Below, one piece after another: positions 1 through 64,000 of a stretch of DNA of 64,000 nt. The stretch comes from Salinibacterium amurskyense (lineage in GTDB: Bacteria; Actinomycetota; Actinomycetes; Actinomycetales; Microbacteriaceae), in contig NZ_PGFH01000001.1 in the NCBI RefSeq assembly GCF_002797685.1, forward strand, positions 1,302,001 to 1,366,000, written 5' to 3'. Each line of letters starts with the position of its first letter. Position 1 is the stretch's first letter. The notes beneath the pieces were generated by a model. That model saw only the letters and a program-made list of their open reading frames with translations. It was not told the origin of the DNA and ran no database searches. The translations under genes and the position numbers were made by a program.

Positions 1-32
1 ATGACGAGCAATTCATAGTTGTTGTCACTCAT
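1..32 (-). CDS. 5' end of a flavin/NAD disulfide-oxidoreductase-like protein (MerA-like?), cut by window edge
   Basis: Only the first 32 nt are inside the window. Read on the minus strand from the ATG at 32-30 they encode MSDNNYELLVI, which resembles the beta-strand opening of the FAD-binding Rossmann fold in pyridine-nucleotide disulfide oxidoreductases such as mercuric reductase. The ATG overlaps the last 8 nt of the upstream thioredoxin-like gene, so the two would be translationally coupled. The MerR gene next door supports a metal-reductase reading. The call rests on eleven residues plus context; any other FAD/NAD oxidoreductase is possible. Confidence 0.4.
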   Translation of the reverse strand, partial: MSDNNYELLV

Positions 33-327
33 GGCTGTTCAACTTCTCTCTCAGCTGGTCAACGGTGGGTGCGCCGGCAAAGCCAGCCGGGGTGATGTAG
101 CGGCGGCAGGCAAGCCCGACCGGGGCATCCGGCTGGGCAAAGGGATCCACACCATCGAAGAGGATGCTCGGCGACCCGCGGAACCCCACACGCTCAGCTT
201 CCTCGACCGTGTCGACCAGGTGTCGCGACACGGTTATCTGCGTGAACTCCTGTACGAGTTCGGTGATGTGCTGATCGGCAACCTTCCAGTTGGGGCAGCC
301 CTCGAAGTATTGCAGCGTGATTTCCAT
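25..327 (-). CDS. Thioredoxin-like 'DF family' protein (single Cys, GCPNW motif)
   Basis: A protein of 100 residues. I place the start at ATG 327-325 rather than the upstream in-frame start at 618, because the upstream part runs through the divergent merR gene and the fold begins at MEITLQYFEGCPNW. The motif GCPNW near residue 11 stands where thioredoxins carry CxxC. A later GSPSILFDG segment is the cis-Pro loop region, and a second Cys follows in GLACRRY. Small proteins of this type occur beside mercury or other metal resistance genes in actinobacteria. It is first in a minus-strand operon with the edge flavoprotein and diverges from merR, so a role in metal or thiol redox handling is inferred. 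Catalysis is unproven. Confidence 0.7.
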   Translation of the reverse strand: MEITLQYFEGCPNWKVADQHITELVQEFTQITVSRHLVDTVEEAERVGFRGSPSILFDGVDPFAQPDAPVGLACRRYITPAGFAGAPTVDQLREKLNSHE

Positions 328-333
328 ACCTTC

Positions 334-365
334 ACCGTAAACCTTGAAGTGCACTTGAAGGTCAA
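334..365 (-). promoter_or_regulatory. MerR-type promoter and operator for the thioredoxin-like operon
   Basis: On the minus strand TTGACC (365-360) and TACGGT (339-334) are separated by 20 bp, the over-long spacer that MerR regulators typically untwist. Inside the spacer lies a near-perfect dyad at 341-362 (arms ACCTTGAAGTG / CACTTGAAGGT, 20 of 22 positions symmetrical). The -10 ends 6 nt before the ATG at 327, so the transcript should be leaderless. Confidence 0.75.
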
Positions 366-369
366 GCGT

Positions 370-375
370 TAGTGT
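370..375 (+). promoter_or_regulatory. -10 element of merR (leaderless)
   Basis: TAGTGT lies exactly 6 nt before the merR ATG at 382, and no Shine-Dalgarno sequence is present. It abuts the divergent MerR-type operator, so autoregulation is likely. Confidence 0.5.
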
Positions 376-381
376 TGCCCC

Positions 382-780
382 ATGCTTATTGGAGAAGTAG
401 CCGATCGCCTGGATGTTCCCCGCCACACGATCCGTTTTTACGAAAAGCAAGGGCTTCTGCCCGAGCCTCAGCGACAAGGCAACGGGTATCGCGACTACGA
501 TCCCGCCGTCGTCGACCGCGTCACGTTCATCCGCAACAGCCAAGCCGCGGGGCTCACGCTCTCGGAAATCATGAGCATCCTGTCGCTGCGGGATGCCGGC
601 GAAGCACCCTGCACCCACGTCTCAAGCTTGCTCGAACACAAACTAGAAGGCGTGCAGGAGCGCCTGACAGACCTGGCGGCGCTCGAAGCGGAGCTGAAGC
701 AACTCATCCACGAGGCTAAGGCTCTCGACCCGGCCAACTGCACCGAGGCTGAGATCTGCACCATCATCCCGCGCACCTAG
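382..780 (+). CDS. MerR-family metal-responsive transcriptional regulator
   Basis: 132 residues, the usual size for metal-sensing MerR proteins. The N-terminal winged helix-turn-helix begins at the start (IGEVADRLDVPRHTIRFYEKQGLL, split here as IGEVADRLDV and HTIRFYEKQG), followed by a dimerisation helix from about residue 80 to 112. Three cysteines, C77 (APCTHV), C120 and C126, are in the regions where MerR, ZntR and CueR bind metal. Their spacing is not that of Tn501 MerR (82/117/126), so the ligand cannot be assigned safely to mercury. It diverges from the thioredoxin-like operon and shares its operator. Confidence 0.85.
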   Translation: MLIGEVADRLDVPRHTIRFYEKQGLLPEPQRQGNGYRDYDPAVVDRVTFIRNSQAAGLTLSEIMSILSLRDAGEAPCTHVSSLLEHKLEGVQERLTDLAALEAELKQLIHEAKALDPANCTEAEICTIIPRT

Positions 781-843
781 CTGTACGTGTTCGGCCCGCC
801 CCAAACAGTGTGCCAAGAAGCCGGTGAGGCGCTGGATCGCACC
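781..843 (-). pseudogene. Relic of a truncated haemoglobin gene
   Basis: These 63 nt begin directly after the merR stop codon and match 3432-3493 inside the intact globin gene at about 85% by hand alignment with one 1-nt indel. On the minus strand they read GAIQRLTGF, then after a frameshift WGGPNTYS, the same residues as in the intact gene. No further globin sequence is recognisable on either side, so this is a short gene remnant. Confidence 0.7.
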
Positions 844-888
844 TCTTTGTGTTCCTGATCGTCCTCGCCCTCAGGAAGGCGCGACCAA

Positions 889-894
889 TATAGT
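889..894 (+). promoter_or_regulatory. -10 element of the YbaK-like gene (leaderless)
   Basis: TATAGT, one base from consensus, ends 6 nt before the ATG at 901. No ribosome binding site lies between. Confidence 0.6.
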
Positions 895-900
895 GGCGTC

Positions 901-1617
901 ATGGCCATCACTAGCCCCGCAATCGAGACGCTTCGAAGTGCCGGGGTCACCTTCCGGCTCATGCCAGATGCGGATGCTCGCGGCGAGGAACCTACCGAGC
1001 AGACCCAGGGTCTGATCAAACCGTTCCATTCGGTCGCCTGCCACTGGGTGTACCGAGAGAAACTCCCGCCGGTGTTCGTAGTTCTGTCACCGGAGCGCAC
1101 AATATCTCGGCTCAAGGTTGCCGATGCGGTAGAGGACACCGTCACGTCAATCAAGCAACGAAAGCCCAGCGACGTGGCGACGCAGTTGGGCGCCAAACGT
1201 CCCCGAGGAGAACCCTCGCGGGTCATCGTGGATGCTGCTCTGGCTCGGGCATCCAGACACGTCATGTTTCCCAGCGGCGCCAAGGACCAGACGATCGTCG
1301 TCACTGCTGCGGGCCTCATCGATGGTTTCGACGCGCATATCTGGGATGTGAGCGACGTACCGGTGTTGCAACGCGTGGAGCCCTACTTCGCGGTCACCGC
1401 CGATGGGATCAGATCACTCGAGCCCGACAAGGAACACTCCCACGTGAGCCCCGGCGAAATCTACTTTCCCGAGGTTCGCCAAATCGTGAGCATCGGCGCT
1501 ACGGAGGAGTACCTGGAGTGCTTTGATCGAGCGCTCCTGGCGGCCAAGAAACATCATCCCAAGCCGTCAGAGTCCGAACACGCGGCAGCACATTTCGCCT
1601 TCCTCAAGGAACACTAA
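901..1617 (+). CDS. YbaK/aminoacyl-tRNA deacylase-like domain protein with extra C-terminal region
   Basis: 238 residues. Residues about 1-150 resemble the YbaK/ProX editing fold: a central strand region (VFVVLSPERT), a helix with KVADAVE, and near residue 130 the segment MFPSGAKDQTIVV, which looks like the family's late GxK/R-D strand. YbaK proteins hydrolyse mischarged aminoacyl-tRNA in the cytosol. Residues about 155-238 are additional, with many His and Glu residues, and I do not recognise them. It is monocistronic, with its own promoter and a strong hairpin 12 nt after the stop. The substrate amino acid cannot be predicted. Confidence 0.5.
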   Translation: MAITSPAIETLRSAGVTFRLMPDADARGEEPTEQTQGLIKPFHSVACHWVYREKLPPVFVVLSPERTISRLKVADAVEDTVTSIKQRKPSDVATQLGAKRPRGEPSRVIVDAALARASRHVMFPSGAKDQTIVVTAAGLIDGFDAHIWDVSDVPVLQRVEPYFAVTADGIRSLEPDKEHSHVSPGEIYFPEVRQIVSIGATEEYLECFDRALLAAKKHHPKPSESEHAAAHFAFLKEH

Positions 1618-1628
1618 AAGACCTGACC

Positions 1629-1657
1629 GCACGGTGGGGTGCAAAACCCCACCGTGC
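1629..1657. terminator. Hairpin terminator between convergent genes
   Basis: A perfect 12-bp stem (GCACGGTGGGGT at 1629-1640 with its complement at 1646-1657) around a 5-nt loop. There is no U-tract. Its place between convergent genes suits a bidirectional stop. Confidence 0.7.
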
Positions 1658-1696
1658 GCGGCCCCGTAGAGCTACTCGATCAGAGCTCTGCTCTTC

Positions 1697-2116
1697 CTAG
1701 CTGATGCCGTTTCCGGTGTAGGCATACATGTCGAGGTTGTCGCCGCTGACCTCAAAAGTCACGACAACGTTGGTGTCATTGTCTGCATACCAGCCGTGAT
1801 ATTCGAAGATGACCCCACCGGCGTCGTAGTCATTGTTCACGTAGTAAGCGCCGTCAACACCAAACATGTCGGCAACATCCTGATAGCTCGTGGCGTCCCC
1901 GCTGAGGTTTGCCGCCTTCAGCTCTTCGAACGCCGCCGCAAAATCATCCGCTGGGATCAGAGGGTAGTCCTCGGGGAAAGCTGTGACATCCAGCTCTTCG
2001 ACCTCAACCGTGTACCCCGAGGACTCTGCCTCAGAGGTGCTTGCGGCGCTGCTGCTGCACGCAGTCACGGTCAGAAGTAATGCGCTTGCTAAAAACAATG
2101 CTGTGAGGCTCTTCAC
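1697..2116 (-). CDS. Small secreted lipoprotein, function unknown
   Basis: 139 residues starting at GTG 2116. A signal peptide (MKSLTALFLASALLL) ends in the lipobox TVTAC with C20 as the lipidation site, followed by a Ser/Ala linker and then an acidic domain with several Tyr residues (PLIPADDFAAAFEEL near residue 50, GVDGAYYVNNDYDAGG near 90). The protein should be anchored to the outer face of the membrane. I do not recognise the domain. Convergent with the YbaK-like gene; no partner gene is close upstream. Confidence 0.75.
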   Translation of the reverse strand: MKSLTALFLASALLLTVTACSSSAASTSEAESSGYTVEVEELDVTAFPEDYPLIPADDFAAAFEELKAANLSGDATSYQDVADMFGVDGAYYVNNDYDAGGVIFEYHGWYADNDTNVVVTFEVSGDNLDMYAYTGNGIS

Positions 2117-2522
2117 AATCCCTAATCCCTAGTCGTAGTCATTCCGAATATCGATTGCGGATAACCTCTAGGCACTAACGGAGTGACGCCTCATGCACAG
2201 AGGCACCAACGCCCGCGCCGCAGCCCGGACGCGCCAGACCCCACACAGACCGGGTTGCTGCGCGCAAACCCGAGGGAGGGTGCGACCCCGGAGTGAAGTC
2301 GCTCATCGATCGGAACTCGTGAATCTCGGTGGGCGCATCCGATGGCAGCACAGTGTGGGGGAGATCGTGGACTTAGAGGTTTCAACTCATCTCTGATCGT
2401 TCATCTCTCGATGACGAGTGACGAATCCGCGCTATGGTCATCGGTAAGCACTGCCGGCGCTTACGTTGCGTGATCGTCCACTCACCCGATTGCTGGACGA
2501 CGAACTTAGACTGGACAGACAA
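2117..2522. other. 406-nt intergenic region between two divergent lipoprotein genes
   Basis: No convincing gene is present; the two overlapping ORFs near 2191-2396 have no recognisable product. It holds a small hairpin at 2188-2204 (GCCTC/GAGGC) and a dyad GTAAGC/GCTTAC at 2444-2464, just upstream of the second lipoprotein. A TAGACT -10 candidate sits at 2507-2512, 10 nt before the ATG at 2523. Confidence 0.5.
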
Positions 2523-3032
2523 ATGAAAAGACGAAAAATCTTTGGTTCACTCGTGCTTGCTCTCTCTTTAGCTGCAAGCGTAGCTGGCTGCGGCTCGCCG
2601 CCTCAGCAAGCTGAAGAAGCTTCACGCGATTTGATACAGGAGCAGCAGGATCGAAATGACCTAGCGCTCCTCGCGTATGTAGAGGCTGAACGTGCAACGA
2701 TTCCGCGCCTACTTGACCAGTACCCGGGGCTCTATAGCGAAGCACTCGTTTCTGGCTCCCGTTTTGAATCGCGAGGAGATCGCGGCATTCCCGCAGGAAG
2801 CTATTCAGTCGTCACCTTCACCTACGACTACGCGAACGCGGTCGATTGGACCGCCGCGCAAGCAGCCCTCGACACGCAACGCTCGGCTATCGATGAGCTT
2901 TGCGAAACTGCAGTGTTTCCCGCGATGAGGAGCGCAGGAATTACGGGATATCTCGGCGTCGAATACTTATATAAGGATGCTAGAGATATAGGAACTTTGT
3001 GGGATTACTCTTGTTGGGAATCCTCGTTCTAA
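2523..3032 (+). CDS. Secreted lipoprotein, function unknown
   Basis: 169 residues from ATG 2523. An in-frame TTG at 2466 would add 19 residues ahead of a textbook signal peptide, so I reject it. MKRRKIFGSLVLALSLAAS leads to the lipobox VAGC with C23. The mature part is hydrophilic and mostly helical at first (QEQQDRNDLALLAYVEAE), then has a Ser/Tyr/Thr-rich strand region (SYSVVTFTYDY) and two late cysteines (CETAVF, YSCWESS) that could pair outside the cell. Base composition is more AT-rich than neighbouring genes, with rare-looking codons near the end (TTATATAAGG), which hints at recent acquisition. Family not recognised. Confidence 0.7.
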   Translation: MKRRKIFGSLVLALSLAASVAGCGSPPQQAEEASRDLIQEQQDRNDLALLAYVEAERATIPRLLDQYPGLYSEALVSGSRFESRGDRGIPAGSYSVVTFTYDYANAVDWTAAQAALDTQRSAIDELCETAVFPAMRSAGITGYLGVEYLYKDARDIGTLWDYSCWESSF

Positions 3033-3238
3033 TTTCGACAGGTTAGTTTGACCCATCTTTTCGGAGCAGCGCTCACGGCGAGTGACACTTTCGCTACGTA
3101 TCGAGAGCCTCTGTGGTAGATGATCAGGTCAGAGAGTCTTTCGAATAGGAACAGGTATGACCAAAGCGAATTGTGTGGCGTTCTGCCGATCGATGATTCA
3201 TGCGGCCGCCAAGAGGATGCCGTACATGCACTCCGCAC
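3033..3238. other. 206-nt convergent intergenic stretch
   Basis: No gene, RNA or strong hairpin was seen. It separates the AT-richer lipoprotein gene from the globin-mscS operon. Confidence 0.4.
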
Positions 3239-3772
3239 CTAATCCTCAAATGTGTTGACCATGGCGTGCGCGGCACGGTCGAGGTACGCCCAGATTTCGG
3301 CGTCGTAGAGCGGTGGCAGTTCGAGGGTGTCGAGGGCGTTGCGCATGTGGTGCAACCAACGGTCGCGGGCATCCGGGTTCACCTTGAAGGGCATGTGGCG
3401 CATGCGGAGGCGGGGGTGTCCGCGTTCCTGGCTGTACGTGTTCGGGCCGCCCCAATACTGTTCCAAGAAACCCGTCAGGCGCTGGATCGCACCCTCAAGA
3501 TCGGGCTGCTCCGGGTACATCGGCAGCAGCACCTCATCCGTTGCCACACCCACATAGAACTCGCGCACAAGCTTCTCGAACGTGTCGCGACCGCCGATGA
3601 GTTCCCACATCGAATCGGCCGGAGCATCCGGAGTCACCGCCGGCTTCGCAATGATGCGAATCTTCGGGCGCTTCACGGGGTCAGCCGCATTGCCAGATTC
3701 AGCCGCAGTCTCGGCCACGTTCTTGGGCTCAGCCACGCCCGCAGCGTCAGCCACGTTCTCAGGATCGGTCAT
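3239..3772 (-). CDS. glbO: Group II truncated haemoglobin (TrHbO-type)
   Basis: 177 residues; the globin fold occupies about 55-177. Visible landmarks are the pre-helix GG (IGGRDTFEKLV), Y73 in REFYVGV (B10), YWGGPNTYS at 106-114 with Y106/W107 typical of group II, proximal H126 in RMRHMPF, and W139 (G8) in DRWLHHM. Residues 1-50 form an Ala/Glu/Pro-rich extension not found in most family members. Group II proteins bind O2 and handle peroxide or nitrosative stress near the membrane. The ATG overlaps the mscS stop by 4 nt, so it is the second gene of a two-gene operon. A 63-nt relic of the same gene lies at 781-843. Confidence 0.93.
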   Translation of the reverse strand: MTDPENVADAAGVAEPKNVAETAAESGNAADPVKRPKIRIIAKPAVTPDAPADSMWELIGGRDTFEKLVREFYVGVATDEVLLPMYPEQPDLEGAIQRLTGFLEQYWGGPNTYSQERGHPRLRMRHMPFKVNPDARDRWLHHMRNALDTLELPPLYDAEIWAYLDRAAHAMVNTFED

Positions 3773-4758
3773 TTCTTGGGCTTCTCCTCGCCAAAGTTCA
3801 CGGGCACTGGGCGCGTGCGGGGCGGTCGTGCACCGCGCACACTCGCAGCACCCTCAAAGCCACTCAACACGATCGAGTTCAAAGCGGGAAGTTTGACACC
3901 CGCCTCATCCAAATCCTTCTTCAAACGGGCCCGCAGCTCGCGAGCAACATCATCCTTTGTCGCGGATGCCGTCTTCACGACGAGACGAACGACCACCGCT
4001 TCATCCGAAATAGATTCGATGCCCCAAATCTCGGGCACCTCCAAGATGCGAGTTGTCCACTTGGGGGTCTTATAGAGATCAACGGCGGTCTTCAGGATGC
4101 GCTCCTGCACGGCATCCACATCGGAGTCATACGGCACAGCAAGATCAATGATCACGCGCGCCCAGCCCTGCGACATATTGCCCACCCGGGTGATCTCACC
4201 GTTGCGCACAAACCAGAGGGTTCCGTTCACGTCGCGAACCTGGGTGGTGCGGATGTCGACAGACTCCACGACACCCACCGCCGGCCCGAGGTCAACAATG
4301 TCGCCAACGCCCAACTGATCCTCGGCCACCATAAAGAGACCGTTCAGCACATCCTTGACCACGTTTTGGGCACCAAAACCGAGACCAGCACCGGTCGCCG
4401 CCGTGATGAGGGCAAAGGCGCCGGTGGCGTTGGGGGCGAAAAGATCGAAGAGCAGCAGCAGCACGACGATCACGATCGCCACGGTGACCAGGCTGGAGAG
4501 AACGCCGCCGAGAGTGCGAGTGCGTTGAACAACGCGCACAGCGGCGAGCGGGGAAGTCAGCAGAACTTGAGTGTCGTGAATGTTCTCTTTGTGCTTCACA
4601 CCGTTCACTACGCGGTCGACGACGCGCTTGATGACGAACAGCAGAATGAAGCGAAGAACCCAAGCGCCGGCAATGATCACGGCACCTTGAAGAAGCGTCG
4701 AGCTCTCGTAAAACGCTCGCACCGCGGCCCACAGGCCACCTATCGTGAAATCTTCCAT
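3769..4758 (-). CDS. Small-conductance mechanosensitive channel (MscS family)
   Basis: 329 residues. Transmembrane helices lie near 25-45 and 85-108, and the pore helix TM3 near 118-140 carries the Gly/Ala pattern TAATGAGLGFGAQNVVKDVLNG. A beta domain follows (VGDIVDLGPAVGVVESVDIRTT) and a cytosolic alpha/beta region. The Pro/Arg-rich tail after residue 300 is extra. The channel opens under membrane tension and releases solutes during hypo-osmotic shock. The start is ATG 4758; a TAGGCT -10 lies 7 nt before it, inside the hairpin that follows pepN. The globin gene downstream overlaps by 4 nt. Confidence 0.93.
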   Translation of the reverse strand: MEDFTIGGLWAAVRAFYESSTLLQGAVIIAGAWVLRFILLFVIKRVVDRVVNGVKHKENIHDTQVLLTSPLAAVRVVQRTRTLGGVLSSLVTVAIVIVVLLLLFDLFAPNATGAFALITAATGAGLGFGAQNVVKDVLNGLFMVAEDQLGVGDIVDLGPAVGVVESVDIRTTQVRDVNGTLWFVRNGEITRVGNMSQGWARVIIDLAVPYDSDVDAVQERILKTAVDLYKTPKWTTRILEVPEIWGIESISDEAVVVRLVVKTASATKDDVARELRARLKKDLDEAGVKLPALNSIVLSGFEGAASVRGARPPRTRPVPVNFGEEKPKK

Positions 4759-4762
4759 GCTT

Positions 4763-4806
4763 GGGAGCCTAGCGAGCGACTGCTGAATAGTCGCCGCTAG
4801 GCTCCC
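4763..4806 (-). terminator. Hairpin after pepN, overlapping the mscS promoter
   Basis: The arms 4763-4781 and 4789-4806 pair over 18 bp with a single bulged A and a 7-nt loop. There is no U-tract. The outer arm contains the TAGGCT -10 (4766-4771) proposed for mscS, so the same bases serve pepN termination and mscS initiation. Confidence 0.65.
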
Positions 4807-4836
4807 GCACGACCACCCGAAGGCGGCTGAAAGGGG

Positions 4837-7377
4837 TTAGGAGTTGTCGCGAGCCTGAACTACCAGCGCACGCTCAACCCCCGCAAGGTTCTCCACGATG
4901 ATGCGGCGCAGGGCCGGCACATCAGGGTTTGCCTCGAGCCAGGCGTTCGTGGCATCCACGAGTCCCTGGTTTGCCAGCGGTGCCGGGTAGAGGCCACGAA
5001 GAACCGTCTCGGCAATCGCGTAGCTGCGGTTGTTCCACACATCGTTGATCGCCTCAAAGTACGGAGCCACGAAAGCTTCGAGCACAGCGGGGTCGTTCAC
5101 GTGGGTGTAGCCCATGGTCACGTTGCGCACGATCGCGTTCGGAGCCTTGTCGCTCTTTACGAGCGAGTCGAATGCGGCCTGCTTGCCCGCCTCCGTGGTG
5201 ATCGTGGCGCGAGCGCGGGCCGCAGCCTGCTGGCCGTTCGCCGTCTTGTCCTTGGCGAGAGCCTCATCCACTTCAGCATCACCGGCAGCACCGTTGAGCA
5301 CGAGGCCCTCCAGAAGCTCCCAGCTCAGGTCCGTGTCAATCTCGAGACCCTCGAGCGTGGTCGAACCGCTGAGCAGGGCGCGAAGCACCGTGACGTGCTG
5401 TTCGGTGGATGCCACATTCGCGAAGTACTTCACGAACTGGAACTGAGCATCCGATCCAGCCTCAGCACTCTGAGCGAGACCCCAGAGCGTGTCGCCGATC
5501 TTCTCGATCGTGGCGGCACGACGCTCAGGAGCAACGTACTGCTTAGCAACCAGAACCAGCTGCGCGAGCGTGGTGCGGATGGTGGTCGACTCGGTCTCCG
5601 AGGCAATGTTGCCGAGAACCAGGGCAACATAATCGCTGGCCGGAGTCTCAGCATCGCGAGCAGCATCCCACGCGGCACCCCACACGATGGCGCGAGCCAG
5701 CGGGTCAGTGATGTCAGAGAGGTGCTTCATCGCCACAGCAAGCGAGGAGTCATCGAGACGAATCTTCGCGTACGCGAGGTCGTCATCGTTGATCAGGATG
5801 AGGTCGGGGCGCTTCGTGCCCACAAGCTCGGGAACCTCGGTGCGCTCGCCTTCAACATCGATCTCGACGCGGTGGTGGCGAACAAGCTTGCCGCCTTCCA
5901 GCGAGTAGTAACCGATGGCCAGACGGTGCGGGCGAATCGTGGGGTAGTCCTCGGCGGCGGTCTGAACGATCGCGAAGCTTTCGACGGTTCCGTCTTCAGC
6001 GGTCACTACATCCGGGCGCAGCGTGTTCACACCAGCGGTCTCAAGCCAGAGCTTGCTCCACTCCATGAGCTCGCGGCCACTGGTCTTCTCCAGTTCAACC
6101 AGCAGGTCCTTGAGCTCAGTGTTGCCGAAGGCGTGCTTCTTGAAGTATGCGGCAACGCCGGCCATGAACGCTTCGAGACCAACCCAGGCCACGAGCTGCT
6201 TGAGAATCGAGCCTCCCTTGGCGTAGGTGATGCCGTCGAAGTTGACGAGAACGTCATCGAGGTCATTGATCGATGCGTAGACGGGGTGAGTCGAAGGAAG
6301 CTGGTCCTGCTTGTAAGCCCAGCTCTTCTCCATGGCCTGGAACGTGGTCCACGCTTCGGTCCACTCGGTGGCTTCAGCGGTCGCGATGGTCGATGCCCAC
6401 TCAGCGAACGACTCGTTCAGCCAGAGGTCATTCCACCACTTCATGGTGACGAGGTCGCCGAACCACATGTGAGCCAGCTCGTGCAAGATCGTGACGACGC
6501 GACGTTCCTTGATGGCGTCGGTCACCTTCGAGCGGAACACGTAGGTCTCGGTGAACGTGACAGCGCCAGCGTTCTCCATGGCACCAGCGTTGAACTCGGG
6601 CACGAACATCTGGTCGTACTTCTCGAAGGGGTACGGGTACTGGAAGTGCTTCTCGAAGAACTCGAAACCCTGCTTGGTCTTCTCGAAAATGTAGTCAGCA
6701 TCAAGGTGCTCGCTCAGCGACGCACGCGTGAAGATACCGAGCGGGATGACGCGGCCGTCGCTCGAGGTGAGCTCGTCGCGAACCTCGGCATACGGGCCAG
6801 CCACGATCGCGGTGATGTAGCTCGACATGATCTGAGTGGGCGGGAACTCCCACGTGGCGTTCTCGCCATCCACCACAGGCTCAGGAGTGGGGGAGTTGCT
6901 GATAACAGCCCAGCGTGCCGGTGCGGTCACGGTGAACTGGAACGTGGCCTTGAGGTCAGGCTGCTCGAACACAGCGAACACGCGACGCGAGTCGGGCACC
7001 TCGAACTGCGAGTAGAGGTACACCTCGTCATCAACCGGGTCAACGAAGCGGTGCAGGCCCTCCCCGGTGTTGGTGTATTCGGCATCCGCCACAACCTCAA
7101 GAACGTTGTTCTCAGCAAGGTTGTCGAGCTGGATGCGCACACCATCGTTCACGGCCGCAACATCAAGAGCGGTGCCGTTGAGCGTGACCGAGTGCACCGT
7201 GCGGGTGATCGAATCAATGAAAGTGGATGCGCCAGCAGTGGCAGTAAAGCGAACAGTCGTGCTGCTCTTAAACGTCTCAGGACCCGTAGTGAGGTCAAGC
7301 GCAATCTCATAGCTGTCAACGTTGACAATCGCTTTGCGTTCTTGCGCTTCAACTCGGGTGAGGTTCTCTCCGGGCAC
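4837..7377 (-). CDS. pepN: Aminopeptidase N, M1 family
   Basis: 846 residues from GTG 7377, chosen over the TTG two codons upstream because AAGGAG then sits 6 nt before it. The M1 signatures are complete: the exopeptidase motif GAMEN (about 265-269), zinc motif HELAH (299-303) and the second glutamate E322 in WLNESFAEW. A C-terminal ERAP1-like helical domain follows from about 520. The enzyme removes N-terminal residues from peptides in the cytosol and completes the degradation begun by Clp proteases. It is divergent from rpiB and ends in the hairpin at 4763-4806. Length is normal for actinobacterial PepN. Confidence 0.97.
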   Translation of the reverse strand: MPGENLTRVEAQERKAIVNVDSYEIALDLTTGPETFKSSTTVRFTATAGASTFIDSITRTVHSVTLNGTALDVAAVNDGVRIQLDNLAENNVLEVVADAEYTNTGEGLHRFVDPVDDEVYLYSQFEVPDSRRVFAVFEQPDLKATFQFTVTAPARWAVISNSPTPEPVVDGENATWEFPPTQIMSSYITAIVAGPYAEVRDELTSSDGRVIPLGIFTRASLSEHLDADYIFEKTKQGFEFFEKHFQYPYPFEKYDQMFVPEFNAGAMENAGAVTFTETYVFRSKVTDAIKERRVVTILHELAHMWFGDLVTMKWWNDLWLNESFAEWASTIATAEATEWTEAWTTFQAMEKSWAYKQDQLPSTHPVYASINDLDDVLVNFDGITYAKGGSILKQLVAWVGLEAFMAGVAAYFKKHAFGNTELKDLLVELEKTSGRELMEWSKLWLETAGVNTLRPDVVTAEDGTVESFAIVQTAAEDYPTIRPHRLAIGYYSLEGGKLVRHHRVEIDVEGERTEVPELVGTKRPDLILINDDDLAYAKIRLDDSSLAVAMKHLSDITDPLARAIVWGAAWDAARDAETPASDYVALVLGNIASETESTTIRTTLAQLVLVAKQYVAPERRAATIEKIGDTLWGLAQSAEAGSDAQFQFVKYFANVASTEQHVTVLRALLSGSTTLEGLEIDTDLSWELLEGLVLNGAAGDAEVDEALAKDKTANGQQAAARARATITTEAGKQAAFDSLVKSDKAPNAIVRNVTMGYTHVNDPAVLEAFVAPYFEAINDVWNNRSYAIAETVLRGLYPAPLANQGLVDATNAWLEANPDVPALRRIIVENLAGVERALVVQARDNS

Positions 7378-7471
7378 GTACAACTCCTTCGTGTTGGGGC
7401 GGTTTGTGGCCGCACCTATCTACCTTATGCCGCACCTCCTCAATGTCAGCACTACCGCTCGGATGCGACCG

Positions 7472-7477
7472 TAGACT
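7472..7477 (+). promoter_or_regulatory. -10 element of rpiB (leaderless)
   Basis: TAGACT ends 6 nt before the ATG at 7484. No Shine-Dalgarno sequence lies between. Confidence 0.6.
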
Positions 7478-7483
7478 GGACGA

Positions 7484-7972
7484 ATGCGCATCCATATCGC
7501 CACCGATCACGCCGGCCTCGAGTTCAGTGCCACCCTGCAGCAGCACCTCACCGATGCAGGCCACGAAGTGATCGATCACGGACCTGTTCAGTACGACGCT
7601 CTCGACGATTACCCCGGGTTCTGCATCGCCGCAGCCCGTGGTGTTGCCGCCGACCAGGCTGCCGGTGTCGACGCCCTCGGTGTCGTCTTCGGTGGTTCGG
7701 GTAACGGCGAGCAGATCGCCGCCAACAAGGTCGTGGGCATCCGCGCCGCGCTCGTGTGGAACGACTCGACCGCCGCTCTGGCGCGCCAGCACAACGACGC
7801 CAACGTCATCTCTATTGGCGCCCGCCAGCACACCGTCGACGAAGCCACGCGCTTCATCGACCTCTTCATCGCCGAGCCCTTCTCGGGCGACGAGCGTCAC
7901 GCCCGCCGCATCGCTCAGCTTGCCGAGTACGAAACGACAGGCGCCATCGCCGCGCACCCCTTCGACAACTAA
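7484..7972 (+). CDS. rpiB: Ribose-5-phosphate isomerase B
   Basis: 162 residues. It interconverts ribose-5-phosphate and ribulose-5-phosphate in the pentose phosphate pathway. Phosphate and substrate loops are visible as ATDHAG (D8, H9) and GGSGNGEQIAANK (from 70). E76 matches the glutamate that replaces the catalytic cysteine in the mycobacterial subgroup. The C-terminal extension past residue 150 is also an actinobacterial feature. The stop TAA overlaps the ATG of the DNA glycosylase gene by one base, so the two are translated in a coupled way. Confidence 0.95.
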   Translation: MRIHIATDHAGLEFSATLQQHLTDAGHEVIDHGPVQYDALDDYPGFCIAAARGVAADQAAGVDALGVVFGGSGNGEQIAANKVVGIRAALVWNDSTAALARQHNDANVISIGARQHTVDEATRFIDLFIAEPFSGDERHARRIAQLAEYETTGAIAAHPFDN

Positions 7973-8955
7973 TGCCTGAGGGGCATTCCGTACATCGCAT
8001 CGCGCGCCAGTTCGCGCTGCACTTCGTCGGCAAAACCGTCGCAGTGTCGTCTCCGCAAGGCCGCTTTGCTGCGGGAGCCGAACGCATCGATGGACTTCGG
8101 ATGCTCAGCGCCAAAGCTGTGGGCAAGCAGATGTTTCTCGAATTCGAGCACGACCGTTGGCTGCGCGTGCACCTCGGGCTCTACGGAGCGTGGGATTTCG
8201 CGGGCAACTTCACCGCCGACGCGACCACGGCATCCGCCGCCGGTCGTATGGGGCAGACCAACCAGCACGGCACCGTCGTGGGGGAGCACGAAGACTCGCT
8301 CGCGAGCATCGGTGCCCCGCGCCGCACACGGTTGCGGATGTCGGAGCAGGAGAAAGCGAGCGATGCGCCGTCTGAGTTCCCGCCCGAGCCCATCGGCGCG
8401 GTGCGCGTTCGTCTCCTCACCGATACGACGTGTGCCGACCTGCGCGGGCCCACCGCGTGCGAAGTGCTCACCCCTGACGAGGTGCAGGTCGCGCTCAACA
8501 AGCTCGGGCCCGACCCGCTAGTCGACGACAACGGCGCGGCTGAAGAGCGCTTCGTTGCTACCGTTCGCAAGAAGCAGACCGCTATCGGCATCCTGCTCAT
8601 GGATCAGTCGGTCGTCAGCGGCATCGGCAACGTGTACCGCGCCGAGATTTTGTTCCGCGCTCGCCTCGACCCGCACACTCCGGGCAAGCTCATCCCCGAA
8701 GAGTTGCTGCGCGAACTCTGGCGTGACTGGGCACACCTGCTCGAAATCGGTGTGCGTACCGGCCAGATGATGACAATGGATGGACTCACCGGCGACGACT
8801 ACACGGCCGCGCTCGCGAGCCGGGATGACCGTCACTGGGTCTATCACCGCGAAGGGCTGCCGTGCCGCGTCTGTGGCGCGAACATCGCAATGGAACTCGC
8901 TTCGGCCCGCAAGCTGTACTGGTGCCCGAGCTGCCAAGCACCACTGGGCAGCTAA
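7972..8955 (+). CDS. nei: Fpg/Nei-family DNA glycosylase (endonuclease VIII-like, Nei2 type)
   Basis: 327 residues from ATG 7972, which overlaps the rpiB stop (TAATG); upstream in-frame codons lie within rpiB. The mature N-terminus MPEGHSV places the catalytic Pro2-Glu3 as in Nei proteins rather than the MPELPEV of Fpg. A helix-two-turn-helix region lies near DQSVVSGIGNVYRAE, and a C-terminal zinc finger CRVCG...WCPSC (Cx2C, 16 residues, Cx2C) closes the chain. It should excise oxidised bases and nick the abasic site. An internal stretch near residues 80-145 is Pro/Ser/Glu-rich and longer than in the E. coli protein. Pairing with rpiB is a co-translation, not a pathway link. Confidence 0.92.
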   Translation: MPEGHSVHRIARQFALHFVGKTVAVSSPQGRFAAGAERIDGLRMLSAKAVGKQMFLEFEHDRWLRVHLGLYGAWDFAGNFTADATTASAAGRMGQTNQHGTVVGEHEDSLASIGAPRRTRLRMSEQEKASDAPSEFPPEPIGAVRVRLLTDTTCADLRGPTACEVLTPDEVQVALNKLGPDPLVDDNGAAEERFVATVRKKQTAIGILLMDQSVVSGIGNVYRAEILFRARLDPHTPGKLIPEELLRELWRDWAHLLEIGVRTGQMMTMDGLTGDDYTAALASRDDRHWVYHREGLPCRVCGANIAMELASARKLYWCPSCQAPLGS

Positions 8956-9026
8956 CGTGCGTCACCGCGCTAACTGCGCGTACGCTAGCCCAGAACTAGC
9001 CGCAGAAATGACAAGGGCATTACCGA

Positions 9027-10502
9027 GTGAAACTGACTAACGCGCGCATCGTCGGCGACGATGCCTCCGCCCTGGTCGATGTCACCCTCACCGAGGGCCG
9101 CATCTCCGCTATCGAGCCCCACCGGCATGCTGCGGATGCCGCGGGCGACACTGCTGCTGAGCGCGACTTTGCCGACCACGAGAGTGTCGATCTCGACGGC
9201 CGCTGGATCATGCCCGGCCTCTGGGATCAGCACGTGCACTCGAGCATGTGGGCGCAGCAATCGCAGCGCATCGACCTCAGCCACACGACCTCGGCCACTG
9301 AAGTCGCCGTCACTCTCGCTACTTCGGTATTGCCGCAGTCCGAGGGCATCATTGTCGGCCAGGGTTTCCGCGATGCCCTGTGGCCCGACCAGCCCACCCG
9401 CGCCCTGCTCGACTCGGCCGTCTCTGACATTGCCGTCGTTCTTGTCAGTGGCGACCTGCACTCCTGCTGGCTCAATAGCCTCGCCCTCGAACGCTTCGGC
9501 TTCTACGATCACCCCACCGGCTTCCTGCGCGAAGAGGAAGCCTTCGCGGTCGGAAGTGCGCTCAGCCGGGTGGAACCCGAGGTTCTCGACGAGTGGATCC
9601 ACAACGGCGCGCGCGAAGCGGCATCCCGCGGTGTGGTCGGCATCGTCGACCTCGAGATGACGTGGGAGTTTGAGAACTGGCAGCGCCGCATGCTGCACGG
9701 CTTCGACCTGTTCCGCGTGCGCGTTGGCGTGTACCCGCGCTTCTTGGAGCGCGCCATTTCCGAAGGTCTCGCCACCGGGCAGCGCCTCGCGCCGTTGCTC
9801 GAAGTCGGTCCGTTCAAGATCATCACCGACGGTTCGCTCAACACCCGCACCGCGTACTGCGTCGAGTCGTACCCGGGCGAAGCCGAGAACAGGGGAGTGC
9901 TCAACATCCCCACCGATGAACTCGTCGAATGGATTCGCACCGCCAGCGACGCCGGCCTCTCACCCGCCGTTCACGCCATCGGTGACGACGCCAACACTCT
10001 TGCCCTCGATGCTTTCGAAGCTGTCGGATGCCGTGGCCGCATCGAGCACGCCCAGTTGCTGTCCGCAACGGACCTGCCTCGCTTCGCGGCTCTCGGTATT
10101 GGTGCGAGCGTGCAGCCCGAACACGCCATGGATGACCGTGACGTAGCGGACGCACTGTGGCCCGGGCGAAACGACCGCACCATCGCCCTCCGGGCTCTGC
10201 TCGATGCGGGTGCTGAGTTGCTGATGGGCTCGGATGCTCCGGTGGCACCGCTTGACCCGTGGGCAGCGATCGCGTCGGCCGTGAGTCGTAGCCGCGATGG
10301 GCGCGAGCCGTGGCATCCAGAACAGTGCATCACGGTTGCCGAAGCGCTGCAGGCCTCAGTGCAATCAAGCATCGCGGTCGGAGAAGTCGCTGACATTGTC
10401 GTGACACGCAAAAACCCGCTCGACTGCAGCGGTGATGAGCTGCGATCGATGCGGGTTGACGCGACGATTCTGGATGGCCGCTTCACTCACAACGAGCTGT
10501 AG
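9027..10502 (+). CDS. Metal-dependent amidohydrolase, YtcJ-like (amidohydrolase 3)
   Basis: 491 residues from a GTG. An N-terminal beta-sandwich (MKLTNARIVGDD) precedes the TIM barrel; the first metal motif is DQHVHSSMW near residue 70, then HSCWLNS, a His in PAVHAIGDDAN, and the late aspartate in MGSDAPVAPLDPW. The C-terminal sandwich returns with GEVADIVVTRKNP. Family members hydrolyse C-N bonds in cyclic or N-substituted compounds; the substrate cannot be read from sequence. It stands alone, with nei 71 nt upstream and dps convergent downstream. Confidence 0.88.
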   Translation: MKLTNARIVGDDASALVDVTLTEGRISAIEPHRHAADAAGDTAAERDFADHESVDLDGRWIMPGLWDQHVHSSMWAQQSQRIDLSHTTSATEVAVTLATSVLPQSEGIIVGQGFRDALWPDQPTRALLDSAVSDIAVVLVSGDLHSCWLNSLALERFGFYDHPTGFLREEEAFAVGSALSRVEPEVLDEWIHNGAREAASRGVVGIVDLEMTWEFENWQRRMLHGFDLFRVRVGVYPRFLERAISEGLATGQRLAPLLEVGPFKIITDGSLNTRTAYCVESYPGEAENRGVLNIPTDELVEWIRTASDAGLSPAVHAIGDDANTLALDAFEAVGCRGRIEHAQLLSATDLPRFAALGIGASVQPEHAMDDRDVADALWPGRNDRTIALRALLDAGAELLMGSDAPVAPLDPWAAIASAVSRSRDGREPWHPEQCITVAEALQASVQSSIAVGEVADIVVTRKNPLDCSGDELRSMRVDATILDGRFTHNEL

Positions 10503-10555
10503 CTGCGACGAGTCGCAATCACAGCCAGTCGCCAGCGAAGCGACCGCCCGAAAAG

Positions 10556-11044
10556 TTACTTCGTGGCGAGGTGAGCGAAGAGGAACCAGCGGTCCTTCTC
10601 CAGCCCACGAGCGATCTCAATCGCAACGTCTTCGCTGACCTTGTCGAGCTCACCGAGCTCGTCAACGGCGGTGCGAACGGTCACGAGCGTGGCGTCGATC
10701 GCGGCGATAACCTGCGCGATGACCTCGTCGGACTGCTGGAAGCCAGCGGTCATGCTCGGAGTCGTTGCCTTAGCGCCAACGGTCTGCGTGCGAGCGTCGA
10801 TCGGGAGTCCGAGAGCAACAACGCGCTCTGCGGCCGTGTCAGCCCATTCGCGGGCGTGGTCGACGATGACGTCGAGAAGTTCGTGTACTGCCTGGAAGTT
10901 GACACCGCGAACATGCCAGTGAGCCTGCTTGCCGTCGATCGACAGGGCCGTGAGGTCGGTGACGACCGGGCCGAGGAACTGGGCAACACCCGAGGTGACA
11001 TCAGGGTCTGCTGAGGTCTGCGGAACTGCTTGAATTTCGGTCAT
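10556..11044 (-). CDS. dps: Dps family DNA-binding ferritin-like protein
   Basis: 162 residues from the ATG at 11044. An ATG 15 nt upstream is in frame, but its own codons contain the AAGGAG that serves the second ATG, so I take the second. Ferroxidase residues are visible: H42 and H44 in QAHWHVRG, H54 and D58 in AVHELLDVIVDHAREW. Dps assembles as a 12-mer shell that oxidises Fe(II) with peroxide and shields DNA in stress or stationary phase. It is monocistronic, with a sigma70-like promoter at 11075-11102. Confidence 0.95.
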   Translation of the reverse strand: MTEIQAVPQTSADPDVTSGVAQFLGPVVTDLTALSIDGKQAHWHVRGVNFQAVHELLDVIVDHAREWADTAAERVVALGLPIDARTQTVGAKATTPSMTAGFQQSDEVIAQVIAAIDATLVTVRTAVDELGELDKVSEDVAIEIARGLEKDRWFLFAHLATK

Positions 11045-11074
11045 TGTGTGCTCCTTCATTGTTCTTCAGATACA

Positions 11075-11102
11075 ACGCTACGCAGCCACAAAAATTTCAC
11101 AA
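11075..11102 (-). promoter_or_regulatory. Putative dps promoter
   Basis: On the minus strand TTGTGA (11102-11097) and TAGCGT (11080-11075) are separated by 16 bp, about 30 nt before the start codon. Confidence 0.4.
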
Positions 11103-11307
11103 GCAAGCTGAGGCAACGCTAACCCGCCCGTACGCGCTCTCATCAGTGCTCCGGAGATGTGCGCCATTGCCGCCCGGAGCACGAGCACGGGGGATATCCC
11201 CACTGACAGTTGGTGTGCATCCACGCTGGGGCGCGGTCGCCGTTTTCGAGAATCTGTATTCAACGAACATCCGCCCCACTAATGCGCGAGACTGAAGCGA
11301 GAGAACA

Positions 11308-12678
11308 ATGACTACAGACACTGTGACGAAACCCCGAAACCCGTATTGGCAGCTCTGGCGAACCACGCCAAAAGAAGTGCTCTATCTGATGCTGAGCTTC
11401 CCGCTCGCGATGACCGGATTTGGCGTGGCCATCTCCCTCGTCGCCAGCGGTGTCGGCACGCTCGCCGTATTTTTGATCGGGTTCTTCGTCATGATCTTGG
11501 CTTTGTACGTCGGCCGTGGTTTCGGGCTCGCGGAGATCAATCTCTTGGAGTGGGCCGGTCGCGAAAAGATTGCGCGCCCGGATTGGCAAGACGATCGAGC
11601 CGCTACCGGATTCGGCGGCTGGCTGGCAGCAACTCTGGGAAACGCCCACTACTGGCTGTACCTCCTCCACACAGTCATCTTGAACTTCGTTCTCACCCTC
11701 GTGACCTGGATAATCTCGGTGGTCTGGCTCAGCGTCGGTCTCACCGGAATCTTCGCGTGGTTGCTCGATGGCGAAGTGCAGACGGGCGACCCCAACTGGT
11801 CTCTCGGTGAGTGGTTCTTCGGCCTGTTTGGGGTCAACACCGCAAGTTGGAATCTCGAAGTTGCCGACAACATCGTTGTCTTCGTCGTGGGCCTCATCTT
11901 CATCGCAACACTTCCCTTCGTCACTCGCGGTCTCGTTCTGACCCACTGGTGGCTGGCCCGCGCTCTGCTCTCCGCGTTCAAGTCGGATGGGCTGCGTCGC
12001 GAGGTGCAGTCCCTCGAAGAGTCGCGCGGTGCCGCTCTCTCGGCAGAAGGCCACTCGCTTCGTCGCCTTGAGCGCGACATCCATGATGGACCGCAGCAGC
12101 GTCTCGTTCGCCTGCAGATGGATCTCGCGGCAGCGGAACGTCAGCTCGACGCCGACCCCGAGCAGGCGCGCCAGCTGCTCTCCGAAGCGCGAGCGCAATC
12201 AGCCGAGGCCTTGGAGGAATTGCGTGCGCTCTCTCGTGGCTTCGCGCCGCCGCTCTTGCTCGATCGCGGCCTCGTCGCAGCCCTCGAGTCGGTAGTGACG
12301 CGTGCTGCTGTGCCGACCACCCTCACTGCTGAGCTTCCCACGCCGTTGGCGCTGCCCGGTGAAGTTGAACGGGCGTCGTACTTCGTCGTTGCCGAACTGC
12401 TCACGAATGTTGCGAAGCATTCGAAGGCCAGTCACGCCGGAGTGCACCTCGGCACAGAACTCAGCGACGATCGCCCGTGGCTGCTTGTACAGGTGACGGA
12501 TGACGGCCAGGGTGGTGCTGCAGTGCTTGCCGACCACGGTCTTGCCGGCATCGAAGAGCGTGTGCGCGGTGTGGGCGGACGTCTTGAGATCACGAGTCCT
12601 GCGGGCGGGCCGACTGCGGTCACGGCGCGACTGCCGCTGCCCAAGTCGAGTGCAGATCGGGCGCCCGTTGACCTCTAG
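11308..12678 (+). CDS. Two-component sensor histidine kinase (HisKA_3, NarL-type partner)
   Basis: 456 residues. The N-terminal half is membrane-embedded, with helices near 27-48, 50-70, 117-150 and 185-210 and a sensor-domain arrangement seen in actinobacterial kinases. The dimerisation box is LERDIHDGPQQRLV with H259 as the phosphorylated residue. The HATPase domain shows the N box (VAELLTNVAKHSKASHAG) and the G boxes VTDDGQGG and HGLAGIEERVRGVGG. Ten nucleotides separate it from its response regulator. The stimulus is unknown; the compact membrane sensor points to envelope or membrane stress. Confidence 0.93.
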   Translation: MTTDTVTKPRNPYWQLWRTTPKEVLYLMLSFPLAMTGFGVAISLVASGVGTLAVFLIGFFVMILALYVGRGFGLAEINLLEWAGREKIARPDWQDDRAATGFGGWLAATLGNAHYWLYLLHTVILNFVLTLVTWIISVVWLSVGLTGIFAWLLDGEVQTGDPNWSLGEWFFGLFGVNTASWNLEVADNIVVFVVGLIFIATLPFVTRGLVLTHWWLARALLSAFKSDGLRREVQSLEESRGAALSAEGHSLRRLERDIHDGPQQRLVRLQMDLAAAERQLDADPEQARQLLSEARAQSAEALEELRALSRGFAPPLLLDRGLVAALESVVTRAAVPTTLTAELPTPLALPGEVERASYFVVAELLTNVAKHSKASHAGVHLGTELSDDRPWLLVQVTDDGQGGAAVLADHGLAGIEERVRGVGGRLEITSPAGGPTAVTARLPLPKSSADRAPVDL

Positions 12679-12688
12679 TCTTAAGCGC

Positions 12689-13336
12689 ATGAGCCCTTTG
12701 CGAGTTGCTGTTGCTGATGATTCGGTACTGCTGCGCGAAGGGCTCGTGCGTGTTCTCATCGAAGCGGGTTTCGACGTCGTCGGCTCGTTCGGCGACGCGG
12801 ATGAACTGCTCGCGAACCTCGATGACTGCGCGCCCGAGCTTGTCGTGCTCGATGTGCGCATGCCGCCGACGTTTCGGGATGAGGGAGTGCGGGCCGCGAT
12901 TCGCTTGCGTGAACTCCGGCCCCAGATCGGCATCCTCTTGCTCTCGCAGTATGTCGAGGTTGTCTATGCGCAGGAGCTCTTGTCGTCGGGCCGTGGTGGC
13001 GTCGGCTATTTGCTGAAGGATCGCGTTGCATCGCTTTCTGAACTGCAGGATGCCGTGGAGCGAATCTCGGCGGGCAGCACGGTGCTTGACCCCGAGGTTG
13101 TCGCGCAGCTTGTCGGGCGCCGTCAAGATCCGCTCATGTCGCTCACGCCGCGCGAGCACGAGGTCATGACGCTCGTCGCCGAGGGGCGCACCAATGCCGC
13201 TATCGCCAAGCAACTCGTGATCGGAATCGGCGCGGTCGAGAAGAACGTGACCTCAATCTTTCAGAAACTGAATCTCGAAGATTCGGGCAGCGACCACCGC
13301 CGGGTGCTTGCTGTGCTCACCTGGTTGCAGCGCTAG
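12689..13336 (+). CDS. NarL/LuxR-type response regulator
   Basis: 215 residues from ATG 12689; upstream in-frame codons lie inside the kinase gene. The receiver domain has the acidic pair D10/D11, phospho-acceptor D55 in VVLDVRMPP and K110 in GYLLKDRV. The C-terminal LuxR helix-turn-helix runs LTPREHEVMTLVAEG then TNAAIAKQL and VEKNVTSIFQKL. It is the partner of the kinase immediately upstream. The target genes are not identifiable in the window. A TAGTCT element lies 7 nt before the ATG, so a second, leaderless transcript is possible. Confidence 0.95.
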   Translation: MSPLRVAVADDSVLLREGLVRVLIEAGFDVVGSFGDADELLANLDDCAPELVVLDVRMPPTFRDEGVRAAIRLRELRPQIGILLLSQYVEVVYAQELLSSGRGGVGYLLKDRVASLSELQDAVERISAGSTVLDPEVVAQLVGRRQDPLMSLTPREHEVMTLVAEGRTNAAIAKQLVIGIGAVEKNVTSIFQKLNLEDSGSDHRRVLAVLTWLQR

Positions 13337-13351
13337 CGTCGCTTTTTCTCG

Positions 13352-16300
13352 CTAGCGAAGGGCACTGAACTTTGTGTTGAGAGTCTTGAGATCCCGGATG
13401 CGCCGCTCGAGCGTGATGCCGAGGAACAACACGATCGCGCCGCCGACCACGGCCCACAGCCACCAATCGGTGAGTTGATACAGCGCGACGATTGCGGGAG
13501 CAAACGTGTGCGCCGCATGTATGAGGGCGACGACGGCGCCGATCACGAGGGGTGCTTGAAGTCTGAGCCAGGTGCCGGCGACGATAGCGACGACGGAAGC
13601 AACGCCGAGAGCAAGGATTCTCCACACCGTGTTGAGACTGTCGGTGGCGATGAATGTCGCGATCAGGCTGGGCAACAGAATGATTACTAACCCGGCGGTG
13701 AGCGCGGAGAAGCTGCGAAGTTCGGGGGCGCGTGCCATTCGAATCACGCCGTGGATCAGCACGGCAGCGCCGAGCGGAATGGTGACCCACTCAACGGGAG
13801 TGATGAGTCCTCCGAGCGCAGCGATGGCCCCGACGAGGCTCGCGAGCACGAACGCGAGGTAGCTAATGCGGTGCGTGAGCGGTCGTGCCGAAGGGCGAGC
13901 CGTCACGAGCAACAGCGAGCTGCCGATCACTACGAGCCCAACGATGCGGATGCTGTCTAGAGCGCTCTCGACGCTGCCAGAGTCGAGCAGAACGAGGGTT
14001 TCTATCGCAAACAGCAGCACTAGCGCGGTGCCGAGCAGAATCTCGCTCGTCGGTGCCCAACGCGAATGTGCCGGATCGGTAGTGAAGCTGGTGGAGGCGA
14101 GACCGAAGCTGCCCAGGGCGATCACGGCAACGGCACCGAGCAGCCACGAGTCGAGTTCTGGTAATGCGTTGGTGCTCTGGCTCGCCAACACGAGCGCGCG
14201 ACTACCGGTCGTGGCAATGAGGCCGACGCCGGCGGCGACGATCGCGACACCCCAGAAGTCGACGAGTCGCTCGTGAGGCTCAACAAAGCAGGCGGTGAGC
14301 AGCACCGCTCCGCTGAGTCCGGCAATGATGAGCGTGTGCAGTCCGCTGCCCGATGCGGCGTTGAGCCCCAGCGGCAAAACGGCAATGAGCAGTGCGGCGA
14401 GCACAATCGCGGGAGCGGAGACGAGGCGTGACTGACGTAGTTCTGCGCGTGCCGTGAACGCGCCCACGATGAGCACGACAGCGGCGAGCGGCAGCACATA
14501 GGCCTCAAGCGCTTCGACGCGCCCCTGGTCGAGCCGCAGCCAGAGCGCCCCAGTGCCGAAAGTAACCGCGGCCCACACGAGGTGTCGGCGCGGTGAGTGC
14601 GAACCGAAGATGCCATCGCGAGCAATGGATGCCAGCAGCAACGTGATCGAGACCAGCAGCACGATGAGCCAGTGGCTCGCTCGCGGCTCGACGATCGCGT
14701 TGGCGGCGGTGATGCCGGCCACGGTGAGTGCGCTGATTTCACTGACGCGGCGCATCCGTGGGTGAAGTCCGCGCACACGCAGAGCCATGCTGGCCGCGCC
14801 GACGAGAACGGATGCGGTTGCCGGTGCCAGCTGGATCGCAATGTCGGAGAGCCCCAGAGTGCGACTCGCGCTGTCGAGTGCCCACACCGTTGCTGGCGCG
14901 AGGAGCGCGGCTGCTGTGTAGCGGGCTTCGAGCCGGTTGATTCCGACGCGACCCGTCATGGTGAGAGCGAGCGCTAGGAGAGCGGCGGCGGCGATTATGA
15001 AACTCACGAGTGGCAGGTTGAGCACTAGCGGTGCTGAGTCGCTGGGTGCGCCGTTAATCGAGGCGATCCACAGCACTGCGGCGGCGAGGGAGGTGGCTCC
15101 CAGCCCGATCCACCACACCGTGAGACGATCTGCTGCGGTCGTCTGCGGCGCCGATTTCCAGAACGAGAGCGCCAGTAGCAGCACGCCTGCGGCTCCGACC
15201 ACGAGCCACGATTCGAGTTGGTTCGGTTGCCCATCAGTGAAGCCGAATTGCAGTTGTTCGCCCACTCCGGCTGCTGCCAAGAGCAGCACGATGCTAGCGC
15301 TGCCCAGCAGAGCGGCGCGATCGCCAATGCCGGTCAGCACGGAACGTGCGGCAACCAGTAGCGCAGCAGTAACCACGCTCGCGAGCACCCAGGTGTGGTG
15401 GCTTGACCAGCCTGAGCTGTATGCCAGCACGAGGGGGAGCAGTCCACCTGCCGCAATAGTGACGTGGATGCGTCGCGCCCCGTTGCGCCGTCTATCTCGC
15501 GCAATCGATACGAGAGCTGCCGTCGCGAGAATGAGCCACGCGATGACTGCGCTGAGGAGCGTGCCTGTCAGCGGAGCGGCGAGGGCAAGGGCGATGCCTG
15601 CGCTGCCCAGAACACTGTGCAGGCGGCCGCGCAACTGGCGGGTGAGCCACCAGACAATCGCCATCGCTGCCGGCACGATCAACAGTGTTAGCTGGGGCCA
15701 GCCGCCGTTTTCGATGTCGAAGGGCGCACTGCCGGGCGTGATGCGTCGCAGATCTTGTTGCCCGGTAAATTGCAGGGCGACGAAGAGTGACTGAAAGAGA
15801 GGGATGATCGCGGCAGTACCGGTGACAATCCAGACACCCACCGCAGCCCAGAAGGTTGCGAGTCGGCCCGCGGCGGCGAGCCGCCTCCCGATAGTTTCGC
15901 TGGCAAGCGCTGTGGCCGTGAGTGCGGCTACGACGAGCAACAGGCGGAATGGGGCCGCATCCGCTCCTTCGACCGCATCGTCGACTGCTTCGGCGCGCGG
16001 AATGATCGCGATCCAGAGGGCGGCGCCGAGCAGCACGCCGGCCACTGCAGCGAAGGCGTTGTGCAGGCCGGGCATGAGGGCGTTGCCGCGGCCCCAGGCG
16101 GCGATGCCGTGGAGTGCTGCCAGCGCAGCGAGTGCGAATACCCAACCGGCGGTGTCATTGTTACTGCTCGCGGTGTGGGTGAACGCCGCGAGGACAAGGC
16201 CACCGGCGAAGGCGAAGAGAGCGTAAACAACACAAATAATGCGCTCGGCATAGGCCGTATAGGAGCCGTGCGCCGCGAACACATGGATGAGCGAGGCAGC

Positions 16301-17293
16301 CGCGAGAGCGACGAGCGCGGCGAGGGCTGCCGTGTCGAAGGTGCTTTCGTCAGCGAGTCCGGCCGCAAGGAGTGCTGCGGCGAGGGGAAACAGTGCGAAG
16401 CCCACCACATTGACGAGCACGAGCGCACTTGCTCGATGCCACAGCATGAATCCGAGAGCGGCGAGCAGTAGTGCGCCGCCCCAGTACAGTCGCCCTGCCT
16501 CGTCGCCGAGGACCACGAGGTCATTGGCCCTCAGTGCATAGATGTCGAGAATCACCAGCACCACGGCAAGAGCTGAGAGCGCTTCGCCGGTAGCGGAAAG
16601 TCCGCGGCGTTTCATGGCAGATGCCGTCACGATGCTCGCGATCGTGATGCTCGCGATGATCGCCGAACGCCAGATGAGTCCGAATGTCAGGAATGCGTAG
16701 ATGAGGAAGAAGATCGCGCCGATCGAAAGCAACGAGACGCCAACCACAAGCAACAGAACTTGGATGCCGGAGTGCGGCTTGCCTGCCACCTCAGTGCTGG
16801 AGTGGGAAGGATTCGCCGGCGGCGAGACTACCGAGTCGTGAGCTGCCGGGGGAGTGGCACCCGGAATTGCTGTGTTCGCACTAGCTGCGGGGGTGGCGGC
16901 TGTGGCGGCCGTAGCGGCAGCAACGGTGCGAATGTCGGATTCCGGCGCGGCGGCTGATCGGGCCGCACGGTGAGCTGTCGCCGCCTCGAACGCGGCATAT
17001 TCGGCATCCCGAGCTTCGTCGCGAAGGCGTTTGCGTTCGGCGGCGGTCTCGAACCGGATCTTGCCGATGAGCTCGAGCCGGGAATCGAGCAGAGTCGCGA
17101 CGTCGTGTGATTCTTCGCGGAGAAGGGCGGCATCCGGGTGATTGAGATCAAGCCCACATTGTGAGCACACCGCAGAAGGCGGGAGTATGACAAAGCACGC
17201 CGGGCATCGCGAGGTGTCGGTGAGGTCTAGCGGTTCACGAGGAAAGAGAACATGGCCTACATGCTCAATGAAGGAACGCGCTGAACTGACCAT
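13352..17293 (-). CDS. Giant multi-spanning membrane protein with N-terminal zinc ribbon (SCO7613 C-terminal-domain type)
   Basis: 1313 residues. The N-terminus has a zinc-ribbon-like pair CPAC...CSQC (about 29-46), then a charged helix (KRLRDEARDAEYAAFEAA) and an Ala/Thr/Pro linker to about residue 175. From there to the end the chain is almost wholly hydrophobic, with upwards of thirty predicted membrane helices, ending in a charged tail (ERRIRDLKTLN). The layout matches the uncharacterised actinobacterial proteins named after SCO7613. Role unknown. The start codon abuts a 15-bp hairpin that contains the ribosome binding site. It is convergent with the response regulator and 51 nt after the DUF2510 gene on the same strand. 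Confidence 0.85.
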   Translation of the reverse strand: MVSSARSFIEHVGHVLFPREPLDLTDTSRCPACFVILPPSAVCSQCGLDLNHPDAALLREESHDVATLLDSRLELIGKIRFETAAERKRLRDEARDAEYAAFEAATAHRAARSAAAPESDIRTVAAATAATAATPAASANTAIPGATPPAAHDSVVSPPANPSHSSTEVAGKPHSGIQVLLLVVGVSLLSIGAIFFLIYAFLTFGLIWRSAIIASITIASIVTASAMKRRGLSATGEALSALAVVLVILDIYALRANDLVVLGDEAGRLYWGGALLLAALGFMLWHRASALVLVNVVGFALFPLAAALLAAGLADESTFDTAALAALVALAAASLIHVFAAHGSYTAYAERIICVVYALFAFAGGLVLAAFTHTASSNNDTAGWVFALAALAALHGIAAWGRGNALMPGLHNAFAAVAGVLLGAALWIAIIPRAEAVDDAVEGADAAPFRLLLVVAALTATALASETIGRRLAAAGRLATFWAAVGVWIVTGTAAIIPLFQSLFVALQFTGQQDLRRITPGSAPFDIENGGWPQLTLLIVPAAMAIVWWLTRQLRGRLHSVLGSAGIALALAAPLTGTLLSAVIAWLILATAALVSIARDRRRNGARRIHVTIAAGGLLPLVLAYSSGWSSHHTWVLASVVTAALLVAARSVLTGIGDRAALLGSASIVLLLAAAGVGEQLQFGFTDGQPNQLESWLVVGAAGVLLLALSFWKSAPQTTAADRLTVWWIGLGATSLAAAVLWIASINGAPSDSAPLVLNLPLVSFIIAAAALLALALTMTGRVGINRLEARYTAAALLAPATVWALDSASRTLGLSDIAIQLAPATASVLVGAASMALRVRGLHPRMRRVSEISALTVAGITAANAIVEPRASHWLIVLLVSITLLLASIARDGIFGSHSPRRHLVWAAVTFGTGALWLRLDQGRVEALEAYVLPLAAVVLIVGAFTARAELRQSRLVSAPAIVLAALLIAVLPLGLNAASGSGLHTLIIAGLSGAVLLTACFVEPHERLVDFWGVAIVAAGVGLIATTGSRALVLASQSTNALPELDSWLLGAVAVIALGSFGLASTSFTTDPAHSRWAPTSEILLGTALVLLFAIETLVLLDSGSVESALDSIRIVGLVVIGSSLLLVTARPSARPLTHRISYLAFVLASLVGAIAALGGLITPVEWVTIPLGAAVLIHGVIRMARAPELRSFSALTAGLVIILLPSLIATFIATDSLNTVWRILALGVASVVAIVAGTWLRLQAPLVIGAVVALIHAAHTFAPAIVALYQLTDWWLWAVVGGAIVLFLGITLERRIRDLKTLNTKFSALR

Positions 17294-17331
17294 CTACTCT
17301 GACTTCCTTTCGGGAGGAAGTCTCAGAGTAG
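17294..17331 (-). promoter_or_regulatory. Hairpin holding the ribosome binding site of the 1313-residue membrane protein
   Basis: Arms 17315-17331 and 17294-17308 pair over 15 bp with a 2-nt bulge and a 6-nt loop. In the mRNA the 3' arm carries AGGAAG, the only Shine-Dalgarno candidate, and the stem ends at the base before the ATG (17293). It could instead be the terminator of the DUF2510 gene 13 nt upstream, but it has no U-tract. Confidence 0.6.
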
Positions 17332-17344
17332 CGGTGCTGAAAGC

Positions 17345-17530
17345 CTAAGAAGCGATGAGGCGCGAAAGTGTGGACTGTTGCTGGGCGTAGCCCTTTGCAG
17401 CCTGAAGTTCGGGGCGCGGCTTTTCGAGACGGTTGGTCCAGACCTTGCCATCCCACCAGCGAAGCAGGTGGCTACCAGCGGGGTCCGGGTACCAGCCGAA
17501 GGGAGGAAGTTGAGTTGCGGTGTTAGACAT
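17345..17530 (-). CDS. Small DUF2510-domain protein
   Basis: 61 residues from ATG 17530; the longer frame upstream has no conserved content and runs antisense to the next gene. The motif GWYPDPAGS..LLRWWDGKVWT is the DUF2510 signature, a short Trp-rich unit common at the ends of actinobacterial membrane proteins. A free-standing copy is unusual, since the domain is mostly fused to a transmembrane partner. It precedes the giant membrane protein on the same strand and may act with it. Confidence 0.8.
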   Translation of the reverse strand: MSNTATQLPPFGWYPDPAGSHLLRWWDGKVWTNRLEKPRPELQAAKGYAQQQSTLSRLIAS

Positions 17531-17704
17531 CGGGGGCGTCCAAGGTGCCCTGCCACGGGGGGCGATACGGGTGTGGCGTTCGATCCAGCCGCCGAGGATC
17601 AGTTCGGGGGAACGGCTAGTCCCCAGTATAGGGGGCACGTTTCCGGCCCCACAAGGGGGTACGCGCCTCGGCGAGGGTGACTTCGGTGTGAGAGTACTCG
17701 TGGG

Positions 17705-17710
17705 TAAGAT
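17705..17710 (+). promoter_or_regulatory. -10 element of the 57-residue membrane protein gene (leaderless)
   Basis: TAAGAT ends 6 nt before the GTG at 17717. The GGAGG in between touches the start codon, too close for a Shine-Dalgarno role. Confidence 0.5.
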
Positions 17711-17716
17711 GGAGGA

Positions 17717-17890
17717 GTGAACATTCTTGGATTTGTAATTTCCTTCGTGCTCTTCGTGGGCGGCATCTACATGATGGGCGAAGCCTTCTACGTTGAGGGT
17801 CTGGAGTCTGTCGTGTTCATTGGTGGCCTGCTCGTCACCACTGCGGGGGTCTTCATCCCGATCCACGTAATGAAGCGCGTAGACAGCTAG
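17717..17890 (+). CDS. Small two-helix membrane protein, 57 residues
   Basis: GTG 17717 to TAG 17888-17890. The product MNILGFVISFVLFVGGIYMM... has two hydrophobic segments (about 3-19 and 32-48) joined by an acidic turn (GEAFYVEGLES) and a basic tail (HVMKRVDS). Hydrophobic periodicity, G+C at third positions and the gap-free fit before the esterase gene (6 nt from stop to ATG) support a real gene. Family not recognised; it may be a small integral protein of unknown partner. Confidence 0.65.
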   Translation: MNILGFVISFVLFVGGIYMMGEAFYVEGLESVVFIGGLLVTTAGVFIPIHVMKRVDS

Positions 17891-17896
17891 CACGGC

Positions 17897-18793
17897 ATGG
17901 CGAGCCTTCTCAGTCGGCTCGCTCCACTTGCGTTGACCCTTCGAGGGTCAAAACGCATGTTCAGCGATCCCCAGCGAACTCTCGCGCGGATTGCTGAGCT
18001 TCGAAAGAAACCTGTCCGGTTCGCCCCTCCGGCGTCGATCTCCAGGCACGTCTCGGTCTCACGCCGCGATGTTGGCGGTTGGCCCGTGTTCACGATTGCG
18101 CCCCAGTCCTCTTCGGGCGCCGGCCATGTCGTGTATCTCCACGGTGGAAGCTACGTCTTTCAGATCGATCCGCTGCACTGGAAGCTCATCGCCCGTCTCG
18201 TGCGCGCCACCGGAACGACGTTCACCGTTCCGATCATGCCTCTCGCTCCCGACGGCCGTGCTTCCGTGGTTGTTGATCGAGCGGCATCCATCGTTCAATC
18301 CGTTGTGGCCGACGTCGGCGCTGAGAATGTCAGCGTGATGGGGGATTCCTCCGGCGGTGGGATGGCCATGGCCGTTTCCATGGAACTGCGCGACCGCAAG
18401 CTTCCTCCGCTCCGCTCGATCGTGCTGATTGCGCCCTGGCTCGACATCAGCGGCACCGACCCGATGTTGGCGGAGATTGCTCCGCGGGATCCGTGGCTTG
18501 CGGTTCCGGGAACGCACGCGGCGGGGGCGCTCTATCGTGCCGAGCTCGACGAGAGCGACTGGCGTGTGAGCCCCATCCACGGCGACCTCACTGGCCTCGC
18601 ACCCATCACTGTCTTCACGGGAACCCGAGACCTCGTGCATGCGGATGCGCTGCGCCTTCGTGATCGTGCGCAGAAAGAGGGCATCGCCCTCGACTTCCAT
18701 GTGGGGGAGGGCATGATCCACGACTACCCACTCTTGCCGATTCCCGAGGCCGCCGAGGCGCGCTCCGTTATTGAGCGCGCAATAACGCGTTAA
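17897..18793 (+). CDS. Alpha/beta hydrolase, hormone-sensitive-lipase (family IV) esterase
   Basis: 298 residues. The oxyanion-hole motif HGG is at 82-84 (YLHGGSYVF), nucleophile S151 lies in GDSSGGGMA, D245 in TGTRDLVHAD and H275 in MIHDYPLL. These are the landmarks of the HSL family, which cleaves short acyl esters. There is no signal peptide, so it is cytosolic or membrane-associated. It follows the 57-residue membrane protein by 6 nt, so co-expression is likely. A strong hairpin closes the unit two bases after the stop. Confidence 0.93.
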   Translation: MASLLSRLAPLALTLRGSKRMFSDPQRTLARIAELRKKPVRFAPPASISRHVSVSRRDVGGWPVFTIAPQSSSGAGHVVYLHGGSYVFQIDPLHWKLIARLVRATGTTFTVPIMPLAPDGRASVVVDRAASIVQSVVADVGAENVSVMGDSSGGGMAMAVSMELRDRKLPPLRSIVLIAPWLDISGTDPMLAEIAPRDPWLAVPGTHAAGALYRAELDESDWRVSPIHGDLTGLAPITVFTGTRDLVHADALRLRDRAQKEGIALDFHVGEGMIHDYPLLPIPEAAEARSVIERAITR

Positions 18794-18794
18794 C

Positions 18795-18829
18795 GAATGA
18801 AGGCCGCCTCAGTGAGGCGGCCTTCATTC
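18795..18829. terminator. Bidirectional hairpin terminator (esterase / tRNA-Gly)
   Basis: Perfect 16-bp arms (18795-18810 and 18814-18829) with a 3-nt loop. It lies between the convergent esterase and tRNA-Gly genes, with a short T-run on each side. Confidence 0.85.
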
Positions 18830-18834
18830 TGTAA

Positions 18835-18908
18835 TGGAGGGGATACGGAGAATCGAACTCCGGTCATCAGTTTGGAAGACTGAGGCTTTACCATTAAGCT
18901 ACATCCCC
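18835..18908 (-). tRNA. tRNA-Gly(UCC), CCA encoded
   Basis: Read on the minus strand, a complete cloverleaf starts at 18908 (GGGGATG) and ends with U73 at 18838 followed by genomic CCA at 18837-18835. The anticodon loop CTTCCAA gives anticodon UCC. The T-loop GTTCGATTC and D-loop TTAATGGTAAAG are intact. Confidence 0.96.
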
Positions 18909-19165
18909 ATTTGGTACCCGTTCGTGCTGTGTACCGAGGAATACTGTACCTGAAACCTCGCAAAGTGCGAAGTCGAGATCGCTCAAGGCGAAACTTCCCA
19001 GCGAATTGCTGGACGGGAGCCCGATAAACACGGTGAACGGGATGCAAAAGAGATCGATCTTTGGATCTCGTCAACATTCTCTGCGCGCTCAGGCTAGACT
19101 TGCCGAGGCCAATTTTGTATCGGCATTGCACTGTGATGCCGCGGCCATGAAACAGCACGGCGCCC

Positions 19166-19239
19166 CGGGGCGTAGCTCAGCTTGGTAGAGCGCTCGGTTT
19201 GGGACCGAGAGGTCGCAGGTTCGAATCCTGTCGCCCCGA
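19166..19239 (+). tRNA. tRNA-Pro(UGG)
   Basis: 74 nt. The acceptor CGGGGCG pairs with CGCCCCG, discriminator A73 at 19239, and CCA is not encoded. The anticodon loop TTTGGGA gives UGG. The T-arm GTTCGAATC is intact. The trigger factor start codon is 35 nt downstream with no terminator between, so both may come from one transcript. Confidence 0.96.
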
Positions 19240-19274
19240 CGAAATACACCATCGAATTACAGGAGATCCACGAC

Positions 19275-20606
19275 GTGAAGACAACCGTTGAGAAGCTGAG
19301 CCCGACCCGCGTCAAGCTCAACATCTCGGTCACCCCCGAAGAACTCAAGCCGAGCATCGATCACGCGTATGGCCACATCGCCTCGCAGATCAACATCCCC
19401 GGCTTCCGCAAGGGAAAGGTGCCGCCGCAGCTGGTTGACCAGCGCGTTGGCCGCGAAGAGATCTTGAACCACGCTGTGAGCGATGGACTCGATGGCTTCT
19501 ACCGCCAGGCTGTTACCGAAGAAGAGATTCGCGTTCTCGGTCGCCCCGAGGCTGACATCGTCACCTGGCCCGAGGTCAAGGACTTCAGCGGAGACCTCGT
19601 TCTCGCTATCGAGGTTGACGTTCGCCCCGAGTTCGACATGCCTGCCTACGACAAGCTCACCCTCACGGTTGACGCTGTCGAAGCATCCGCCGACGACGTC
19701 AAGACCGAACTCGACACCCTGCGTGCTCGTTTCGGCACGCTCGTCACCGTTGACCGTCCGGCCAAGACCGGCGACTTCGCTCAGCTCGACCTCGTCGCCA
19801 AGATCGGTGACACCGAGGTTGACTCCGCAACGAGCATTTCCTACGAGCTCGGCTCAGGTGAACTGATCGAGGGCATCGACGAAGCCCTTGACTCGCTCAG
19901 CGCCGGCGAATCCACCACCTTCGAGTCAGTACTGCTCGGCGGAGACCACGAGGGCGAAACCGCCGTCATCAGCGTTTCGCTGCTCACCGTCAAGGAGCGC
20001 GAGCTTCCTGAGGCTGACGACGACTTCGCTCAGATGGCTAGCGAGTTCGACACCATCAAGGAGCTCAAGGCCGACCTCAAGGAGCAGGTAAAGCGCTCCA
20101 AGTCGTTCGGTCAGGCTTCTGAAGCTCGCGACCAGATCGTTGACGAACTGCTCAAGAGCGTTGAGATCCCCGTTCCCGAGAAGCTCGTTGAAGACGAAGT
20201 TCACCGTCACCTCGAGAACGAGAACCGCCTCGAAGACGACGAGCACCGCGCAGAGGTAGTCGTCGCCAGCGAGAAGACCTTCCGCTCGCAGATCCTCCTC
20301 GACTCGATCGTTGAGAAGGAAGAGATCAAGGTCAGCCAGGAAGAGCTCACCTCGTACCTCGTGCAGGGCGCTCAGCAGTACGGCATGGAGCCCGGCGAGT
20401 TCATCCAGATCCTGGACAAGAACGGCCAGATCCCCGCCATGGTGGCTGAGGTTGCTCGCAGCAAGGCTCTCGCAGTCGTGCTCAGCAAGGCCAAGGTTGT
20501 TGACACCAAGGGCAAGGCCGTCGACGTATCGGCTTTCACCGCTCTCGCCAACTCAGACTCTGCTGAAGAAGTTGTTGCAGCAGAGGACGCAAGCGACGAG
20601 TCCTAA
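19275..20606 (+). CDS. tig: Trigger factor, ribosome-associated chaperone
   Basis: 443 residues from GTG 19275, chosen because AGGAGA lies 8 nt before it; longer frames run into tRNA-Pro. The ribosome-binding loop GFRKGKVPP is at about 43-51, the FKBP-like prolyl isomerase domain covers about 150-240, and a helical C-terminal arm with an acidic Ala/Glu tail follows. It binds nascent chains at the exit tunnel near L23 and delays folding. In actinobacteria tig usually lies upstream of clpP1P2-clpX, as it does here with two minus-strand genes inserted between. A perfect hairpin follows the stop. Confidence 0.98.
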
Positions 20607-20623
20607 GCAACACAGTTTTACCC

Positions 20624-20659
20624 CCTCACGGCCGACTAGTTATCTAGTCGGCCGTGAGG
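20624..20659. terminator. Bidirectional hairpin terminator (tig / nucleoside hydrolase)
   Basis: Perfect 16-bp arms (20624-20639, 20644-20659) with a 4-nt loop TTAT, between two convergent genes. Confidence 0.85.
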
Positions 20660-20677
20660 TCGTTAAGGGCGAAAACG

Positions 20678-21634
20678 TCAGCGTGTGATTGTCTCGACAA
20701 AGAGGCGCGCATAGCGAGCGCCGTCGACGCCGAGCGCGACATCGATGCGGCGAGAGCTGTTGTCAGCAGCGCCGTCTTGTTCGTGTCCTGCGGTGCGGTG
20801 GTCGACCACGGTTTGACCGCGAGTGAGCGGATCGGCCAGACTGACGCGCACCGGCACATGCACCGTGGTGAGCCCGACCGGATCGATGGCAGCGCAGACC
20901 GCACCAGCATCCCCAATATCGCCGTGTCCATCACCGGCAACGCGAACCTCGCCGCCCTTCACCGTGACAAGGTGCTGGAGCAAGCGGCCAGTGAGTTGAG
21001 CTCCGGCCTCTGCCGACGCCGCGAGAGTGGCAATCTCGGCGGGCGCAATGGTGACGGCATAGAAAACATCCAAGCCATACATCGTGATCGGAACACCCGC
21101 GGTGAGCACGATCTCCGCAGCCTCGGGATCGTGCCACGTGTTGAACTCGGCAACGGCCGTCGCGTTGCCGACAGAGGCCGAGCCGCCCATGAACACGATG
21201 CGTTCGACGTTGGCGAGCACCTCGGGGTAGGTGCGCACCAAGAGGGCGATATTCGTCATCGGGGCGAGCGGAACGAGCGTAACCGGAGTGGGGCTCGCGA
21301 GAATCTCGCGACGCAACAGCTCAACCGCATGAAGCGGAACGACCTGACGAGTGGATGCGGGCAGGCCGAGATCGGCGAGTCCATCCACGCCATGAACGTG
21401 GGCAGCCGGATGCGCGTCGGCGAGTAACGGGCGGTTGGCGCCCGCGGCTACCGGAACATCGCCGGCTCCCGCAGCATCCAGAACGGTCAAAGTATTACGC
21501 ACGACCTGCTCAAGGCTCGCGTTGCCCGCCACGCAGGTAACCGCTCGCAGATTGACACCGGGGTGTCGCACCGCCAGCATCAGCGCGAGCGCATCGTCAA
21601 TACCAGTGTCAACGTCGAGAATCATTTGCTGCAT
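20678..21634 (-). CDS. Inosine-uridine preferring nucleoside hydrolase
   Basis: 318 residues. The Ca-binding signature DVDTGIDDA (7-15) opens the chain, followed by TNIALLVRTYPE and a late His (DHRTAGHEQ) that would complete the active site. Nucleoside hydrolases split the N-glycosidic bond of ribonucleosides for purine and pyrimidine salvage in the cytosol. I take the ATG at 21634, because TAGCAT (21646-21641) lies exactly 6 nt upstream and the ATG nine bases later would leave that spacing unexplained. Specificity among inosine, uridine and others cannot be told. Confidence 0.92.
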   Translation of the reverse strand: MQQMILDVDTGIDDALALMLAVRHPGVNLRAVTCVAGNASLEQVVRNTLTVLDAAGAGDVPVAAGANRPLLADAHPAAHVHGVDGLADLGLPASTRQVVPLHAVELLRREILASPTPVTLVPLAPMTNIALLVRTYPEVLANVERIVFMGGSASVGNATAVAEFNTWHDPEAAEIVLTAGVPITMYGLDVFYAVTIAPAEIATLAASAEAGAQLTGRLLQHLVTVKGGEVRVAGDGHGDIGDAGAVCAAIDPVGLTTVHVPVRVSLADPLTRGQTVVDHRTAGHEQDGAADNSSRRIDVALGVDGARYARLFVETITR

Positions 21635-21640
21635 GCGGCA

Positions 21641-21646
21641 ATGCTA
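21641..21646 (-). promoter_or_regulatory. -10 element of the nucleoside hydrolase gene (leaderless)
   Basis: TAGCAT on the minus strand, 6 nt before the ATG; no Shine-Dalgarno sequence. Confidence 0.5.
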
Positions 21647-21695
21647 TTGCCGCTGCAGCACTCACCGTGACGGATGCCGTCACCCACAGTGCGAA

Positions 21696-22184
21696 CTATT
21701 CAGCGAGCAACTCGGCAGCGTACCCCCGCACCGAGCGTTGATAGATAGGGAGATAGCTCGCCAGGGCCATCAGGGCAACGGCGGCACCCTGCGTCGGATC
21801 GCCGCGACTCGTGAGGGCAAGAGCGAGGAAGGCGGCGGTAGGCCCCGTCCACTCATCGTCGGGATGCTCGTGGAGCTGCTGCTCGAGTAAAGCGATTGAC
21901 TCCTCGATGCGATCGAGATTGCGTAGCGTGCTGGCCAACTGGATGGTCGCACGCGGCATCAGGGCTGCATCCAAGCCATTCTCGATGGCGCGGCGGTAGA
22001 GCGGTTCTGCCTCGGTCTCTAACCCGGCATAGTCCCGCGCGCCCGCTGCCTCGAAGAGCGCTTCGGCATCGTCAGGGTCGCGTTCGGCGACAAGCTCATC
22101 GATCGCCGAGACAACATCGTGCTCCGCCATGGTGGCTGCGTGGGCCCAAATATCTGCGATTCGATCGCGCCAGTTCTGCTGCAT
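21696..22184 (-). CDS. Tetratricopeptide-repeat protein
   Basis: 162 residues, almost all helical, with two or three TPR-like pairs: DYAGLETEAEPLYRRAIENG (about 50-70) and DRIEESIALLEQQLHEHPDD (about 92-112). Small actinobacterial proteins of this type are annotated as TPR proteins with no assigned role; they act as protein-binding scaffolds. The gene has its own -10 (TAGGCT at 22196-22191, 6 nt before the ATG) and is divergent from clpP1. Confidence 0.8.
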   Translation of the reverse strand: MQQNWRDRIADIWAHAATMAEHDVVSAIDELVAERDPDDAEALFEAAGARDYAGLETEAEPLYRRAIENGLDAALMPRATIQLASTLRNLDRIEESIALLEQQLHEHPDDEWTGPTAAFLALALTSRGDPTQGAAVALMALASYLPIYQRSVRGYAAELLAE

Positions 22185-22190
22185 TCGGTG

Positions 22191-22196
22191 AGCCTA
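22191..22196 (-). promoter_or_regulatory. -10 element of the TPR gene (leaderless)
   Basis: TAGGCT on the minus strand, 6 nt before the ATG at 22184. Confidence 0.5.
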
Positions 22197-22219
22197 CAAG
22201 CAGCCTCTGGCGACGCGGT

Positions 22220-22237
22220 ACTTTGCCTAGGGCGAAC
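22220..22237 (+). promoter_or_regulatory. Candidate ClgR operator upstream of clpP1
   Basis: ACTTTGCCTAGGGCGAAC matches the corynebacterial ClgR consensus WNNWCGCYNANRGCGWWS as I remember it, with one mismatch (T for the first C of CGC). It lies about 84 nt before the clpP1 start and upstream of a TAGATT -10 at 22265-22270. ClgR activates clpP1P2 in actinobacteria. The clgR gene itself is not in the window. Confidence 0.55.
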
Positions 22238-22303
22238 ACGCCAGAATCGCGGGCCGTACTCGGATAGATTCTTACTACGCGATAACTGAAATGGAGCGCA
22301 ACA

Positions 22304-22924
22304 ATGGCCCAACCGGCATTGGTCTCGAGCATCTTCGACCAACTCCTCAAGGACCGCATCATCTGGCTCGGCTCAGAGGTGCGCGACGCAAACGCGAACG
22401 AGATCTGCGCAAAGATCTTGCTGCTCGCAGCAGAGGATCCCAAGCGCGACATTTACCTTTACATCAACTCGCCCGGTGGTTCGATCACCGCTGGCATGGC
22501 GATCTACGACACGATGAAGTTCGTTCCGAACGACATTGTGACCGTCGGTATTGGCCTTGCCGCCTCGATGGGGCAGTTCCTGCTCTCCTCGGGTACCAAG
22601 GGCAAGCGCTACATCACCCCCAACGCACGCGTGCTCCTGCACCAGCCGTCGGGTGGATTTGGTGGAACCGCCGCAGACATTCAGACTCAGGCTGGCGTCA
22701 TCCTCGACATGAAGAAGCGCATGGCAGAGCTCACCGCTGAGCAGACTGGCAAGAGCGTCGAACAGGTTCTTATCGACAACGACCGCGACAACTGGTTCAC
22801 GGCTAAAGAAGCACTCGAATACGGCTTCGTTGATCACCTCCGCGAATTCGCATCCGACGTTGTGGGCGGTGGCGGAACCGAAGACAACGCGTCCGACGAC
22901 AACGCAACCGGCAAGAAGGACTAA
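22304..22924 (+). CDS. clpP1: ATP-dependent Clp protease proteolytic subunit 1
   Basis: 206 residues. The catalytic triad is S88 (GLAASMGQF), H113 (LLHQPSGG) and D162 (NDRDNWF). The N-terminus is short, without a long propeptide; the Gly/Asn/Asp-rich tail after 185 is extra. In actinobacteria ClpP1 forms a mixed tetradecamer with ClpP2 and degrades substrates fed by ClpX or ClpC. The start has ATGGAG 7 nt upstream. clpP2 follows after 2 nt, forming an operon. Confidence 0.97.
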
Positions 22925-22926
22925 TC

Positions 22927-23601
22927 ATGGAGAACTTTAACCTCGGTGCTCAGGCACCCGCAGGCATTGGCCGTCCGGATGCTGACGCTCGCTACATCTT
23001 GCCGACGTTCGAAGAGCGCACGGCATATGGCTACAAGCGCCAAGACCCGTACGCCAAGCTGTTCGAAGACCGCATCATCTTCCTGGGTGTGCAGATCGAC
23101 GACGCATCCGCCGACGACGTGATGGCTCAGCTTCTCGTTCTCGAGAGCCAAGACCCTGACCGCGACATCGTGATGTACATCAACTCACCCGGTGGCTCGT
23201 TCACCGCGATGACGGCAATCTACGACACGATGCAGTACATTCGTCCGCAGATTCAGACCGTCGTTCTCGGCCAGGCTGCTTCGGCTGCCGCCGTGATCAC
23301 CGCCGGTGGAACCAAGGGAAAGCGTCTGGCTCTGCCCAACGCCCGCATCCTCATCCACCAGCCCAGTGGTGGCTCGGAAGGTTCGAGCCAGGCGTCGGAC
23401 ATCGAGATTCAGGCACGCGAAATTCTTCGTATGCGTGGATGGCTCGAAGAGACCCTGTCGTTCCACTCGAACCGCACTCCTGAGCAGATCAACAAGGACA
23501 TCGAGCGCGACAAGATCCTGAGCGCGGCTGAGGCAATGGAGTACGGTCTCATCGACCAGGTGCTCACGAGCCGCAAGACGCTGCCGGCGATCACGAGCTA
23601 A
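22927..23601 (+). CDS. clpP2: ATP-dependent Clp protease proteolytic subunit 2
   Basis: 224 residues with an N-terminal propeptide-like region of about 30 residues. Triad: S119 (GQAASAAAV), H144 (LIHQPSGG) and D195 (IERDKILS). It pairs with ClpP1 in one ring complex and normally provides the docking face for the unfoldase. It is the second gene of the operon and is closed by a strong hairpin. Confidence 0.97.
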   Translation: MENFNLGAQAPAGIGRPDADARYILPTFEERTAYGYKRQDPYAKLFEDRIIFLGVQIDDASADDVMAQLLVLESQDPDRDIVMYINSPGGSFTAMTAIYDTMQYIRPQIQTVVLGQAASAAAVITAGGTKGKRLALPNARILIHQPSGGSEGSSQASDIEIQAREILRMRGWLEETLSFHSNRTPEQINKDIERDKILSAAEAMEYGLIDQVLTSRKTLPAITS

Positions 23602-23616
23602 CACTCGCTTGTACGC

Positions 23617-23655
23617 AATTGAGGCGGTCACCCTGATGGGGTGACCGCCTCAATT
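23617..23655. terminator. Bidirectional hairpin terminator (clpP2 / copC)
   Basis: Perfect 17-bp arms (23617-23633, 23639-23655) around a 5-nt loop, between convergent operons. Confidence 0.85.
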
Positions 23656-23710
23656 CGTTAATACGTGTGGTGAGAGAGGGTGAGCCAGCTGACGCGCTGG
23701 CTCACCTTCC

Positions 23711-24349
23711 TTACGGGGACTCGTCTTTCTTGCGTTTGACGGAGATCAAGAAGATCGCCACGCCAGCAATCAGCACGAGCGTGATTGCGGCGCCGATTAA
23801 CACGATCGTTTCAGCATCGACGCTCGTGCCCGCAGTGGAGCCGTCACTATCGCTGCTGCCGTCGGAGTCTTCGGACGCCGCCGGGGGAGTGCTCTCCTCG
23901 AGCGAACCACCGCCGCAGGCTGGCGGGGCATCCAACGCTTCGGAGAGCACCTGATCGGCATCCGGTTGCCACGTGAAGTTGATCTCGTCAGAGATGGTGT
24001 GGCCGTCGGCTGACACCAGCTGCCAGAGCATCCGGTACTCACCAGGCTCACCGAGAGCAGCCACAGTGGAGAGCGACTCGTCGCGGATGCTGACGCAGCC
24101 GTCGCCGTAGTAGCCGCCGTCGGCATCCAGAATCTGAATCGCGAAACCACCACCGTCCCCGGCAAGGTCGAGCAGTACGTCGTTGGTGGTGACGGAGAAC
24201 TCGTCGGGCAGCACGGTGAGGGTTTCGCCCTCGAGCGGGGTGCTGTCGACGAGATAGTTATGGGCAGACGCGGGCGCGGCCACGAGCAGCAGTAACGCTG
24301 CAAGCGTGGCCGCGCTGAACGCGGCGCCGATGCGAATAACTCGACGCAT
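23711..24349 (-). CDS. copC: CopC-domain copper-binding protein, membrane-anchored
   Basis: 212 residues. A signal peptide ends at APASA, so H30 would become the mature N-terminal residue, the first ligand of the CopC Cu(II) site. The other ligands fit D115 and H117 in SADGHTIS. A Ser/Asp/Gly-rich linker follows (about 150-175) and a C-terminal transmembrane helix (IVLIGAAITLVLIAGVAIF) with a basic stop. The protein thus sits on the outer face of the membrane and binds copper. It is the last gene of a three-gene minus-strand cluster with the YcnI-like gene 8 nt upstream. Confidence 0.9.
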   Translation of the reverse strand: MRRVIRIGAAFSAATLAALLLLVAAPASAHNYLVDSTPLEGETLTVLPDEFSVTTNDVLLDLAGDGGGFAIQILDADGGYYGDGCVSIRDESLSTVAALGEPGEYRMLWQLVSADGHTISDEINFTWQPDADQVLSEALDAPPACGGGSLEESTPPAASEDSDGSSDSDGSTAGTSVDAETIVLIGAAITLVLIAGVAIFLISVKRKKDESP

Positions 24350-24357
24350 GATTCGAA

Positions 24358-25083
24358 CTACTTAGTGGCGGGGCGACGGAAAGCGAATGCCGCTACGAGC
24401 GCGCCGAGACCGGCGACGAGACCGGCGATTCCCAGACCGCGGGCAACCGGGTCGCCGCTGGAAGCTGCAGCCTCGTCACTGTGCTCGTCTTCACTGGCGT
24501 GGTCGTCGCTGTCGCCGTGAGCATCGTCGTCGGTTGCGGTGTCACCGTGGTGATCCACCGGAGCATCGTTGACGTAAAGGATTGGAGCAGGCTTCTCCGC
24601 TCCCTCTTCGGTGCCATTCCAACTCACAACGGAACCATCGGTGTACGTCTGGTCGGCGGTCAGTACAACGCTTCCGACATCCGGAACCGGTCCGAGTGAG
24701 ATCGGGAGCAAGAGCAGTGCACCGTCGCCGATTTCGGAACCCGCCTGAGCTGTCCACACAATCGACGTCACGGCTTCGGTGATTTCGCTTTCGCCGATCA
24801 TGACGGGCTCGGGCAGCTCGCTGCGCACCAACTCAGCATCCCAGCCGGGAACCGGCACGAAGCGCACGCTCGTGAACGGGGTGTCGGTGGGCAGGTTCAG
24901 TTGCACGCGGTTGGTCTTCTCGGTGTCTGATTCGTTGGGAACCTTGACGGTGATGAGGGCGTAGCTTCCAGCGTCTGACTGGCCCGGGTCAATAGTGACG
25001 TGAGCCATCGCTGCGAGCGGAGCCGCTACTGCGAGTGCAGCACCAGCGGAAAGGGCGAGGGCAACTTTAGTTAAATTCTTCAT
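24358..25083 (-). CDS. YcnI-like (DUF1775) copper-associated protein
   Basis: 241 residues from ATG 25083; the upstream extension to 25218 precedes an obvious signal peptide and is rejected. Cleavage after AAMA would expose H28 as the N-terminal residue (HVTIDPGQ), the single-histidine copper ligand of YcnI proteins. The DUF1775 domain covers about 28-165 and shows VPNESDTEKTNRV and PGWDAEL. A His/Asp/Glu-rich linker (DHHGDTATDDDAHGDSDDH) could bind further metal. A C-terminal helix and RRPATK anchor it in the membrane. It works beside CopC in copper delivery or buffering. Confidence 0.9.
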   Translation of the reverse strand: MKNLTKVALALSAGAALAVAAPLAAMAHVTIDPGQSDAGSYALITVKVPNESDTEKTNRVQLNLPTDTPFTSVRFVPVPGWDAELVRSELPEPVMIGESEITEAVTSIVWTAQAGSEIGDGALLLLPISLGPVPDVGSVVLTADQTYTDGSVVSWNGTEEGAEKPAPILYVNDAPVDHHGDTATDDDAHGDSDDHASEDEHSDEAAASSGDPVARGLGIAGLVAGLGALVAAFAFRRPATK

Positions 25084-25147
25084 TGTTTTCTTTCTCAAAA
25101 AGGGTCGCAAATGAGCGACAAATATCGGGGGATGCTGTGCGGCGTCG

Positions 25148-25726
25148 TTAGGCCGCGGCGAGAGTGGCCGGTGGGCCCCGATAGCGCGTGATGGAGAGAA
25201 AGCGAGGGACAAGGTCAACGGCGGGCGTGCTGCGCGGCACGACGCGGAACTCGAGAACAGGAGTTGAGCCGAGGGTGAGCGTGGCGAACAGGCGCGAGAC
25301 GAACATCCGCGCTGTATCGAAGAGCCCCCAGAACGCGACTTCGGCGTAGCGAAAAGCCACGATGGTCACTACGGCAGCGACGACGTGGGAGAGGGACATC
25401 GCCGAATCGGCGGACTGCGCTACCGAGCTGAAGTCAAACGTCATCGCGGCCATGTTGTGCTCAGCGATGCCGGTAGGGGCCAGCATTGAGCTGAAAAGTG
25501 CGTGATACATCGCTTGGCTCGCCATAATTGCGATGCTCAAACGGGCGAGTGAGATCGTGCGCCCGGCAAGCAGGGTGCAGATCGCGATCGAAATCACGAG
25601 GGAGACGCCCATGCCGAAAAGCGATGGCGAAATGCCGCCAGCGAATTGATGGGAGAACGCCGCCGTAAAGGTGGCGAAGAAAGCGGCGATGCTGCCTCGA
25701 AGCACGCGCATGGCACGGGTATGCAT
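25148..25726 (-). CDS. Multi-pass membrane protein of the copper cluster, function unknown
   Basis: 192 residues starting at ATG 25726, with AAGGAG 4 nt upstream. Helices lie near 11-30, 35-55, 58-80 and 110-130. Histidines and methionines sit in or beside them: H26 (FSHQFAGG), H75 (MYHALF), H90/M92/M95 (EHNMAAM), H114 (SLSHVV). This pattern suits a copper-binding or conducting role. Being first in the CopC/YcnI cluster strengthens that inference. The tail after 140 is basic and cytosolic. Confidence 0.7.
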   Translation of the reverse strand: MHTRAMRVLRGSIAAFFATFTAAFSHQFAGGISPSLFGMGVSLVISIAICTLLAGRTISLARLSIAIMASQAMYHALFSSMLAPTGIAEHNMAAMTFDFSSVAQSADSAMSLSHVVAAVVTIVAFRYAEVAFWGLFDTARMFVSRLFATLTLGSTPVLEFRVVPRSTPAVDLVPRFLSITRYRGPPATLAAA

Positions 25727-25914
25727 GGGGCTCCTTCGAGGTCGGCGCTAACCCTTCCAGCCTAGTTCGTCTTCGCGGCCTCGTTGACTGCATGGAAGCT
25801 GGGATGTTGCGGTGCAACCGACTCGCCGAAACGCCGCCTGTAATGGTGACGGAGACTGACCGAATATCGGGTTAGGCTCATTGTCAAGGTATTTACTCAA
25901 GGAGAGGAACCGGC

Positions 25915-27192
25915 ATGGCCCGAATTGGGGAAAGCGCGGACCTGCTCAAGTGTTCCTTCTGCGGCAAAAGCCAAAAGCAGGTACAGCAATTGATCGCCGG
26001 TCCGGGTGTCTATATCTGCGACGAGTGCGTAGATCTGTGCAACGAGATCATCGAAGAGCGTCTTGCTGAAGCTGGCGAAGAGCCGTCGAGCGAATTCGAC
26101 CTGCCTAAGCCACGCGAAATCTACGACTTCCTTGAGGAATACGTCATCGGCCAAGAGGCAGCTAAGCGCTCGCTCTCCGTTGCCGTCTACAACCACTACA
26201 AGCGCGTTCGTGCTCGCAGCACCATCACCTCCGCCGATGCGGTCATCGACGATGTGGAGATTGCCAAGTCGAACATTCTGCTCATCGGTCCCACCGGTTG
26301 CGGTAAGACCTATCTCGCTCAGACTCTGGCCAAGCGCCTCAACGTTCCGTTCGCTGTTGCGGATGCCACAGCACTGACCGAAGCCGGCTACGTCGGCGAG
26401 GATGTCGAGAACATCCTCCTCAAGCTCCTTCAGGCTGCCGACTACGACGTCAAGCGTGCCGAGACGGGCATCATCTACATCGACGAGATCGACAAGATCG
26501 CTCGCAAGGCTGAGAACCCGTCCATCACGCGCGACGTGTCTGGTGAGGGCGTTCAGCAGGCGCTGCTCAAGATTCTTGAGGGCACCGTCGCGTCCGTTCC
26601 GCCGCAGGGTGGGCGCAAGCATCCGCATCAAGAATTCATTCAGGTAGACACCACCAACGTGCTCTTCATCGTTGCGGGAGCTTTCTCGGGTCTCGAAGAA
26701 ATCATCTCTAACCGCGCGGGCAAAAAGGGTATCGGTTTCGGTGCTCCGCTGCACAGCAAGGGTGACGATGTGAACCTCTTCGGTGAGGTTCTGCCCGAAG
26801 ACCTCCACAAGTTCGGCCTCATTCCTGAGTTCATCGGTCGCCTTCCTGTCGTGACCACGGTCACCCAGCTCGACCAGGTTGCTCTCATGGATATTCTCAC
26901 CACGCCTAAGAACGCTCTCGTGCGCCAGTACCAGCGCATGTTCGAGATCGACGGTGTTGAGCTGGAGTTCGAGCGCGATGCCCTCGAAGCGATTGCCGAC
27001 CTTGCCGTGCTTCGCCAGACCGGTGCTCGCGGATTGCGTGCCATCCTCGAAGAAGTTCTCGGGCCGATCATGTTCGACGTTCCCTCCGACGAGACCGTCG
27101 GTCGCGTCATCGTGACTAAGGCTGCCGTTCTGGAGAACGCGGCCCCCACGATCGTTCCTCGTAAGCCGGTGCGTGCGGAGAAGTCCGCCTAA
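25915..27192 (+). CDS. clpX: Clp protease ATP-binding subunit ClpX
   Basis: 425 residues. The N-terminal zinc-binding domain has C13/C16/C35/C38 (CSFC...CDEC). Walker A GPTGCGKT, Walker [11 protein letters not shown], the pore loop GYVGEDVE and the RKH-type loop region ([10 protein letters not shown]) are present. It unfolds tagged substrates and passes them to ClpP1P2. The start has GGAGAGG about 8 nt upstream. It stands 2.3 kb from clpP2, separated by the copper cluster, so it is transcribed independently. A classic intrinsic terminator follows. Confidence 0.98.
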
Positions 27193-27222
27193 CGGCACCT
27201 TTCGTCTCGCCCACGCTTCTAG

Positions 27223-27257
27223 AAAGCGCAGATGCCTCCGGGCGTCTGCGCTTTTTT
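27223..27257 (+). terminator. Intrinsic terminator of clpX
   Basis: 14-bp stem (27223-27236 with 27241-27254) with a 4-nt loop and a run of six T, the best factor-independent terminator in the window. Confidence 0.9.
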
Positions 27258-27621
27258 AGTGCCCGAGAGCGCTCGGCACGCGATGTAGGCGCTCGATGGC
27301 GGGCAGATGCGGGCGCAAGACGAGTCGTCGGGTGGCGAGGTGGCCGAGAAGTGATGTTCCTGAGGGCGATCGCGCCGGGCAAACACATTGCAGCCAAATT
27401 CGGGTGAGGCTGAGATGGGATCGCCCTCAGGACATCGTGCTAGGTGACGTCTAAGTGTGAAGGGGCGCGACTAACGCGACCGGCACTATTGTGCCCGACC
27501 GGAGGGCATTAACGAAAGGTTTTCACCAATTTTTGTGGGTCGAGCACAACAATCCACCAACTGCTGTGCTTTTCCTAGGAGCTTCAGGCAATGCGTTCAC
27601 TTCTCGCGTGGCTTTAACTAA
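27258..27621. other. 364-nt gene-free region with nested hairpins; possible RNA gene
   Basis: No protein gene is credible here. A perfect 13-bp inverted repeat (27359-27371 / 27419-27431) encloses a second 5-bp stem (27391-27395 / 27408-27412). Further on are a small hairpin at 27482-27495 and a 6-bp stem 27543-27548/27565-27570 followed by TTTCC. The series could be a small RNA ending near 27575 or REP-like debris. No clear promoter was found. Confidence 0.35.
27359..27431. repeat. 13-bp perfect inverted repeat with 47-nt centre
   Basis: CCTGAGGGCGATC at 27359-27371 and its exact complement at 27419-27431. The centre contains CAGCC/GGCTG as an inner stem, giving a two-storey fold. Confidence 0.7.
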
Positions 27622-27660
27622 AGTGCGGTCGTCGATTTCGGTGAAATCGACGACCGCACT
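27622..27660 (-). terminator. Hairpin terminator of the M3 peptidase gene
   Basis: Perfect 18-bp arms (27622-27639, 27643-27660) with a 3-nt loop, 13 nt after the peptidase stop codon. Confidence 0.85.
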
Positions 27661-27673
27661 CGTGTGTTGGTGG

Positions 27674-29698
27674 TTAGTTGAGGCCGCGACGGGTTAGTAG
27701 CGGCTGCAGCTCGGCGTCACGTCCGCGGAAGTCGCGGAAGGCTTCGAGCGGGTTCTTGGAACCGCCGACGCCGAGCAGCCGCGAACGGAAGCGGTCGCCG
27801 TTTTCGCGGGTGAGTCCGCCGTTTTCGGTGAACCACTCGACAGTGTCGGCATCCAACACTTCACTCCAAATGTAGGAGTAGTAGCCAGCGTCATAGGCGG
27901 AGTTTGCAAAGATGTGCTGAAAGTAGGTGCTGGAGTAACGGGGAGGCACGGCGGGGTTGTCGAGACCGACTTCGGCCAAAGCCTGCGCTTCGAAAGCGGC
28001 GACATCCGTGACATCGTCGGCAACACCGATGCGGTGCCACGCCTGGTCGATCAGGGCGGCAGCCAAGTACTCGCTCGTGAGGAAGCCTTCGTTGAAGGCG
28101 GCGCTGGCCTGAATGCGCTCCACGATCTCGCGGGGCATGGGCTCGCCGGTCTCGTAGTGCTTGGCGTAGTTGTCGAGAACCTCGGGCCAGAGCATCCACA
28201 TTTCGTTTACTTGGCTGGGGAACTCGACAAAGTCGCGGTAGGTGTTGGTGCCCGCGAACTTGGGGTACGTGACGCGGGCAAAGAGCCCGTGCAGCGCATG
28301 CCCGAACTCGTGGAACAGCGTGTTGACCTCGTCATAGGTCAGCAACGTTCTCTCACCGGCGGCCGGCTTCGGCACGTTGAGGTTGTTGGTGACAATCACC
28401 GGATGCCCGAGTAGGTCTGACTGCGAGATGAGCGAGTTCATCCAGGCACCGCCGCGCTTGGAATCCCGCGTGTAGAGGTCGAGGGTGTAAAGCCCGACTT
28501 CAGTGCCGTCTTCGTCGGTCACCTCGAAGACCCGCACATCAGGGTGGTAGGCGGGCAGATCACGGCGCTCGCTGAAAGTGACGCCGTAGAGCTTGGTGGC
28601 GGCGAAGAAAACTCCGTCACGAAGCACGCGCTCCGCCTCGAAGTACGGACGCATCTGGGTGGTGTCGACGTTGTACTGCTCGGCGCGCACCTTTTCGGCG
28701 TAGTACGCCCAGTCGGCGGCCGTCACCTCGGTGCCCGCGAGCTTTTCTAGTGCCGCGTGCTCATCACGAGCGTTGCGCGCTGCGGCAGGAGCAAGCTTGC
28801 CCAGCATGTCAGCGACCCGCTGCGGGTTCTGCGCAGTCTCATCGGCCGTGACCCAGGCGGCGTGGCTCTCGAAGCCTAAGAGAGCCGCACGCTGCGAACG
28901 AACCTTTGCGATCTCAAGCACAAGTTCGCGGTTGTCGAACTTTCCGCCGCGGATGCCACGGGTGCGCGACGCTGCCATGACCCGGCCGCGAACATCCGCA
29001 TTCTTCAACACAGAGAGGTGTGGTTGGTTGGTGGGCAGGATGAGCGTGATGAGGTACTTGCCGGTGAGCCCGCGATCATGCGCGGCGCTGGCAGCCGCCG
29101 AGATCTCGGAGGCGTCAAGGCCGTCGAGCTCGTCGATGCTGTCCACCACGACGGCGAGGTCGTTGGTGTCGGCGAGCAGGTTCTTCTCGAACTTGGTCGT
29201 GAGGGTCGAGAGCCGCGAGTTGTAGTCGCGCAGGGTCGCTTTGGCCTCTTCGGAGAGGCCAGCGCCGGCAAGCGTGAATTCGGTGAAGTAGCGCTCGACG
29301 AGGTAGCGGGCTTCGGCATCCAGCTCGGTGGAGTCGAGACCGTCATGAATGCTGCGAATGCGTTCGTAGAGGGCACTGTTGAGGCTGATGGCGTCGTTGT
29401 GCGCGGCAAGCTGGGGAGCGATGACCTCTTCGAGAGCATCCGAGGCTGCATCGCCATCGGCGGAAGTCTTGTTGAAGAAGACGATCGCGACCCGGCTCAG
29501 CAACTGGCCGCTCTTTTCGAGCGGGATCATGGTGTTCTCAAAGCTGGGGGCTTCAGCCTGCGCTGTGATCGCTTCGATCTCGGCGAGTTGCTCAGCCATA
29601 CCCTTCTCGAACGCGGGAGCGTAGTGCTCGTCTTCGATGTCGGCAAAGGGTGGCATGCCGAAGGGCAGCGTGCTGGGCTCAAAGAAAGGATTGGTCAT
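27674..29698 (-). CDS. dcp: M3-family zinc peptidase (dipeptidyl carboxypeptidase / oligopeptidase A type)
   Basis: 674 residues, normal for Dcp. The zinc motif HEFGH is at 463-467 (NTLFHEFGHALHGLF) and the third ligand E492 follows in VEFPSQVNE. The late GYYSYIWSEVLDADTV segment is typical of the Dcp/OpdA branch. There is no signal peptide, so it is a cytosolic enzyme that trims peptides left by Clp and other proteases. The start ATG lies 6 nt from TAGGGT (29710-29705) with no Shine-Dalgarno. It is divergent from a methyltransferase with only 22 bp between start codons. Confidence 0.94.
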   Translation of the reverse strand: MTNPFFEPSTLPFGMPPFADIEDEHYAPAFEKGMAEQLAEIEAITAQAEAPSFENTMIPLEKSGQLLSRVAIVFFNKTSADGDAASDALEEVIAPQLAAHNDAISLNSALYERIRSIHDGLDSTELDAEARYLVERYFTEFTLAGAGLSEEAKATLRDYNSRLSTLTTKFEKNLLADTNDLAVVVDSIDELDGLDASEISAAASAAHDRGLTGKYLITLILPTNQPHLSVLKNADVRGRVMAASRTRGIRGGKFDNRELVLEIAKVRSQRAALLGFESHAAWVTADETAQNPQRVADMLGKLAPAAARNARDEHAALEKLAGTEVTAADWAYYAEKVRAEQYNVDTTQMRPYFEAERVLRDGVFFAATKLYGVTFSERRDLPAYHPDVRVFEVTDEDGTEVGLYTLDLYTRDSKRGGAWMNSLISQSDLLGHPVIVTNNLNVPKPAAGERTLLTYDEVNTLFHEFGHALHGLFARVTYPKFAGTNTYRDFVEFPSQVNEMWMLWPEVLDNYAKHYETGEPMPREIVERIQASAAFNEGFLTSEYLAAALIDQAWHRIGVADDVTDVAAFEAQALAEVGLDNPAVPPRYSSTYFQHIFANSAYDAGYYSYIWSEVLDADTVEWFTENGGLTRENGDRFRSRLLGVGGSKNPLEAFRDFRGRDAELQPLLTRRGLN

Positions 29699-29704
29699 TC
29701 ATCT

Positions 29705-29714
29705 ACCCTATTCT
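29705..29714. promoter_or_regulatory. Overlapping divergent -10 elements (dcp / methyltransferase)
   Basis: Minus-strand TAGGGT (29710-29705) serves dcp; plus-strand TATTCT (29709-29714) serves the methyltransferase. Each ends 6 nt before its ATG and the two share two bases. Both -35 regions must then lie within the opposite gene. Confidence 0.6.
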
Positions 29715-29720
29715 CGGAAG

Positions 29721-30512
29721 ATGACGAGCGAGCGATATACCCACGGCCATCATGAAAGTGTGTTGAAGTCACACACGTGGCGCACGATCGCCAATTCGGC
29801 GGCGTACTTCGAGCCGCACCTTGAGTCGGGGCTCTCGTTGCTCGATATCGGCTGCGGGCCGGGCACGATCACAGCGGAGTTTGCCGACCGACTGGCCCCC
29901 GGCCGCGTTGTCGGGCTGGATGCCGCGCCCGCAGCGATAGAAAAAGCATCGGCTTTCACTGCCGAGAACCTGAGCTTCATCGTGGGTGATGCGTATGCGC
30001 TGCCGTTCGATGACAACAGTTTCGATCTCGTGCATTCGCATCAGACCCTGCAGCATTTGGGCGATCCGGTCGCGGCTCTCGTGGAGATGAAGCGCGTCGC
30101 CAAACCGGGCGGACTCATTGCAGTGCGAGACGTCGACTATGCGGGCACTATTTGCTTCCCCGAGTTGCCGGGGCTGAAGGTCTGGGCTGATGTGTACGAC
30201 ACGGTGCATCGCAGTAACGGGGGAGAGCCAAATGCGGGCCGCCGTCTAAAGGCGTGGGCGATGCAGGCGGGCTTGAGCGACGTCGTCACGTCAGCATCGA
30301 TCTGGAACTTCTCTGACGACACTGACCGCCAGTGGTGGGGCAGCATGTGGGAGGCGCGCGTGCTGGAATCGGCCTTCGCCGCGGACGCCCTGAGCAAGTC
30401 GCTGGCCACGCAAGAGGTACTGCAGCAGATCAGCAGCGCGTGGCGTGAGTGGGCGGATTCGCCCGAGGGCTGGATGGCAATGCCGCACGGTGAGATTCTC
30501 GCGCGAGCGTAA
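29721..30512 (+). CDS. Class I SAM-dependent methyltransferase (UbiE/type 11)
   Basis: 263 residues from ATG 29721; the longer frame upstream runs antisense to dcp. Motif I LLDIGCGPGT is at about 41-50, motif II (GLDAAPAAI) follows, motif DAYALPFDDNSFDLV is near 85-100 and motif RVAKPGGLIAVRDVD near 120. The order and spacing are those of small-molecule methyltransferases of the UbiE/Methyltransf_11 type. The C-terminal part (WWGSMWEARV) is of the kind that shapes the substrate pocket. Substrate unknown. Start codon geometry predicts a leaderless mRNA. Confidence 0.9.
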   Translation: MTSERYTHGHHESVLKSHTWRTIANSAAYFEPHLESGLSLLDIGCGPGTITAEFADRLAPGRVVGLDAAPAAIEKASAFTAENLSFIVGDAYALPFDDNSFDLVHSHQTLQHLGDPVAALVEMKRVAKPGGLIAVRDVDYAGTICFPELPGLKVWADVYDTVHRSNGGEPNAGRRLKAWAMQAGLSDVVTSASIWNFSDDTDRQWWGSMWEARVLESAFAADALSKSLATQEVLQQISSAWREWADSPEGWMAMPHGEILARA

Positions 30513-30562
30513 TCTCACCGGCGGCCTACCGGGTTCTGCAGAAGAGCCGTGTGGAAGGTGCC

Positions 30563-30793
30563 TTACGAAACGGGTTCTTCGACGGTGACGGTGCCGTCGG
30601 CGCGTTGGCGCACGACGGTGCCGTCGTCGAGTTCGGCAACAGGACGCGATTCAAGCCACGTGAGCGTCCAACGCCACGCGCTTGTATCGAGGTGGGCGAC
30701 ATCCGCTTCAACACCAGCGATCGCCTCGCGCATTGCTGCGCCGAGGCGTTCGGGTACGTCGCCGCCGACCGGCCATCGAGTGCCGAGCTGCAT
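30563..30793 (-). CDS. Small hypothetical protein coupled to the GNAT gene
   Basis: 76 residues. I start at ATG 30793, which overlaps the GNAT stop codon (TAATG), rather than 27 nt upstream inside the GNAT gene. The chain has a helix (ERLGAAMREAIAGVEADVAHL), a Trp pair (WRWTLTWLESRP) and two short strands (ELDDGTVVRQRADGTVTVEE). The last two look like a repeated beta-hairpin unit. I do not recognise the family. Coupling to the acetyltransferase suggests a shared function. Confidence 0.6.
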   Translation of the reverse strand: MQLGTRWPVGGDVPERLGAAMREAIAGVEADVAHLDTSAWRWTLTWLESRPVAELDDGTVVRQRADGTVTVEEPVS

Positions 30794-31272
30794 TAAACGT
30801 TCTTTTCGTACAGGATCCACGACGTGCGGTCAGCGACCTTGTCGTAGAGAGCCTTAGCGCTGTCGTTTTCCTTGTTGGTGATCCAGCGGAGCTTTCCGCC
30901 GCCATCTTCTGCCGCACGAGCAGCGATGTCGTCGATGATCGTTCCGGCAACTCCGGCACCGCGGTGCTCGGGGTCGACGTACAGGTCATCCATGAACCAG
31001 CCCCAGGAGGCGGTGAAAGTGTCGGGCAGGCGGCGGTACAGGCCAAAAGCGGCTACTGCACCAGGAGTGGGGCGGCCTTCGGGGGCCACGGCAACAACAG
31101 CGTTGAGCTGTGCCGAGTCATCCATGAGCCATTCCCAAACGCCCTGAACGATTTCATCGGTGAACTCAGTGTCGTAGAACACTCCGTACTTTACGAAGTG
31201 TGCTTTCCACTGGTCAAAATCGTCGTGCTGAATGTCGCGAACTGTGTACGAAGGCTTCTCTGAATTCGTCAT
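30793..31272 (-). CDS. GNAT-family N-acetyltransferase
   Basis: 159 residues, a single GNAT domain. The acetyl-CoA loop is seen in DDLYVDPEHRGAGVAGTIIDDI (R/Q-x-x-G-x-A/G at HRGAGVAG), and the C-terminal ITNKENDSAKALYDKVADRT is the usual beta5-alpha5 region. It could acetylate a diamine, peptide or antibiotic amine; the substrate is not evident. A TATTGT element lies 7 nt before the ATG. The next small gene overlaps its stop by one base. Confidence 0.88.
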   Translation of the reverse strand: MTNSEKPSYTVRDIQHDDFDQWKAHFVKYGVFYDTEFTDEIVQGVWEWLMDDSAQLNAVVAVAPEGRPTPGAVAAFGLYRRLPDTFTASWGWFMDDLYVDPEHRGAGVAGTIIDDIAARAAEDGGGKLRWITNKENDSAKALYDKVADRTSWILYEKNV

Positions 31273-31335
31273 TTATTCAACAATACGCGGTTTTGGGGTT
31301 CGACGCCGCGCCGGCGCCGAACCCTCAGCAGACCT

Positions 31336-33933
31336 TTAGGCAGAAGCCTCAGGTGCAGCTTCAACCAAAACGATGTCGCGAACCTCGATGTCATCGGCTT
31401 CCACAATCGTCAGATCGTGGATGCGGCCAACAGCCTTCAGGTCGTCAATAGCGGCAGCAATCAGCGCTGGCCCTGCGAGGGTGGCCGAGGTTACTTCCGT
31501 CTTTTGTGATGCCTTCGCGTCGGTCTTGGCACGGCGGATCGTGATGAGTGCCTGGCTGACCGCGTGGAACAGACCACTCGGCTCAGCGGTGACGCCGAGC
31601 TCGTCGGCGGTGGGCCACGATGCCGAGTGAACCGAGGTGTTGTGCGTCCAACGCCAGACCTCTTCGGTAGCGAACGGCAGGTACGGTGCGAAGAGGCGCA
31701 GGAACACGTCGATCGCGGTGTGCAGGGCACGGTTCGCGCTCGCTTGGGCTCCGGGGGTTCCTGCGCCGTAGGCGCGCTCCTTGACGAGTTCGAGGTAGTC
31801 GTCGCAGAAGGTCCAGAAGAACTTCTCGGTGACCTCGAGCGCCTTGGCGTGATCGAAGTTCTCCAGCGCTGTGGTGGCCTGGTCGACAACCGAAGCGAGC
31901 TCAGCGAGCATCTCCAGATCGAGAGCCTCGGTAACTACCGCACCGGAATCCGTTGCCGCAGCAGCGGGAGCCGGGAACGAGTAAACGAACTTCGACGCGT
32001 TCAAGACCTTGATCGCGAGTCGGCGACCGATCTTGATCTGCTTCGGGTTCTGCGGGTCAAAGGCCGCGTCGGTTCCGAGGCGGCTGGATGCTGCCCAGTA
32101 GCGAACGGCATCCGAACCGTGGTCATCGAGCATGCCCTTGGGCGTTACAACGTTGCCCTTGGACTTGGACATCTTCTTGCGGTCGGGGTCAACGATGAAG
32201 CCGGAGATGCCGGCGTTCTTCCACGGCACCGTTCCGTGCTCGAGTTCCGAACGCAGAGCGGTCGAGAACAACCACGTGCGAATGATGTCTTGGCCCTGGC
32301 TGCGCAGCGAGTAGGGGAAGACCACATCGAACAGCTCGGGGTCGGTCTCCCAACCACCGGCAATCTGCGGGGTCAACGACGAGGTGGCCCACGTGTCCAT
32401 GATGTCGAGTTCGCCCTCGAAGCCTCCGGGAACGCCACGCTGGTCTTCCGTGTAGCCGGGAGCGGTATCCGACGAAGGATCGATCGGCAACGAGTCTTCA
32501 CTCGGAACGATGGGCGAACCCTTTTCGCCCTCGGCGTCGAGCTCGTACCAGACGGGAATCGGAACGCCGAAGAAGCGCTGGCGCGAAATGAGCCAGTCGC
32601 CCGTGAGGCCACCAACCCAGTTGTCGTAGCGAACGCGCATGTGGTCGGGGGTGAAGTTGATCTGCTGGCCAGCGTCAAGAAGGCGGCTGCGCAGCTTCTC
32701 GTCGCGCGCACCATTGCTGATGTACCACTGGCGCGTGGAAATGATCTCGAGGGGCTTGTCGCCCTTTTCGAAGAACTTGACCTGGTGCTGGATCGGCTTA
32801 GCGTCACCGATCATTTCGCCGGAGGCCTTCAAGAGCTCGACCATGGCGGCCTTCGCGCTGAAGACCGTCTTGCCCGCGAGCTCAGCGTAGGCAGACTGAG
32901 CGGCGTCGCCCACGATGACATCGGGAGCGTCAGCGATGATGCGGCCGTCGGCGCCGATGATGGTGCGGTTCGGTAGGTCAAGCTCGCGCCACCAGACAAC
33001 GTCAGTGACGTCACCGAACGTACAAATCATGGCGATTCCCGAACCCTTGTCTTGCTGAGCAAGGTGGTGGGCAAGAATCGGAACCTCAACGCCAAAGATC
33101 GGCGTCTTTACCATCGTGCCGAAGAGGTGCTTGTAACGCTCATCGTCGGGGTGAGCCACGAGAGCAACACAGGCAGGCAAAAGCTCGGGGCGCGTCGTCT
33201 CGATGTGGATGTCCTCGCCATCCGCCTTATGGAAAGCCAAGCGGTGGTACGCGGCAGGCTGCTCTTTGTCTTCGAGCTCGGCCTGCGCAACGGCAGTGCG
33301 GAACGTGATGTCCCACAGGGTGGGAGCATCCGCCTGGTAAGCCTCGCCGCGCTCAAGGTTGCGCAGGAACGCACGCTGGGCGGCACGCTGAGCGTCATCG
33401 CCAATGGTGCGGTAGGTGAGGTTCCAATCAACGCTCAATCCGAGCTGGCGCCAGAGGTCTTCGAACTGCTTTTCGTCTTCGGCCGTCAACGTCTCGCACA
33501 GCTCAACGAAGTTGCGACGCGAGATCGGTAGCTGGGCTGCAGCCTTCGTCGACTTGCCTTCGCCACCCTGCTGCGGAGGCTCAAAACCCTCGTCGTAGGG
33601 GAGCGTGGGGTCGCAGCGTACGCCGTAATAGTTCTGAACCCGACGCTCAGTGGGCAGACCATTGTCATCCCACCCCATCGGGTAGAAGATCTCCTTGCCA
33701 CGCATGCGCTGGAAGCGAGTGACCAGGTCCATGTGGGTGTAGCTGAAGACGTGGCCAATGTGCAGGCTTCCGGATGCCGTTGGCGGGGGAGTATCGACCG
33801 AGAATACGCAGTCAGAACCATCGGTGAGCGCCTTCTGGCGATCGAACCGGTACGTACCTTCGTTCTCCCAGACGGGAGCCCATTTGCCTTCGAGGCCTTC
33901 TAGGGCGGGCTTTTCGGGAACGCTCGACGACAT
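31336..33933 (-). CDS. valS: Valyl-tRNA synthetase
   Basis: 865 residues from ATG 33933, which has GGAGA 5 nt upstream; a start 36 nt earlier lacks one. HIGH is at 58-61 (SGSLHIGHVFSY), KMSKSKGN lies in DPDRKKMSKSKGNVV, and the editing domain and helical anticodon domain follow. At 865 residues it is of the compact type common in actinobacteria, and the C-terminal coiled-coil is short. It charges tRNA-Val. No T-box or other riboswitch is seen upstream, unlike ileS. It is transcribed alone. Confidence 0.97.
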   Translation of the reverse strand: MSSSVPEKPALEGLEGKWAPVWENEGTYRFDRQKALTDGSDCVFSVDTPPPTASGSLHIGHVFSYTHMDLVTRFQRMRGKEIFYPMGWDDNGLPTERRVQNYYGVRCDPTLPYDEGFEPPQQGGEGKSTKAAAQLPISRRNFVELCETLTAEDEKQFEDLWRQLGLSVDWNLTYRTIGDDAQRAAQRAFLRNLERGEAYQADAPTLWDITFRTAVAQAELEDKEQPAAYHRLAFHKADGEDIHIETTRPELLPACVALVAHPDDERYKHLFGTMVKTPIFGVEVPILAHHLAQQDKGSGIAMICTFGDVTDVVWWRELDLPNRTIIGADGRIIADAPDVIVGDAAQSAYAELAGKTVFSAKAAMVELLKASGEMIGDAKPIQHQVKFFEKGDKPLEIISTRQWYISNGARDEKLRSRLLDAGQQINFTPDHMRVRYDNWVGGLTGDWLISRQRFFGVPIPVWYELDAEGEKGSPIVPSEDSLPIDPSSDTAPGYTEDQRGVPGGFEGELDIMDTWATSSLTPQIAGGWETDPELFDVVFPYSLRSQGQDIIRTWLFSTALRSELEHGTVPWKNAGISGFIVDPDRKKMSKSKGNVVTPKGMLDDHGSDAVRYWAASSRLGTDAAFDPQNPKQIKIGRRLAIKVLNASKFVYSFPAPAAAATDSGAVVTEALDLEMLAELASVVDQATTALENFDHAKALEVTEKFFWTFCDDYLELVKERAYGAGTPGAQASANRALHTAIDVFLRLFAPYLPFATEEVWRWTHNTSVHSASWPTADELGVTAEPSGLFHAVSQALITIRRAKTDAKASQKTEVTSATLAGPALIAAAIDDLKAVGRIHDLTIVEADDIEVRDIVLVEAAPEASA

Positions 33934-34070
33934 TATTTCTCCGGTTCGATATGTGCGGCACCGAGTCAAAGAAGAGGTGCCTGAGTGTGAGTGGTGCTCC
34001 CCATCGTAACCGAAGGAGGCAGGCCGAACGAGAACGCTGCGGCGAGCTGGAACGGAGACTGCCGCGGGAA

Positions 34071-34790
34071 CTAATTCTTGGTGACCGTCACCGACTTATG
34101 GGTGAGTGTGCCCGCAGAATCCTCGAGGGTGACGGTGTACACCTCGGAGTCATTGCTGCACTGATAATCGATCGTGTAGGTCGCCGTCGTGGGCACCTCT
34201 TCGAAGGGCTCAGCCTTCGCATTCGTCGTTCGTACGCCGATCCACGCACGTACGGCATCCGCGCTGCTCCAGGAGAAGGTGAGCTGGCTCGTGGGGTTTG
34301 CCGACGTACACATCGCGCTTTCCGGGGCACTGAACGTGGCGAATGACGGGCTCGCGGCTGGCGGCGGCGGAGCAGTGGTCGGCTCGGCCTCCGGGGCTGG
34401 CTCTTCAGCCTCGCTCTCACTCGGCTCGGGAGAAGGGCTCTCACTCTCGCTGACCGACGGAGTCGGCGACGTCGCCACCGGCACGGAGTCGCCTGAGCCT
34501 CGTATCGCCATCAGCGTCAAGGCAATGACGAGAGCAATGAGAAGCAACCCGCCCACAATCGTCAGAATGATCAGCAGGGTGCGTGACTTACCCTCCGGCT
34601 CCGAAAGAGGCAAGGGCGGCTTACCCGACCCGGGCGGCGTTGTTCCGCCGGCAGCACCGCCGCCGGCAGTACCGCCTCCAGCAGGCTCGAAGCGCTCCGT
34701 GGGAGTGTCACCGCTCTGCGCCTCGAAGCGTTTGGTGGGAGCATCGCCGCTCTGAGCATCGAAACGTTCGGTCGGTTGGTCGTTACTCAT
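34071..34790 (-). CDS. Single-pass membrane protein with N-terminal 12-residue repeats
   Basis: 239 residues from ATG 34790. The cytosolic N-terminus has PTERFDAQSGDA, PTKRFEAQSGDT and PTERFEPAGG in tandem, encoded by a 36-nt DNA repeat. A Gly/Pro-rich stretch, one transmembrane helix (LLIILTIVGGLLLIALVIALTL, split near residues 73-95) and a Ser/Glu/Pro-rich outer stalk follow. The C-terminal outer domain looks like a small beta-sandwich (SQLTFSWSSADAVRAW, TATYTIDYQCSNDSEVYTV) with one likely disulfide. The threonines in PTxRF could be Ser/Thr kinase targets, an inference. Family not recognised. Confidence 0.75.
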   Translation of the reverse strand: MSNDQPTERFDAQSGDAPTKRFEAQSGDTPTERFEPAGGGTAGGGAAGGTTPPGSGKPPLPLSEPEGKSRTLLIILTIVGGLLLIALVIALTLMAIRGSGDSVPVATSPTPSVSESESPSPEPSESEAEEPAPEAEPTTAPPPPAASPSFATFSAPESAMCTSANPTSQLTFSWSSADAVRAWIGVRTTNAKAEPFEEVPTTATYTIDYQCSNDSEVYTVTLEDSAGTLTHKSVTVTKN

Positions 34791-34927
34791 GGCATCGCTC
34801 CAAGATGGGGGGATCATGCAAGCAGTCCAGCGTGGCAGAAGCCTAAACCCGTAGCCTGCCCATGTCGAGAGCTACTCAACAAGCGCGGGGGTGGGGGAGC
34901 GCCGAGGTGCCTTCCGCGAAGACCGCG

Positions 34928-35518
34928 CTAGCGGGCGGTGAGTGCTGAGGCGAAGGCGCGTTCGACGAATGGCTCGAGGCGACCCCGTTGTGGTCCCGCC
35001 TGCGCCCACTCTTGCGCGGCCGCGACAACACACGCGATCAGGGCATAGGCCTGCGCGCGAGCAGCAGCTGGCTCAGCACCGTGACGCTGGGCGAACCCCG
35101 TCAATAGTCGGGCCTGCGTCGCGAAACGGCTCATGGCCGACGCCTGCAATTCCGCCGCACTACCGATCAAGTCATACTGCGTGAGAATGAACGGAACATG
35201 CTGCGACTCCAACGGTGCGACAGCGGCAAGCATGGCTGCACGGATGGCGTGGCTCGCGTCGGCAGGCGGCGCCGGCTGCTCAGCCAACGCTGCCTTCAGT
35301 CGCTCGGTAGCGGCATCCAGCTCGACCCAGAAGACTTCGCCCTTAGCGTCGAAATAGTTGAAGAACGTGTTGCGGCTGACGCCCGCACGGGTGGCGATCT
35401 GGTCGACCGTGGTGCCGGTGTAACCGTTCTCGATAAACAGCTCGAAGGCAGACTCTTGGAGGAGTTCGCGAGAGGCAGCGGGCGGGCGACCACGAGTGGC
35501 AGAGCGGGAAGGTGTCAC
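34928..35518 (-). CDS. TetR-family transcriptional regulator
   Basis: 196 residues from GTG. The N-terminal helix-turn-helix is clear (FIENGYTGTTVDQIATRAG followed by VSRNTFFNYFDAKGEV), and the ligand domain is all helical. It starts 4 nt after the transporter ATPase stop codon, so it is the last gene of the peptide transporter operon. Feedback control of that operon is the simplest reading; a dyad at 40864-40889 by the operon promoter is a candidate operator. Confidence 0.92.
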   Translation of the reverse strand: MTPSRSATRGRPPAASRELLQESAFELFIENGYTGTTVDQIATRAGVSRNTFFNYFDAKGEVFWVELDAATERLKAALAEQPAPPADASHAIRAAMLAAVAPLESQHVPFILTQYDLIGSAAELQASAMSRFATQARLLTGFAQRHGAEPAAARAQAYALIACVVAAAQEWAQAGPQRGRLEPFVERAFASALTAR

Positions 35519-35522
35519 GCGA

Positions 35523-37241
35523 TCATCCTCTCACTCGCGGCAGGGCAGACAGAAGAGACTGCGTGTACGGATGCCGAGGGTTCGTGAAGATTTCATCTGT
35601 CTCGCCTGTCTCCACAATGCGGCCCTCGGTGATCACGGCTACGCGGTCGCTCATGTGGCGAATCACTCCGAGGTCGTGCGAGATAAAGAGGTAGCTGAGG
35701 TGAAGGTGGCGCTGCAGTTCGTCGAGCAGATTCAGCACGCGGGCCTGAGTCGAAACATCCAGAGACGACACCGGCTCGTCGCACAGAATCGTCTGCGGGC
35801 CCGGGGCGAGAGCACGCGCAATGGCTACCCGCTGGCGTTGGCCGCCCGACAAATGCAGCGGACGACGGTTCTTGAGCGCCGGCGGCAAACCCACCGCGTC
35901 GAGAAGTTCGGCCGTTGTCGTCAATGAACGGCGAGTGTCGGATGCTCGCGCGCTGAGGGCATCGTTCAGGATGCGCTCGACGCTCAGCCGTGGATCGAAC
36001 GAGCTCAAGGCATCCTGGTAAATCGCGCCCAGGGCGGGACGAAGCGGGCGGCGCTCGCGAGCACTCAGCGAACCCCACTCGTGGCCGGCCAGCAGCACTT
36101 CGCCGCTGTCTGCGGTCTCGAGCCCCAGCGCGATGCGCGCGATCGTGGTCTTGCCCGAGCCGGACTGGCCGACTAAGCCGAGTGTCGTTCCGGCGGTAAG
36201 GGAGAGGGAGACCGCGTCGAGCGCCTGAATGGGGGCGCCGTGGGGTGTCGGGTAGCGGCGAGAGACGGACCGGAGTTCGAGGGCGGGAGGTGCTGCGGAA
36301 TCGGCGCTCGCCGCGGTCGTGGCGTGATTCGACGTCGTCACGGCAGAAACGGTGCCGGCGACCGGGGCTGCGACCGCGACAGGTTCTGGGGAAGCCTCAA
36401 CGACAGTTCTGAGATCGGGCTTGGTGTCCGCCGGCAATGTCAGCGGAACGCCGCGCGGAACATCCACGGGGATCGCGGCGAGCAACTGTTGTGTCGGCAG
36501 TGCTGTCGGCGCTCGCAGCAGGGCGTTTGTCTCACCCGTCTCCACGATGCGGCCTTCGCTCATGACGGCAACGCGATCAGCAACGCGTGACACCACTGCC
36601 AGATCGTGGGTGATGAGGATCATGGCCGTGCCGCGGTCACGCAGAGACGACAGCAAGTCGAGCACGCGAGCTTGGACCGTGACGTCGAGAGCGGTCGTGG
36701 GCTCGTCGGCGATGATGAGGGCAGGGCCTGCCGCGATTCCGGCAGCGATAAGGGCGCGTTGGCGCAGTCCGCCCGAGAGCTCGCCCGAACGTTGGCGTGC
36801 TCGCAGTGCCGGATCGGGAATGCCCACGGCATCCAGCAGTTCCAGCACACGGGCCTGCCGCTCGCGTTGGCTGAGTGTGGTGTGTAGCCGCAGCACATCA
36901 TCGATCTCACGCCCGACGGGTCGCAATGGGTCGAGCGACACGAGCGCATCTTGCAACACCAGCCCAATGGATGCTCCGCGAATGCTTCGCCACCGTCGAG
37001 CACCGGGTGCCGGAAGGCTCTCTCCCGCCAGACTCAACTCGCTGAAGCTCACGTGGGCTCCGGCGGGCGCAAGCCCGAGCAGGGAACGGGCCGTGACGCT
37101 CTTGCCCGAACCCGACTCTCCGACAATGGCGAGGCATTCGCCGGCGGCGACCTCGAAGCTCACGCCATCGACGGCCGGGCGGGCGGCGCGGTCGAAGTGC
37201 ACGCTGAGGTTGCTCACGCGCAGGAGCGGGGTGGCGGTCAT
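35523..37241 (-). CDS. Peptide-type ABC transporter ATPase, two fused nucleotide-binding domains (OppDF/DppDF)
   Basis: 572 residues from ATG 37241. Domain 1 has Walker A GESGSGKS (41-48), signature LSGGLRQ and Walker B LIIADEP. Domain 2 has Walker A GQSGSGKT (358-365), signature LSGGQRQ and Walker B TILCDEP. An Ala/Val/Thr-rich linker of about 60 residues joins them. In most bacteria these are separate OppD and OppF proteins. It drives uptake of peptides, nickel or similar ligands together with the two permeases and lipoprotein upstream. The start overlaps the permease stop by 4 nt. Confidence 0.95.
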   Translation of the reverse strand: MTATPLLRVSNLSVHFDRAARPAVDGVSFEVAAGECLAIVGESGSGKSVTARSLLGLAPAGAHVSFSELSLAGESLPAPGARRWRSIRGASIGLVLQDALVSLDPLRPVGREIDDVLRLHTTLSQRERQARVLELLDAVGIPDPALRARQRSGELSGGLRQRALIAAGIAAGPALIIADEPTTALDVTVQARVLDLLSSLRDRGTAMILITHDLAVVSRVADRVAVMSEGRIVETGETNALLRAPTALPTQQLLAAIPVDVPRGVPLTLPADTKPDLRTVVEASPEPVAVAAPVAGTVSAVTTSNHATTAASADSAAPPALELRSVSRRYPTPHGAPIQALDAVSLSLTAGTTLGLVGQSGSGKTTIARIALGLETADSGEVLLAGHEWGSLSARERRPLRPALGAIYQDALSSFDPRLSVERILNDALSARASDTRRSLTTTAELLDAVGLPPALKNRRPLHLSGGQRQRVAIARALAPGPQTILCDEPVSSLDVSTQARVLNLLDELQRHLHLSYLFISHDLGVIRHMSDRVAVITEGRIVETGETDEIFTNPRHPYTQSLLSALPRVRG

Positions 37242-38119
37242 CCGCGGGCCTCCTGGCGGGTGCGGGCGTTGAGGGCGCGCCCGAGCACGGTGAACGATGC
37301 GGCGGTCGCGACGATGGCGAGACCGGGGAAGACCGTGAGCCACCAGGCGACGTCGATGTAGGTGCGGCCGCTGGAGAGCATCGCGCCCCATTCGGCGGCA
37401 GGCGGGGCGACGCCGAGGCCGAGGAAGCCGAGCGACGACGCCCAGACAATGGCTTGACCAACACCGAGAGTGCCGAGCACAAAGATCGGCGAGAGTGCGC
37501 CGGGCAGAATGTGTTGCCACACGATTCGCGCCCGCGAATGGCTGAGCACTGTTGCGGCCTCCACGTAACTGGCGTTGCGAACGCTGCGCAGTTGGCTGCG
37601 GATGATGCGCGCATAGCCGGGCGCGGTCGAGAGACCCACCGCCACGGTCGAGGTGACCACTCCGGGCCCGGCGATCGCGATGAACACGAGCGCGAGCAGC
37701 AGGCCGGGAAGAGCAAACATGACCTCGACGATGCGGGTGCTGACGAAGTCGCCGAGTCTGCTGCCGAGCCCGCCTAGGAGCCCGAGAACGAGCGCAAGGC
37801 CGAGCCCGACCGTGGTGGCGGCGGTTCCGATGAGGAGGGAGTTTCCGGCGCCGAAAACGACGCGGGTGTAGACATCGCGACCGGACTCGTCGGTGCCGAA
37901 GAAGTGGGCAGCCGATGGTGACTGGAACGCTTCGGCAGGGGCAACGGCATCCGGGTCAGCGGTCGTCATGAGCTGCGGTGCGAGAGCAGCAGTCAGAATA
38001 AGTGCAAGCACGGCGAGAGCTATCATGACGCCCGTGTTGCGAAGCCACCCGTAGCGGCCCCGGATGCCGGGAGCGCGCCCCGCAGGCTGCGAGAGCCGGC
38101 CAGCCAAGATTTCGGTCAT
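37238..38119 (-). CDS. Peptide-type ABC transporter permease (OppC/DppC)
   Basis: 293 residues from ATG 38119; upstream codons lie within the partner permease gene. The first helix (VMIALAVLALILTAALA) is followed by the OppC-like outer segment with HFFGTDESGRDVYTRV. The permease signature EAATVLSHSRARIVWQHILP carries the EAA loop that docks on the ATPase. Six membrane helices are expected. It overlaps both neighbours by 4 nt, so the operon is fully coupled. Confidence 0.94.
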   Translation of the reverse strand: MTEILAGRLSQPAGRAPGIRGRYGWLRNTGVMIALAVLALILTAALAPQLMTTADPDAVAPAEAFQSPSAAHFFGTDESGRDVYTRVVFGAGNSLLIGTAATTVGLGLALVLGLLGGLGSRLGDFVSTRIVEVMFALPGLLLALVFIAIAGPGVVTSTVAVGLSTAPGYARIIRSQLRSVRNASYVEAATVLSHSRARIVWQHILPGALSPIFVLGTLGVGQAIVWASSLGFLGLGVAPPAAEWGAMLSSGRTYIDVAWWLTVFPGLAIVATAASFTVLGRALNARTRQEARG

Positions 38120-39114
38120 CGTGATGCCACCTCCGTCACGCGAGGGTCGACGATGCGGTCGACGACATCCGTTGCGACTGTCACGATGATGAAGGTCAAC
38201 GCAGAGAGCAGCGCGACGGCGGTGACGACGGGGATGTCGCGGATGGTGACGGCACTGAGGAGGGTTCTGCCGAGGCCTGGCCGCGCAAAGATCGTCTCGA
38301 CAACAACGGCACCGCTCAGGAGTGAGCCGAAGGCCCAGCCGGAGAGGGAGATGCCGGGAAGAGCCGCGTGGCGCAGCACGTGACGAAGGCGCACTCCCCA
38401 TTCGCTTTCGCCGCGAGCCCGGGCCGAGAGCACGAAGGGCTGCTCGTAGGCGTTGGCCAAGGACTCGCGCATGACCTGGCCGAGGAAGCCGGTGAGGGGC
38501 AGAGCAAGGGTGAGCACGGGCAGAACAAGACCGAGGGGGCCAGGGACGCTAATCGGGGGAAGCCAGTGCAACGTATTGCTCAGCAGAATGATGAGCAGCG
38601 ACGCCAACCAGAAGTGGGGAACGGCAGCCGCCAGCAATTCGAGTCCCGAGCCGACTGCCCGCGAGACGCGTCCGCGACCGCTCGTCGCCAAGGTAAGGCC
38701 AAGAGCGCCCAGCCACGCCACTACGAGCGAGGCAAGTGTGAGCACGAGCGTTGACCAGAGTTGCGTCAGCACATAGGGAGCCACCGCCACCTTGAGGGCG
38801 TACGACGTGCCGAAGTCGGCGACCGCGAGCTTGCCCATCGCCAGAAAATACTGAACGATCAGCGGCTGGTCGAGGCCATAGTCGGCGCGAATTTGGGCCA
38901 CGGCTTCGGCGGACGCTTGCGAGCCGGGACCACCAAGAATCGCATCGACCGGATCGCCCGGAATCAACCGCAGCGCAAAGAAAATAACGGTTGCGACAGC
39001 CCACAGAACAAACGCCCCGCCGCCCACCCGGCGCGCGACCCACCCCAGCGACCGCAATCGCGTCGCTGGGGTGGAGACACTTGCTACTGCAGGAGCGTCA
39101 GTCGAAACCGTCAC
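38116..39114 (-). CDS. Peptide-type ABC transporter permease (OppB/DppB)
   Basis: 332 residues. The N-terminal helix (FVLWAVATVIFFALRLIPGDP) with the RLIPGDP signature is diagnostic of OppB proteins. YGLDQPLIVQY follows, then membrane helices, and the EAA-type loop is near SARARGESEWGVRLRHVLRHA. The first 25 residues form a soluble Ala/Ser/Thr-rich lead. It forms a heterodimer with the next permease. Confidence 0.94.
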   Translation of the reverse strand: MTVSTDAPAVASVSTPATRLRSLGWVARRVGGGAFVLWAVATVIFFALRLIPGDPVDAILGGPGSQASAEAVAQIRADYGLDQPLIVQYFLAMGKLAVADFGTSYALKVAVAPYVLTQLWSTLVLTLASLVVAWLGALGLTLATSGRGRVSRAVGSGLELLAAAVPHFWLASLLIILLSNTLHWLPPISVPGPLGLVLPVLTLALPLTGFLGQVMRESLANAYEQPFVLSARARGESEWGVRLRHVLRHAALPGISLSGWAFGSLLSGAVVVETIFARPGLGRTLLSAVTIRDIPVVTAVALLSALTFIIVTVATDVVDRIVDPRVTEVASR

Positions 39115-39174
39115 AGAGGGCGTTCCTTGGTGGTGGGCTGAGTGGGTGTGTCGACGACCGGATACTTCGTCGTG

Positions 39175-40809
39175 TTAGTTACTCAACCACGCATCGTAGA
39201 ACGTTGGTGCTGCTACGGGGGGCAACGCCCGGAATCCCTCGACGCTGGTGCTGTAGAGGTAGTGGTTCTGCTGGTCATACAGGGGCAGAACATAGAAACC
39301 GTCAACAATGATCGACTGAGCCTCGGCATACAGTTCTTGGCGCTCGCTGGCATCCGAAGTCTCGCTGGCCGTCGTAAGGAGGGCATCGAGGGTGGGGTCG
39401 CTCAGCTGGGCCAGGTTCGCGTAGTAGCCGCTCGGAGCCGGAATGATCGAATCGGAGTGGTACAGAATGCGCAGCACGTCAGCGCCGACCTTCGTGTACG
39501 GAGCGCTCACGAGGTTGTATTCGTTCGTGAACAGAGCGCCGTACCAGGACGACAGATCCGTCGGCTGCAGGATGACCTCAAAACCAACGTCTTTCGCTGA
39601 GGCCTGGATCTGCTCAAACAGTGACTGCTCAGCGGGGATCGACTGGTTCGTGCTGATCGGGAACGTGAGGCTCAGGCGCTCGCCGTCTTTCGTGCGATAC
39701 CCGTCGGAATCGATCGTGTCCCAGCCGGCTTCGTCGAGCAGGGTCTTCGCGGCCTCCGGGTCGGTGGTGAACACGTCAGGGGTCGAGATTCCTGCACCTT
39801 CGACGCTCGAGAGCACCGAGTACGAACGCTCTGCCGTTCCAAAGAACAGGCTGTCGATTCCGGGGTTGACATCCACCGATCGGATGAAGGCCTCGCGTAC
39901 GCGGATGTCGTCAAACGGTGCCTTGCCCGAGTTCAGTTCGATACGGTTGGCGGCGCCGGGGCGCGGCGCATCGAGCTCCTCGATGGTGGCCACGTCGGCG
40001 GCGGACGAGATGTTGTTGGGCTGCGCGTTATCGATCACGTCAACGTCGCCCGACTGGAGGGCGGCGTAGCGGGTGGCGGCATCCGGAATGAAGCGCCACT
40101 CAATAGCGTCGAGACGGGCCGCACCGGTGTGCTCAGCGTCAGCGGGCGCCGAGTTGTAGTCCTCGTTGCGTTCGAGGGTGACCGACTGCTGCTTGACCCA
40201 ATCGGTCACGATGAAGGGGCCGGTTCCCACAGGGCTCTCGCAATTGGTGGCCTGGTCGCGCTCAAGCGCGGTGGGGGACTGGATGCTCACCCACGGCTGC
40301 GAGAACGATTCGAGTAGCGCGCTGTCGGGCGCTGACAGGGTGAAACGTACCTGGTCGGCGGCGACGGCTTCGATGCCGTCGATCTTGCCGACGGCGAGGT
40401 AGCCGGTGGAGGAGGCCGTGTCGGGGTCTTTCAGGTGCTCGATGTTCGCCTTGACGGCTTCAGCATCAAAGGGGGTGCCGTCGGTGAAGTTCACGTCGTC
40501 ACGCAGCGTGAAGTCCCACGTGAGTCCGTCTTCGCTCTCGGTCCAGTCGGTGGCGAGCCACGGGATGATCTCGCCGTCACTGTCCTTCGAGACCAATGAC
40601 TCGAGGTACTGGGTGCTGATGAGTCCCTGCGGGTAGTTGCCGCCGACGTGCGGGTCGAGGCAGCCAGGCTCGGCATCACCCGTTGCGTAGACGAGCGTGC
40701 CGCCGTCTACGGGCTCAGCAGCAGGTTCGGTTGCTGCCGTGCAGCCGGCAAGCAACGCGGCGCCGGCCGCGATCGAGAGGGGGAGTAACAGGATGCGGGG
40801 TGCGTTCAC
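39175..40809 (-). CDS. Peptide/nickel-type solute-binding lipoprotein (SBP_bac_5)
   Basis: 544 residues from GTG 40809, chosen because GGAT lies just upstream and the signal peptide then starts correctly; the ATG 45 nt earlier is less likely. The lipobox is LLAGC with C23. The family 5 features include LVSKDSDGEIIPWLATDW, DGLTWDFTLRDDVNFTDGTPF and the late SVEGFRALPP. It captures the ligand outside the membrane and hands it to the permeases. First gene of a five-gene operon that ends with TetR. Peptides are the default guess; nickel or other ligands remain possible. Confidence 0.93.
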   Translation of the reverse strand: MNAPRILLLPLSIAAGAALLAGCTAATEPAAEPVDGGTLVYATGDAEPGCLDPHVGGNYPQGLISTQYLESLVSKDSDGEIIPWLATDWTESEDGLTWDFTLRDDVNFTDGTPFDAEAVKANIEHLKDPDTASSTGYLAVGKIDGIEAVAADQVRFTLSAPDSALLESFSQPWVSIQSPTALERDQATNCESPVGTGPFIVTDWVKQQSVTLERNEDYNSAPADAEHTGAARLDAIEWRFIPDAATRYAALQSGDVDVIDNAQPNNISSAADVATIEELDAPRPGAANRIELNSGKAPFDDIRVREAFIRSVDVNPGIDSLFFGTAERSYSVLSSVEGAGISTPDVFTTDPEAAKTLLDEAGWDTIDSDGYRTKDGERLSLTFPISTNQSIPAEQSLFEQIQASAKDVGFEVILQPTDLSSWYGALFTNEYNLVSAPYTKVGADVLRILYHSDSIIPAPSGYYANLAQLSDPTLDALLTTASETSDASERQELYAEAQSIIVDGFYVLPLYDQQNHYLYSTSVEGFRALPPVAAPTFYDAWLSN

Positions 40810-40863
40810 GGGGATCCTTTTGTGAGGGAGAAATGCTGCTCGGGTGCGAGACACTCAATTATT

Positions 40864-40889
40864 GTTGAACTGAGTACATTAAGTCCAAC
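40864..40889 (-). promoter_or_regulatory. Promoter/operator candidate of the peptide transporter operon
   Basis: A dyad with arms GTTGAACT (40864-40871) and AAGTCCAAC (40881-40889), one mismatch. The minus-strand TTGGAC (40888-40883) in the arm is a -35 candidate with AATAAT about 19 bp downstream. AACTGAG occurs twice here. A TetR-type regulator binding here would block the operon. Confidence 0.4.
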
Positions 40890-40894
40890 TGAGC

Positions 40895-40935
40895 AAAAAA
40901 CCGGGCCGGTTTGCCTGAGCAAAACCGACCCGGTT
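40895..40935 (-). terminator. Intrinsic terminator of bioY
   Basis: Arms 40919-40935 and 40899-40914 pair with one G-U and one bulge, followed on the minus strand by six T (40900-40895). Confidence 0.85.
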
Positions 40936-40957
40936 GGTGAAGCTAAAAGAGCGAGCG

Positions 40958-41557
40958 TTAGTCCTGCTTGCGCGAGAACTTGGTGGCGATCTTCCACGTG
41001 GTGGGGATCACAGCGGCGGCGATGCCCGCCTTGATGAGTCCACCGATGATGAAGGGGTAGAGACCCCAGGCCAGAACCTGCTCGAGCGTTCCGCCGGTCA
41101 CAATGGCGAGCCACGTGAGACCGAAGGCGAAGGTGACGACGGTGCCGCCGAGGAAGGACAGCGCGGCGCCGAGGAACTTCTTGTCCCAATCGCGTTGGGC
41201 GAGCCATCCGGTAAAGGCAGCAGCGACGATGAAGCCGATGATGTAGCCGCCGGTGGTGCCAGCAAGAACGCTGATGCCAGAAGAAGCTTCGCTGAAGACG
41301 GGGAGCCCGACCACACCGAGCAGCGCGTACAGCGCCATCGAGATCGCTCCGCGAGTTGCGCCAAGCGAGGCACCTACGAGCAGTACAGCGAGCGTCTGGC
41401 CGGTGATCGGCACGGGGTACAGCGGCACAACAACTTGGGCCATCACAGCAGTCAGGGCGGCGCCGGCGGCAACGAGCGTGATGTCAGTGGCGAGGCTACG
41501 AGAAAAGACGGTGTCGGCGAGCGTGGGCCGGCCGAGGGTCAAAGTGAGAGTCGACAC
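40958..41557 (-). CDS. bioY: Biotin transporter BioY (ECF S-component)
   Basis: 199 residues from GTG 41557, with AAGGAG 6 nt before it. Six membrane helices are visible; family landmarks are VPLYPVPITGQTLAVLLVGASLG split as VPLYPVPITGQ and TLAVLLVG, then RGAISMALYALLGVVGLPVF and GGYIIGF. It binds biotin and uses the ECF energising module encoded elsewhere, or works alone at low rate. No bioMN genes are adjacent. It has its own terminator, and an imperfect inverted repeat at 41580-41641 lies upstream. Confidence 0.95.
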   Translation of the reverse strand: MSTLTLTLGRPTLADTVFSRSLATDITLVAAGAALTAVMAQVVVPLYPVPITGQTLAVLLVGASLGATRGAISMALYALLGVVGLPVFSEASSGISVLAGTTGGYIIGFIVAAAFTGWLAQRDWDKKFLGAALSFLGGTVVTFAFGLTWLAIVTGGTLEQVLAWGLYPFIIGGLIKAGIAAAVIPTTWKIATKFSRKQD

Positions 41558-41579
41558 GCGACGCTCCTTTCCTTTGTCT

Positions 41580-41641
41580 GCGAACTGTGAAGAGCCCTGC
41601 CTGAATAGGCGGGTGCCTGAATAACCCTAGTCATAGTTCGC
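41580..41641 (-). promoter_or_regulatory. Inverted repeat upstream of bioY
   Basis: GCGAACTGTGA at 41580-41590 and TCATAGTTCGC at 41631-41641 are inverted copies matching at 10 of 11 positions, 40 nt apart. CCTGAATA occurs twice in between. A biotin-responsive repressor could bind here; which type is not known. Confidence 0.35.
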
Positions 41642-41709
41642 GGACATGGGTGTGCGCCTCGTGCTAACAAACCTGCTCAGATTTGTGCGATGCGTAACAA
41701 TTGCGATTC

Positions 41710-42834
41710 TCACGCTGCCGGCGCCAAGAACAACGTTCCGCGAATCACGCTTCCCGCAAAGGTGCGCACAGCGACGAGTACCCAAGCGCCCACTAACGCC
41801 ACGAAACTCAGTAGCGCCATAACTTGGAGCACAGTGGACCCGGTCGCTGCGGCGAGTGCGCTCAAGGCGACAACCATGTTGCCGACAGGGAATGTGAATG
41901 ACCACCACGTGAGGCTGAACGGCAGACCGCGGCGCGCGGTATGCACGGTCATGGCAATCGCTAGCGCTGTCCAGAGCAGAGCAAACCCGAGGGTGGGAAC
42001 GCCGTAGATGAAGCCGAAGAAATGGAGAGCCTCGGCGAGCTCAGCCGACACTGCGTAGGGTGCAACCACGCCAAGAACAACGGCTGCCGTAATCGACTGG
42101 CCGAGCGGGCCAAGCACAATCCAGAGAGTTGGCACTGCCGCCGAGTTGCCGATGTTGTGTCGCGCTAGCCGACCCCAGATCAGTGGAAGGATGACCGCGG
42201 TGGCGATCATGCTGAGTCCAAACATTGCGTAGCAGGCGATCAGCATCGTGAGCCGTACCTCGCCCTCAGGCAAGAACGGGATGAGAGGCGCACCGGCTGC
42301 TGCCGAGACCAGGGGAGGGACCACGGGCATGATCCAGCCTCCGAACGGCGATTGATCCGTGATCGAGGTCGACGTGAAGGTCAAGAACGGCACAACCACG
42401 GCGGTCGCGAGGCCCAGCACAGTGCCGATCGACCACAGCACAAGCGCAACGATGAGCGCAGCATCCGCTCCCATGATGTCGGGGCCGAAGAGCAATGCAC
42501 CGGCGCCGATAGTGAGAATTGCCAGCGGTGGAGCCCCATAGAAATGAACCATCGCCGGATGCCGGTGGTGCGAAAGCGCAACCTCACGGTGGGCGATCCA
42601 GTGCGCTGCGCTCGCGGCGACCAGCCCGAGGAGCAAGACGGTCGCAATCACCCAGACAGTGCTCGCAAACACGTGCAGTTGCGGGGAGATCAGGGGGAGC
42701 ACGGCGGCAGCGTTCGCGACGATGCCCGTGCCCATCACCGAGGCAAACCAGTTAGGGCTGATGTGGGAGATCACATCGCGGGGGCTGCTGAGGTCGCGCA
42801 GCAATACGCGGCGGCGAGGGATCTGGCTGCTCAT
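41710..42834 (-). CDS. TDT-family (TehA/SLAC1-like) anion transporter
   Basis: 374 residues from ATG 42834. I prefer this over a GTG 90 nt upstream because the family begins just before NWFASVMGTGIVANAAAVL, the TM1 signature. Ten helices follow, with HFYGAPPLAILTIGAGAL and the FGGWIMPVVPPLVSAA loop. Members transport tellurite, malate, sulfite or nitrate-type anions. The substrate is unknown. Divergent from the Na+/H+ antiporter gene. Confidence 0.88.
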   Translation of the reverse strand: MSSQIPRRRVLLRDLSSPRDVISHISPNWFASVMGTGIVANAAAVLPLISPQLHVFASTVWVIATVLLLGLVAASAAHWIAHREVALSHHRHPAMVHFYGAPPLAILTIGAGALLFGPDIMGADAALIVALVLWSIGTVLGLATAVVVPFLTFTSTSITDQSPFGGWIMPVVPPLVSAAAGAPLIPFLPEGEVRLTMLIACYAMFGLSMIATAVILPLIWGRLARHNIGNSAAVPTLWIVLGPLGQSITAAVVLGVVAPYAVSAELAEALHFFGFIYGVPTLGFALLWTALAIAMTVHTARRGLPFSLTWWSFTFPVGNMVVALSALAAATGSTVLQVMALLSFVALVGAWVLVAVRTFAGSVIRGTLFLAPAA

Positions 42835-42992
42835 GAGTCGTTTCTGAAAGTCGGAGGCGCGACGGGTTCGGCCCACCGGTGCAACCGCAGGTATTGGTGC
42901 CGCATTCCCGTAACCTTGAGCCACCCCGGTGCTGCGCGGCAGTTGTGCGCGGCTACGGGATATGCCGCGCCTCGTCGTGTAGTGGAGGATTC

Positions 42993-44249
42993 ATGACCGA
43001 ACTCGTGATCGTTGCCCTCGTGGTGTTCGCCTTCGCGATGGTGTCGCGCAAGCTGGCGCTGTCTCCCGTTACCGCGCCGATGGTGTTCACCGCGGCGGGC
43101 ATCCTGCTGGGCATTGTGGGCGCGCAGTGGTTTCAACTTGATCTCAAGAGCGAGGTCGTTTCGATCCTTGTTGAGGCCACTCTCGTCTTAGTGCTCTTTA
43201 CGGATGCCGTACGCATCGATTTACGAGCGTTGCGCACGCAGATCTTTCTTCCGCTGCGCTTGTTGGGTATCGGCCTGCCGCTCACGATTGTGCTCGGAGC
43301 GGTTGCCGCGTGGGCTCTCTTTGGTGAGCTCACCTTCATGGAGGCCGCTCTCATTGCCGCGATCTTGGCGCCGACGGATGCTGCGCTCGGCCAAGCGGTT
43401 GTCAGCGATAAGCGGTTGCCGGTTCGCATTCGGCAGGCCCTCAACGTGGAGAGTGGCCTGAACGACGGAATCATGGTTCCGGTTGTGACGGTCTTTCTGG
43501 CTATTGCCGCCACGGAAACCGGAGCCGCTTCGGGAGAGAGCTGGGGCCTCTTCGCGGCGCAGCAGATTGGCTTCGGAATTCTGTTCGGCGGGCTCGTTGG
43601 TGTCGTCGGCGGGTGGTTGCTGAGCCGAGCTGCACGGGCGGGCTGGGTCGATGGCATTTACCGCCAGTTGGCTACCATCGCGATCGCGGTCACGGCCTAT
43701 GCGAGTGCCGGCGCCCTAGGGGGCAACGGCTTCATTGCTGCGTTCGTCGCCGGTCTTGCGTTCAGCGCGGTGGCCCGCGACCACTGTGAGGATGTTCAAG
43801 ACTTCACTGAAGACGAGGGAGAGCTGCTCAGCTCGATCACTTTCTTGGTGTTCGGTGCGGTACTTGCAGCACCGATCCTCACCTCGCTCACGTGGCAGAT
43901 CGCGCTCTACGTGGTGCTGTCGCTGACGGTGGTGCGCATGGTGCCTGTTCTCTTGGCGCTGGCCTGGTCCGGAACCCGCTTTGAGACACGGCTCTTCATC
44001 GGTTGGTTCGGGCCGCGAGGGCTCGCCTCGATTTTGTTCGCGCTGCTCGTGTTCGATGAGTTGAGTGGATCCGTGGCCGACACCGTCTTCTCGGTGGCGG
44101 TGTGGACGATCCTCGTCAGCGTCTTTGCGCACGGCGCGACGGCAAGCCCGTGGACTTCTCGCTTGGCACACCGTCTGAGTTCGGCGCCGGCATCCGCCGC
44201 TGAGTTGAAGCATGTGCAGGAGATGCCCGCACGTCGTCGGTTCCGATGA
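42993..44249 (+). CDS. CPA1-family Na+(K+)/H+ antiporter
   Basis: 418 residues from ATG 42993, with GGAGG 5 nt upstream. The membrane part has 11-12 helices; ion-site residues are seen in ILAPTDAALGQAV (TD near 130) and NVESGLNDGIMVP (ND near 155), the CPA1 hallmark. A late IGWFGPRGLASILF is the NhaP-like helix. There is no long cytosolic tail. It exchanges Na+ or K+ for H+ to control pH and salt. Useful in a saline or alkaline habitat, which would fit a marine relative, but that is inference. Confidence 0.92.
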   Translation: MTELVIVALVVFAFAMVSRKLALSPVTAPMVFTAAGILLGIVGAQWFQLDLKSEVVSILVEATLVLVLFTDAVRIDLRALRTQIFLPLRLLGIGLPLTIVLGAVAAWALFGELTFMEAALIAAILAPTDAALGQAVVSDKRLPVRIRQALNVESGLNDGIMVPVVTVFLAIAATETGAASGESWGLFAAQQIGFGILFGGLVGVVGGWLLSRAARAGWVDGIYRQLATIAIAVTAYASAGALGGNGFIAAFVAGLAFSAVARDHCEDVQDFTEDEGELLSSITFLVFGAVLAAPILTSLTWQIALYVVLSLTVVRMVPVLLALAWSGTRFETRLFIGWFGPRGLASILFALLVFDELSGSVADTVFSVAVWTILVSVFAHGATASPWTSRLAHRLSSAPASAAELKHVQEMPARRRFR

Positions 44250-44279
44250 TTTTCGACGCAAAAGCAAAGTGCACTTGTG

Positions 44280-44304
44280 CTAGTCCAACTAGAACAACTA
44301 AAGT
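44280..44304 (+). promoter_or_regulatory. Operator candidate and -10 of the GntR operon
   Basis: CTAGTCCAACTAG (44280-44292, arms CTAGT/ACTAG) lies just upstream of TAAAGT (44299-44304), which ends 6 nt before the ATG. GGAG is in the gap and could also act as ribosome site. Autorepression of the operon is likely for YtrA-type regulators. Confidence 0.5.
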
Positions 44305-44310
44305 GGAGTC

Positions 44311-44661
44311 ATGCTAGTTCGAGTCGATCCCGCGTCAGAGACGCCACTGTTCGAGCAACTCGCGGCGAGCATCCGCCAATCGGTCATCGATAAGTCGGTC
44401 ACGGCAGGGGAGAGGCTCCCTAGTGCACGTGAGCTGGCCAGCTCGCTCGGCGTCAACATGCACACCGTGTTGCGCGCCTATCAAGAGCTGCGTGACGAAG
44501 GCTTCATCGAACTTCGCCGGGGCCGGGGAGCGATCATCGCGGCCACCGCCCACAGTTACGACACCCTGGCCGATGGCATCACCGCGATCGTGGCCGAAGC
44601 CCGCACCCAGAACGTTTCCCTAGCTGCACTGACCGCCCTCATCCGAGAGGAATACAAATGA
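44311..44661 (+). CDS. GntR-family regulator, YtrA subfamily
   Basis: 116 residues, the short YtrA form with only a winged helix-turn-helix and a dimerising tail. The N-terminus reads DPASETPLFEQLAASIRQSV, the helix-turn-helix LPSARELASSLGVNMHTVLRAYQEL, and the wing IELRRGRGAII. Such regulators usually repress the operon they lead. Its stop overlaps the next start by 4 nt. Confidence 0.93.
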   Translation: MLVRVDPASETPLFEQLAASIRQSVIDKSVTAGERLPSARELASSLGVNMHTVLRAYQELRDEGFIELRRGRGAIIAATAHSYDTLADGITAIVAEARTQNVSLAALTALIREEYK

Positions 44662-45662
44662 CCCTTCCTGCCGAGAACGTTGCGCCCCAACTCACGCGCA
44701 ACCGTCGCCTCATCATCGTGATCGGCGTGGTGATCCCACTGCTCATCACTATGGCCGCGGCCTTCGTCATGGCACTGTGGGTCCCCGAGCTTCCGAACCC
44801 CGTCGCATCGCACTGGGGAACCTCCGGGCCCGATGGCTACTCCACGGTGGGAAGCGTCATCGCGCTCCCGCTCTTGCTGACTCTCGTCTTCGCCGCGCTC
44901 GCCGCGTTCGGGAGTTGGAAGGGCGGCCCTAACGGCGGCATGCTCTGGGCGCACAAAATCATGGTGGCGGCATCCGTGTTCCTTTCCATCTCTCTGAGCG
45001 TGACCGCGGCCGGCTCACTCGCCGTTCAGCGTGGACTCGACAATGCCGAGAACGCTCCGGCAATCGGCGGAATCGCGCTCGCCGCGTTCCCCATCGCCTT
45101 TGTAGTGGCGGTGTTCGCCTGGCTCATGCTGCCAGCGTCCGAACGCATCCAGTCGACACCCGTCGCGGCGAAGCCGATCGCCGGCACCACAACGCAGCGC
45201 GTTCACTTCTCCAGCACTACTCGCGTGGGCGCCGGTGTGCTTGTGGTCGTCGCCGTTGCGCTCCTAGCGCTCGGAATTGCCTTGGGCGTGCAGGCGGTGA
45301 GCAACCCCGCCGAGCTCTTGCTCCCCGCAGTCATCGGACTCGTCGTGATGGCGCTCGCCGTGAGCACGCTGTCGTGGCGCGTGACCATCGATCAGCGTGG
45401 GCTGAAGGTTCGCTCCGCCTTCGGCTTTCCCCGCGCCACGATTGCTCCCGACCAGATCGCCTCGGTCGCGACGGTCGAGGTGAACCCAATCGGCGAATTC
45501 GGCGGCTACGGCTGGCGTTGGGCTCCGGATGGCCGCAGCGGCATCGTGCTTTCCAAAGGCGAAGCCCTCGAGGTAACGCGCACCAACGGCAAGCGGTTCA
45601 TCGTCACGATGCACGATGCTCAACTCGCCGCTGAAGCGCTCGCCACGGTCGCCAAGAAATAG
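44658..45662 (+). CDS. DUF1648 membrane protein with C-terminal PH-like domain
   Basis: 334 residues. An N-terminal DUF1648 segment has the motif PNPVASHWGTSGPDG near 45-60. Five membrane helices span about 18-220. The last about 110 residues (VTIDQRGLKVRSAFGFPRATI to AALATVAKK region) form a soluble bacterial PH-like domain. DUF1648 proteins accompany YtrA-type GntR regulators and often respond to envelope stress or antibiotics. The PH-like part is paralogous to the next gene. Exact role unknown. Confidence 0.85.
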   Translation: MTLPAENVAPQLTRNRRLIIVIGVVIPLLITMAAAFVMALWVPELPNPVASHWGTSGPDGYSTVGSVIALPLLLTLVFAALAAFGSWKGGPNGGMLWAHKIMVAASVFLSISLSVTAAGSLAVQRGLDNAENAPAIGGIALAAFPIAFVVAVFAWLMLPASERIQSTPVAAKPIAGTTTQRVHFSSTTRVGAGVLVVVAVALLALGIALGVQAVSNPAELLLPAVIGLVVMALAVSTLSWRVTIDQRGLKVRSAFGFPRATIAPDQIASVATVEVNPIGEFGGYGWRWAPDGRSGIVLSKGEALEVTRTNGKRFIVTMHDAQLAAEALATVAKK

Positions 45663-45668
45663 CGCTCC
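45633..45668 (+). repeat. 36-nt direct repeat, copy 1 (end of DUF1648 gene)
   Basis: Identical over 36 nt to 46244-46279. It covers the last codons, the stop codon and six bases beyond it. Confidence 0.9.
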
Positions 45669-45700
45669 GAACATTCGACTCAACTGCTTACAGGAGCCAC

Positions 45701-46273
45701 ATGTCTCAGCCACCGAAAGGTCGGCACAGCAGCGATTCTCCGCCAGCTCTGCAGAAAGTGAAGTCGCCGATGCTTCGCGAGCCGACGCACGTGTTTTACT
45801 CGCGCGTCGAAGGTTCTTGGGTTCACTGGGTGGGGATAGGTCTAGTCGTCGTTGTCGTGTTTCTGTTGGTCTTGTTGTTCATGCCGGGTATTCACGTCCT
45901 CTCGCTCACAACCCGGTTGCTTATGGGCCTTGCGATGGTGAGTTTGCTGAGCGTCTTGATGATCCCGTTCACCAGCACTCTCACGATAAAAATCGTGATC
46001 GATCGCGACGCATTGCGGGTGCGCTCAACGTTCGGCTGGCCATTGATCACGATTCGGCGCGAGAAAATCACCACTGTTGAAGTCGTCGATTACGACACGT
46101 GGAACGGTTTCGGACGACTTGGGCTAGTTTGGGGATTCGGTGGCCGGAGTGGGCTTGTGCTGTTTGACGGCCCCGCTATCGAAGTCAATCAAACGAACGG
46201 GAAGTGTTTCGTCCTCTCCGTGCGTGACGCTGAAGCCGCCGCCGAAGCGCTCGCCACGGTCGCCAAGAAATAG
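45701..46273 (+). CDS. PH-like membrane protein, paralogue of the upstream C-terminal domain
   Basis: 190 residues. Two membrane helices (about 43-62, 68-90) precede a PH-like domain: IKIVIDRDALRVRSTFGWPLITIRREKI, then NGFGRLGLVWGFGGRSGLVLF, ending AEALATVAKK. The last ten residues are identical to those of the upstream protein, and the DNA identity passes the stop codon, so one copy arose from the other recently or by gene conversion. Start ATG 45701 with AGGAG 6 nt upstream. Part of the GntR operon. Function unknown. Confidence 0.85.
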   Translation: MSQPPKGRHSSDSPPALQKVKSPMLREPTHVFYSRVEGSWVHWVGIGLVVVVVFLLVLLFMPGIHVLSLTTRLLMGLAMVSLLSVLMIPFTSTLTIKIVIDRDALRVRSTFGWPLITIRREKITTVEVVDYDTWNGFGRLGLVWGFGGRSGLVLFDGPAIEVNQTNGKCFVLSVRDAEAAAEALATVAKK

Positions 46274-46279
46274 CGCTCC
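46244..46279 (+). repeat. 36-nt direct repeat, copy 2 (end of PH-like gene)
   Basis: Identical to 45633-45668, including stop codon and six downstream bases. Confidence 0.9.
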
Positions 46280-46297
46280 ACGGTCAGCTAACTCGCG

Positions 46298-46303
46298 TAT
46301 CAT
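46298..46303 (+). promoter_or_regulatory. -10 element of the ileS T-box transcript
   Basis: TATCAT, one base from consensus, would start the RNA about 46310, just ahead of the T-box stem I. No good -35 was seen. Confidence 0.4.
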
Positions 46304-46312
46304 TGACGCACA

Positions 46313-46516
46313 CGCTATGAACCGGCTATCACCGGGGAGCGTTCGGAAGAAATCGTCTCAACTTCAGCTTCGGCGGGGGAGCGGGCGGCGGTAGAACCGA
46401 ACGGGTAAGCCCGTTACAGCGATACGAGTGGTGTGCCTCCGGGTGCACAAGCGGGGTGGTACCGCGGCCGTGAGGTCGTCCTCGTGCAGATTATTCGCAC
46501 CCACGTACCACTGGAG
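46313..46516 (+). promoter_or_regulatory. T-box riboswitch (isoleucine, translational, ultra-short stem I)
   Basis: Stem I is a short hairpin: CGCT (46313) pairs AGCG (46339-46342), CCGG (46323-46326) pairs CCGG (46333-46336), with the specifier ATC (46329-46331, Ile) in the apical loop. The T-box GGGGTGGTACCGCGG lies at about 46453-46467; its TGGT matches tRNA ending ACCA. GTGGTAC (46456-46462) can pair perfectly with GTACCAC (46505-46511) directly before the GGAG ribosome site (46513-46516). Uncharged tRNA-Ile would open that sequestrator, so control is at translation of ileS. Confidence 0.93.
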
Positions 46517-46520
46517 CCTC

Positions 46521-49500
46521 ATGTCGTATCCCCGCCACAGCTCAGACGATTCCGTCGCGCCGTCACCGAAGTTTCCGGCGATCGAAGAGCAGGTGCTCTC
46601 ATACTGGAAATCCGACGACACTTTTCAGGCATCCATTGACCAGCGTGAAGGCGCCGATGAGTGGGTCTTCTACGACGGCCCTCCTTTCGCCAACGGCCTC
46701 CCGCACTACGGTCACCTGCTGACCGGCTACGCCAAAGACCTCTTTCCGCGCTTCCAAACCATGCGAGGCAAGCAAGTGCACCGCCGCTTCGGCTGGGACA
46801 CTCACGGATTGCCCGCTGAGCTCGAGGCAATGCGCCAGCTCGGCATCACCGAGAAGAGCCAGATCGAAGAGATGGGCATCGACACGTTCAATGCCGCTGC
46901 TCGCGAATCGGTGCTCAAGTACACCGGTGAATGGCAAGAGTATGTGACGCGCATGGCACGTTGGGTCGACTTCGAGAACGACTACAAGACGCTTGACGTG
47001 GGCTTCATGGAGAGCGTCATCTGGGCGTTCAAGCAACTGCACCAGAAAAACCTCGCGTACGAAGGCTTCAGGGTGCTGCCGTACTGCTGGAACGACGAGA
47101 CTCCACTCTCCAACCACGAACTGCGCATGGATGACGACGTCTACAAGATGCGTCAAGACCAGACCGTCACGGTCACCTTCCCGCTCGACGGCGTGAAGGC
47201 CGAAAGCCTCGGCCTTACCGGCGTGAAGGCTCTCGCCTGGACGACCACTCCGTGGACTCTGCCCACCAACCTTGCGCTCGCTGTCGGCCCCGACATCGAT
47301 TACGCAGTGCTGCCGTCTGGCCCCCTCGGTGCTGGCGACGGATCCGAAGAAGGAGCGGCGCAGTTTTTGCTCGCCGCCGACACCATCGCGGCGTACGCAA
47401 AAGAACTCGGCTACGAGACAGCGGAAGAAGCCGTTGCTGCCATCTCGCGCACGCTCAAGGGTGCCGAACTCGAGGGCGTTCGCTACGACCGTCTCTGGGA
47501 CTTCTACGCGGATGCCGAAACGTACGGCACCGAAAATGCGTGGCAGTTCCTGGTCGCCGACTACGTCGCCACGGGTGAAGGTACCGGCATCGTGCATCAG
47601 GCGCCCGCCTACGGTGAAGATGACCAAAACGTCTGTGCTGCTGCGGGCATCCCCGTTGTCATCTCGGTCGACGACGGCGGCAAGTTCTTGTCGTCGGTCG
47701 CACCGGTCGCCGGTATGCAGGTCTTCGATGCCAACAAGCCACTCACGAAGTTGCTGCGCGAAGAGGGCCGCCTGCTCAAGGTCGCCAGCTACGAGCACTC
47801 GTACCCGCACTGCTGGCGCTGCCGCAACCCCTTGATTTACAAGGCTGTCTCGAGCTGGTTCGTGAAGGTTCCCGAGTTCCGCGACCGCATGAGCGAGCTC
47901 AACCAGGAGATCAACTGGGTTCCCGAGAACGTCAAGGAGGGCCAGTTTGGCAAGTGGGTGGGCAATGCCCGCGACTGGTCGATCAGCCGTAACCGTTACT
48001 GGGGTTCGCCGATCCCGATCTGGAAGAGCAACAACCCCGACTTCCCCCGCGTGGATGTTTACGGCTCGCTTGCCGAGATCGAAGCAGACTTCGGTCGCTT
48101 GCCTCTCAATCACGATGGCGAGCCCGACCTGCACCGCCCGTTTATCGATGAGCTGACACGCCCCAACCCCGACGACCCGAGCGGTCAGTCGACGATGCGC
48201 CGCATCGAAGACGTGCTCGACGTCTGGTTCGATTCGGGCTCGATGCCCTTCGCTCAGGTTCACTACCCCTTTGAGAACCAGGAGTGGTTCGACAGCCACA
48301 GCCCGGCCGACTTCATCGTGGAGTACATCGGTCAGACCCGTGGCTGGTTCTACACCTTGCACACGCTCTCCACGGCGTTGTTCGATCGCCCGGCATTCTC
48401 GAACGTCATCAGCCACGGCATCGTGCTCGGCAACGACGGCCAGAAGATGTCGAAGAGCCTGCGTAACTACCCGGACGTCTCCGAGGTGTTCGAGCGTGAC
48501 GGCGCTGACGCGATGCGCTGGTTCCTGATGTCGAGCTCGGTGATCCGTGGCGGAAACCTCATGGTTACCGAAGAGGGCATCCGCGATGGTGTTCGTCAGG
48601 TTCTTCTTCCGCTGTGGAGCACGTACTACTTCTTCACCCTGTATGCCAACGCGGCCGACAATTACGAGGCTCAGTGGCGCACAGACTCCGAAAACGTTCT
48701 TGACCGCTACTTGCTGGCTAAGACGCGTGAACTGATCGAGGATGTCACCGCTGAACTTGATGCGCTCGACAGCCCGATGGCCGCGGCCAAGCTCCGCGAC
48801 TTCGCCGACGTTCTGACCAACTGGTACGTGCGTCGCAGCCGCGACCGCTTCTGGAGCGGCGACGACACGGATGCCTTCGACACCCTCTTCACGGTGCTCG
48901 AGACGGTGGCGCGCGTTGCTGCCCCGCTGCTTCCGCTCGTCTCGGAAGAGATGTGGCGCGGCCTTACGGGTGAGCGCAGCGTTCACCTCACCGACTGGCC
49001 CGATGCTTCGGCGTTCCCCGCCGATCACGACCTCGTGGCTTCGATGGACCGCGTTCGCGAGATTGCCTCCAGTGGGCTCGCTCTGCGCAAGGCCCGCAGC
49101 CTGCGCGTGCGTCTGCCGTTGGCATCGCTCACCGTCGTCAGTGCCGTGCCGTCGGCTCTCGCGCCCTTCAGCGACATCCTGCGTGACGAACTCAACGTCA
49201 AGGCGGTCAAGTTCGAACTTCTCGAAGAGGGATCGCTTGACAGCTTCGGCATCACCAAGAAGCTCACGGTCAACGCTCGTGCCCTCGGCCCGCGCGTGGG
49301 CAAGCAAGTGCAGCAGGTCATCAAGGAGGCCAAGGCCGGCAACTGGGAAACCACTGCCGAGGGTGTCTCCGTTGACGGCATGCCGCTTGAAGCTGGCGAG
49401 TACGAACTCCAGATGGAGGCCGCCGATGAAGCAAGCGCGATCGCGTTCCTCTCTGATGGCGGTTTCGTGATCATCGACACCCAGCTCACGCCGGAACTGT

Positions 49501-49811
49501 CGGCCGAGGGGCTCGCTCGCGACGTCATCCGTGCCATTCAGGATGCTCGCAAGGCTGCCGGCTTCGACGTCAGCGACCGTATCGCGCTCACCATCGGTGC
49601 GCTCGATGCCGCCGATCACGAAGCAATCGCGTTCCACAGCGCGATGATTGCGTCAGAAACGCTTGCAGCGGAATCCGTCGTTCAGGCCTTCGCGAACGAA
49701 CTCGAAGAGGGCACACTAGAAGTGCACCGCACGCAACTGGCGGCAGGAAAGTACGCCAATACTGGCGCGCTGGTGATCGATATCACCAAGATGGGAACGA
49801 CCAATGTCTGA
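46521..49811 (+). CDS. ileS: Isoleucyl-tRNA synthetase
   Basis: 1096 residues from ATG 46521, 4 nt after GGAG. The HIGH-type motif is HYGH at 62-65 ([12 protein letters not shown]) and KMSKS is in [13 protein letters not shown]. The editing domain has [15 protein letters not shown]. The C-terminal part shows the long bacterial/eukaryal-like ileS2 form, with [16 protein letters not shown] and a final beta region, and lacks the four-Cys zinc finger of the short form. Such long enzymes are often less sensitive to mupirocin. Translation is governed by the T-box. The folC start lies within its last codons. Confidence 0.96.
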
Positions 49812-51336
49812 CCGCGATGATGAACTCGGCAACGACGGCCAATTCGACGAAAACGGCGACCCCATTGAGGTGGAGTTGACGGACGAAGAACGCGCCGAGC
49901 TCGGCCCGGATCACCCTCTCGCCGATCTGAGCCCCTTCGCCGACGGTTTCGAGGGCACCAATATCGACGACGATTCGGACTTCGAACTCGAAGACTCCGA
50001 GTATCAGTCGGATGCAGAGAACGTCTTCGAAGAACTTCTCGCGCGAGTGGGGGAGCAGGCGCCTCAGCCGCGGCTCGAAGCCACTCGTCGTGCCGTGGAA
50101 CTCATCGGCGACCCGCAGCGCACCTATCCCGTGATTCACATCACCGGTACGAACGGCAAGACGAGCACAAGCCGCATCACCGAGAGCATCTTGCGCGCCT
50201 ACGGGCTGCGTACGGGGCTTATGACGAGTCCGCACCTTGTGCGCGTCAACGAGCGCATCGTGATTGATGGCCGCCCCATTTCTAACCGGGCTTTGGCCGA
50301 GAACTGGGCTGACATCCGCCCGTTCCTGCTGATGGTCGATGCCGAGTTGCTCGCTAAGGGCGAAGAAGCTTTGACGTACTTCGAGGCGCTCACGGTGCTC
50401 GCGTTTGCGAGCTTCGCCGAGGCGCCCGTCGACGTCGCCATTCTTGAGGTCGGTATGGGCGGCGAGTGGGATTCCACGAACGTCGCCGATGGCCAGGTCG
50501 CGGTGTTCAGCCCGATTGCCCTCGACCACACGCACCGCTTGGGTTCGACGATCTCCGAGATCGCTCGCACGAAGGCGGGCATTATCAAGCCAGCTGCGGC
50601 GATCGTGTCTGCGCTGCAGACCGCGGATGCTCAGATCGAGCTTGAGCGTGCTGCTGACCTTACTGAATCCACGATGGGCGTGGAAGGCGATGCCTTCGAG
50701 CTCGTCAGTAGTGATGTTGCCGTCGGCGGCCAGCTCATCACCGTTCGCGGAATCGCTGGCACCTACTCCGATCTCTTCATGCCGCTGTTTGGCGAGTTCC
50801 AGGGGCACAACGCCGCCCTCGCCATCGCGGCCGTCGAGTCGTTCTTGGGCGCGGGCACGCAGGCTCTCGTTCACGATGTTCTTGCCGAAGGGCTGGCGAC
50901 CGTCACGTCGCCTGGTCGCCTCCAGGTAATTGGTGCTGAGCCGACGGTCATTGTGGATGCCGCTCACAACCCTCACGGTGCTGCTGCTCTCGCCGCCGCG
51001 CTCAAGGAATACTTCACCTTCGAAGACATCGCCTTCGTGATCGCGGTACTCGACGACAAGGATGCTGCCGGAATCGTCGGTGCCCTCGCCCCGATCGCCA
51101 ACCGCTTCTACGTCACCACGTCGGAGTCGGAGAGAGCAATTGCTCCCGAAGAACTCGTCGAGACCGTACGCACCTTTACCGATGAGACCACCGACTTCGA
51201 CACCTTCGCGGAGGCGATCGAGCTTGCTCGCAGTTGGGCAGGGGAGAACGAACGCCGCGCGGTTGTCGTGACCGGCTCAATCACGCTCGTCGGCGAGGCT
51301 CTCGCCTTGGCGAAGGCGGAAGGCTGGAAGCCATGA
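49804..51336 (+). CDS. folC: Dihydrofolate synthase / folylpolyglutamate synthase
   Basis: 510 residues. The Mur-ligase-type P-loop is [12 protein letters not shown] (GTNGKT at 115-120), then the [14 protein letters not shown] loop, [15 protein letters not shown] and the C-terminal [11 protein letters not shown]. It adds glutamates to dihydropteroate and folates. Residues 1-70 are an acidic extension ([27 protein letters not shown]) absent from most FolC proteins. The ATG lies inside ileS (8-nt overlap) and DUF4233 overlaps its stop by 4 nt. Confidence 0.95.
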
Positions 51337-51734
51337 CCGCGGAGCCCAAGGTTCGCCGCAAGCGGTCAGTAACCGAGCTGCTGCTGAGCATCGTGTTGGT
51401 GCTCGACGCCACGTTGATTTTCTTCGTCGCTCTCACCGCCTTCGGGCTCAAAGCGTTGCAGCCCGCTCCCGCCTTTATTGGGGGAGCAGTTCTCATCCTT
51501 GTGTTCGTAGCCTTGGCTCGCATGCTGCACCGTCCCGGTGCGATGGCTGTCGGTTGGGCGCTGCAGGTTGGGCTCATTGCGCTCGGCTTCATCCTCACCC
51601 CCATGTTCGTGGTGGGTGCCGGTTTCGCCGCCATTTGGGTGTTCTGCTTCATCAAGGGGCAGCAAATCGACCGTGCAAAAGCCGAAATTCTTAGTACCCA
51701 GTCCATGACCACCCCCTCTGAGGAGACACAATGA
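51333..51734 (+). CDS. DUF4233 membrane protein
   Basis: 133 residues from ATG 51333 (overlaps the folC stop). A basic N-terminus ([12 protein letters not shown]) precedes three to four helices (about 18-40, 45-65, 70-95), with [13 protein letters not shown] between. DUF4233 proteins occupy the folC-ndk gap across actinobacteria; their function is unknown. Both ends overlap neighbours by 4 nt, so it is obligately co-translated. Confidence 0.9.
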
Positions 51735-52147
51735 ACATCGAAGAGACCCTTGTACTGATCAAGCCCGACGGCGTTGCTCGCAACCTGACCGGTGAAATCC
51801 TTCGCCGCATCGAAGCAAAGGGCTACCAGCTCGTTGACGTTCGACTCGTGCAGGCAGATGTTGACCTTCTGTCGCAGCACTACGCCGAGCACGAAGGCAA
51901 GCCCTTCTACGAGCCGCTTCTCGACTTCATGCAGTCGGGCCCGACGGTCGCGCTGCGCATCGCTGGCAACCGTGCCATCGAGGGATTCCGCTCGCTCGCC
52001 GGCACCACCGACCCCACCACGGCAGCTCCGGGAACCATCCGTGGCGACCTTGGCCGCGACTGGGGCCTCGCTGTTCAGCAAAACCTCGTTCACGGCAGCG
52101 ACTCGCCCGAGTCGGCCGCTCGTGAACTCGCGCTCTGGTTCGCCTAA
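51731..52147 (+). CDS. ndk: Nucleoside diphosphate kinase
   Basis: 138 residues. It moves phosphate between NTPs and NDPs through the histidine in [13 protein letters not shown] (H near 117). The N-terminus [20 protein letters not shown] is the family signature. The gene overlaps DUF4233 by 4 nt and ends the ileS-folC-DUF4233-ndk run. Confidence 0.98.
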
Positions 52148-52189
52148 AACCATTCCGCGAGTGAGCGACTCAACCGCTCCCCGCAGAAC

Positions 52190-52227
52190 AACGGCGTGAG
52201 CCTGACTTTGGTCAGACTCTCGCCGTT
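52190..52227 (+). terminator. Hairpin terminator after ndk
   Basis: 17-nt arms (52190-52206, 52211-52227) with two imperfect pairs and a 4-nt loop TTTG. Confidence 0.65.
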
Positions 52228-52322
52228 GGTGCGTTAAAGCGGTTTGTTTCCGGCTCGGCGCCAGTAGTCGCGTTGACCGCGGCGTTCTATTCGAACGCTG
52301 CGTTCCCGCCAGGGAATACGTT

Positions 52323-52922
52323 CTAGAGGTAGGCCAGCACGTCGAGTCGTACCTGGGCGACAACGGCAATGATGATGTACCCGACGATCGCGATGACGGG
52401 AACCCAGCTGTACGCTGCACCCGCGGCCTTTCGAATGCGCTTCGGCGCCGGGATCGCACCGACCTTGAAGTTACGCAGGGTCACTGCCCAGAACAGCGGA
52501 ATGGTCACCGACCACACGGTCATGCACCAGACGCACAGCGTGCCGAGGTTGAAAATGCTCTGATATGCCAGCCAGAGAATAAAGGCGAAAGCTCCTGCAA
52601 TCCCCAGGTTGAAGACCACCCAGAACCAGCTATTGAAGCGGGCACCGGCAAGAATCGCTGCGCCGACGACTACGGGGGCCATGAAAGCGATGAGCCCGAT
52701 GATGGGGTTGGGGAAGCCGAGAACGGCGCCTTGCTGGGATCCCAGGTTCGCGGCGCACTGCACTACGAGGCTGAAGTCGCAACTGAGATCGACGCCGGGA
52801 TTTTCGAGCGTATGAATCTTCTCGATCATTAGTTCGAAAGACGCCCAGAGACCAATCAGCCCGGCAAAAATCATGAAAATGGCGAGGGCGATGGGCCTGT
52901 TGCGAACCCCGGAAGCAGTCAT
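52323..52922 (-). CDS. Vitamin K epoxide reductase (VKOR) family protein
   Basis: 199 residues with five helices. The redox cysteines are C48 and C56 in the outer loop (LSCDFSLVVQC) and CVWC at 130-133 in the last core helix. It passes electrons from cysteines to quinone and reoxidises a DsbA-like partner, so it drives disulfide formation outside the cell. No thioredoxin domain is fused. GATAAT lies 6 nt before the ATG at 52922, so the transcript is likely leaderless. Divergent from rne. Confidence 0.93.
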   Translation of the reverse strand: MTASGVRNRPIALAIFMIFAGLIGLWASFELMIEKIHTLENPGVDLSCDFSLVVQCAANLGSQQGAVLGFPNPIIGLIAFMAPVVVGAAILAGARFNSWFWVVFNLGIAGAFAFILWLAYQSIFNLGTLCVWCMTVWSVTIPLFWAVTLRNFKVGAIPAPKRIRKAAGAAYSWVPVIAIVGYIIIAVVAQVRLDVLAYL

Positions 52923-53250
52923 GGAGGGATTATCGCACGCGCGCCCAGCTCACATTCTGAGAATGCGTGCGATAATGAACCGTAGTTATTCCGAGCCGCG
53001 CTCGGAACGACACCAAGAAGTCTTCCCGGGCATAGCGACCGGACCAGTTGCGCAACGCTAGTTGCGTGAGTCGAATAGCCAGTTTCGAAGTGCTGTGAGA
53101 GAGCACAACTGCAACGCGAGCCACGGGCCCGTTGCAGGACCTGAAGAATTAGTAGCGGTTCCTGAACCATAGGTTTGGTGGGGGAATAGCGCACGAGAGA
53201 GTACCCGGTAGGTGGCGCGGTCGCCTACGAGGGCTAGGAGTACACCAGCA
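52923..53250 (+). other. 328-nt divergent intergenic region and rne leader
   Basis: It holds the VKOR promoter at one end. Palindromic stretches occur near 53046-53066 (TTGCGCAACGCTAGTTGCG) and near 53210-53230 (GTAGG/CCTAC). RNase E genes of many bacteria have structured leaders that sense their own product, so this may serve that purpose. No gene seen; the ORFs crossing it lack recognisable domains. Confidence 0.4.
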
Positions 53251-56061
53251 ATGGTGAATGAAAGCGATAAGTCGAAAGAAGTTCCGAAGAAGAAGGGCCT
53301 GTTTGGCCGTATTCTTCCCTCATCCAAGGCAGCGGTAGAGAAGCCTGTGGCGCAGACGCCTCAGGTTGAGACTCCCGCGGTTGTGGAGGCTCCGGCCGCC
53401 ACACCGGCAGCTGCAGAGGCTCCCGCCGCGGCGCGCGAACCTCGCGCAGCCAAGTCGACGCAGCGTCCCGCCGCGAAGACTGCGAGCCAGCACCTCGGTC
53501 TCGAAGTTCCGGATGCCGTTACGGGCATGAAGGCGGATGCTGCGGCATCCGACTCTTCCGCTGCTTCCGCAGCGAAGGCCGACAAGAAGTCTGATTCTGA
53601 AGCACCTGCTCGCTCGCGTTCGCGTAAGAGCACCGCGCCCAAGAAGTCGACGGATGACGCCAAGGCTGCCAAGGCCACTAAGGCTCCCGCCGCTGCATTG
53701 ACTCCGACGTCGACCACGTCGCTGCTCTTCCAGGCCCCTGACCTTCCCGATCTTCCGGAGCGCGCACCTCGTTCGCGCAACGACAACGGTTCCAACGGCG
53801 ATAACCGCAATAGTGACAACCGCGACAACCGCGACAGCCGCGACAACGACAACGGCAACAACGATGAGGCCGGCAACGTGCGTCGTCGTTCGCGTCGTCG
53901 TTCCGGCGAAGATGCTCGTCCCGGCGACGAGTCGCCCAACACAGTGGTTCGGGTACGCCAGCCGCGCAAGCAGGCTGAGCCCAGCAACGAACCCACTCGT
54001 GTCAAGGGGTCAACGCGCCTCGAGGCTAAGAAGCAGCGCCGCCGTGATGGTCGCGATGCTGGTCGTCGTCGTCCCGTTGTCACCGAGAGCGAGTTCCTCG
54101 CGCGCCGTGAAAGCGTTGACCGCGTTATGGTGGTCCGCTCAAAGTTTGACCGCATCCAGATTGCCGTTCTTGAAGACGGCGTTCTCGTGGAGCACTACGT
54201 CGCTAAGGCGCAGGACGCCAGCCTCATCGGCAACGTGTACCTCGGTCGTGTTCAGAACGTTCTGCCGAGCATGGAAGCAGCGTTCGTTGACATCGGGCGC
54301 GGCCGCAACGCTGTGCTCTACTCGGGTGAAGTTGACTGGGATGCCGCGGCGGAGAACTCCGCTGACGGCAAGCCGCAGGCTCGTCGCATTGAGCTCGCGC
54401 TCAAGCCTGGCGACCGCGTGCTCGTTCAGGTCACTAAAGACCCCGTAGGTCACAAGGGTGCGCGACTCACGAGCCAGGTTTCCTTGCCCGGCCGCTACCT
54501 CGTCTATGTGCCGAACGGTTCAATGAGTGGCATTAGCCGCAAGCTGCCCGACACCGAGCGTTCGCGTCTCAAGAAGATCCTCAAGGGTGTTCTGCCCGAG
54601 AACGTCGGCGTTATCGTGCGTACGGCAGCTGAGGGTGCCACTGAAGAGCAGTTGACCCTCGATGTCAGCCGCCTCACCGAGCAGTGGTCAGACATCAGCA
54701 CTCAGGTCGAGAAGGCACAGGCTCCGGCGCTGCTGCACTCCGAGCCCGATCTGCTCATCAAGATCATCCGCGATGTCTTCAACGAAGATTTCCACAAGCT
54801 CGTCATCGAAGGTGCCGACGCTCGTAAGACGATCGAAAGCTACGTTCGTTCCGTTGCGCCCGACCTCGTTGATCGCCTTCAGGCGCACGAGAGCTCGGTT
54901 GACTCCTTCGAGGAGTACCGCGTCTCCGAGCAGATCGAGAAGGCGCTTGACCGCAAGGTTTGGCTGCCCTCGGGTGGTTCGCTCGTGATCGACCGCACCG
55001 AAGCGATGACGGTCGTTGACGTCAACACGGGCAAGTTCGTCGGCTCCGGCGGAAACCTCGAAGAGACCGTCACGAAGAACAACGTGGAGGCCGCTGAAGA
55101 GATCGTTCGCCAGCTGCGTCTGCGCGACATCGGTGGAATCATCGTTGTCGACTTCATCGACATGGTTTTGGAATCCAACCGCGACCTCGTGTTGCGCCGC
55201 CTCGTCGAGTGCTTGAGCCGTGACCGCACGAAGCACCAGGTTGCCGAAGTTACGTCGCTCGGTCTGGTTCAGATGACGCGTAAGAAGCTCGGCCTCGGCC
55301 TGCTCGAAACGTTCAGCGAGAACTGTGAAGTGTGCGCTGGCCGTGGTGTCATCGTTCACCACGACCCCGTATCGAAGCACCGTTCGCAGCCGACCCAAAA
55401 CGAACAGTCCGGCAGCGGTCGCCGTGGTCGTAACCGTGGCGGTAACAATAACTCCGGTGGCTCGAACAACAACGGTTCCGGCAACTCCGGCTCCAATGGC
55501 AATGGCAACGGCAACGGAGGTTCGAACGCTCAGCAGTCGAACGGCTCCGCGAAGGCGGCCGCGACTCCGGCAACAGGTGCCAGCAACGGTACCCACGCCA
55601 TCACCGAAGACGTTCGTAACGCCCTCGCCCGGGTTGCTGCCAGCACGGTCGTTCCCGTAGTGGAGAACGGCACGGATGCTCCGGCCGCCGATTCCGCAGC
55701 GAAGAGCGCCGCACCCGCAGCAGAAGCCGCGACCACTTCGGCGCCTGAGCCGAAGAAGTCGCGCCGCAGCAAGAGCGGCAAGCAGACGAGCAAGTCGGCA
55801 TCGCCGTCGCAGGATGCAGCGGAGCCAGCAGCTGCTGCGGCCCCCGCTGACGAGCCTGCAGTAGCGATTCTCGACATCCCGATCACGAAGACTGAGAAGG
55901 CTGCTCCCAAAATAAGCACGCACGACGCGGAGCAGATTCTGGGATCGGTTCTTGAGGCTCTTCCCGAGCCCAAGCAGCCCGGCCACGGCCGTGCTCGCGG
56001 ATCGCGTCGCGCCAGCAGCCAGGGCAAGATCGTCAACGCAACTCCCAGCGACGACAACTAG
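53251..56061 (+). CDS. rne: Ribonuclease E/G family protein
   Basis: 936 residues from ATG 53251. An RNase E-like core spans about 300-710: the S1 domain opens with IGNVYLGRVQNVLPSMEAAFVDIG, Mg-binding aspartates fit D590 (VVDVNTG) and D634 (VVDFID), and the Zn-link is C692/C695 (CEVCAGRG). The core is enclosed by low-complexity regions: residues 1-290 are Ala/Pro/Lys then Asn/Asp/Arg-rich, and 705-936 are Gly/Asn-rich then Ala/Pro-rich. These tails probably hold RNA and degradosome partners. The enzyme processes rRNA, tRNA and mRNA. Some actinobacteria call it RNase ES. Confidence 0.96.
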   Translation: MVNESDKSKEVPKKKGLFGRILPSSKAAVEKPVAQTPQVETPAVVEAPAATPAAAEAPAAAREPRAAKSTQRPAAKTASQHLGLEVPDAVTGMKADAAASDSSAASAAKADKKSDSEAPARSRSRKSTAPKKSTDDAKAAKATKAPAAALTPTSTTSLLFQAPDLPDLPERAPRSRNDNGSNGDNRNSDNRDNRDSRDNDNGNNDEAGNVRRRSRRRSGEDARPGDESPNTVVRVRQPRKQAEPSNEPTRVKGSTRLEAKKQRRRDGRDAGRRRPVVTESEFLARRESVDRVMVVRSKFDRIQIAVLEDGVLVEHYVAKAQDASLIGNVYLGRVQNVLPSMEAAFVDIGRGRNAVLYSGEVDWDAAAENSADGKPQARRIELALKPGDRVLVQVTKDPVGHKGARLTSQVSLPGRYLVYVPNGSMSGISRKLPDTERSRLKKILKGVLPENVGVIVRTAAEGATEEQLTLDVSRLTEQWSDISTQVEKAQAPALLHSEPDLLIKIIRDVFNEDFHKLVIEGADARKTIESYVRSVAPDLVDRLQAHESSVDSFEEYRVSEQIEKALDRKVWLPSGGSLVIDRTEAMTVVDVNTGKFVGSGGNLEETVTKNNVEAAEEIVRQLRLRDIGGIIVVDFIDMVLESNRDLVLRRLVECLSRDRTKHQVAEVTSLGLVQMTRKKLGLGLLETFSENCEVCAGRGVIVHHDPVSKHRSQPTQNEQSGSGRRGRNRGGNNNSGGSNNNGSGNSGSNGNGNGNGGSNAQQSNGSAKAAATPATGASNGTHAITEDVRNALARVAASTVVPVVENGTDAPAADSAAKSAAPAAEAATTSAPEPKKSRRSKSGKQTSKSASPSQDAAEPAAAAAPADEPAVAILDIPITKTEKAAPKISTHDAEQILGSVLEALPEPKQPGHGRARGSRRASSQGKIVNATPSDDN

Positions 56062-56098
56062 CTCGTCGCTTCTCGGCTCCGTGACAGTTTCGAGTTTG

Positions 56099-56104
56099 TA
56101 AGGT
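56099..56104 (+). promoter_or_regulatory. -10 element of the UPF0718 permease gene (leaderless)
   Basis: TAAGGT ends 6 nt before the GTG at 56111, with no ribosome binding site between. Confidence 0.5.
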
Positions 56105-56110
56105 TATTCC

Positions 56111-57157
56111 GTGACCACCACTGTGCCAGCGAGCGTCGATGAGCATCATCAGCATGATCATCGACCTCGCCGCTCCCGCAACCGCTGGTTGTGGTTGGCG
56201 ATCGGCACGCTGGGGGTCGCGGGTATCCTCGGCCTTCGCGCGTTCACCGGCGCGCAAGACTCGTTCGGCGTTCCGGGGCTCACTGCAGACCTACTGACGC
56301 TCGCGACGAGCGTCATTATCGAGTCGTTGCCCTTTGTGGTGCTCGGTATTGCGCTGTCGATCGTCGTTCAGGCGTGGCTTCCGGATGATCTGCTCATGCG
56401 ATATCTGCCGAACAGCCCCGTGCTTCGTCGCGCTGCGATCTCGATGTTCGGGATTGCCTTGCCCGTGTGCGAGTGCGGAAACGTTCCTCTCGCCCGCGGG
56501 CTCGTGATGAAGGGCTTCACTGTTCCCGAGTCAATGACATTCTTGCTCGCGGCACCCATCATCAATCCAATTACCATCGTCACCACTCATCAGGCGTTCG
56601 GTTTTGACGACGGCATTCTGGTCGGCCGTATTCTCGGTGGGCTCGCTATCGCCAACATCGTCGGTTGGCTCTTCAGCCTTCACCCGCAGCCCAATTCGTT
56701 GCTCACGGACCGGTTCGCCGCTCAGTGCGCTGCGGGCTCGCATGAACACCGCCAGTCGCGCTCAGAGAAAAGTCTCGATATCTTCATGCGGGAGTCGAGT
56801 GTGCTGATGCCCGCCGTCTTTATCGGCTCGCTTATCGCCGGCGCCATTCAAGTGGCTGTTCCTCGAGACGTTCTTGTCTCACTCGGTAGCAACCCGCTGT
56901 GGTCGATTCTCGCGATGATGCTTCTCGCCTTTGTCATCTCGGTGTGTTCGAGCGTTGACGCCTTCTTTATTCTTCCGTTCGCGAGCACCTTCATGCCCGG
57001 TTCAATCGTGACGTTCCTCGTATTCGGCCCGATCATCGACATCAAGATGCTCGCGATCATGCGCACGACGTTCCCGGGCAAGGTCCTTCTGCAGCTGTCT
57101 CTCGTCGTCGCGCTCATGAGCGCCCTGATCGGGTTGGTGATCAACTATGTGGCCTAG
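56111..57157 (+). CDS. Permease of the UPF0718 / DUF318 (YraQ) family
   Basis: 348 residues from GTG. A His-rich start (DEHHQHDHRPRR) precedes eight or so helices. The family signature PVCECGNVPLARGLVMKG follows near 118-135, with APIINPITIV in the next loop and the mirror motif ISVCSSVDAFF near 275. These are efflux or uptake systems for metals or arsenic species. The His-rich tail and pairing with a TIGR03943 protein, as in B. subtilis YcgR/YcgQ, suggest zinc or another divalent metal. Confidence 0.88.
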   Translation: MTTTVPASVDEHHQHDHRPRRSRNRWLWLAIGTLGVAGILGLRAFTGAQDSFGVPGLTADLLTLATSVIIESLPFVVLGIALSIVVQAWLPDDLLMRYLPNSPVLRRAAISMFGIALPVCECGNVPLARGLVMKGFTVPESMTFLLAAPIINPITIVTTHQAFGFDDGILVGRILGGLAIANIVGWLFSLHPQPNSLLTDRFAAQCAAGSHEHRQSRSEKSLDIFMRESSVLMPAVFIGSLIAGAIQVAVPRDVLVSLGSNPLWSILAMMLLAFVISVCSSVDAFFILPFASTFMPGSIVTFLVFGPIIDIKMLAIMRTTFPGKVLLQLSLVVALMSALIGLVINYVA

Positions 57158-57896
57158 TCTTCAACGCTGGTGGGGCGTCATCCTGATCCTGGTGGCAGTG
57201 TGCGCCACTGTCTGGCTTGGCGTGACCCAGCAGCTCGTTCTCTATATTCACCCCCGCTACGTGGTCTTCACCGTCGTGATGGCGGGCATCGCGCTGGTTC
57301 TCGGTGTTCTCAGCATCGCAGTGCGCCCTGCGGACACCGAAGGCTCCGCACCACGGCGCGGGTGGTCGCGTGTCGTGGGGGGATTAGCGCTGCTGCTCTC
57401 TGGTGCCGTCGCCCTCACGCTCGTTCTCATTCCGCCGACAACGCTCTCGAGCGCAACCGCGAGTCAGCGTGACATCGTGGGCTCCACGGTGGGCAGCGAC
57501 AGCCAAAATGTGGATGAGGTAGAGAACGCCGACGACGAACTGCTCGCGAGTTTTACCGTCGTGGACTGGGCCTCGCTGCTTCGTCAGACGAGTGACCCGA
57601 GCTTCTACGCGAACAAGACAGCGGATCTCGTCGGGTTCATCACAGCGAGCGAGGACGACCCGAGCAACATCTTCTACCTCTCGCGGTTCACCGTGACCTG
57701 CTGCGCCGTTGACGCCCAGCCCACCGGAGTTGCGGTGTACGCACCAGAGTGGCAGAACGAGTTCGAGGTCGATGGGTGGATTGAGGTTACGGGTTCGTTC
57801 GAGACCAACCCCAGTTCCCGCAGTGATCTGCCCCTCGTGCTGGTTCCGGAGACAATGACTGCAGTGGAGCGGCCCAGTGAGCCATATCTCTATTAG
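57147..57896 (+). CDS. TIGR03943-family partner protein of the permease
   Basis: 249 residues from ATG 57147, overlapping the permease stop by 11 nt. Two N-terminal helices with the motif YIHPRYVVFTVVMAG, a third at about 75-95, then an outer domain. That domain has DFVGFITAS-like LVGFITASEDDPSN, FTVTCCAVDAQPTGV with a vicinal Cys pair, and EVDGWIEVTGSF. The Cys pair is a likely metal or redox site. It probably gives specificity to the permease. Confidence 0.88.
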   Translation: MWPSLQRWWGVILILVAVCATVWLGVTQQLVLYIHPRYVVFTVVMAGIALVLGVLSIAVRPADTEGSAPRRGWSRVVGGLALLLSGAVALTLVLIPPTTLSSATASQRDIVGSTVGSDSQNVDEVENADDELLASFTVVDWASLLRQTSDPSFYANKTADLVGFITASEDDPSNIFYLSRFTVTCCAVDAQPTGVAVYAPEWQNEFEVDGWIEVTGSFETNPSSRSDLPLVLVPETMTAVERPSEPYLY

Positions 57897-59280
57897 CGCG
57901 CCGCCTCCCGAAGCGGCCAACAGCATGCGATCGTTCCGCCGCACTTTTGTGTTGACCTCGGTCATTCTTGTAGTGCTGTGTGGCATCTTCTTGGCTTTGG
58001 GCTACCTTCAGGGTCCCAAACTCTCAAGTGCGCAGGTCGACGCGGATGCCGTAGTCACGTCGTCCGATCAAACCTTGCGGTTGTTTGCCAATCAGGCCAT
58101 CGCTGCCGTCGATCCGGCTGCGGTCACGGTCGAGCCGGCGATCGACGCCACCGCATCGAGCGAGGGAGACCTCATTTCGGTGCAGTTCGGTCAAGCGCTC
58201 GACTACAACACGGAGTACACCGTGAGCGTGGAGGGCGTCACGACTCTGTCGGGAGGCCCCGAGTCGACGCTGACGTACTCGTTCACGACGGGGGAGCCGG
58301 AGCTCTACTACCTCGACCGTGGCGAGCCCAACGACGAGATCATTCGCACGGGGCTCACGTCTCAAGACCGCACGGTGGTGTTCGCTGGCGTGGGAATCCA
58401 AGAATTTATACCCGTGGGCGATGTCGTTGCGTTCACGACCGCCGCGGCTGATCGCACGGGCACCCTGACGCTAGCGAACCCCGATACCGGGGTGACGGAG
58501 CAAGTGCTGTTGCCCGAGGCCGGTGAGGTTGCCGATTTGGATGCCACACGTTCGGGCTCGCTGTTGGGCTTCACTATTTCGAGTGAAGATCCTGGCCCTA
58601 TCCCCACGATCTCGCACACGCTGTACACGGTTGACCTCGATCGAGGCCGCGATGTGGTTGCCGTCAACGACTTAGACGGTGAGCCGATGCGTGTCACGGG
58701 GTGGCAGTTTGTGCCCGGCACGGCAGAAATCGTGGCAGTGACCACCGAGAGCACGCTGGTGCGCGTCGACACCACGACGGGTCTCATCATTCCGCTCGGC
58801 GGCTACTTCGACTTCGATCGCGTCTCAGCAGACGGTTCTACGGCGATCGTGAACGACACGACAGGCAGTGCGGCCGTAACGCTCGCTGATGGTACCGAGG
58901 TGCGGCTGCATCCTTCACGTATCGACGGCGAACAACCTTTTATCGGTCAAACTGATGCCGATGCAGACGGCAACCTTGTCGCCAAGATGGTGTTGGTGGG
59001 GGAGACCGGGGCGACGTTCAGCAGCGTTCTTGCGTTCGACAACGGCGAGGAGTCGCGCGTTCTTTACCAAACGGTTGGCGACAAGGGCGCCATTCTCGAT
59101 TTTGAGGTTTCGCCGAACAACCAGTTCGTTGCTGTCGAAGTTCAGCCCAACGTGGCGACTCTCGATTCAGACCAATACGTGATGAATCCGCGACCGCAAA
59201 GCACCACAACCTATCTCGTGGAGATTGCCACGGGAGCCGTTACGCGCAGTGTTGAAGGCTTTGGTGCCGTCTGGCGCTAG
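57877..59280 (+). CDS. Membrane-anchored Ig-like/beta-propeller protein of the metal permease operon
   Basis: 467 residues from GTG 57877, 20 nt inside the previous gene. One N-terminal helix (FVLTSVILVVLCGIFLALGYL, near 26-46) anchors it with the rest outside. Residues about 55-140 look like a Big_5 (Ig-like) domain with FGQALDYNTEYTVSVEG. The remainder is repeated beta-blade segments (TVDLDRGRDVVAVNDLDGE, VRVDTTTGLIIPLGG, DFEVSPNNQFVAVE) as in TolB or YncE propellers. Role unknown; the tight overlap links it to the two permease genes. Confidence 0.7.
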   Translation: MSHISISAPPPEAANSMRSFRRTFVLTSVILVVLCGIFLALGYLQGPKLSSAQVDADAVVTSSDQTLRLFANQAIAAVDPAAVTVEPAIDATASSEGDLISVQFGQALDYNTEYTVSVEGVTTLSGGPESTLTYSFTTGEPELYYLDRGEPNDEIIRTGLTSQDRTVVFAGVGIQEFIPVGDVVAFTTAAADRTGTLTLANPDTGVTEQVLLPEAGEVADLDATRSGSLLGFTISSEDPGPIPTISHTLYTVDLDRGRDVVAVNDLDGEPMRVTGWQFVPGTAEIVAVTTESTLVRVDTTTGLIIPLGGYFDFDRVSADGSTAIVNDTTGSAAVTLADGTEVRLHPSRIDGEQPFIGQTDADADGNLVAKMVLVGETGATFSSVLAFDNGEESRVLYQTVGDKGAILDFEVSPNNQFVAVEVQPNVATLDSDQYVMNPRPQSTTTYLVEIATGAVTRSVEGFGAVWR

Positions 59281-59283
59281 ATT
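59278..59283 (+). promoter_or_regulatory. -10 element of the ACT-domain gene (leaderless), overlapping the upstream stop codon
   Basis: TAGATT ends 6 nt before the ATG at 59290. Its TAG is the stop codon of the preceding gene. Confidence 0.5.
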
Positions 59284-59289
59284 CGCTGT

Positions 59290-59691
59290 ATGACCGCTGT
59301 TTCTGATCTCAACGAATTGCTCTCGACCATGGAGCCTCACCTCAACGAGGGCGTCTACGTCTTCGCCACGGTGAAGTCTCTCGCCGACGTCGAGGCGGAG
59401 TCGATCGTGGCGGTCATGCGCGAGACAGAGGGCATGTCAGTCGTACTGTCCGAGGCGGATGCGGTGCGCCAGGGTATCCCGCACGAGTTCCGTTCATCCT
59501 GGATCACTCTCACGGTCACCTCGGCGTTAGAGGCAGTGGGGCTCACGGCAGCGTTCGCGCAGGCTCTCGGTGACGTGCAGATCAGCTGCAACGTGATTGC
59601 CGGGCATCATCACGATCACTTGTTTGTGCCTGTGGAGTCAACGGATGCCGCCCTCGCGGCCCTGCGGTCGCTGCAGTCGACCGCGAACTAA
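59290..59691 (+). CDS. ACT-domain protein
   Basis: 133 residues. The beta-alpha-beta pattern fits paired ACT domains: EGVYVFATVKSLADVEAESIVAVMRE, SSWITLTVTSALEAVGLTAAFAQALG and VQISCNVIAGHHHDHLFVPVESTDAALAAL. Small cytosolic proteins of this type bind amino acids or related ligands; the HHHDH run may bind metal. No catalytic domain is fused, so its target is unknown. Convergent with the DUF4031 gene, 19 nt away. Confidence 0.82.
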   Translation: MTAVSDLNELLSTMEPHLNEGVYVFATVKSLADVEAESIVAVMRETEGMSVVLSEADAVRQGIPHEFRSSWITLTVTSALEAVGLTAAFAQALGDVQISCNVIAGHHHDHLFVPVESTDAALAALRSLQSTAN

Positions 59692-59710
59692 CTTTCGCTC
59701 CCGCCGGCCG

Positions 59711-59983
59711 TTAGTGCGCCGGGCGATCCTTTTGCGCTACCCGCAGGCCGCTGGCTTGGAGGCGATGCACGAACTCTCGCACGCCTACGGGCTCGGCGCC
59801 GAGTGCCACGAGATCGCTCCACATGCGGGCGGGAACGTCGTAGTGATCGAGGTCGAAGCCACGGCGGGGGATACCGGCGCGTTCGGCAAACTCGTGCAGT
59901 TCTTCGAGCGAGGTGTCGCTCACAATGTGCGCCCAGACCGTATCGTGGGCTGGCCAAATGGGCTGGTCAATCAACACGGTCAT
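59711..59983 (-). CDS. DUF4031 protein
   Basis: 90 residues. The whole chain matches the DUF4031 layout: VLIDQPIWPAHDTVWAHIVSD, then EELHEFAERAGIPRRGFDLDHYDVP and a basic end (GVREFVHRLQASGLRV). Function unknown. Conserved W, H and D residues suggest an enzyme fold. TAGGCT (59995-59990) is 6 nt before the ATG, so it is likely leaderless. Confidence 0.88.
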   Translation of the reverse strand: MTVLIDQPIWPAHDTVWAHIVSDTSLEELHEFAERAGIPRRGFDLDHYDVPARMWSDLVALGAEPVGVREFVHRLQASGLRVAQKDRPAH

Positions 59984-59989
59984 AGGTTG

Positions 59990-59995
59990 AGCCTA
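59990..59995 (-). promoter_or_regulatory. -10 element of the DUF4031 gene (leaderless)
   Basis: TAGGCT on the minus strand, 6 nt before the ATG at 59983. Confidence 0.5.
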
Positions 59996-60023
59996 ATTGA
60001 CGGCCAATCTGCAGGCGGAGGTT

Positions 60024-60053
60024 TTGACCCAGTGCCCGTTAGCGGCGTACTAT
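60024..60053 (+). promoter_or_regulatory. rplU promoter P1
   Basis: TTGACC (60024-60029) and TACTAT (60048-60053) with an 18-bp spacer, giving a leader of about 240 nt before rplU. The leader has a palindrome GATCTCCGAGATC near 60085. Confidence 0.65.
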
Positions 60054-60178
60054 TGAACCCGCTGCACCCGAGTTGTGGTTTCGATCTCCGAGATCGTGAC
60101 CAATGTTGGTGTACACGTTCTCGTTTTCGCCGAGTCAAGTTTTGATTGATTCAGTCGAAAGCTACCGCAGCGTGTCGT

Positions 60179-60208
60179 TTGACCGGGAGTGCCCACGTCG
60201 AGTATCGT
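60179..60208 (+). promoter_or_regulatory. rplU promoter P2
   Basis: TTGACC (60179-60184) and TATCGT (60203-60208) with the same 18-bp spacer as P1, giving a leader of about 85 nt. Confidence 0.55.
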
Positions 60209-60297
60209 TGATCCTTGGCGTGTGCTGGGCAAAGCCCGCAGAGATCGCCACAAGCTTCAGTAGTTCTAGCTATTCAATCGTTAAGTAAGGGTCAAAA

Positions 60298-60606
60298 GTG
60301 GTTTACGCAGTTGTGCGCGCCGGTGGGCGGCAGGAGAAGGTAGAGGTCGGCACGATTGTCGTTCTCGACCGCATCGCAGCCGACAAGAACGGCAATGTTG
60401 AGCTCGCTCCAGTTCTGTTCGTTGACGGCGACAAGATCACTCACGACGCTAAGGCGCTTGAGAAGATCAAGGTCGTTGCCGAGGTATTGAACGACGAGCG
60501 CGGTCCCAAGATCGTTATCCAGAAGTTCAAGAACAAGACCGGCTACAAGGTTCGCCAGGGTCACCGTCAAGAACTGACCCGCATCAAGATCACCAGCATC
60601 AAGTAA
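60298..60606 (+). CDS. rplU: 50S ribosomal protein L21
   Basis: 102 residues from GTG. The family landmarks are [16 protein letters not shown] at the start, [12 protein letters not shown] and the C-terminal [20 protein letters not shown] that packs on 23S rRNA. Weak ribosome site AAGG 7-10 nt upstream. L27 follows after 31 nt, the standard order. Confidence 0.98.
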
Positions 60607-60637
60607 CTGCTGACGGACGTAAAGGACTTCTAGACAG

Positions 60638-60889
60638 ATGGCACATAAAAAGGGCGCAAGCTCCACCCGTAACGGTCGTGACTCCAACGCGCAGCGCCTC
60701 GGCGTAAAGCGCTTCGGCGGCCAAGAGGTTCTCGCCGGCGAGATCATCGTTCGCCAGCGTGGCACCCACTTCCACCCCGGCGTTAACGTCGGTCGTGGCG
60801 GCGACGACACCCTGTTCGCTCTCGCAGCGGGCGCGGTTCAGTTCGGTGCAAAGGGCGGCCGCAAGGTCGTCAACATCGTTTCCGCGTAA
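60638..60889 (+). CDS. rpmA: 50S ribosomal protein L27
   Basis: 83 residues. The N-terminus [17 protein letters not shown] reaches toward the peptidyl-transferase centre; no leader peptide that would need cleavage is present. [11 protein letters not shown] and [10 protein letters not shown] are diagnostic. Together with L21 it belongs to the conserved rplU-rpmA-obg unit. Confidence 0.98.
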
Positions 60890-60942
60890 CTTTCCGCGGC
60901 ATAAACTCCGCGTCACCTGCGTGCAGGGGGCGTAAAAGCGAA

Positions 60943-60962
60943 GAGCGAGCTTCGGCTCGCTC
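60943..60962 (+). terminator. Hairpin between rpmA and obg
   Basis: Perfect 8-bp stem (60943-60950, 60955-60962) with a UUCG tetraloop, an unusually stable fold. It has no T-run and probably attenuates or protects rather than stops completely. Confidence 0.6.
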
Positions 60963-60985
60963 TCGCCATTTAAGATGGCAGGCGT

Positions 60986-61007
60986 CTGCTGTCTAAAATG
61001 ACAGCAG
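60986..61007 (+). promoter_or_regulatory. Hairpin in the obg leader
   Basis: Perfect 8-bp arms CTGCTGTC/GACAGCAG with loop TAAAAT, 38 nt before the obg start. Purpose unknown; the loop could be a -10 read as DNA. Confidence 0.4.
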
Positions 61008-61045
61008 AATATTTTCAGTAGCTCACGAGAACAGGAGGAACCATC

Positions 61046-62590
61046 GTGGCATCGTTCGTCGATCAGGTAACTCTTCACCTCGTGGCAGGCCACGGTGGTA
61101 GCGGTTGTGTGTCCGTTAAGCGCGAGAAGTTCAAGCCTCTCGCCGGCCCTGACGGTGGCAAGGGCGGTGACGGTGGAGACATCGTTCTCGTCAGTGACCC
61201 GCAGGTAACGACCCTTCTCAACTACCACCGCTCACCGCACCGCAAGTCTCAGCACGGGCAGCCCGGTCAGGGCGACCTCAAGGCGGGTACCGCCGGTGCA
61301 GAGATGGTTCTTCCCGTTCCTGTGGGCACTGTGGTGCGCGATGGCGACGGCGAAGTGCTCCTCGATATGGATGCTCCGGGAATGCGACTTGTCGTAGCTC
61401 CTGGTGGCCAGGGTGGGCTCGGTAACGCTGCACTCTCATCCACGAAGCGCAAGGCTCCCGGCTTCGCGCTGCTCGGTACTCCCGGCTTCGAGGGTGATAT
61501 TCACCTCGAGCTCAAGACAGTGGCCGATGTCGCTCTGGTGGGTTACCCCTCAGCGGGTAAGTCCAGCCTCATCGCTGCGATGAGCGCGGCAAAGCCGAAG
61601 ATCGCGGACTACCCGTTCACGACCCTTCACCCGAACTTGGGTGTTGTTGAGTCGGGCGAGATCCGTTACACGATCGCCGACGTTCCCGGCCTCATCGAGG
61701 GTGCGAGCGAGGGTAAGGGACTCGGGCTAGAGTTCCTACGTCACGTTGAGCGTTGTACCGCTCTGCTTCACGTTCTCGACTGTGCAACCCTCGAGCCTGG
61801 TCGCGACCCAATCAGCGACCTCGACATCATTCTCGGTGAACTCGCTGCGTATCCTGTGCCTGAGGGTCAGAAGCCGCTTCTCGAGCGTGAGCAAATCATT
61901 GCTCTCAACAAGGTCGATGTTCCTGACGGAAACGACCTCGCCAACCTCGTCAAGGCTGAGCTCGAAGAGCGCGGTTACCGCGTGTTCGAAGTTTCCGCTG
62001 TGTCGCGTCACGGTCTTCGCGAACTCTCGTTCGCCCTCGCGGCCCTCGTGGTCGCTGAGCGTGAAGCCCAGATCGCTGAGCCGGTCAAGGAACGCATCGT
62101 TCTTCGTCCGCGCGCCGTCAACGCCAAGGACTTTGTTGTCAAGGTCGAGGGTGGCACGTACGGCAACGTGTATCGCGTTGTGGGAGAGAAGCCCGAGCGT
62201 TGGGTCGCTCAAACAGACTTCGTGAACGAAGAAGCCGTTGGTTACTTGGCTGATCGTCTCGCGCGCCTCGGTGTTGAAGACCAGCTCTTCAAGTCCGGTG
62301 CCGTTCCTGGCTCCACCGTCATCATCGGCGCGGGCGGAGGTGTTGTCTTCGACTGGGAGCCCACACTGTCATCCGCTGCCGAATTGATCGTTGCGCCGCG
62401 TGGTACCGACCCACGCCTCGACGATAACCCTCGTGAAACGAACCGCAGCCGTCGTCGCAACTACCTTGAGCGTATGGACGCCAAGGCTGCAGCGCGTGCA
62501 GAGCTCGATTCTGAGCGCGAGGCAGGCGTCTGGCGTGACGATGAGGGCTTCGCTATTCAGCGCGACGATGAGACAGAGGATCGTGAATAA
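61046..62590 (+). CDS. obg: Obg-family GTPase
   Basis: 514 residues from GTG, with AGGAGG 5-10 nt upstream. The Gly-rich Obg fold ([11 protein letters not shown], about 34-44) spans residues 1-157. The G domain has GYPSAGKSS (166-174), switch [11 protein letters not shown] and NKVD. An OCT domain follows ([20 protein letters not shown]) and an acidic/basic tail. Obg binds the 50S subunit and couples ribosome assembly to nutrient state. It lies downstream of rplU-rpmA and runs into proB. Confidence 0.97.
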
Positions 62591-63380
62591 CAAGCCCACC
62601 GTGCGTGCCGAGATTCCTCGTGCGCGCCGCATCGTTGTCAAAGTCGGCTCGTCGTCGGTGAGCGGTGCCAACGTGGGTCAGATCAGCGCTCTGGTTGATG
62701 CTCTTGTGTCAGCACATGCAGCGGGATCTGAAGTCATTCTTGTTTCTTCCGGTGCTATCGCCACCGGTATTCCGTTTCTCAAGCTCGATAGTCGTCCGAC
62801 TGACCTCGCGACTCAGCAGGCTGCCGCGGCAGTTGGCCAGAACGTGCTGATCTACCGTTACCAAGAGAGCTTCGACCGCTACGGCGTTGTCGCCGCGCAA
62901 ATTTTGCTCACGGCCGGGGACATGGAAAACCCCACCCACCACAGCAACGCTCAGCGTGCGCTCGAACGACTTCTCGGGCTCAAGATCTTGCCCATTGTGA
63001 ACGAGAACGACACGGTTGCGACCCACGAGATCCGTTTCGGCGACAATGACCGCCTCGCGGCGTTGGTTTCCGTGCTGGTGCGGGCGGATGTGCTTGTGTT
63101 GCTCTCGGACATTGATGCGCTGTACACGAAACCTCCGTCTGATCCGGGTGCCGAGCGCATCAGTTTCGTCCCGTTCAGCAACGACCTCAGCGACGTTACT
63201 TTTGGTGACATCGGGGCGGCCGGCGTCGGTACCGGGGGAGCAGGCACGAAAGTTGCCGCTGCTAAGCACGCTGCTGCAGCTGGAATCCCCGTGCTCCTTG
63301 CCGAAACGGGCAGTGTCGCAGCGGCTCTCGCCGGGGAAGAAATCGGCACCTGGTTCGAGGCAGACACCCTCCCGTTGTAA
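62583..63380 (+). CDS. proB: Glutamate 5-kinase
   Basis: 265 residues if started at GTG 62583, which overlaps the obg stop by 8 nt and has AGAGG upstream; an ATG at 62568 would add five residues. The amino-acid kinase fold shows [35 protein letters not shown] and a C-terminal [17 protein letters not shown]. The PUA domain of E. coli ProB (367 residues) is absent. It phosphorylates glutamate as the first step of proline synthesis; proA follows after 39 nt. Confidence 0.95.
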
Positions 63381-63407
63381 CGTTCTTCGGCCTCGGGTTT
63401 GCGCCGC

Positions 63408-63413
63408 TACACT
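63408..63413 (+). promoter_or_regulatory. -10 element of proA (leaderless)
   Basis: TACACT ends 6 nt before the ATG at 63420, giving proA its own possible leaderless transcript in addition to read-through from proB. Confidence 0.45.
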
Positions 63414-63419
63414 CTGACT

Positions 63420-64000
63420 ATGGTTGATTCGGCAGTTACCGCTCTCTCTATTGACGACAAGCTTCGTGCAGCGCGCGCAGCTTCGCGCACGCTGGCAACG
63501 GCCACAACGGTGCAGAAGAATGCGGCGCTGGAAGCTATCGCCGCTGGAGTCGTTGCGAATGCCGACCGCATCGTTGAAGCTAACGCGCTTGACCTCAAGC
63601 GGGGGCAAGAAAATGGCATGACGGTCGGACTTCAAGATCGGTTGCGCCTCACTGCGGAACGAATTGACCAGTTATCCGCTGCGGTGCTCGAGATCGTGGA
63701 GCTCGCTGACCCCGTGGGCACTGTCGTGCGGGGTTCGGTGCTGCCCAACGGGTTGTCGGTAGCGCAGACCCGTGTTCCCTTCGGCGTGATCGGCGCTATC
63801 TACGAAGCACGCCCCAACGTCACGATCGATATTGCTGCGCTCGCCCTCAAGAGCGGCAACGCGGTGATGCTGCGCGGAGGCTCTGCGGCCGAAGACTCCA
63901 ACCGCGTTCTCGTTGGCGTCATCCAATCGGCGCTATCCAGCGTGAACATCGACCCGGCATCCGTGCAGACGGTTGATGAGTTTGGCCGCGATGGGGCTAA
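63420..64000 (+). CDS. proA: Gamma-glutamyl phosphate reductase, 5' part
   Basis: The frame is open from ATG 63420 to the window end (193 codons), so the C-terminal half including the catalytic cysteine is outside. Visible family segments are the N-terminal helices (AARAASRTLATATT), VPFGVIGAIYEARPNVT and AALALKSGNAVMLRGGSAAEDSN, which bind NADPH. It reduces glutamyl phosphate to the semialdehyde, the second step of proline synthesis, acting on the ProB product. Confidence 0.96.
   Translation, partial: MVDSAVTALSIDDKLRAARAASRTLATATTVQKNAALEAIAAGVVANADRIVEANALDLKRGQENGMTVGLQDRLRLTAERIDQLSAAVLEIVELADPVGTVVRGSVLPNGLSVAQTRVPFGVIGAIYEARPNVTIDIAALALKSGNAVMLRGGSAAEDSNRVLVGVIQSALSSVNIDPASVQTVDEFGRDGA

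Follow-up and report, generated by a model that had tools for sequence, protein, structure and literature searches.

Predicted leaderless starts behind a TANNNT box in Salinibacterium amurskyense and related Microbacteriaceae

Leaderless genes preceded by a TANNNT motif are already known for Actinobacteria, with the same motif and the same spacing as described here (PMC3160421, PMC3898074). In the TA-led genes of Zheng et al. (2011; PMC3160421), the first T of TANNNT is placed about 12 bp before the start codon, and the actinobacterial entry of their table gives an average of 19.2 percent of genes (2.3 to 29.8) for 86 (of 89) genomes. Neither Clavibacter nor Leifsonia (Microbacteriaceae) is named in the main text of that paper. 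For Mycobacterium tuberculosis, Cortes et al. (2013; PMC3898074) describe mapped starts with a TANNNT -10 box at a distance of 7-12 bp upstream, the lack of a -35 consensus, the use of both ATG and GTG, and leaderless messages for about a quarter of the genes having a primary start site. Judged by the definition of TA-led genes in PMC3160421, our genome shows no difference in kind, with the first T at -12 (offset 6, the offset being the number of nucleotides between hexamer and start codon). However, the 5' ends that PMC3898074 reports as mapped in M. tuberculosis are predictions in our case.

The window, a stretch of 64,000 nucleotides, had been said in an earlier note to hold 15 starts with such an element exactly 6 nt upstream. 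We found all 15 hexamers at precisely this distance from the named start codons (Table 1), all start codons in this work being predicted. When the starts of the window were called motif-blind, with the codon model only, TANNNT was present at offset 6 in 10/58 (p ~1e-13) and at offset 7 in 2/58 (p ~0.03), and the mean count at the other offsets was 0.15. The two offset-7 starts, 4758(-) and 31272(-), were absent from the list of 15. An Rfam search of the window at gathering thresholds returned two tRNAs only.

Table 1. Hexamers upstream of predicted start codons in the window, with their predicted roles
Hexamer	Predicted role	Positions	Strand	Start	Gene and motif-blind call
TACGGT	-10 box	334..339	-	327	DF-family (seleno)protein-like gene; not called by codon model
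TAGTGT	-10 box	370..375	+	382	MerR/CadR-type regulator (MerR family match); blind-called
TATAGT	-10 box	889..894	+	901	238-aa protein; blind-called
TAGACT	-10 box	7472..7477	+	7484	ribose-5-phosphate isomerase (RpiB), TIGR02133; blind-called
TAAGAT	-10 box	17705..17710	+	17717	57-aa orphan ORF; blind-called
TAGCAT	-10 box	21641..21646	-	21634	nucleoside hydrolase, PF01156; blind-called
TAGGCT	-10 box	22191..22196	-	22184	TPR_5 protein; blind-called
TAGGGT	-10 box	29705..29710	-	29698	M3 peptidase; blind-called
TATTCT	-10 box	29709..29714	+	29721	methyltransferase; blind caller favoured 29760
TAAAGT	-10 box	44299..44304	+	44311	GntR-type regulator, PF00392; blind-called
GATAAT	extended -10-like box, TGC before it	52929..52934	-	52922	VKOR
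TAAGGT	-10 box	56099..56104	+	56111	ArsP_1-type permease, PF03773; blind caller favoured 56195
TAGATT	candidate -10 box	59278..59283	+	59290	ACT-domain protein; blind-called; TAG also a stop codon
TAGGCT	-10 box	59990..59995	-	59983	DUF4031; blind-called
TACACT	-10 box	63408..63413	+	63420	aldehyde dehydrogenase family; blind caller favoured 63399
TAGGCT	-10 box, offset 7	4766..4771	-	4758	motif-blind start
TATTGT	-10 box, offset 7	31280..31285	-	31272	motif-blind start

The scan was extended to an independent sample of 20 stretches of 20 kb from the same genome, in which 340 start codons were picked motif-blind. Here, the element was found at offset 6 in 39 starts (p = 8e-42) and at offset 7 in 13 (p = 6e-9), and the remaining offsets gave a mean of 1.49 and a maximum of 5. 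Thus, the enrichment expected at offset 6 was seen and the count is indeed far above chance, but the assumed random odds of about 1 in 64 were wrong, since the sample has one TANNNT per 534 bases of a single strand. Similarly, a spacing of exactly 6 nt holds for the 15 listed starts but not as a general rule, which has to read 6 or 7. Among internal in-frame start-like codons, which served as control, only 5 of 5,875 carried TANNNT at offset 6. The related hexamers CANNNT, GANNNT and AANNNT were not enriched at this offset in the sample (5, 3 and 6 vs means of 5.0, 4.7 and 3.7).

We read the genes with TANNNT at offset 6 or 7 as ordinary actinobacterial leaderless starts and assign this reading a probability of roughly 0.94. 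TANNNT would be a sigma-70-type -10 box recognised by the housekeeping sigma factor, and since the box ends 6 (or 7) nt upstream, the message would begin with the first base of the start codon (A or G) or one base earlier. Such an mRNA would have neither a 5' leader nor a Shine-Dalgarno sequence, and the ribosome would have to recognise a 5'-terminal AUG or GUG. Transcription start site, sigma factor and leaderless translation are what we infer here. The earlier proposal that transcription begins at the start codon itself is supported as the best reading by the position of the box, the scarcity of Shine-Dalgarno sequences, the bias towards divergent starts and the joint movement of box and start among orthologues. 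The start codons of 64 element starts were ATG or GTG, with TTG in 0/64, and C occupied the sixth position after the hexamer in 44 percent of them; in the offset-6 class, this is the base preceding the start codon. This preference resembles that of the M. tuberculosis start sites, for which the published description gives C at -1 and T at +2 as commonest. No -35 consensus was seen among the 64 starts; its absence fits the published mycobacterial promoters but adds no support.

The hexamer might also be a -10 box that places the 5' end of the message 1 to 5 nt ahead of the start codon, so that a very short leader results. The second peak at offset 7 agrees with this, but the peak at offset 6 holds three times as many starts and each of the offsets 8 to 12 was occupied in only 0 to 2 of the 340 starts, and we consider such leaders improbable as the general case. 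For the offset-7 class, the short leader overlaps with the best explanation. A one-base leader would in practice behave as leaderless.

The genomic context of the starts bears on two further alternatives. The element preceded 27 of 110 divergent starts vs 11 of 120 same-strand starts less than 50 nt from the upstream gene, and the latter number contradicts the view that operon-internal starts lack it. If the leading TA belonged to a stop codon (TAG, TAA) of a gene ahead of it, at a distance common in operons, as at 59290, where TAG ends the preceding ORF, and at matching distances in two of the 52 element starts of the sample (L018 at 4897, L021 at 12351), the element should not be commonest at divergent starts, whose called upstream gene is on the opposite strand. 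The divergent starts refute this origin as a general cause, it leaves the final T unexplained, and we give it hardly any credence. A ribosome-binding signal on a leadered mRNA is equally implausible: the hexamer is located where a Shine-Dalgarno sequence would be, but its sequence fits the -10 box reported from the phylum, and it is least frequent at starts closely following a same-strand gene, although these would need a translation signal as well. Counting four or more matched letters as Shine-Dalgarno, we found one at 2/52 element starts of the sample vs 112/288 of the others, and this agrees with the earlier statement that most element starts have none.

Returning to leaderless starts as the preferred reading, we compared orthologues from other Microbacteriaceae. 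Across the four tested genes the spacing was kept in 63 to 91 percent of the loci. The element was found at offset 6 or 7 in 20/23 methyltransferase loci, 25/30 DUF4031 loci and 19/30 RpiB loci (own locus included in each case) as well as in 20/22 M3 peptidase loci. For Obg, the Shine-Dalgarno control, these numbers were 0/30 for the element and 23/30 for Shine-Dalgarno. In those methyltransferase loci that were aligned individually, the start is located 0 to 30 nt upstream of our own start and the element shifts alongside. Seven of the 30 RpiB loci had no box at either offset, even as NANNNT, and VKOR had TANNNT at 6/7 in only 4/30; the trait itself or the strict form of the motif is thus occasionally lost. 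The same peak was present in named Microbacteriaceae loci (17 + 4 of 146 genes at offsets 6 + 7). In 16 Streptomycetaceae loci there was hardly any peak (0 + 2 of 185) and a mixed group gave 4 + 9 but reached 6 at another offset, although our simple gene caller may perform poorly there. The host is actinobacterial, with a ClpX 86-91 percent identical to those of Amnibacterium, Cryobacterium, Labedella, Agromyces and Curtobacterium.

The motif-blind caller recovered 10 of the 15 listed starts. Of the others, 327(-) was not called a gene, 52922 has GATAAT instead of TANNNT, and 29721, 56111 and 63420 were called elsewhere; part of the choice behind the list was thus made with the motif in view. 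That the pattern is due to chance and to start codons picked to fit the motif, as this incomplete recovery might indicate, is refuted for the class by the independent motif-blind sample, even if single cases may still be wrong. Start 59290 is a weaker case because the TAG of its hexamer doubles as the stop codon of an ORF ending at 59280; at 382 the same overlap involves a doubtful ORF ending at 372. The 901 product has no Pfam or NCBIfam match; the 17717 ORF has no family match in either collection, and the evidence for a gene is weak. For 21634(-), one earlier blind run favoured 21625. The TPR_5 gene at 22184(-) had the element in 0/3 orthologues from named loci, and the Pfam aldehyde dehydrogenase match of 63420 is slightly below the family cut-off. 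The GGAG in the gap of 44311 would fall outside a leaderless mRNA. The 327(-) product scored 58.9 bits with NF049942, under the cutoff of 70. Upstream of its hexamer, we observed TTGACC at a distance of 20 nt (365-360) and a 22-nt near-palindrome (341-362) in between, presumably the geometry of a MerR-type promoter.

GATAAT was rejected as a general variant of the element, since GANNNT, CANNNT and AANNNT showed no enrichment in the genome sample, but at 52922(-) it stands, backed by orthologues: NANNNT was present at offset 6 in 20/30 VKOR loci, own included. It is kept as a putative -10-like box for VKOR only, supported by this orthologue evidence. For 26 loci of VKOR relatives from outside the family (L290-L315), we found in the 170 nt upstream no ATTATCGCA and no TGNNATAAT arm; a looser ATTATGTCA was present in one of them. 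VKOR and rne are predicted to share a back-to-back promoter arrangement, with transcripts that would begin near 52922(-) and at about 52983(+).

The M3 peptidase start 29698(-) and the methyltransferase start 29721(+) are separated by a 22-bp gap between their start codons, and their -10 boxes overlap, sharing the TA at 29709-29710, so that the predicted start sites are 23 bp apart on opposite strands. Bidirectional promoters, in which the start sites of the two strands lie 7-25 bp from each other and the -10 boxes overlap, are described for Escherichia coli and Salmonella (PMC12825309, PMC10268837), and PMC12825309 names 23 bp as a common spacing. Our pair resembles them in this geometry, with start sites that are predicted, and differs from the promoters as portrayed there in that each of its predicted start sites coincides with a start codon; PMC12825309 does not use the word "leaderless". 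The pair may be a leaderless bidirectional promoter, with both messages beginning at start codons and polymerase bound in one orientation excluding the other, which would lead to alternate expression; we hold this tentatively, at slightly less than even odds. The -35 region of each gene lies within the coding sequence of its partner. Where both genes were found in other genera, 12/13 loci have the element at 6/7 for both, with start-to-start distances that differ from ours wherever they were read. In 150 genomes of the family, the 23-bp pattern (start codon, 6 nt, TA-sharing boxes, 6 nt, start codon) had 338 matches vs 101 in the reversed control, and an 18-bp form 170 vs 170. Bidirectional promoters as an enriched class were rejected, since single leaderless starts that happen to have a CAY opposite would explain the 338; for these we roughly estimate two matches per genome, close to the observed level. 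Of 35 pattern loci (5 own, 30 other), 11 were coding-like on both sides (own genome 2/5), meaning a frame of at least 60 aa that scored positive in the codon model of our own genome. If the bidirectional reading is true, the arrangement would be a conserved one, of which the 23-bp form is a compressed variant.

For the annotation of this genome, it helps that the start codon of about 1/7 of the genes (52/340 motif-blind starts) is marked by a TANNNT 6-7 nt before it. The orthologue comparison provides a demonstration within one family that -10 box and start codon move together.

The earlier note had listed 15 start codons of the window, each preceded by a TANNNT (in one case GATAAT) hexamer at an offset of 6 nt between the hexamer end and the start codon, and all 15 hexamers (15/15) were found with a gap to the named start of exactly 6 nt. 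Genes and starts were called blindly with a codon model that ignores the upstream sequence. This blind caller recovered 10 of the 15 starts and added two offset-7 starts, 4758(-) and 31272(-). Among the 58 blind starts of the window, TANNNT was present at offset 6 in 10 and at offset 7 in 2, and the other offsets averaged 0.15. A scan of TANNNT position relative to the start codon was run on a test set of 20 stretches of 20 kb each from the same contig (C1) outside the window. Here, we found a peak at offset 6 (39/340 blind starts, p = 8e-42) and additional hits at offset 7 (13/340, p = 6e-9); the remaining offsets between 0 and 44 held 1.49 TANNNT starts among 340 on average and 5 at most. 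Gene-internal in-frame ATG, GTG and TTG codons carried the hexamer in 5 (offset 6) and 11 (offset 7) of 5,875 cases. Since the actual frequency of TANNNT on one strand is one per 534 bases, the previously suggested odds of 1 in 64 overstate chance.

When the 64 element starts of the test set and the window were taken together, 52 used ATG and 12 GTG, with no other start codon. No -35 consensus was seen upstream of these 64 starts, and after the hexamer G occupied the second position in 62 percent and C the sixth position in 44 percent. Hexamers with C, G or A as first base were not enriched in the test set. Most element starts indeed lack a Shine-Dalgarno sequence, as had been claimed: a match of at least 4 letters preceded 2/52 element starts vs 112/288 other starts of the test set (p = 5e-8). 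When the test set was sorted by context, leaving aside one start at the edge of a stretch, the element was present at 27/110 divergent starts. Of the same-strand starts, 14/109 carried it where the upstream gene was more than 50 nt away and 11/120 where this distance was within 50 nt. Because of the latter value, the statement that operon-internal starts lack the element is too strong.

For the orthologue comparison, we used Microbacteriaceae genomes of different genera (30 loci per gene from 40 genomes) and one further collection of 30 loci from 60 genomes, from which 7 weak matches (L160-L166) were left out. A locus was counted when a start in frame and close to the aligned N-terminus had TANNNT at offset 6 or 7, and the window's own locus was included except for the M3 peptidase. 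For the latter gene (29698), the set comprised 32 loci, including 10 named ones. Ten of the 32 were dropped because of no match near the N-terminus or lacking upstream sequence, and 20/22 carried the element. The corresponding counts were 20/23 for the methyltransferase (29721), 25/30 for DUF4031 (59983) and 19/30 for RpiB (7484). Obg, which was chosen as control for the AGGAGG at its own start, had the element in 0/30 loci and a Shine-Dalgarno sequence in 23/30. The element was also found in none of 12 ClpX and 9 ClpP1 loci, nor in any of 3 relatives of the TPR protein (22184). Obg or DUF4031 frames of some family genomes (loci L256, L280 of genome G018 and L267 of G021, and genome G009) were reported with one internal TGA. 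Among the methyltransferase loci listed, the start was displaced upstream by 0 to 30 nt relative to the window's own start in the alignment and the box shifted along, as expected if selection acts on the distance between box and start.

Both genes of the divergent pair 29698/29721 were present in 13 loci of other genera, and in 12 of them the element preceded both. The two start codons lie 23 bp apart; for bidirectional promoters of E. coli, 18 bp is given as the commonest spacing and 10 and 23 bp as also common (PMC12825309). Pattern counts in 150 family genomes did not show enrichment of the 23-bp arrangement with shared TA.

Sequence features at selected starts of the window
Feature	Window position	Genes or context
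Divergent start codons 23 bp apart, putative -10 boxes with one TA in common	29696-29723	29698(-)/29721(+)
TTGACC-TACGGT spacer of 20 nt with overlapping 22-nt near-palindrome (341-362)	334-365	
Perfect 12-nt inverted repeat	52929-52940 / 52965-52976	intergenic region of VKOR (minus strand, 52922) and rne (plus strand, 53212 or 53251)

For VKOR, TANNNT at offset 6 or 7 was found in only 4/30 orthologue loci. NANNNT was present at offset 6 in 20/30 loci, at offset 7 in 8 and elsewhere in at most 6. Among the 25 VKOR boxes listed, 14 were CATAAT or GATAAT and 23 had G two places before the box. Thus, GATAAT as start element, which the earlier note had put beside TANNNT, is supported for single genes, here for VKOR, and not in general. 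The arms of the inverted repeat read as two TGCGATAAT extended -10-like boxes arranged back to back, one of which would serve a leaderless VKOR message and the other would face rne, leaving the latter with a leader of about 230-270 nt. The rne-facing arm, ATTATCGCA, was present in the approximately 170 nt preceding VKOR in 16/30 family loci (own included), a near variant in 6 more of the 30, and ATTATCGCA again in 3/3 further family loci. Among 26 loci of order-level relatives outside the family, ATTATCGCA was found upstream of VKOR in none and a near variant in one.

Several single starts deserve mention. GGAG lies within the gap at 17717 and 44311 and would fall outside the mRNA if these messages are leaderless. 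The former position starts a 57-aa ORF without any family match, and thus the gene itself is uncertain. The gene at 327(-), which resembles a DF-family (seleno)protein below the cutoff (58.9 bits vs 70), lies opposite a MerR/CadR-type regulator. The spacer and the near-palindrome upstream of it form the layout of MerR-controlled promoters; this layout supports TACGGT as -10 box of 327(-), and the near-palindrome is a probable MerR-type operator. At 59290 the box overlaps the stop codon of the upstream ORF. The leaderless-type start at 901 opens a 238-aa protein (901-1617) with no Pfam or NCBIfam match.

The window covers positions 1302001-1366000 of contig C1 in a genome of 2.78 Mb and has a GC content of 0.62. 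The ClpX sequences of named Amnibacterium, Cryobacterium, Labedella, Agromyces and Curtobacterium share 86-91 percent identity with that of the window, which places the host in the actinobacterial family Microbacteriaceae. Public contigs labelled Vibrio cholerae 35D (L034) and Bifidobacterium breve (L081) carried ClpX 76 and 74 percent identical to that of the window, and at least the former label looks wrong. Across the phylum, the same blind caller was applied to named loci around clpX (62 of 80 used). TANNNT at offsets 6 + 7 was found in 17 + 4 of 146 genes of Microbacteriaceae, 5 + 1 of 123 of Micrococcaceae, 7 + 5 of 162 of Mycobacteriaceae and Nocardiaceae, 4 + 9 of 223 of a mixed group of other actinobacteria and 0 + 2 of 185 of Streptomycetaceae. 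The other offsets averaged 0.1-0.6, with single offsets reaching 6 (mixed group) and 3 (mycobacterial group). Thus, the offset peak is clear in Microbacteriaceae and weak or absent in some other groups at the present sample size.

TANNNT most probably represents a -10 box of the housekeeping type, and from its fixed place transcription is predicted to begin at the start codon itself, which would make the messages leaderless. We consider this reading very probable (about 0.94). The same signal was described by Zheng et al. 2011 (PMC3160421), with TANNNT located about 12 bp upstream of the start codon; their table has it for 86 of 89 actinobacterial genomes and, on average, 19.2 percent of genes. 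For M. tuberculosis, Cortes et al. 2013 (PMC3898074) report about 500 mapped leaderless genes, which have a TANNNT box and lack a -35 consensus. A search by title for a start-site map of Microbacteriaceae (Clavibacter and Micrococcales were also tried) found none, with the subscription literature mostly outside reach. The leaderless-type starts of S. amurskyense thus add one more case to an architecture that is already known.
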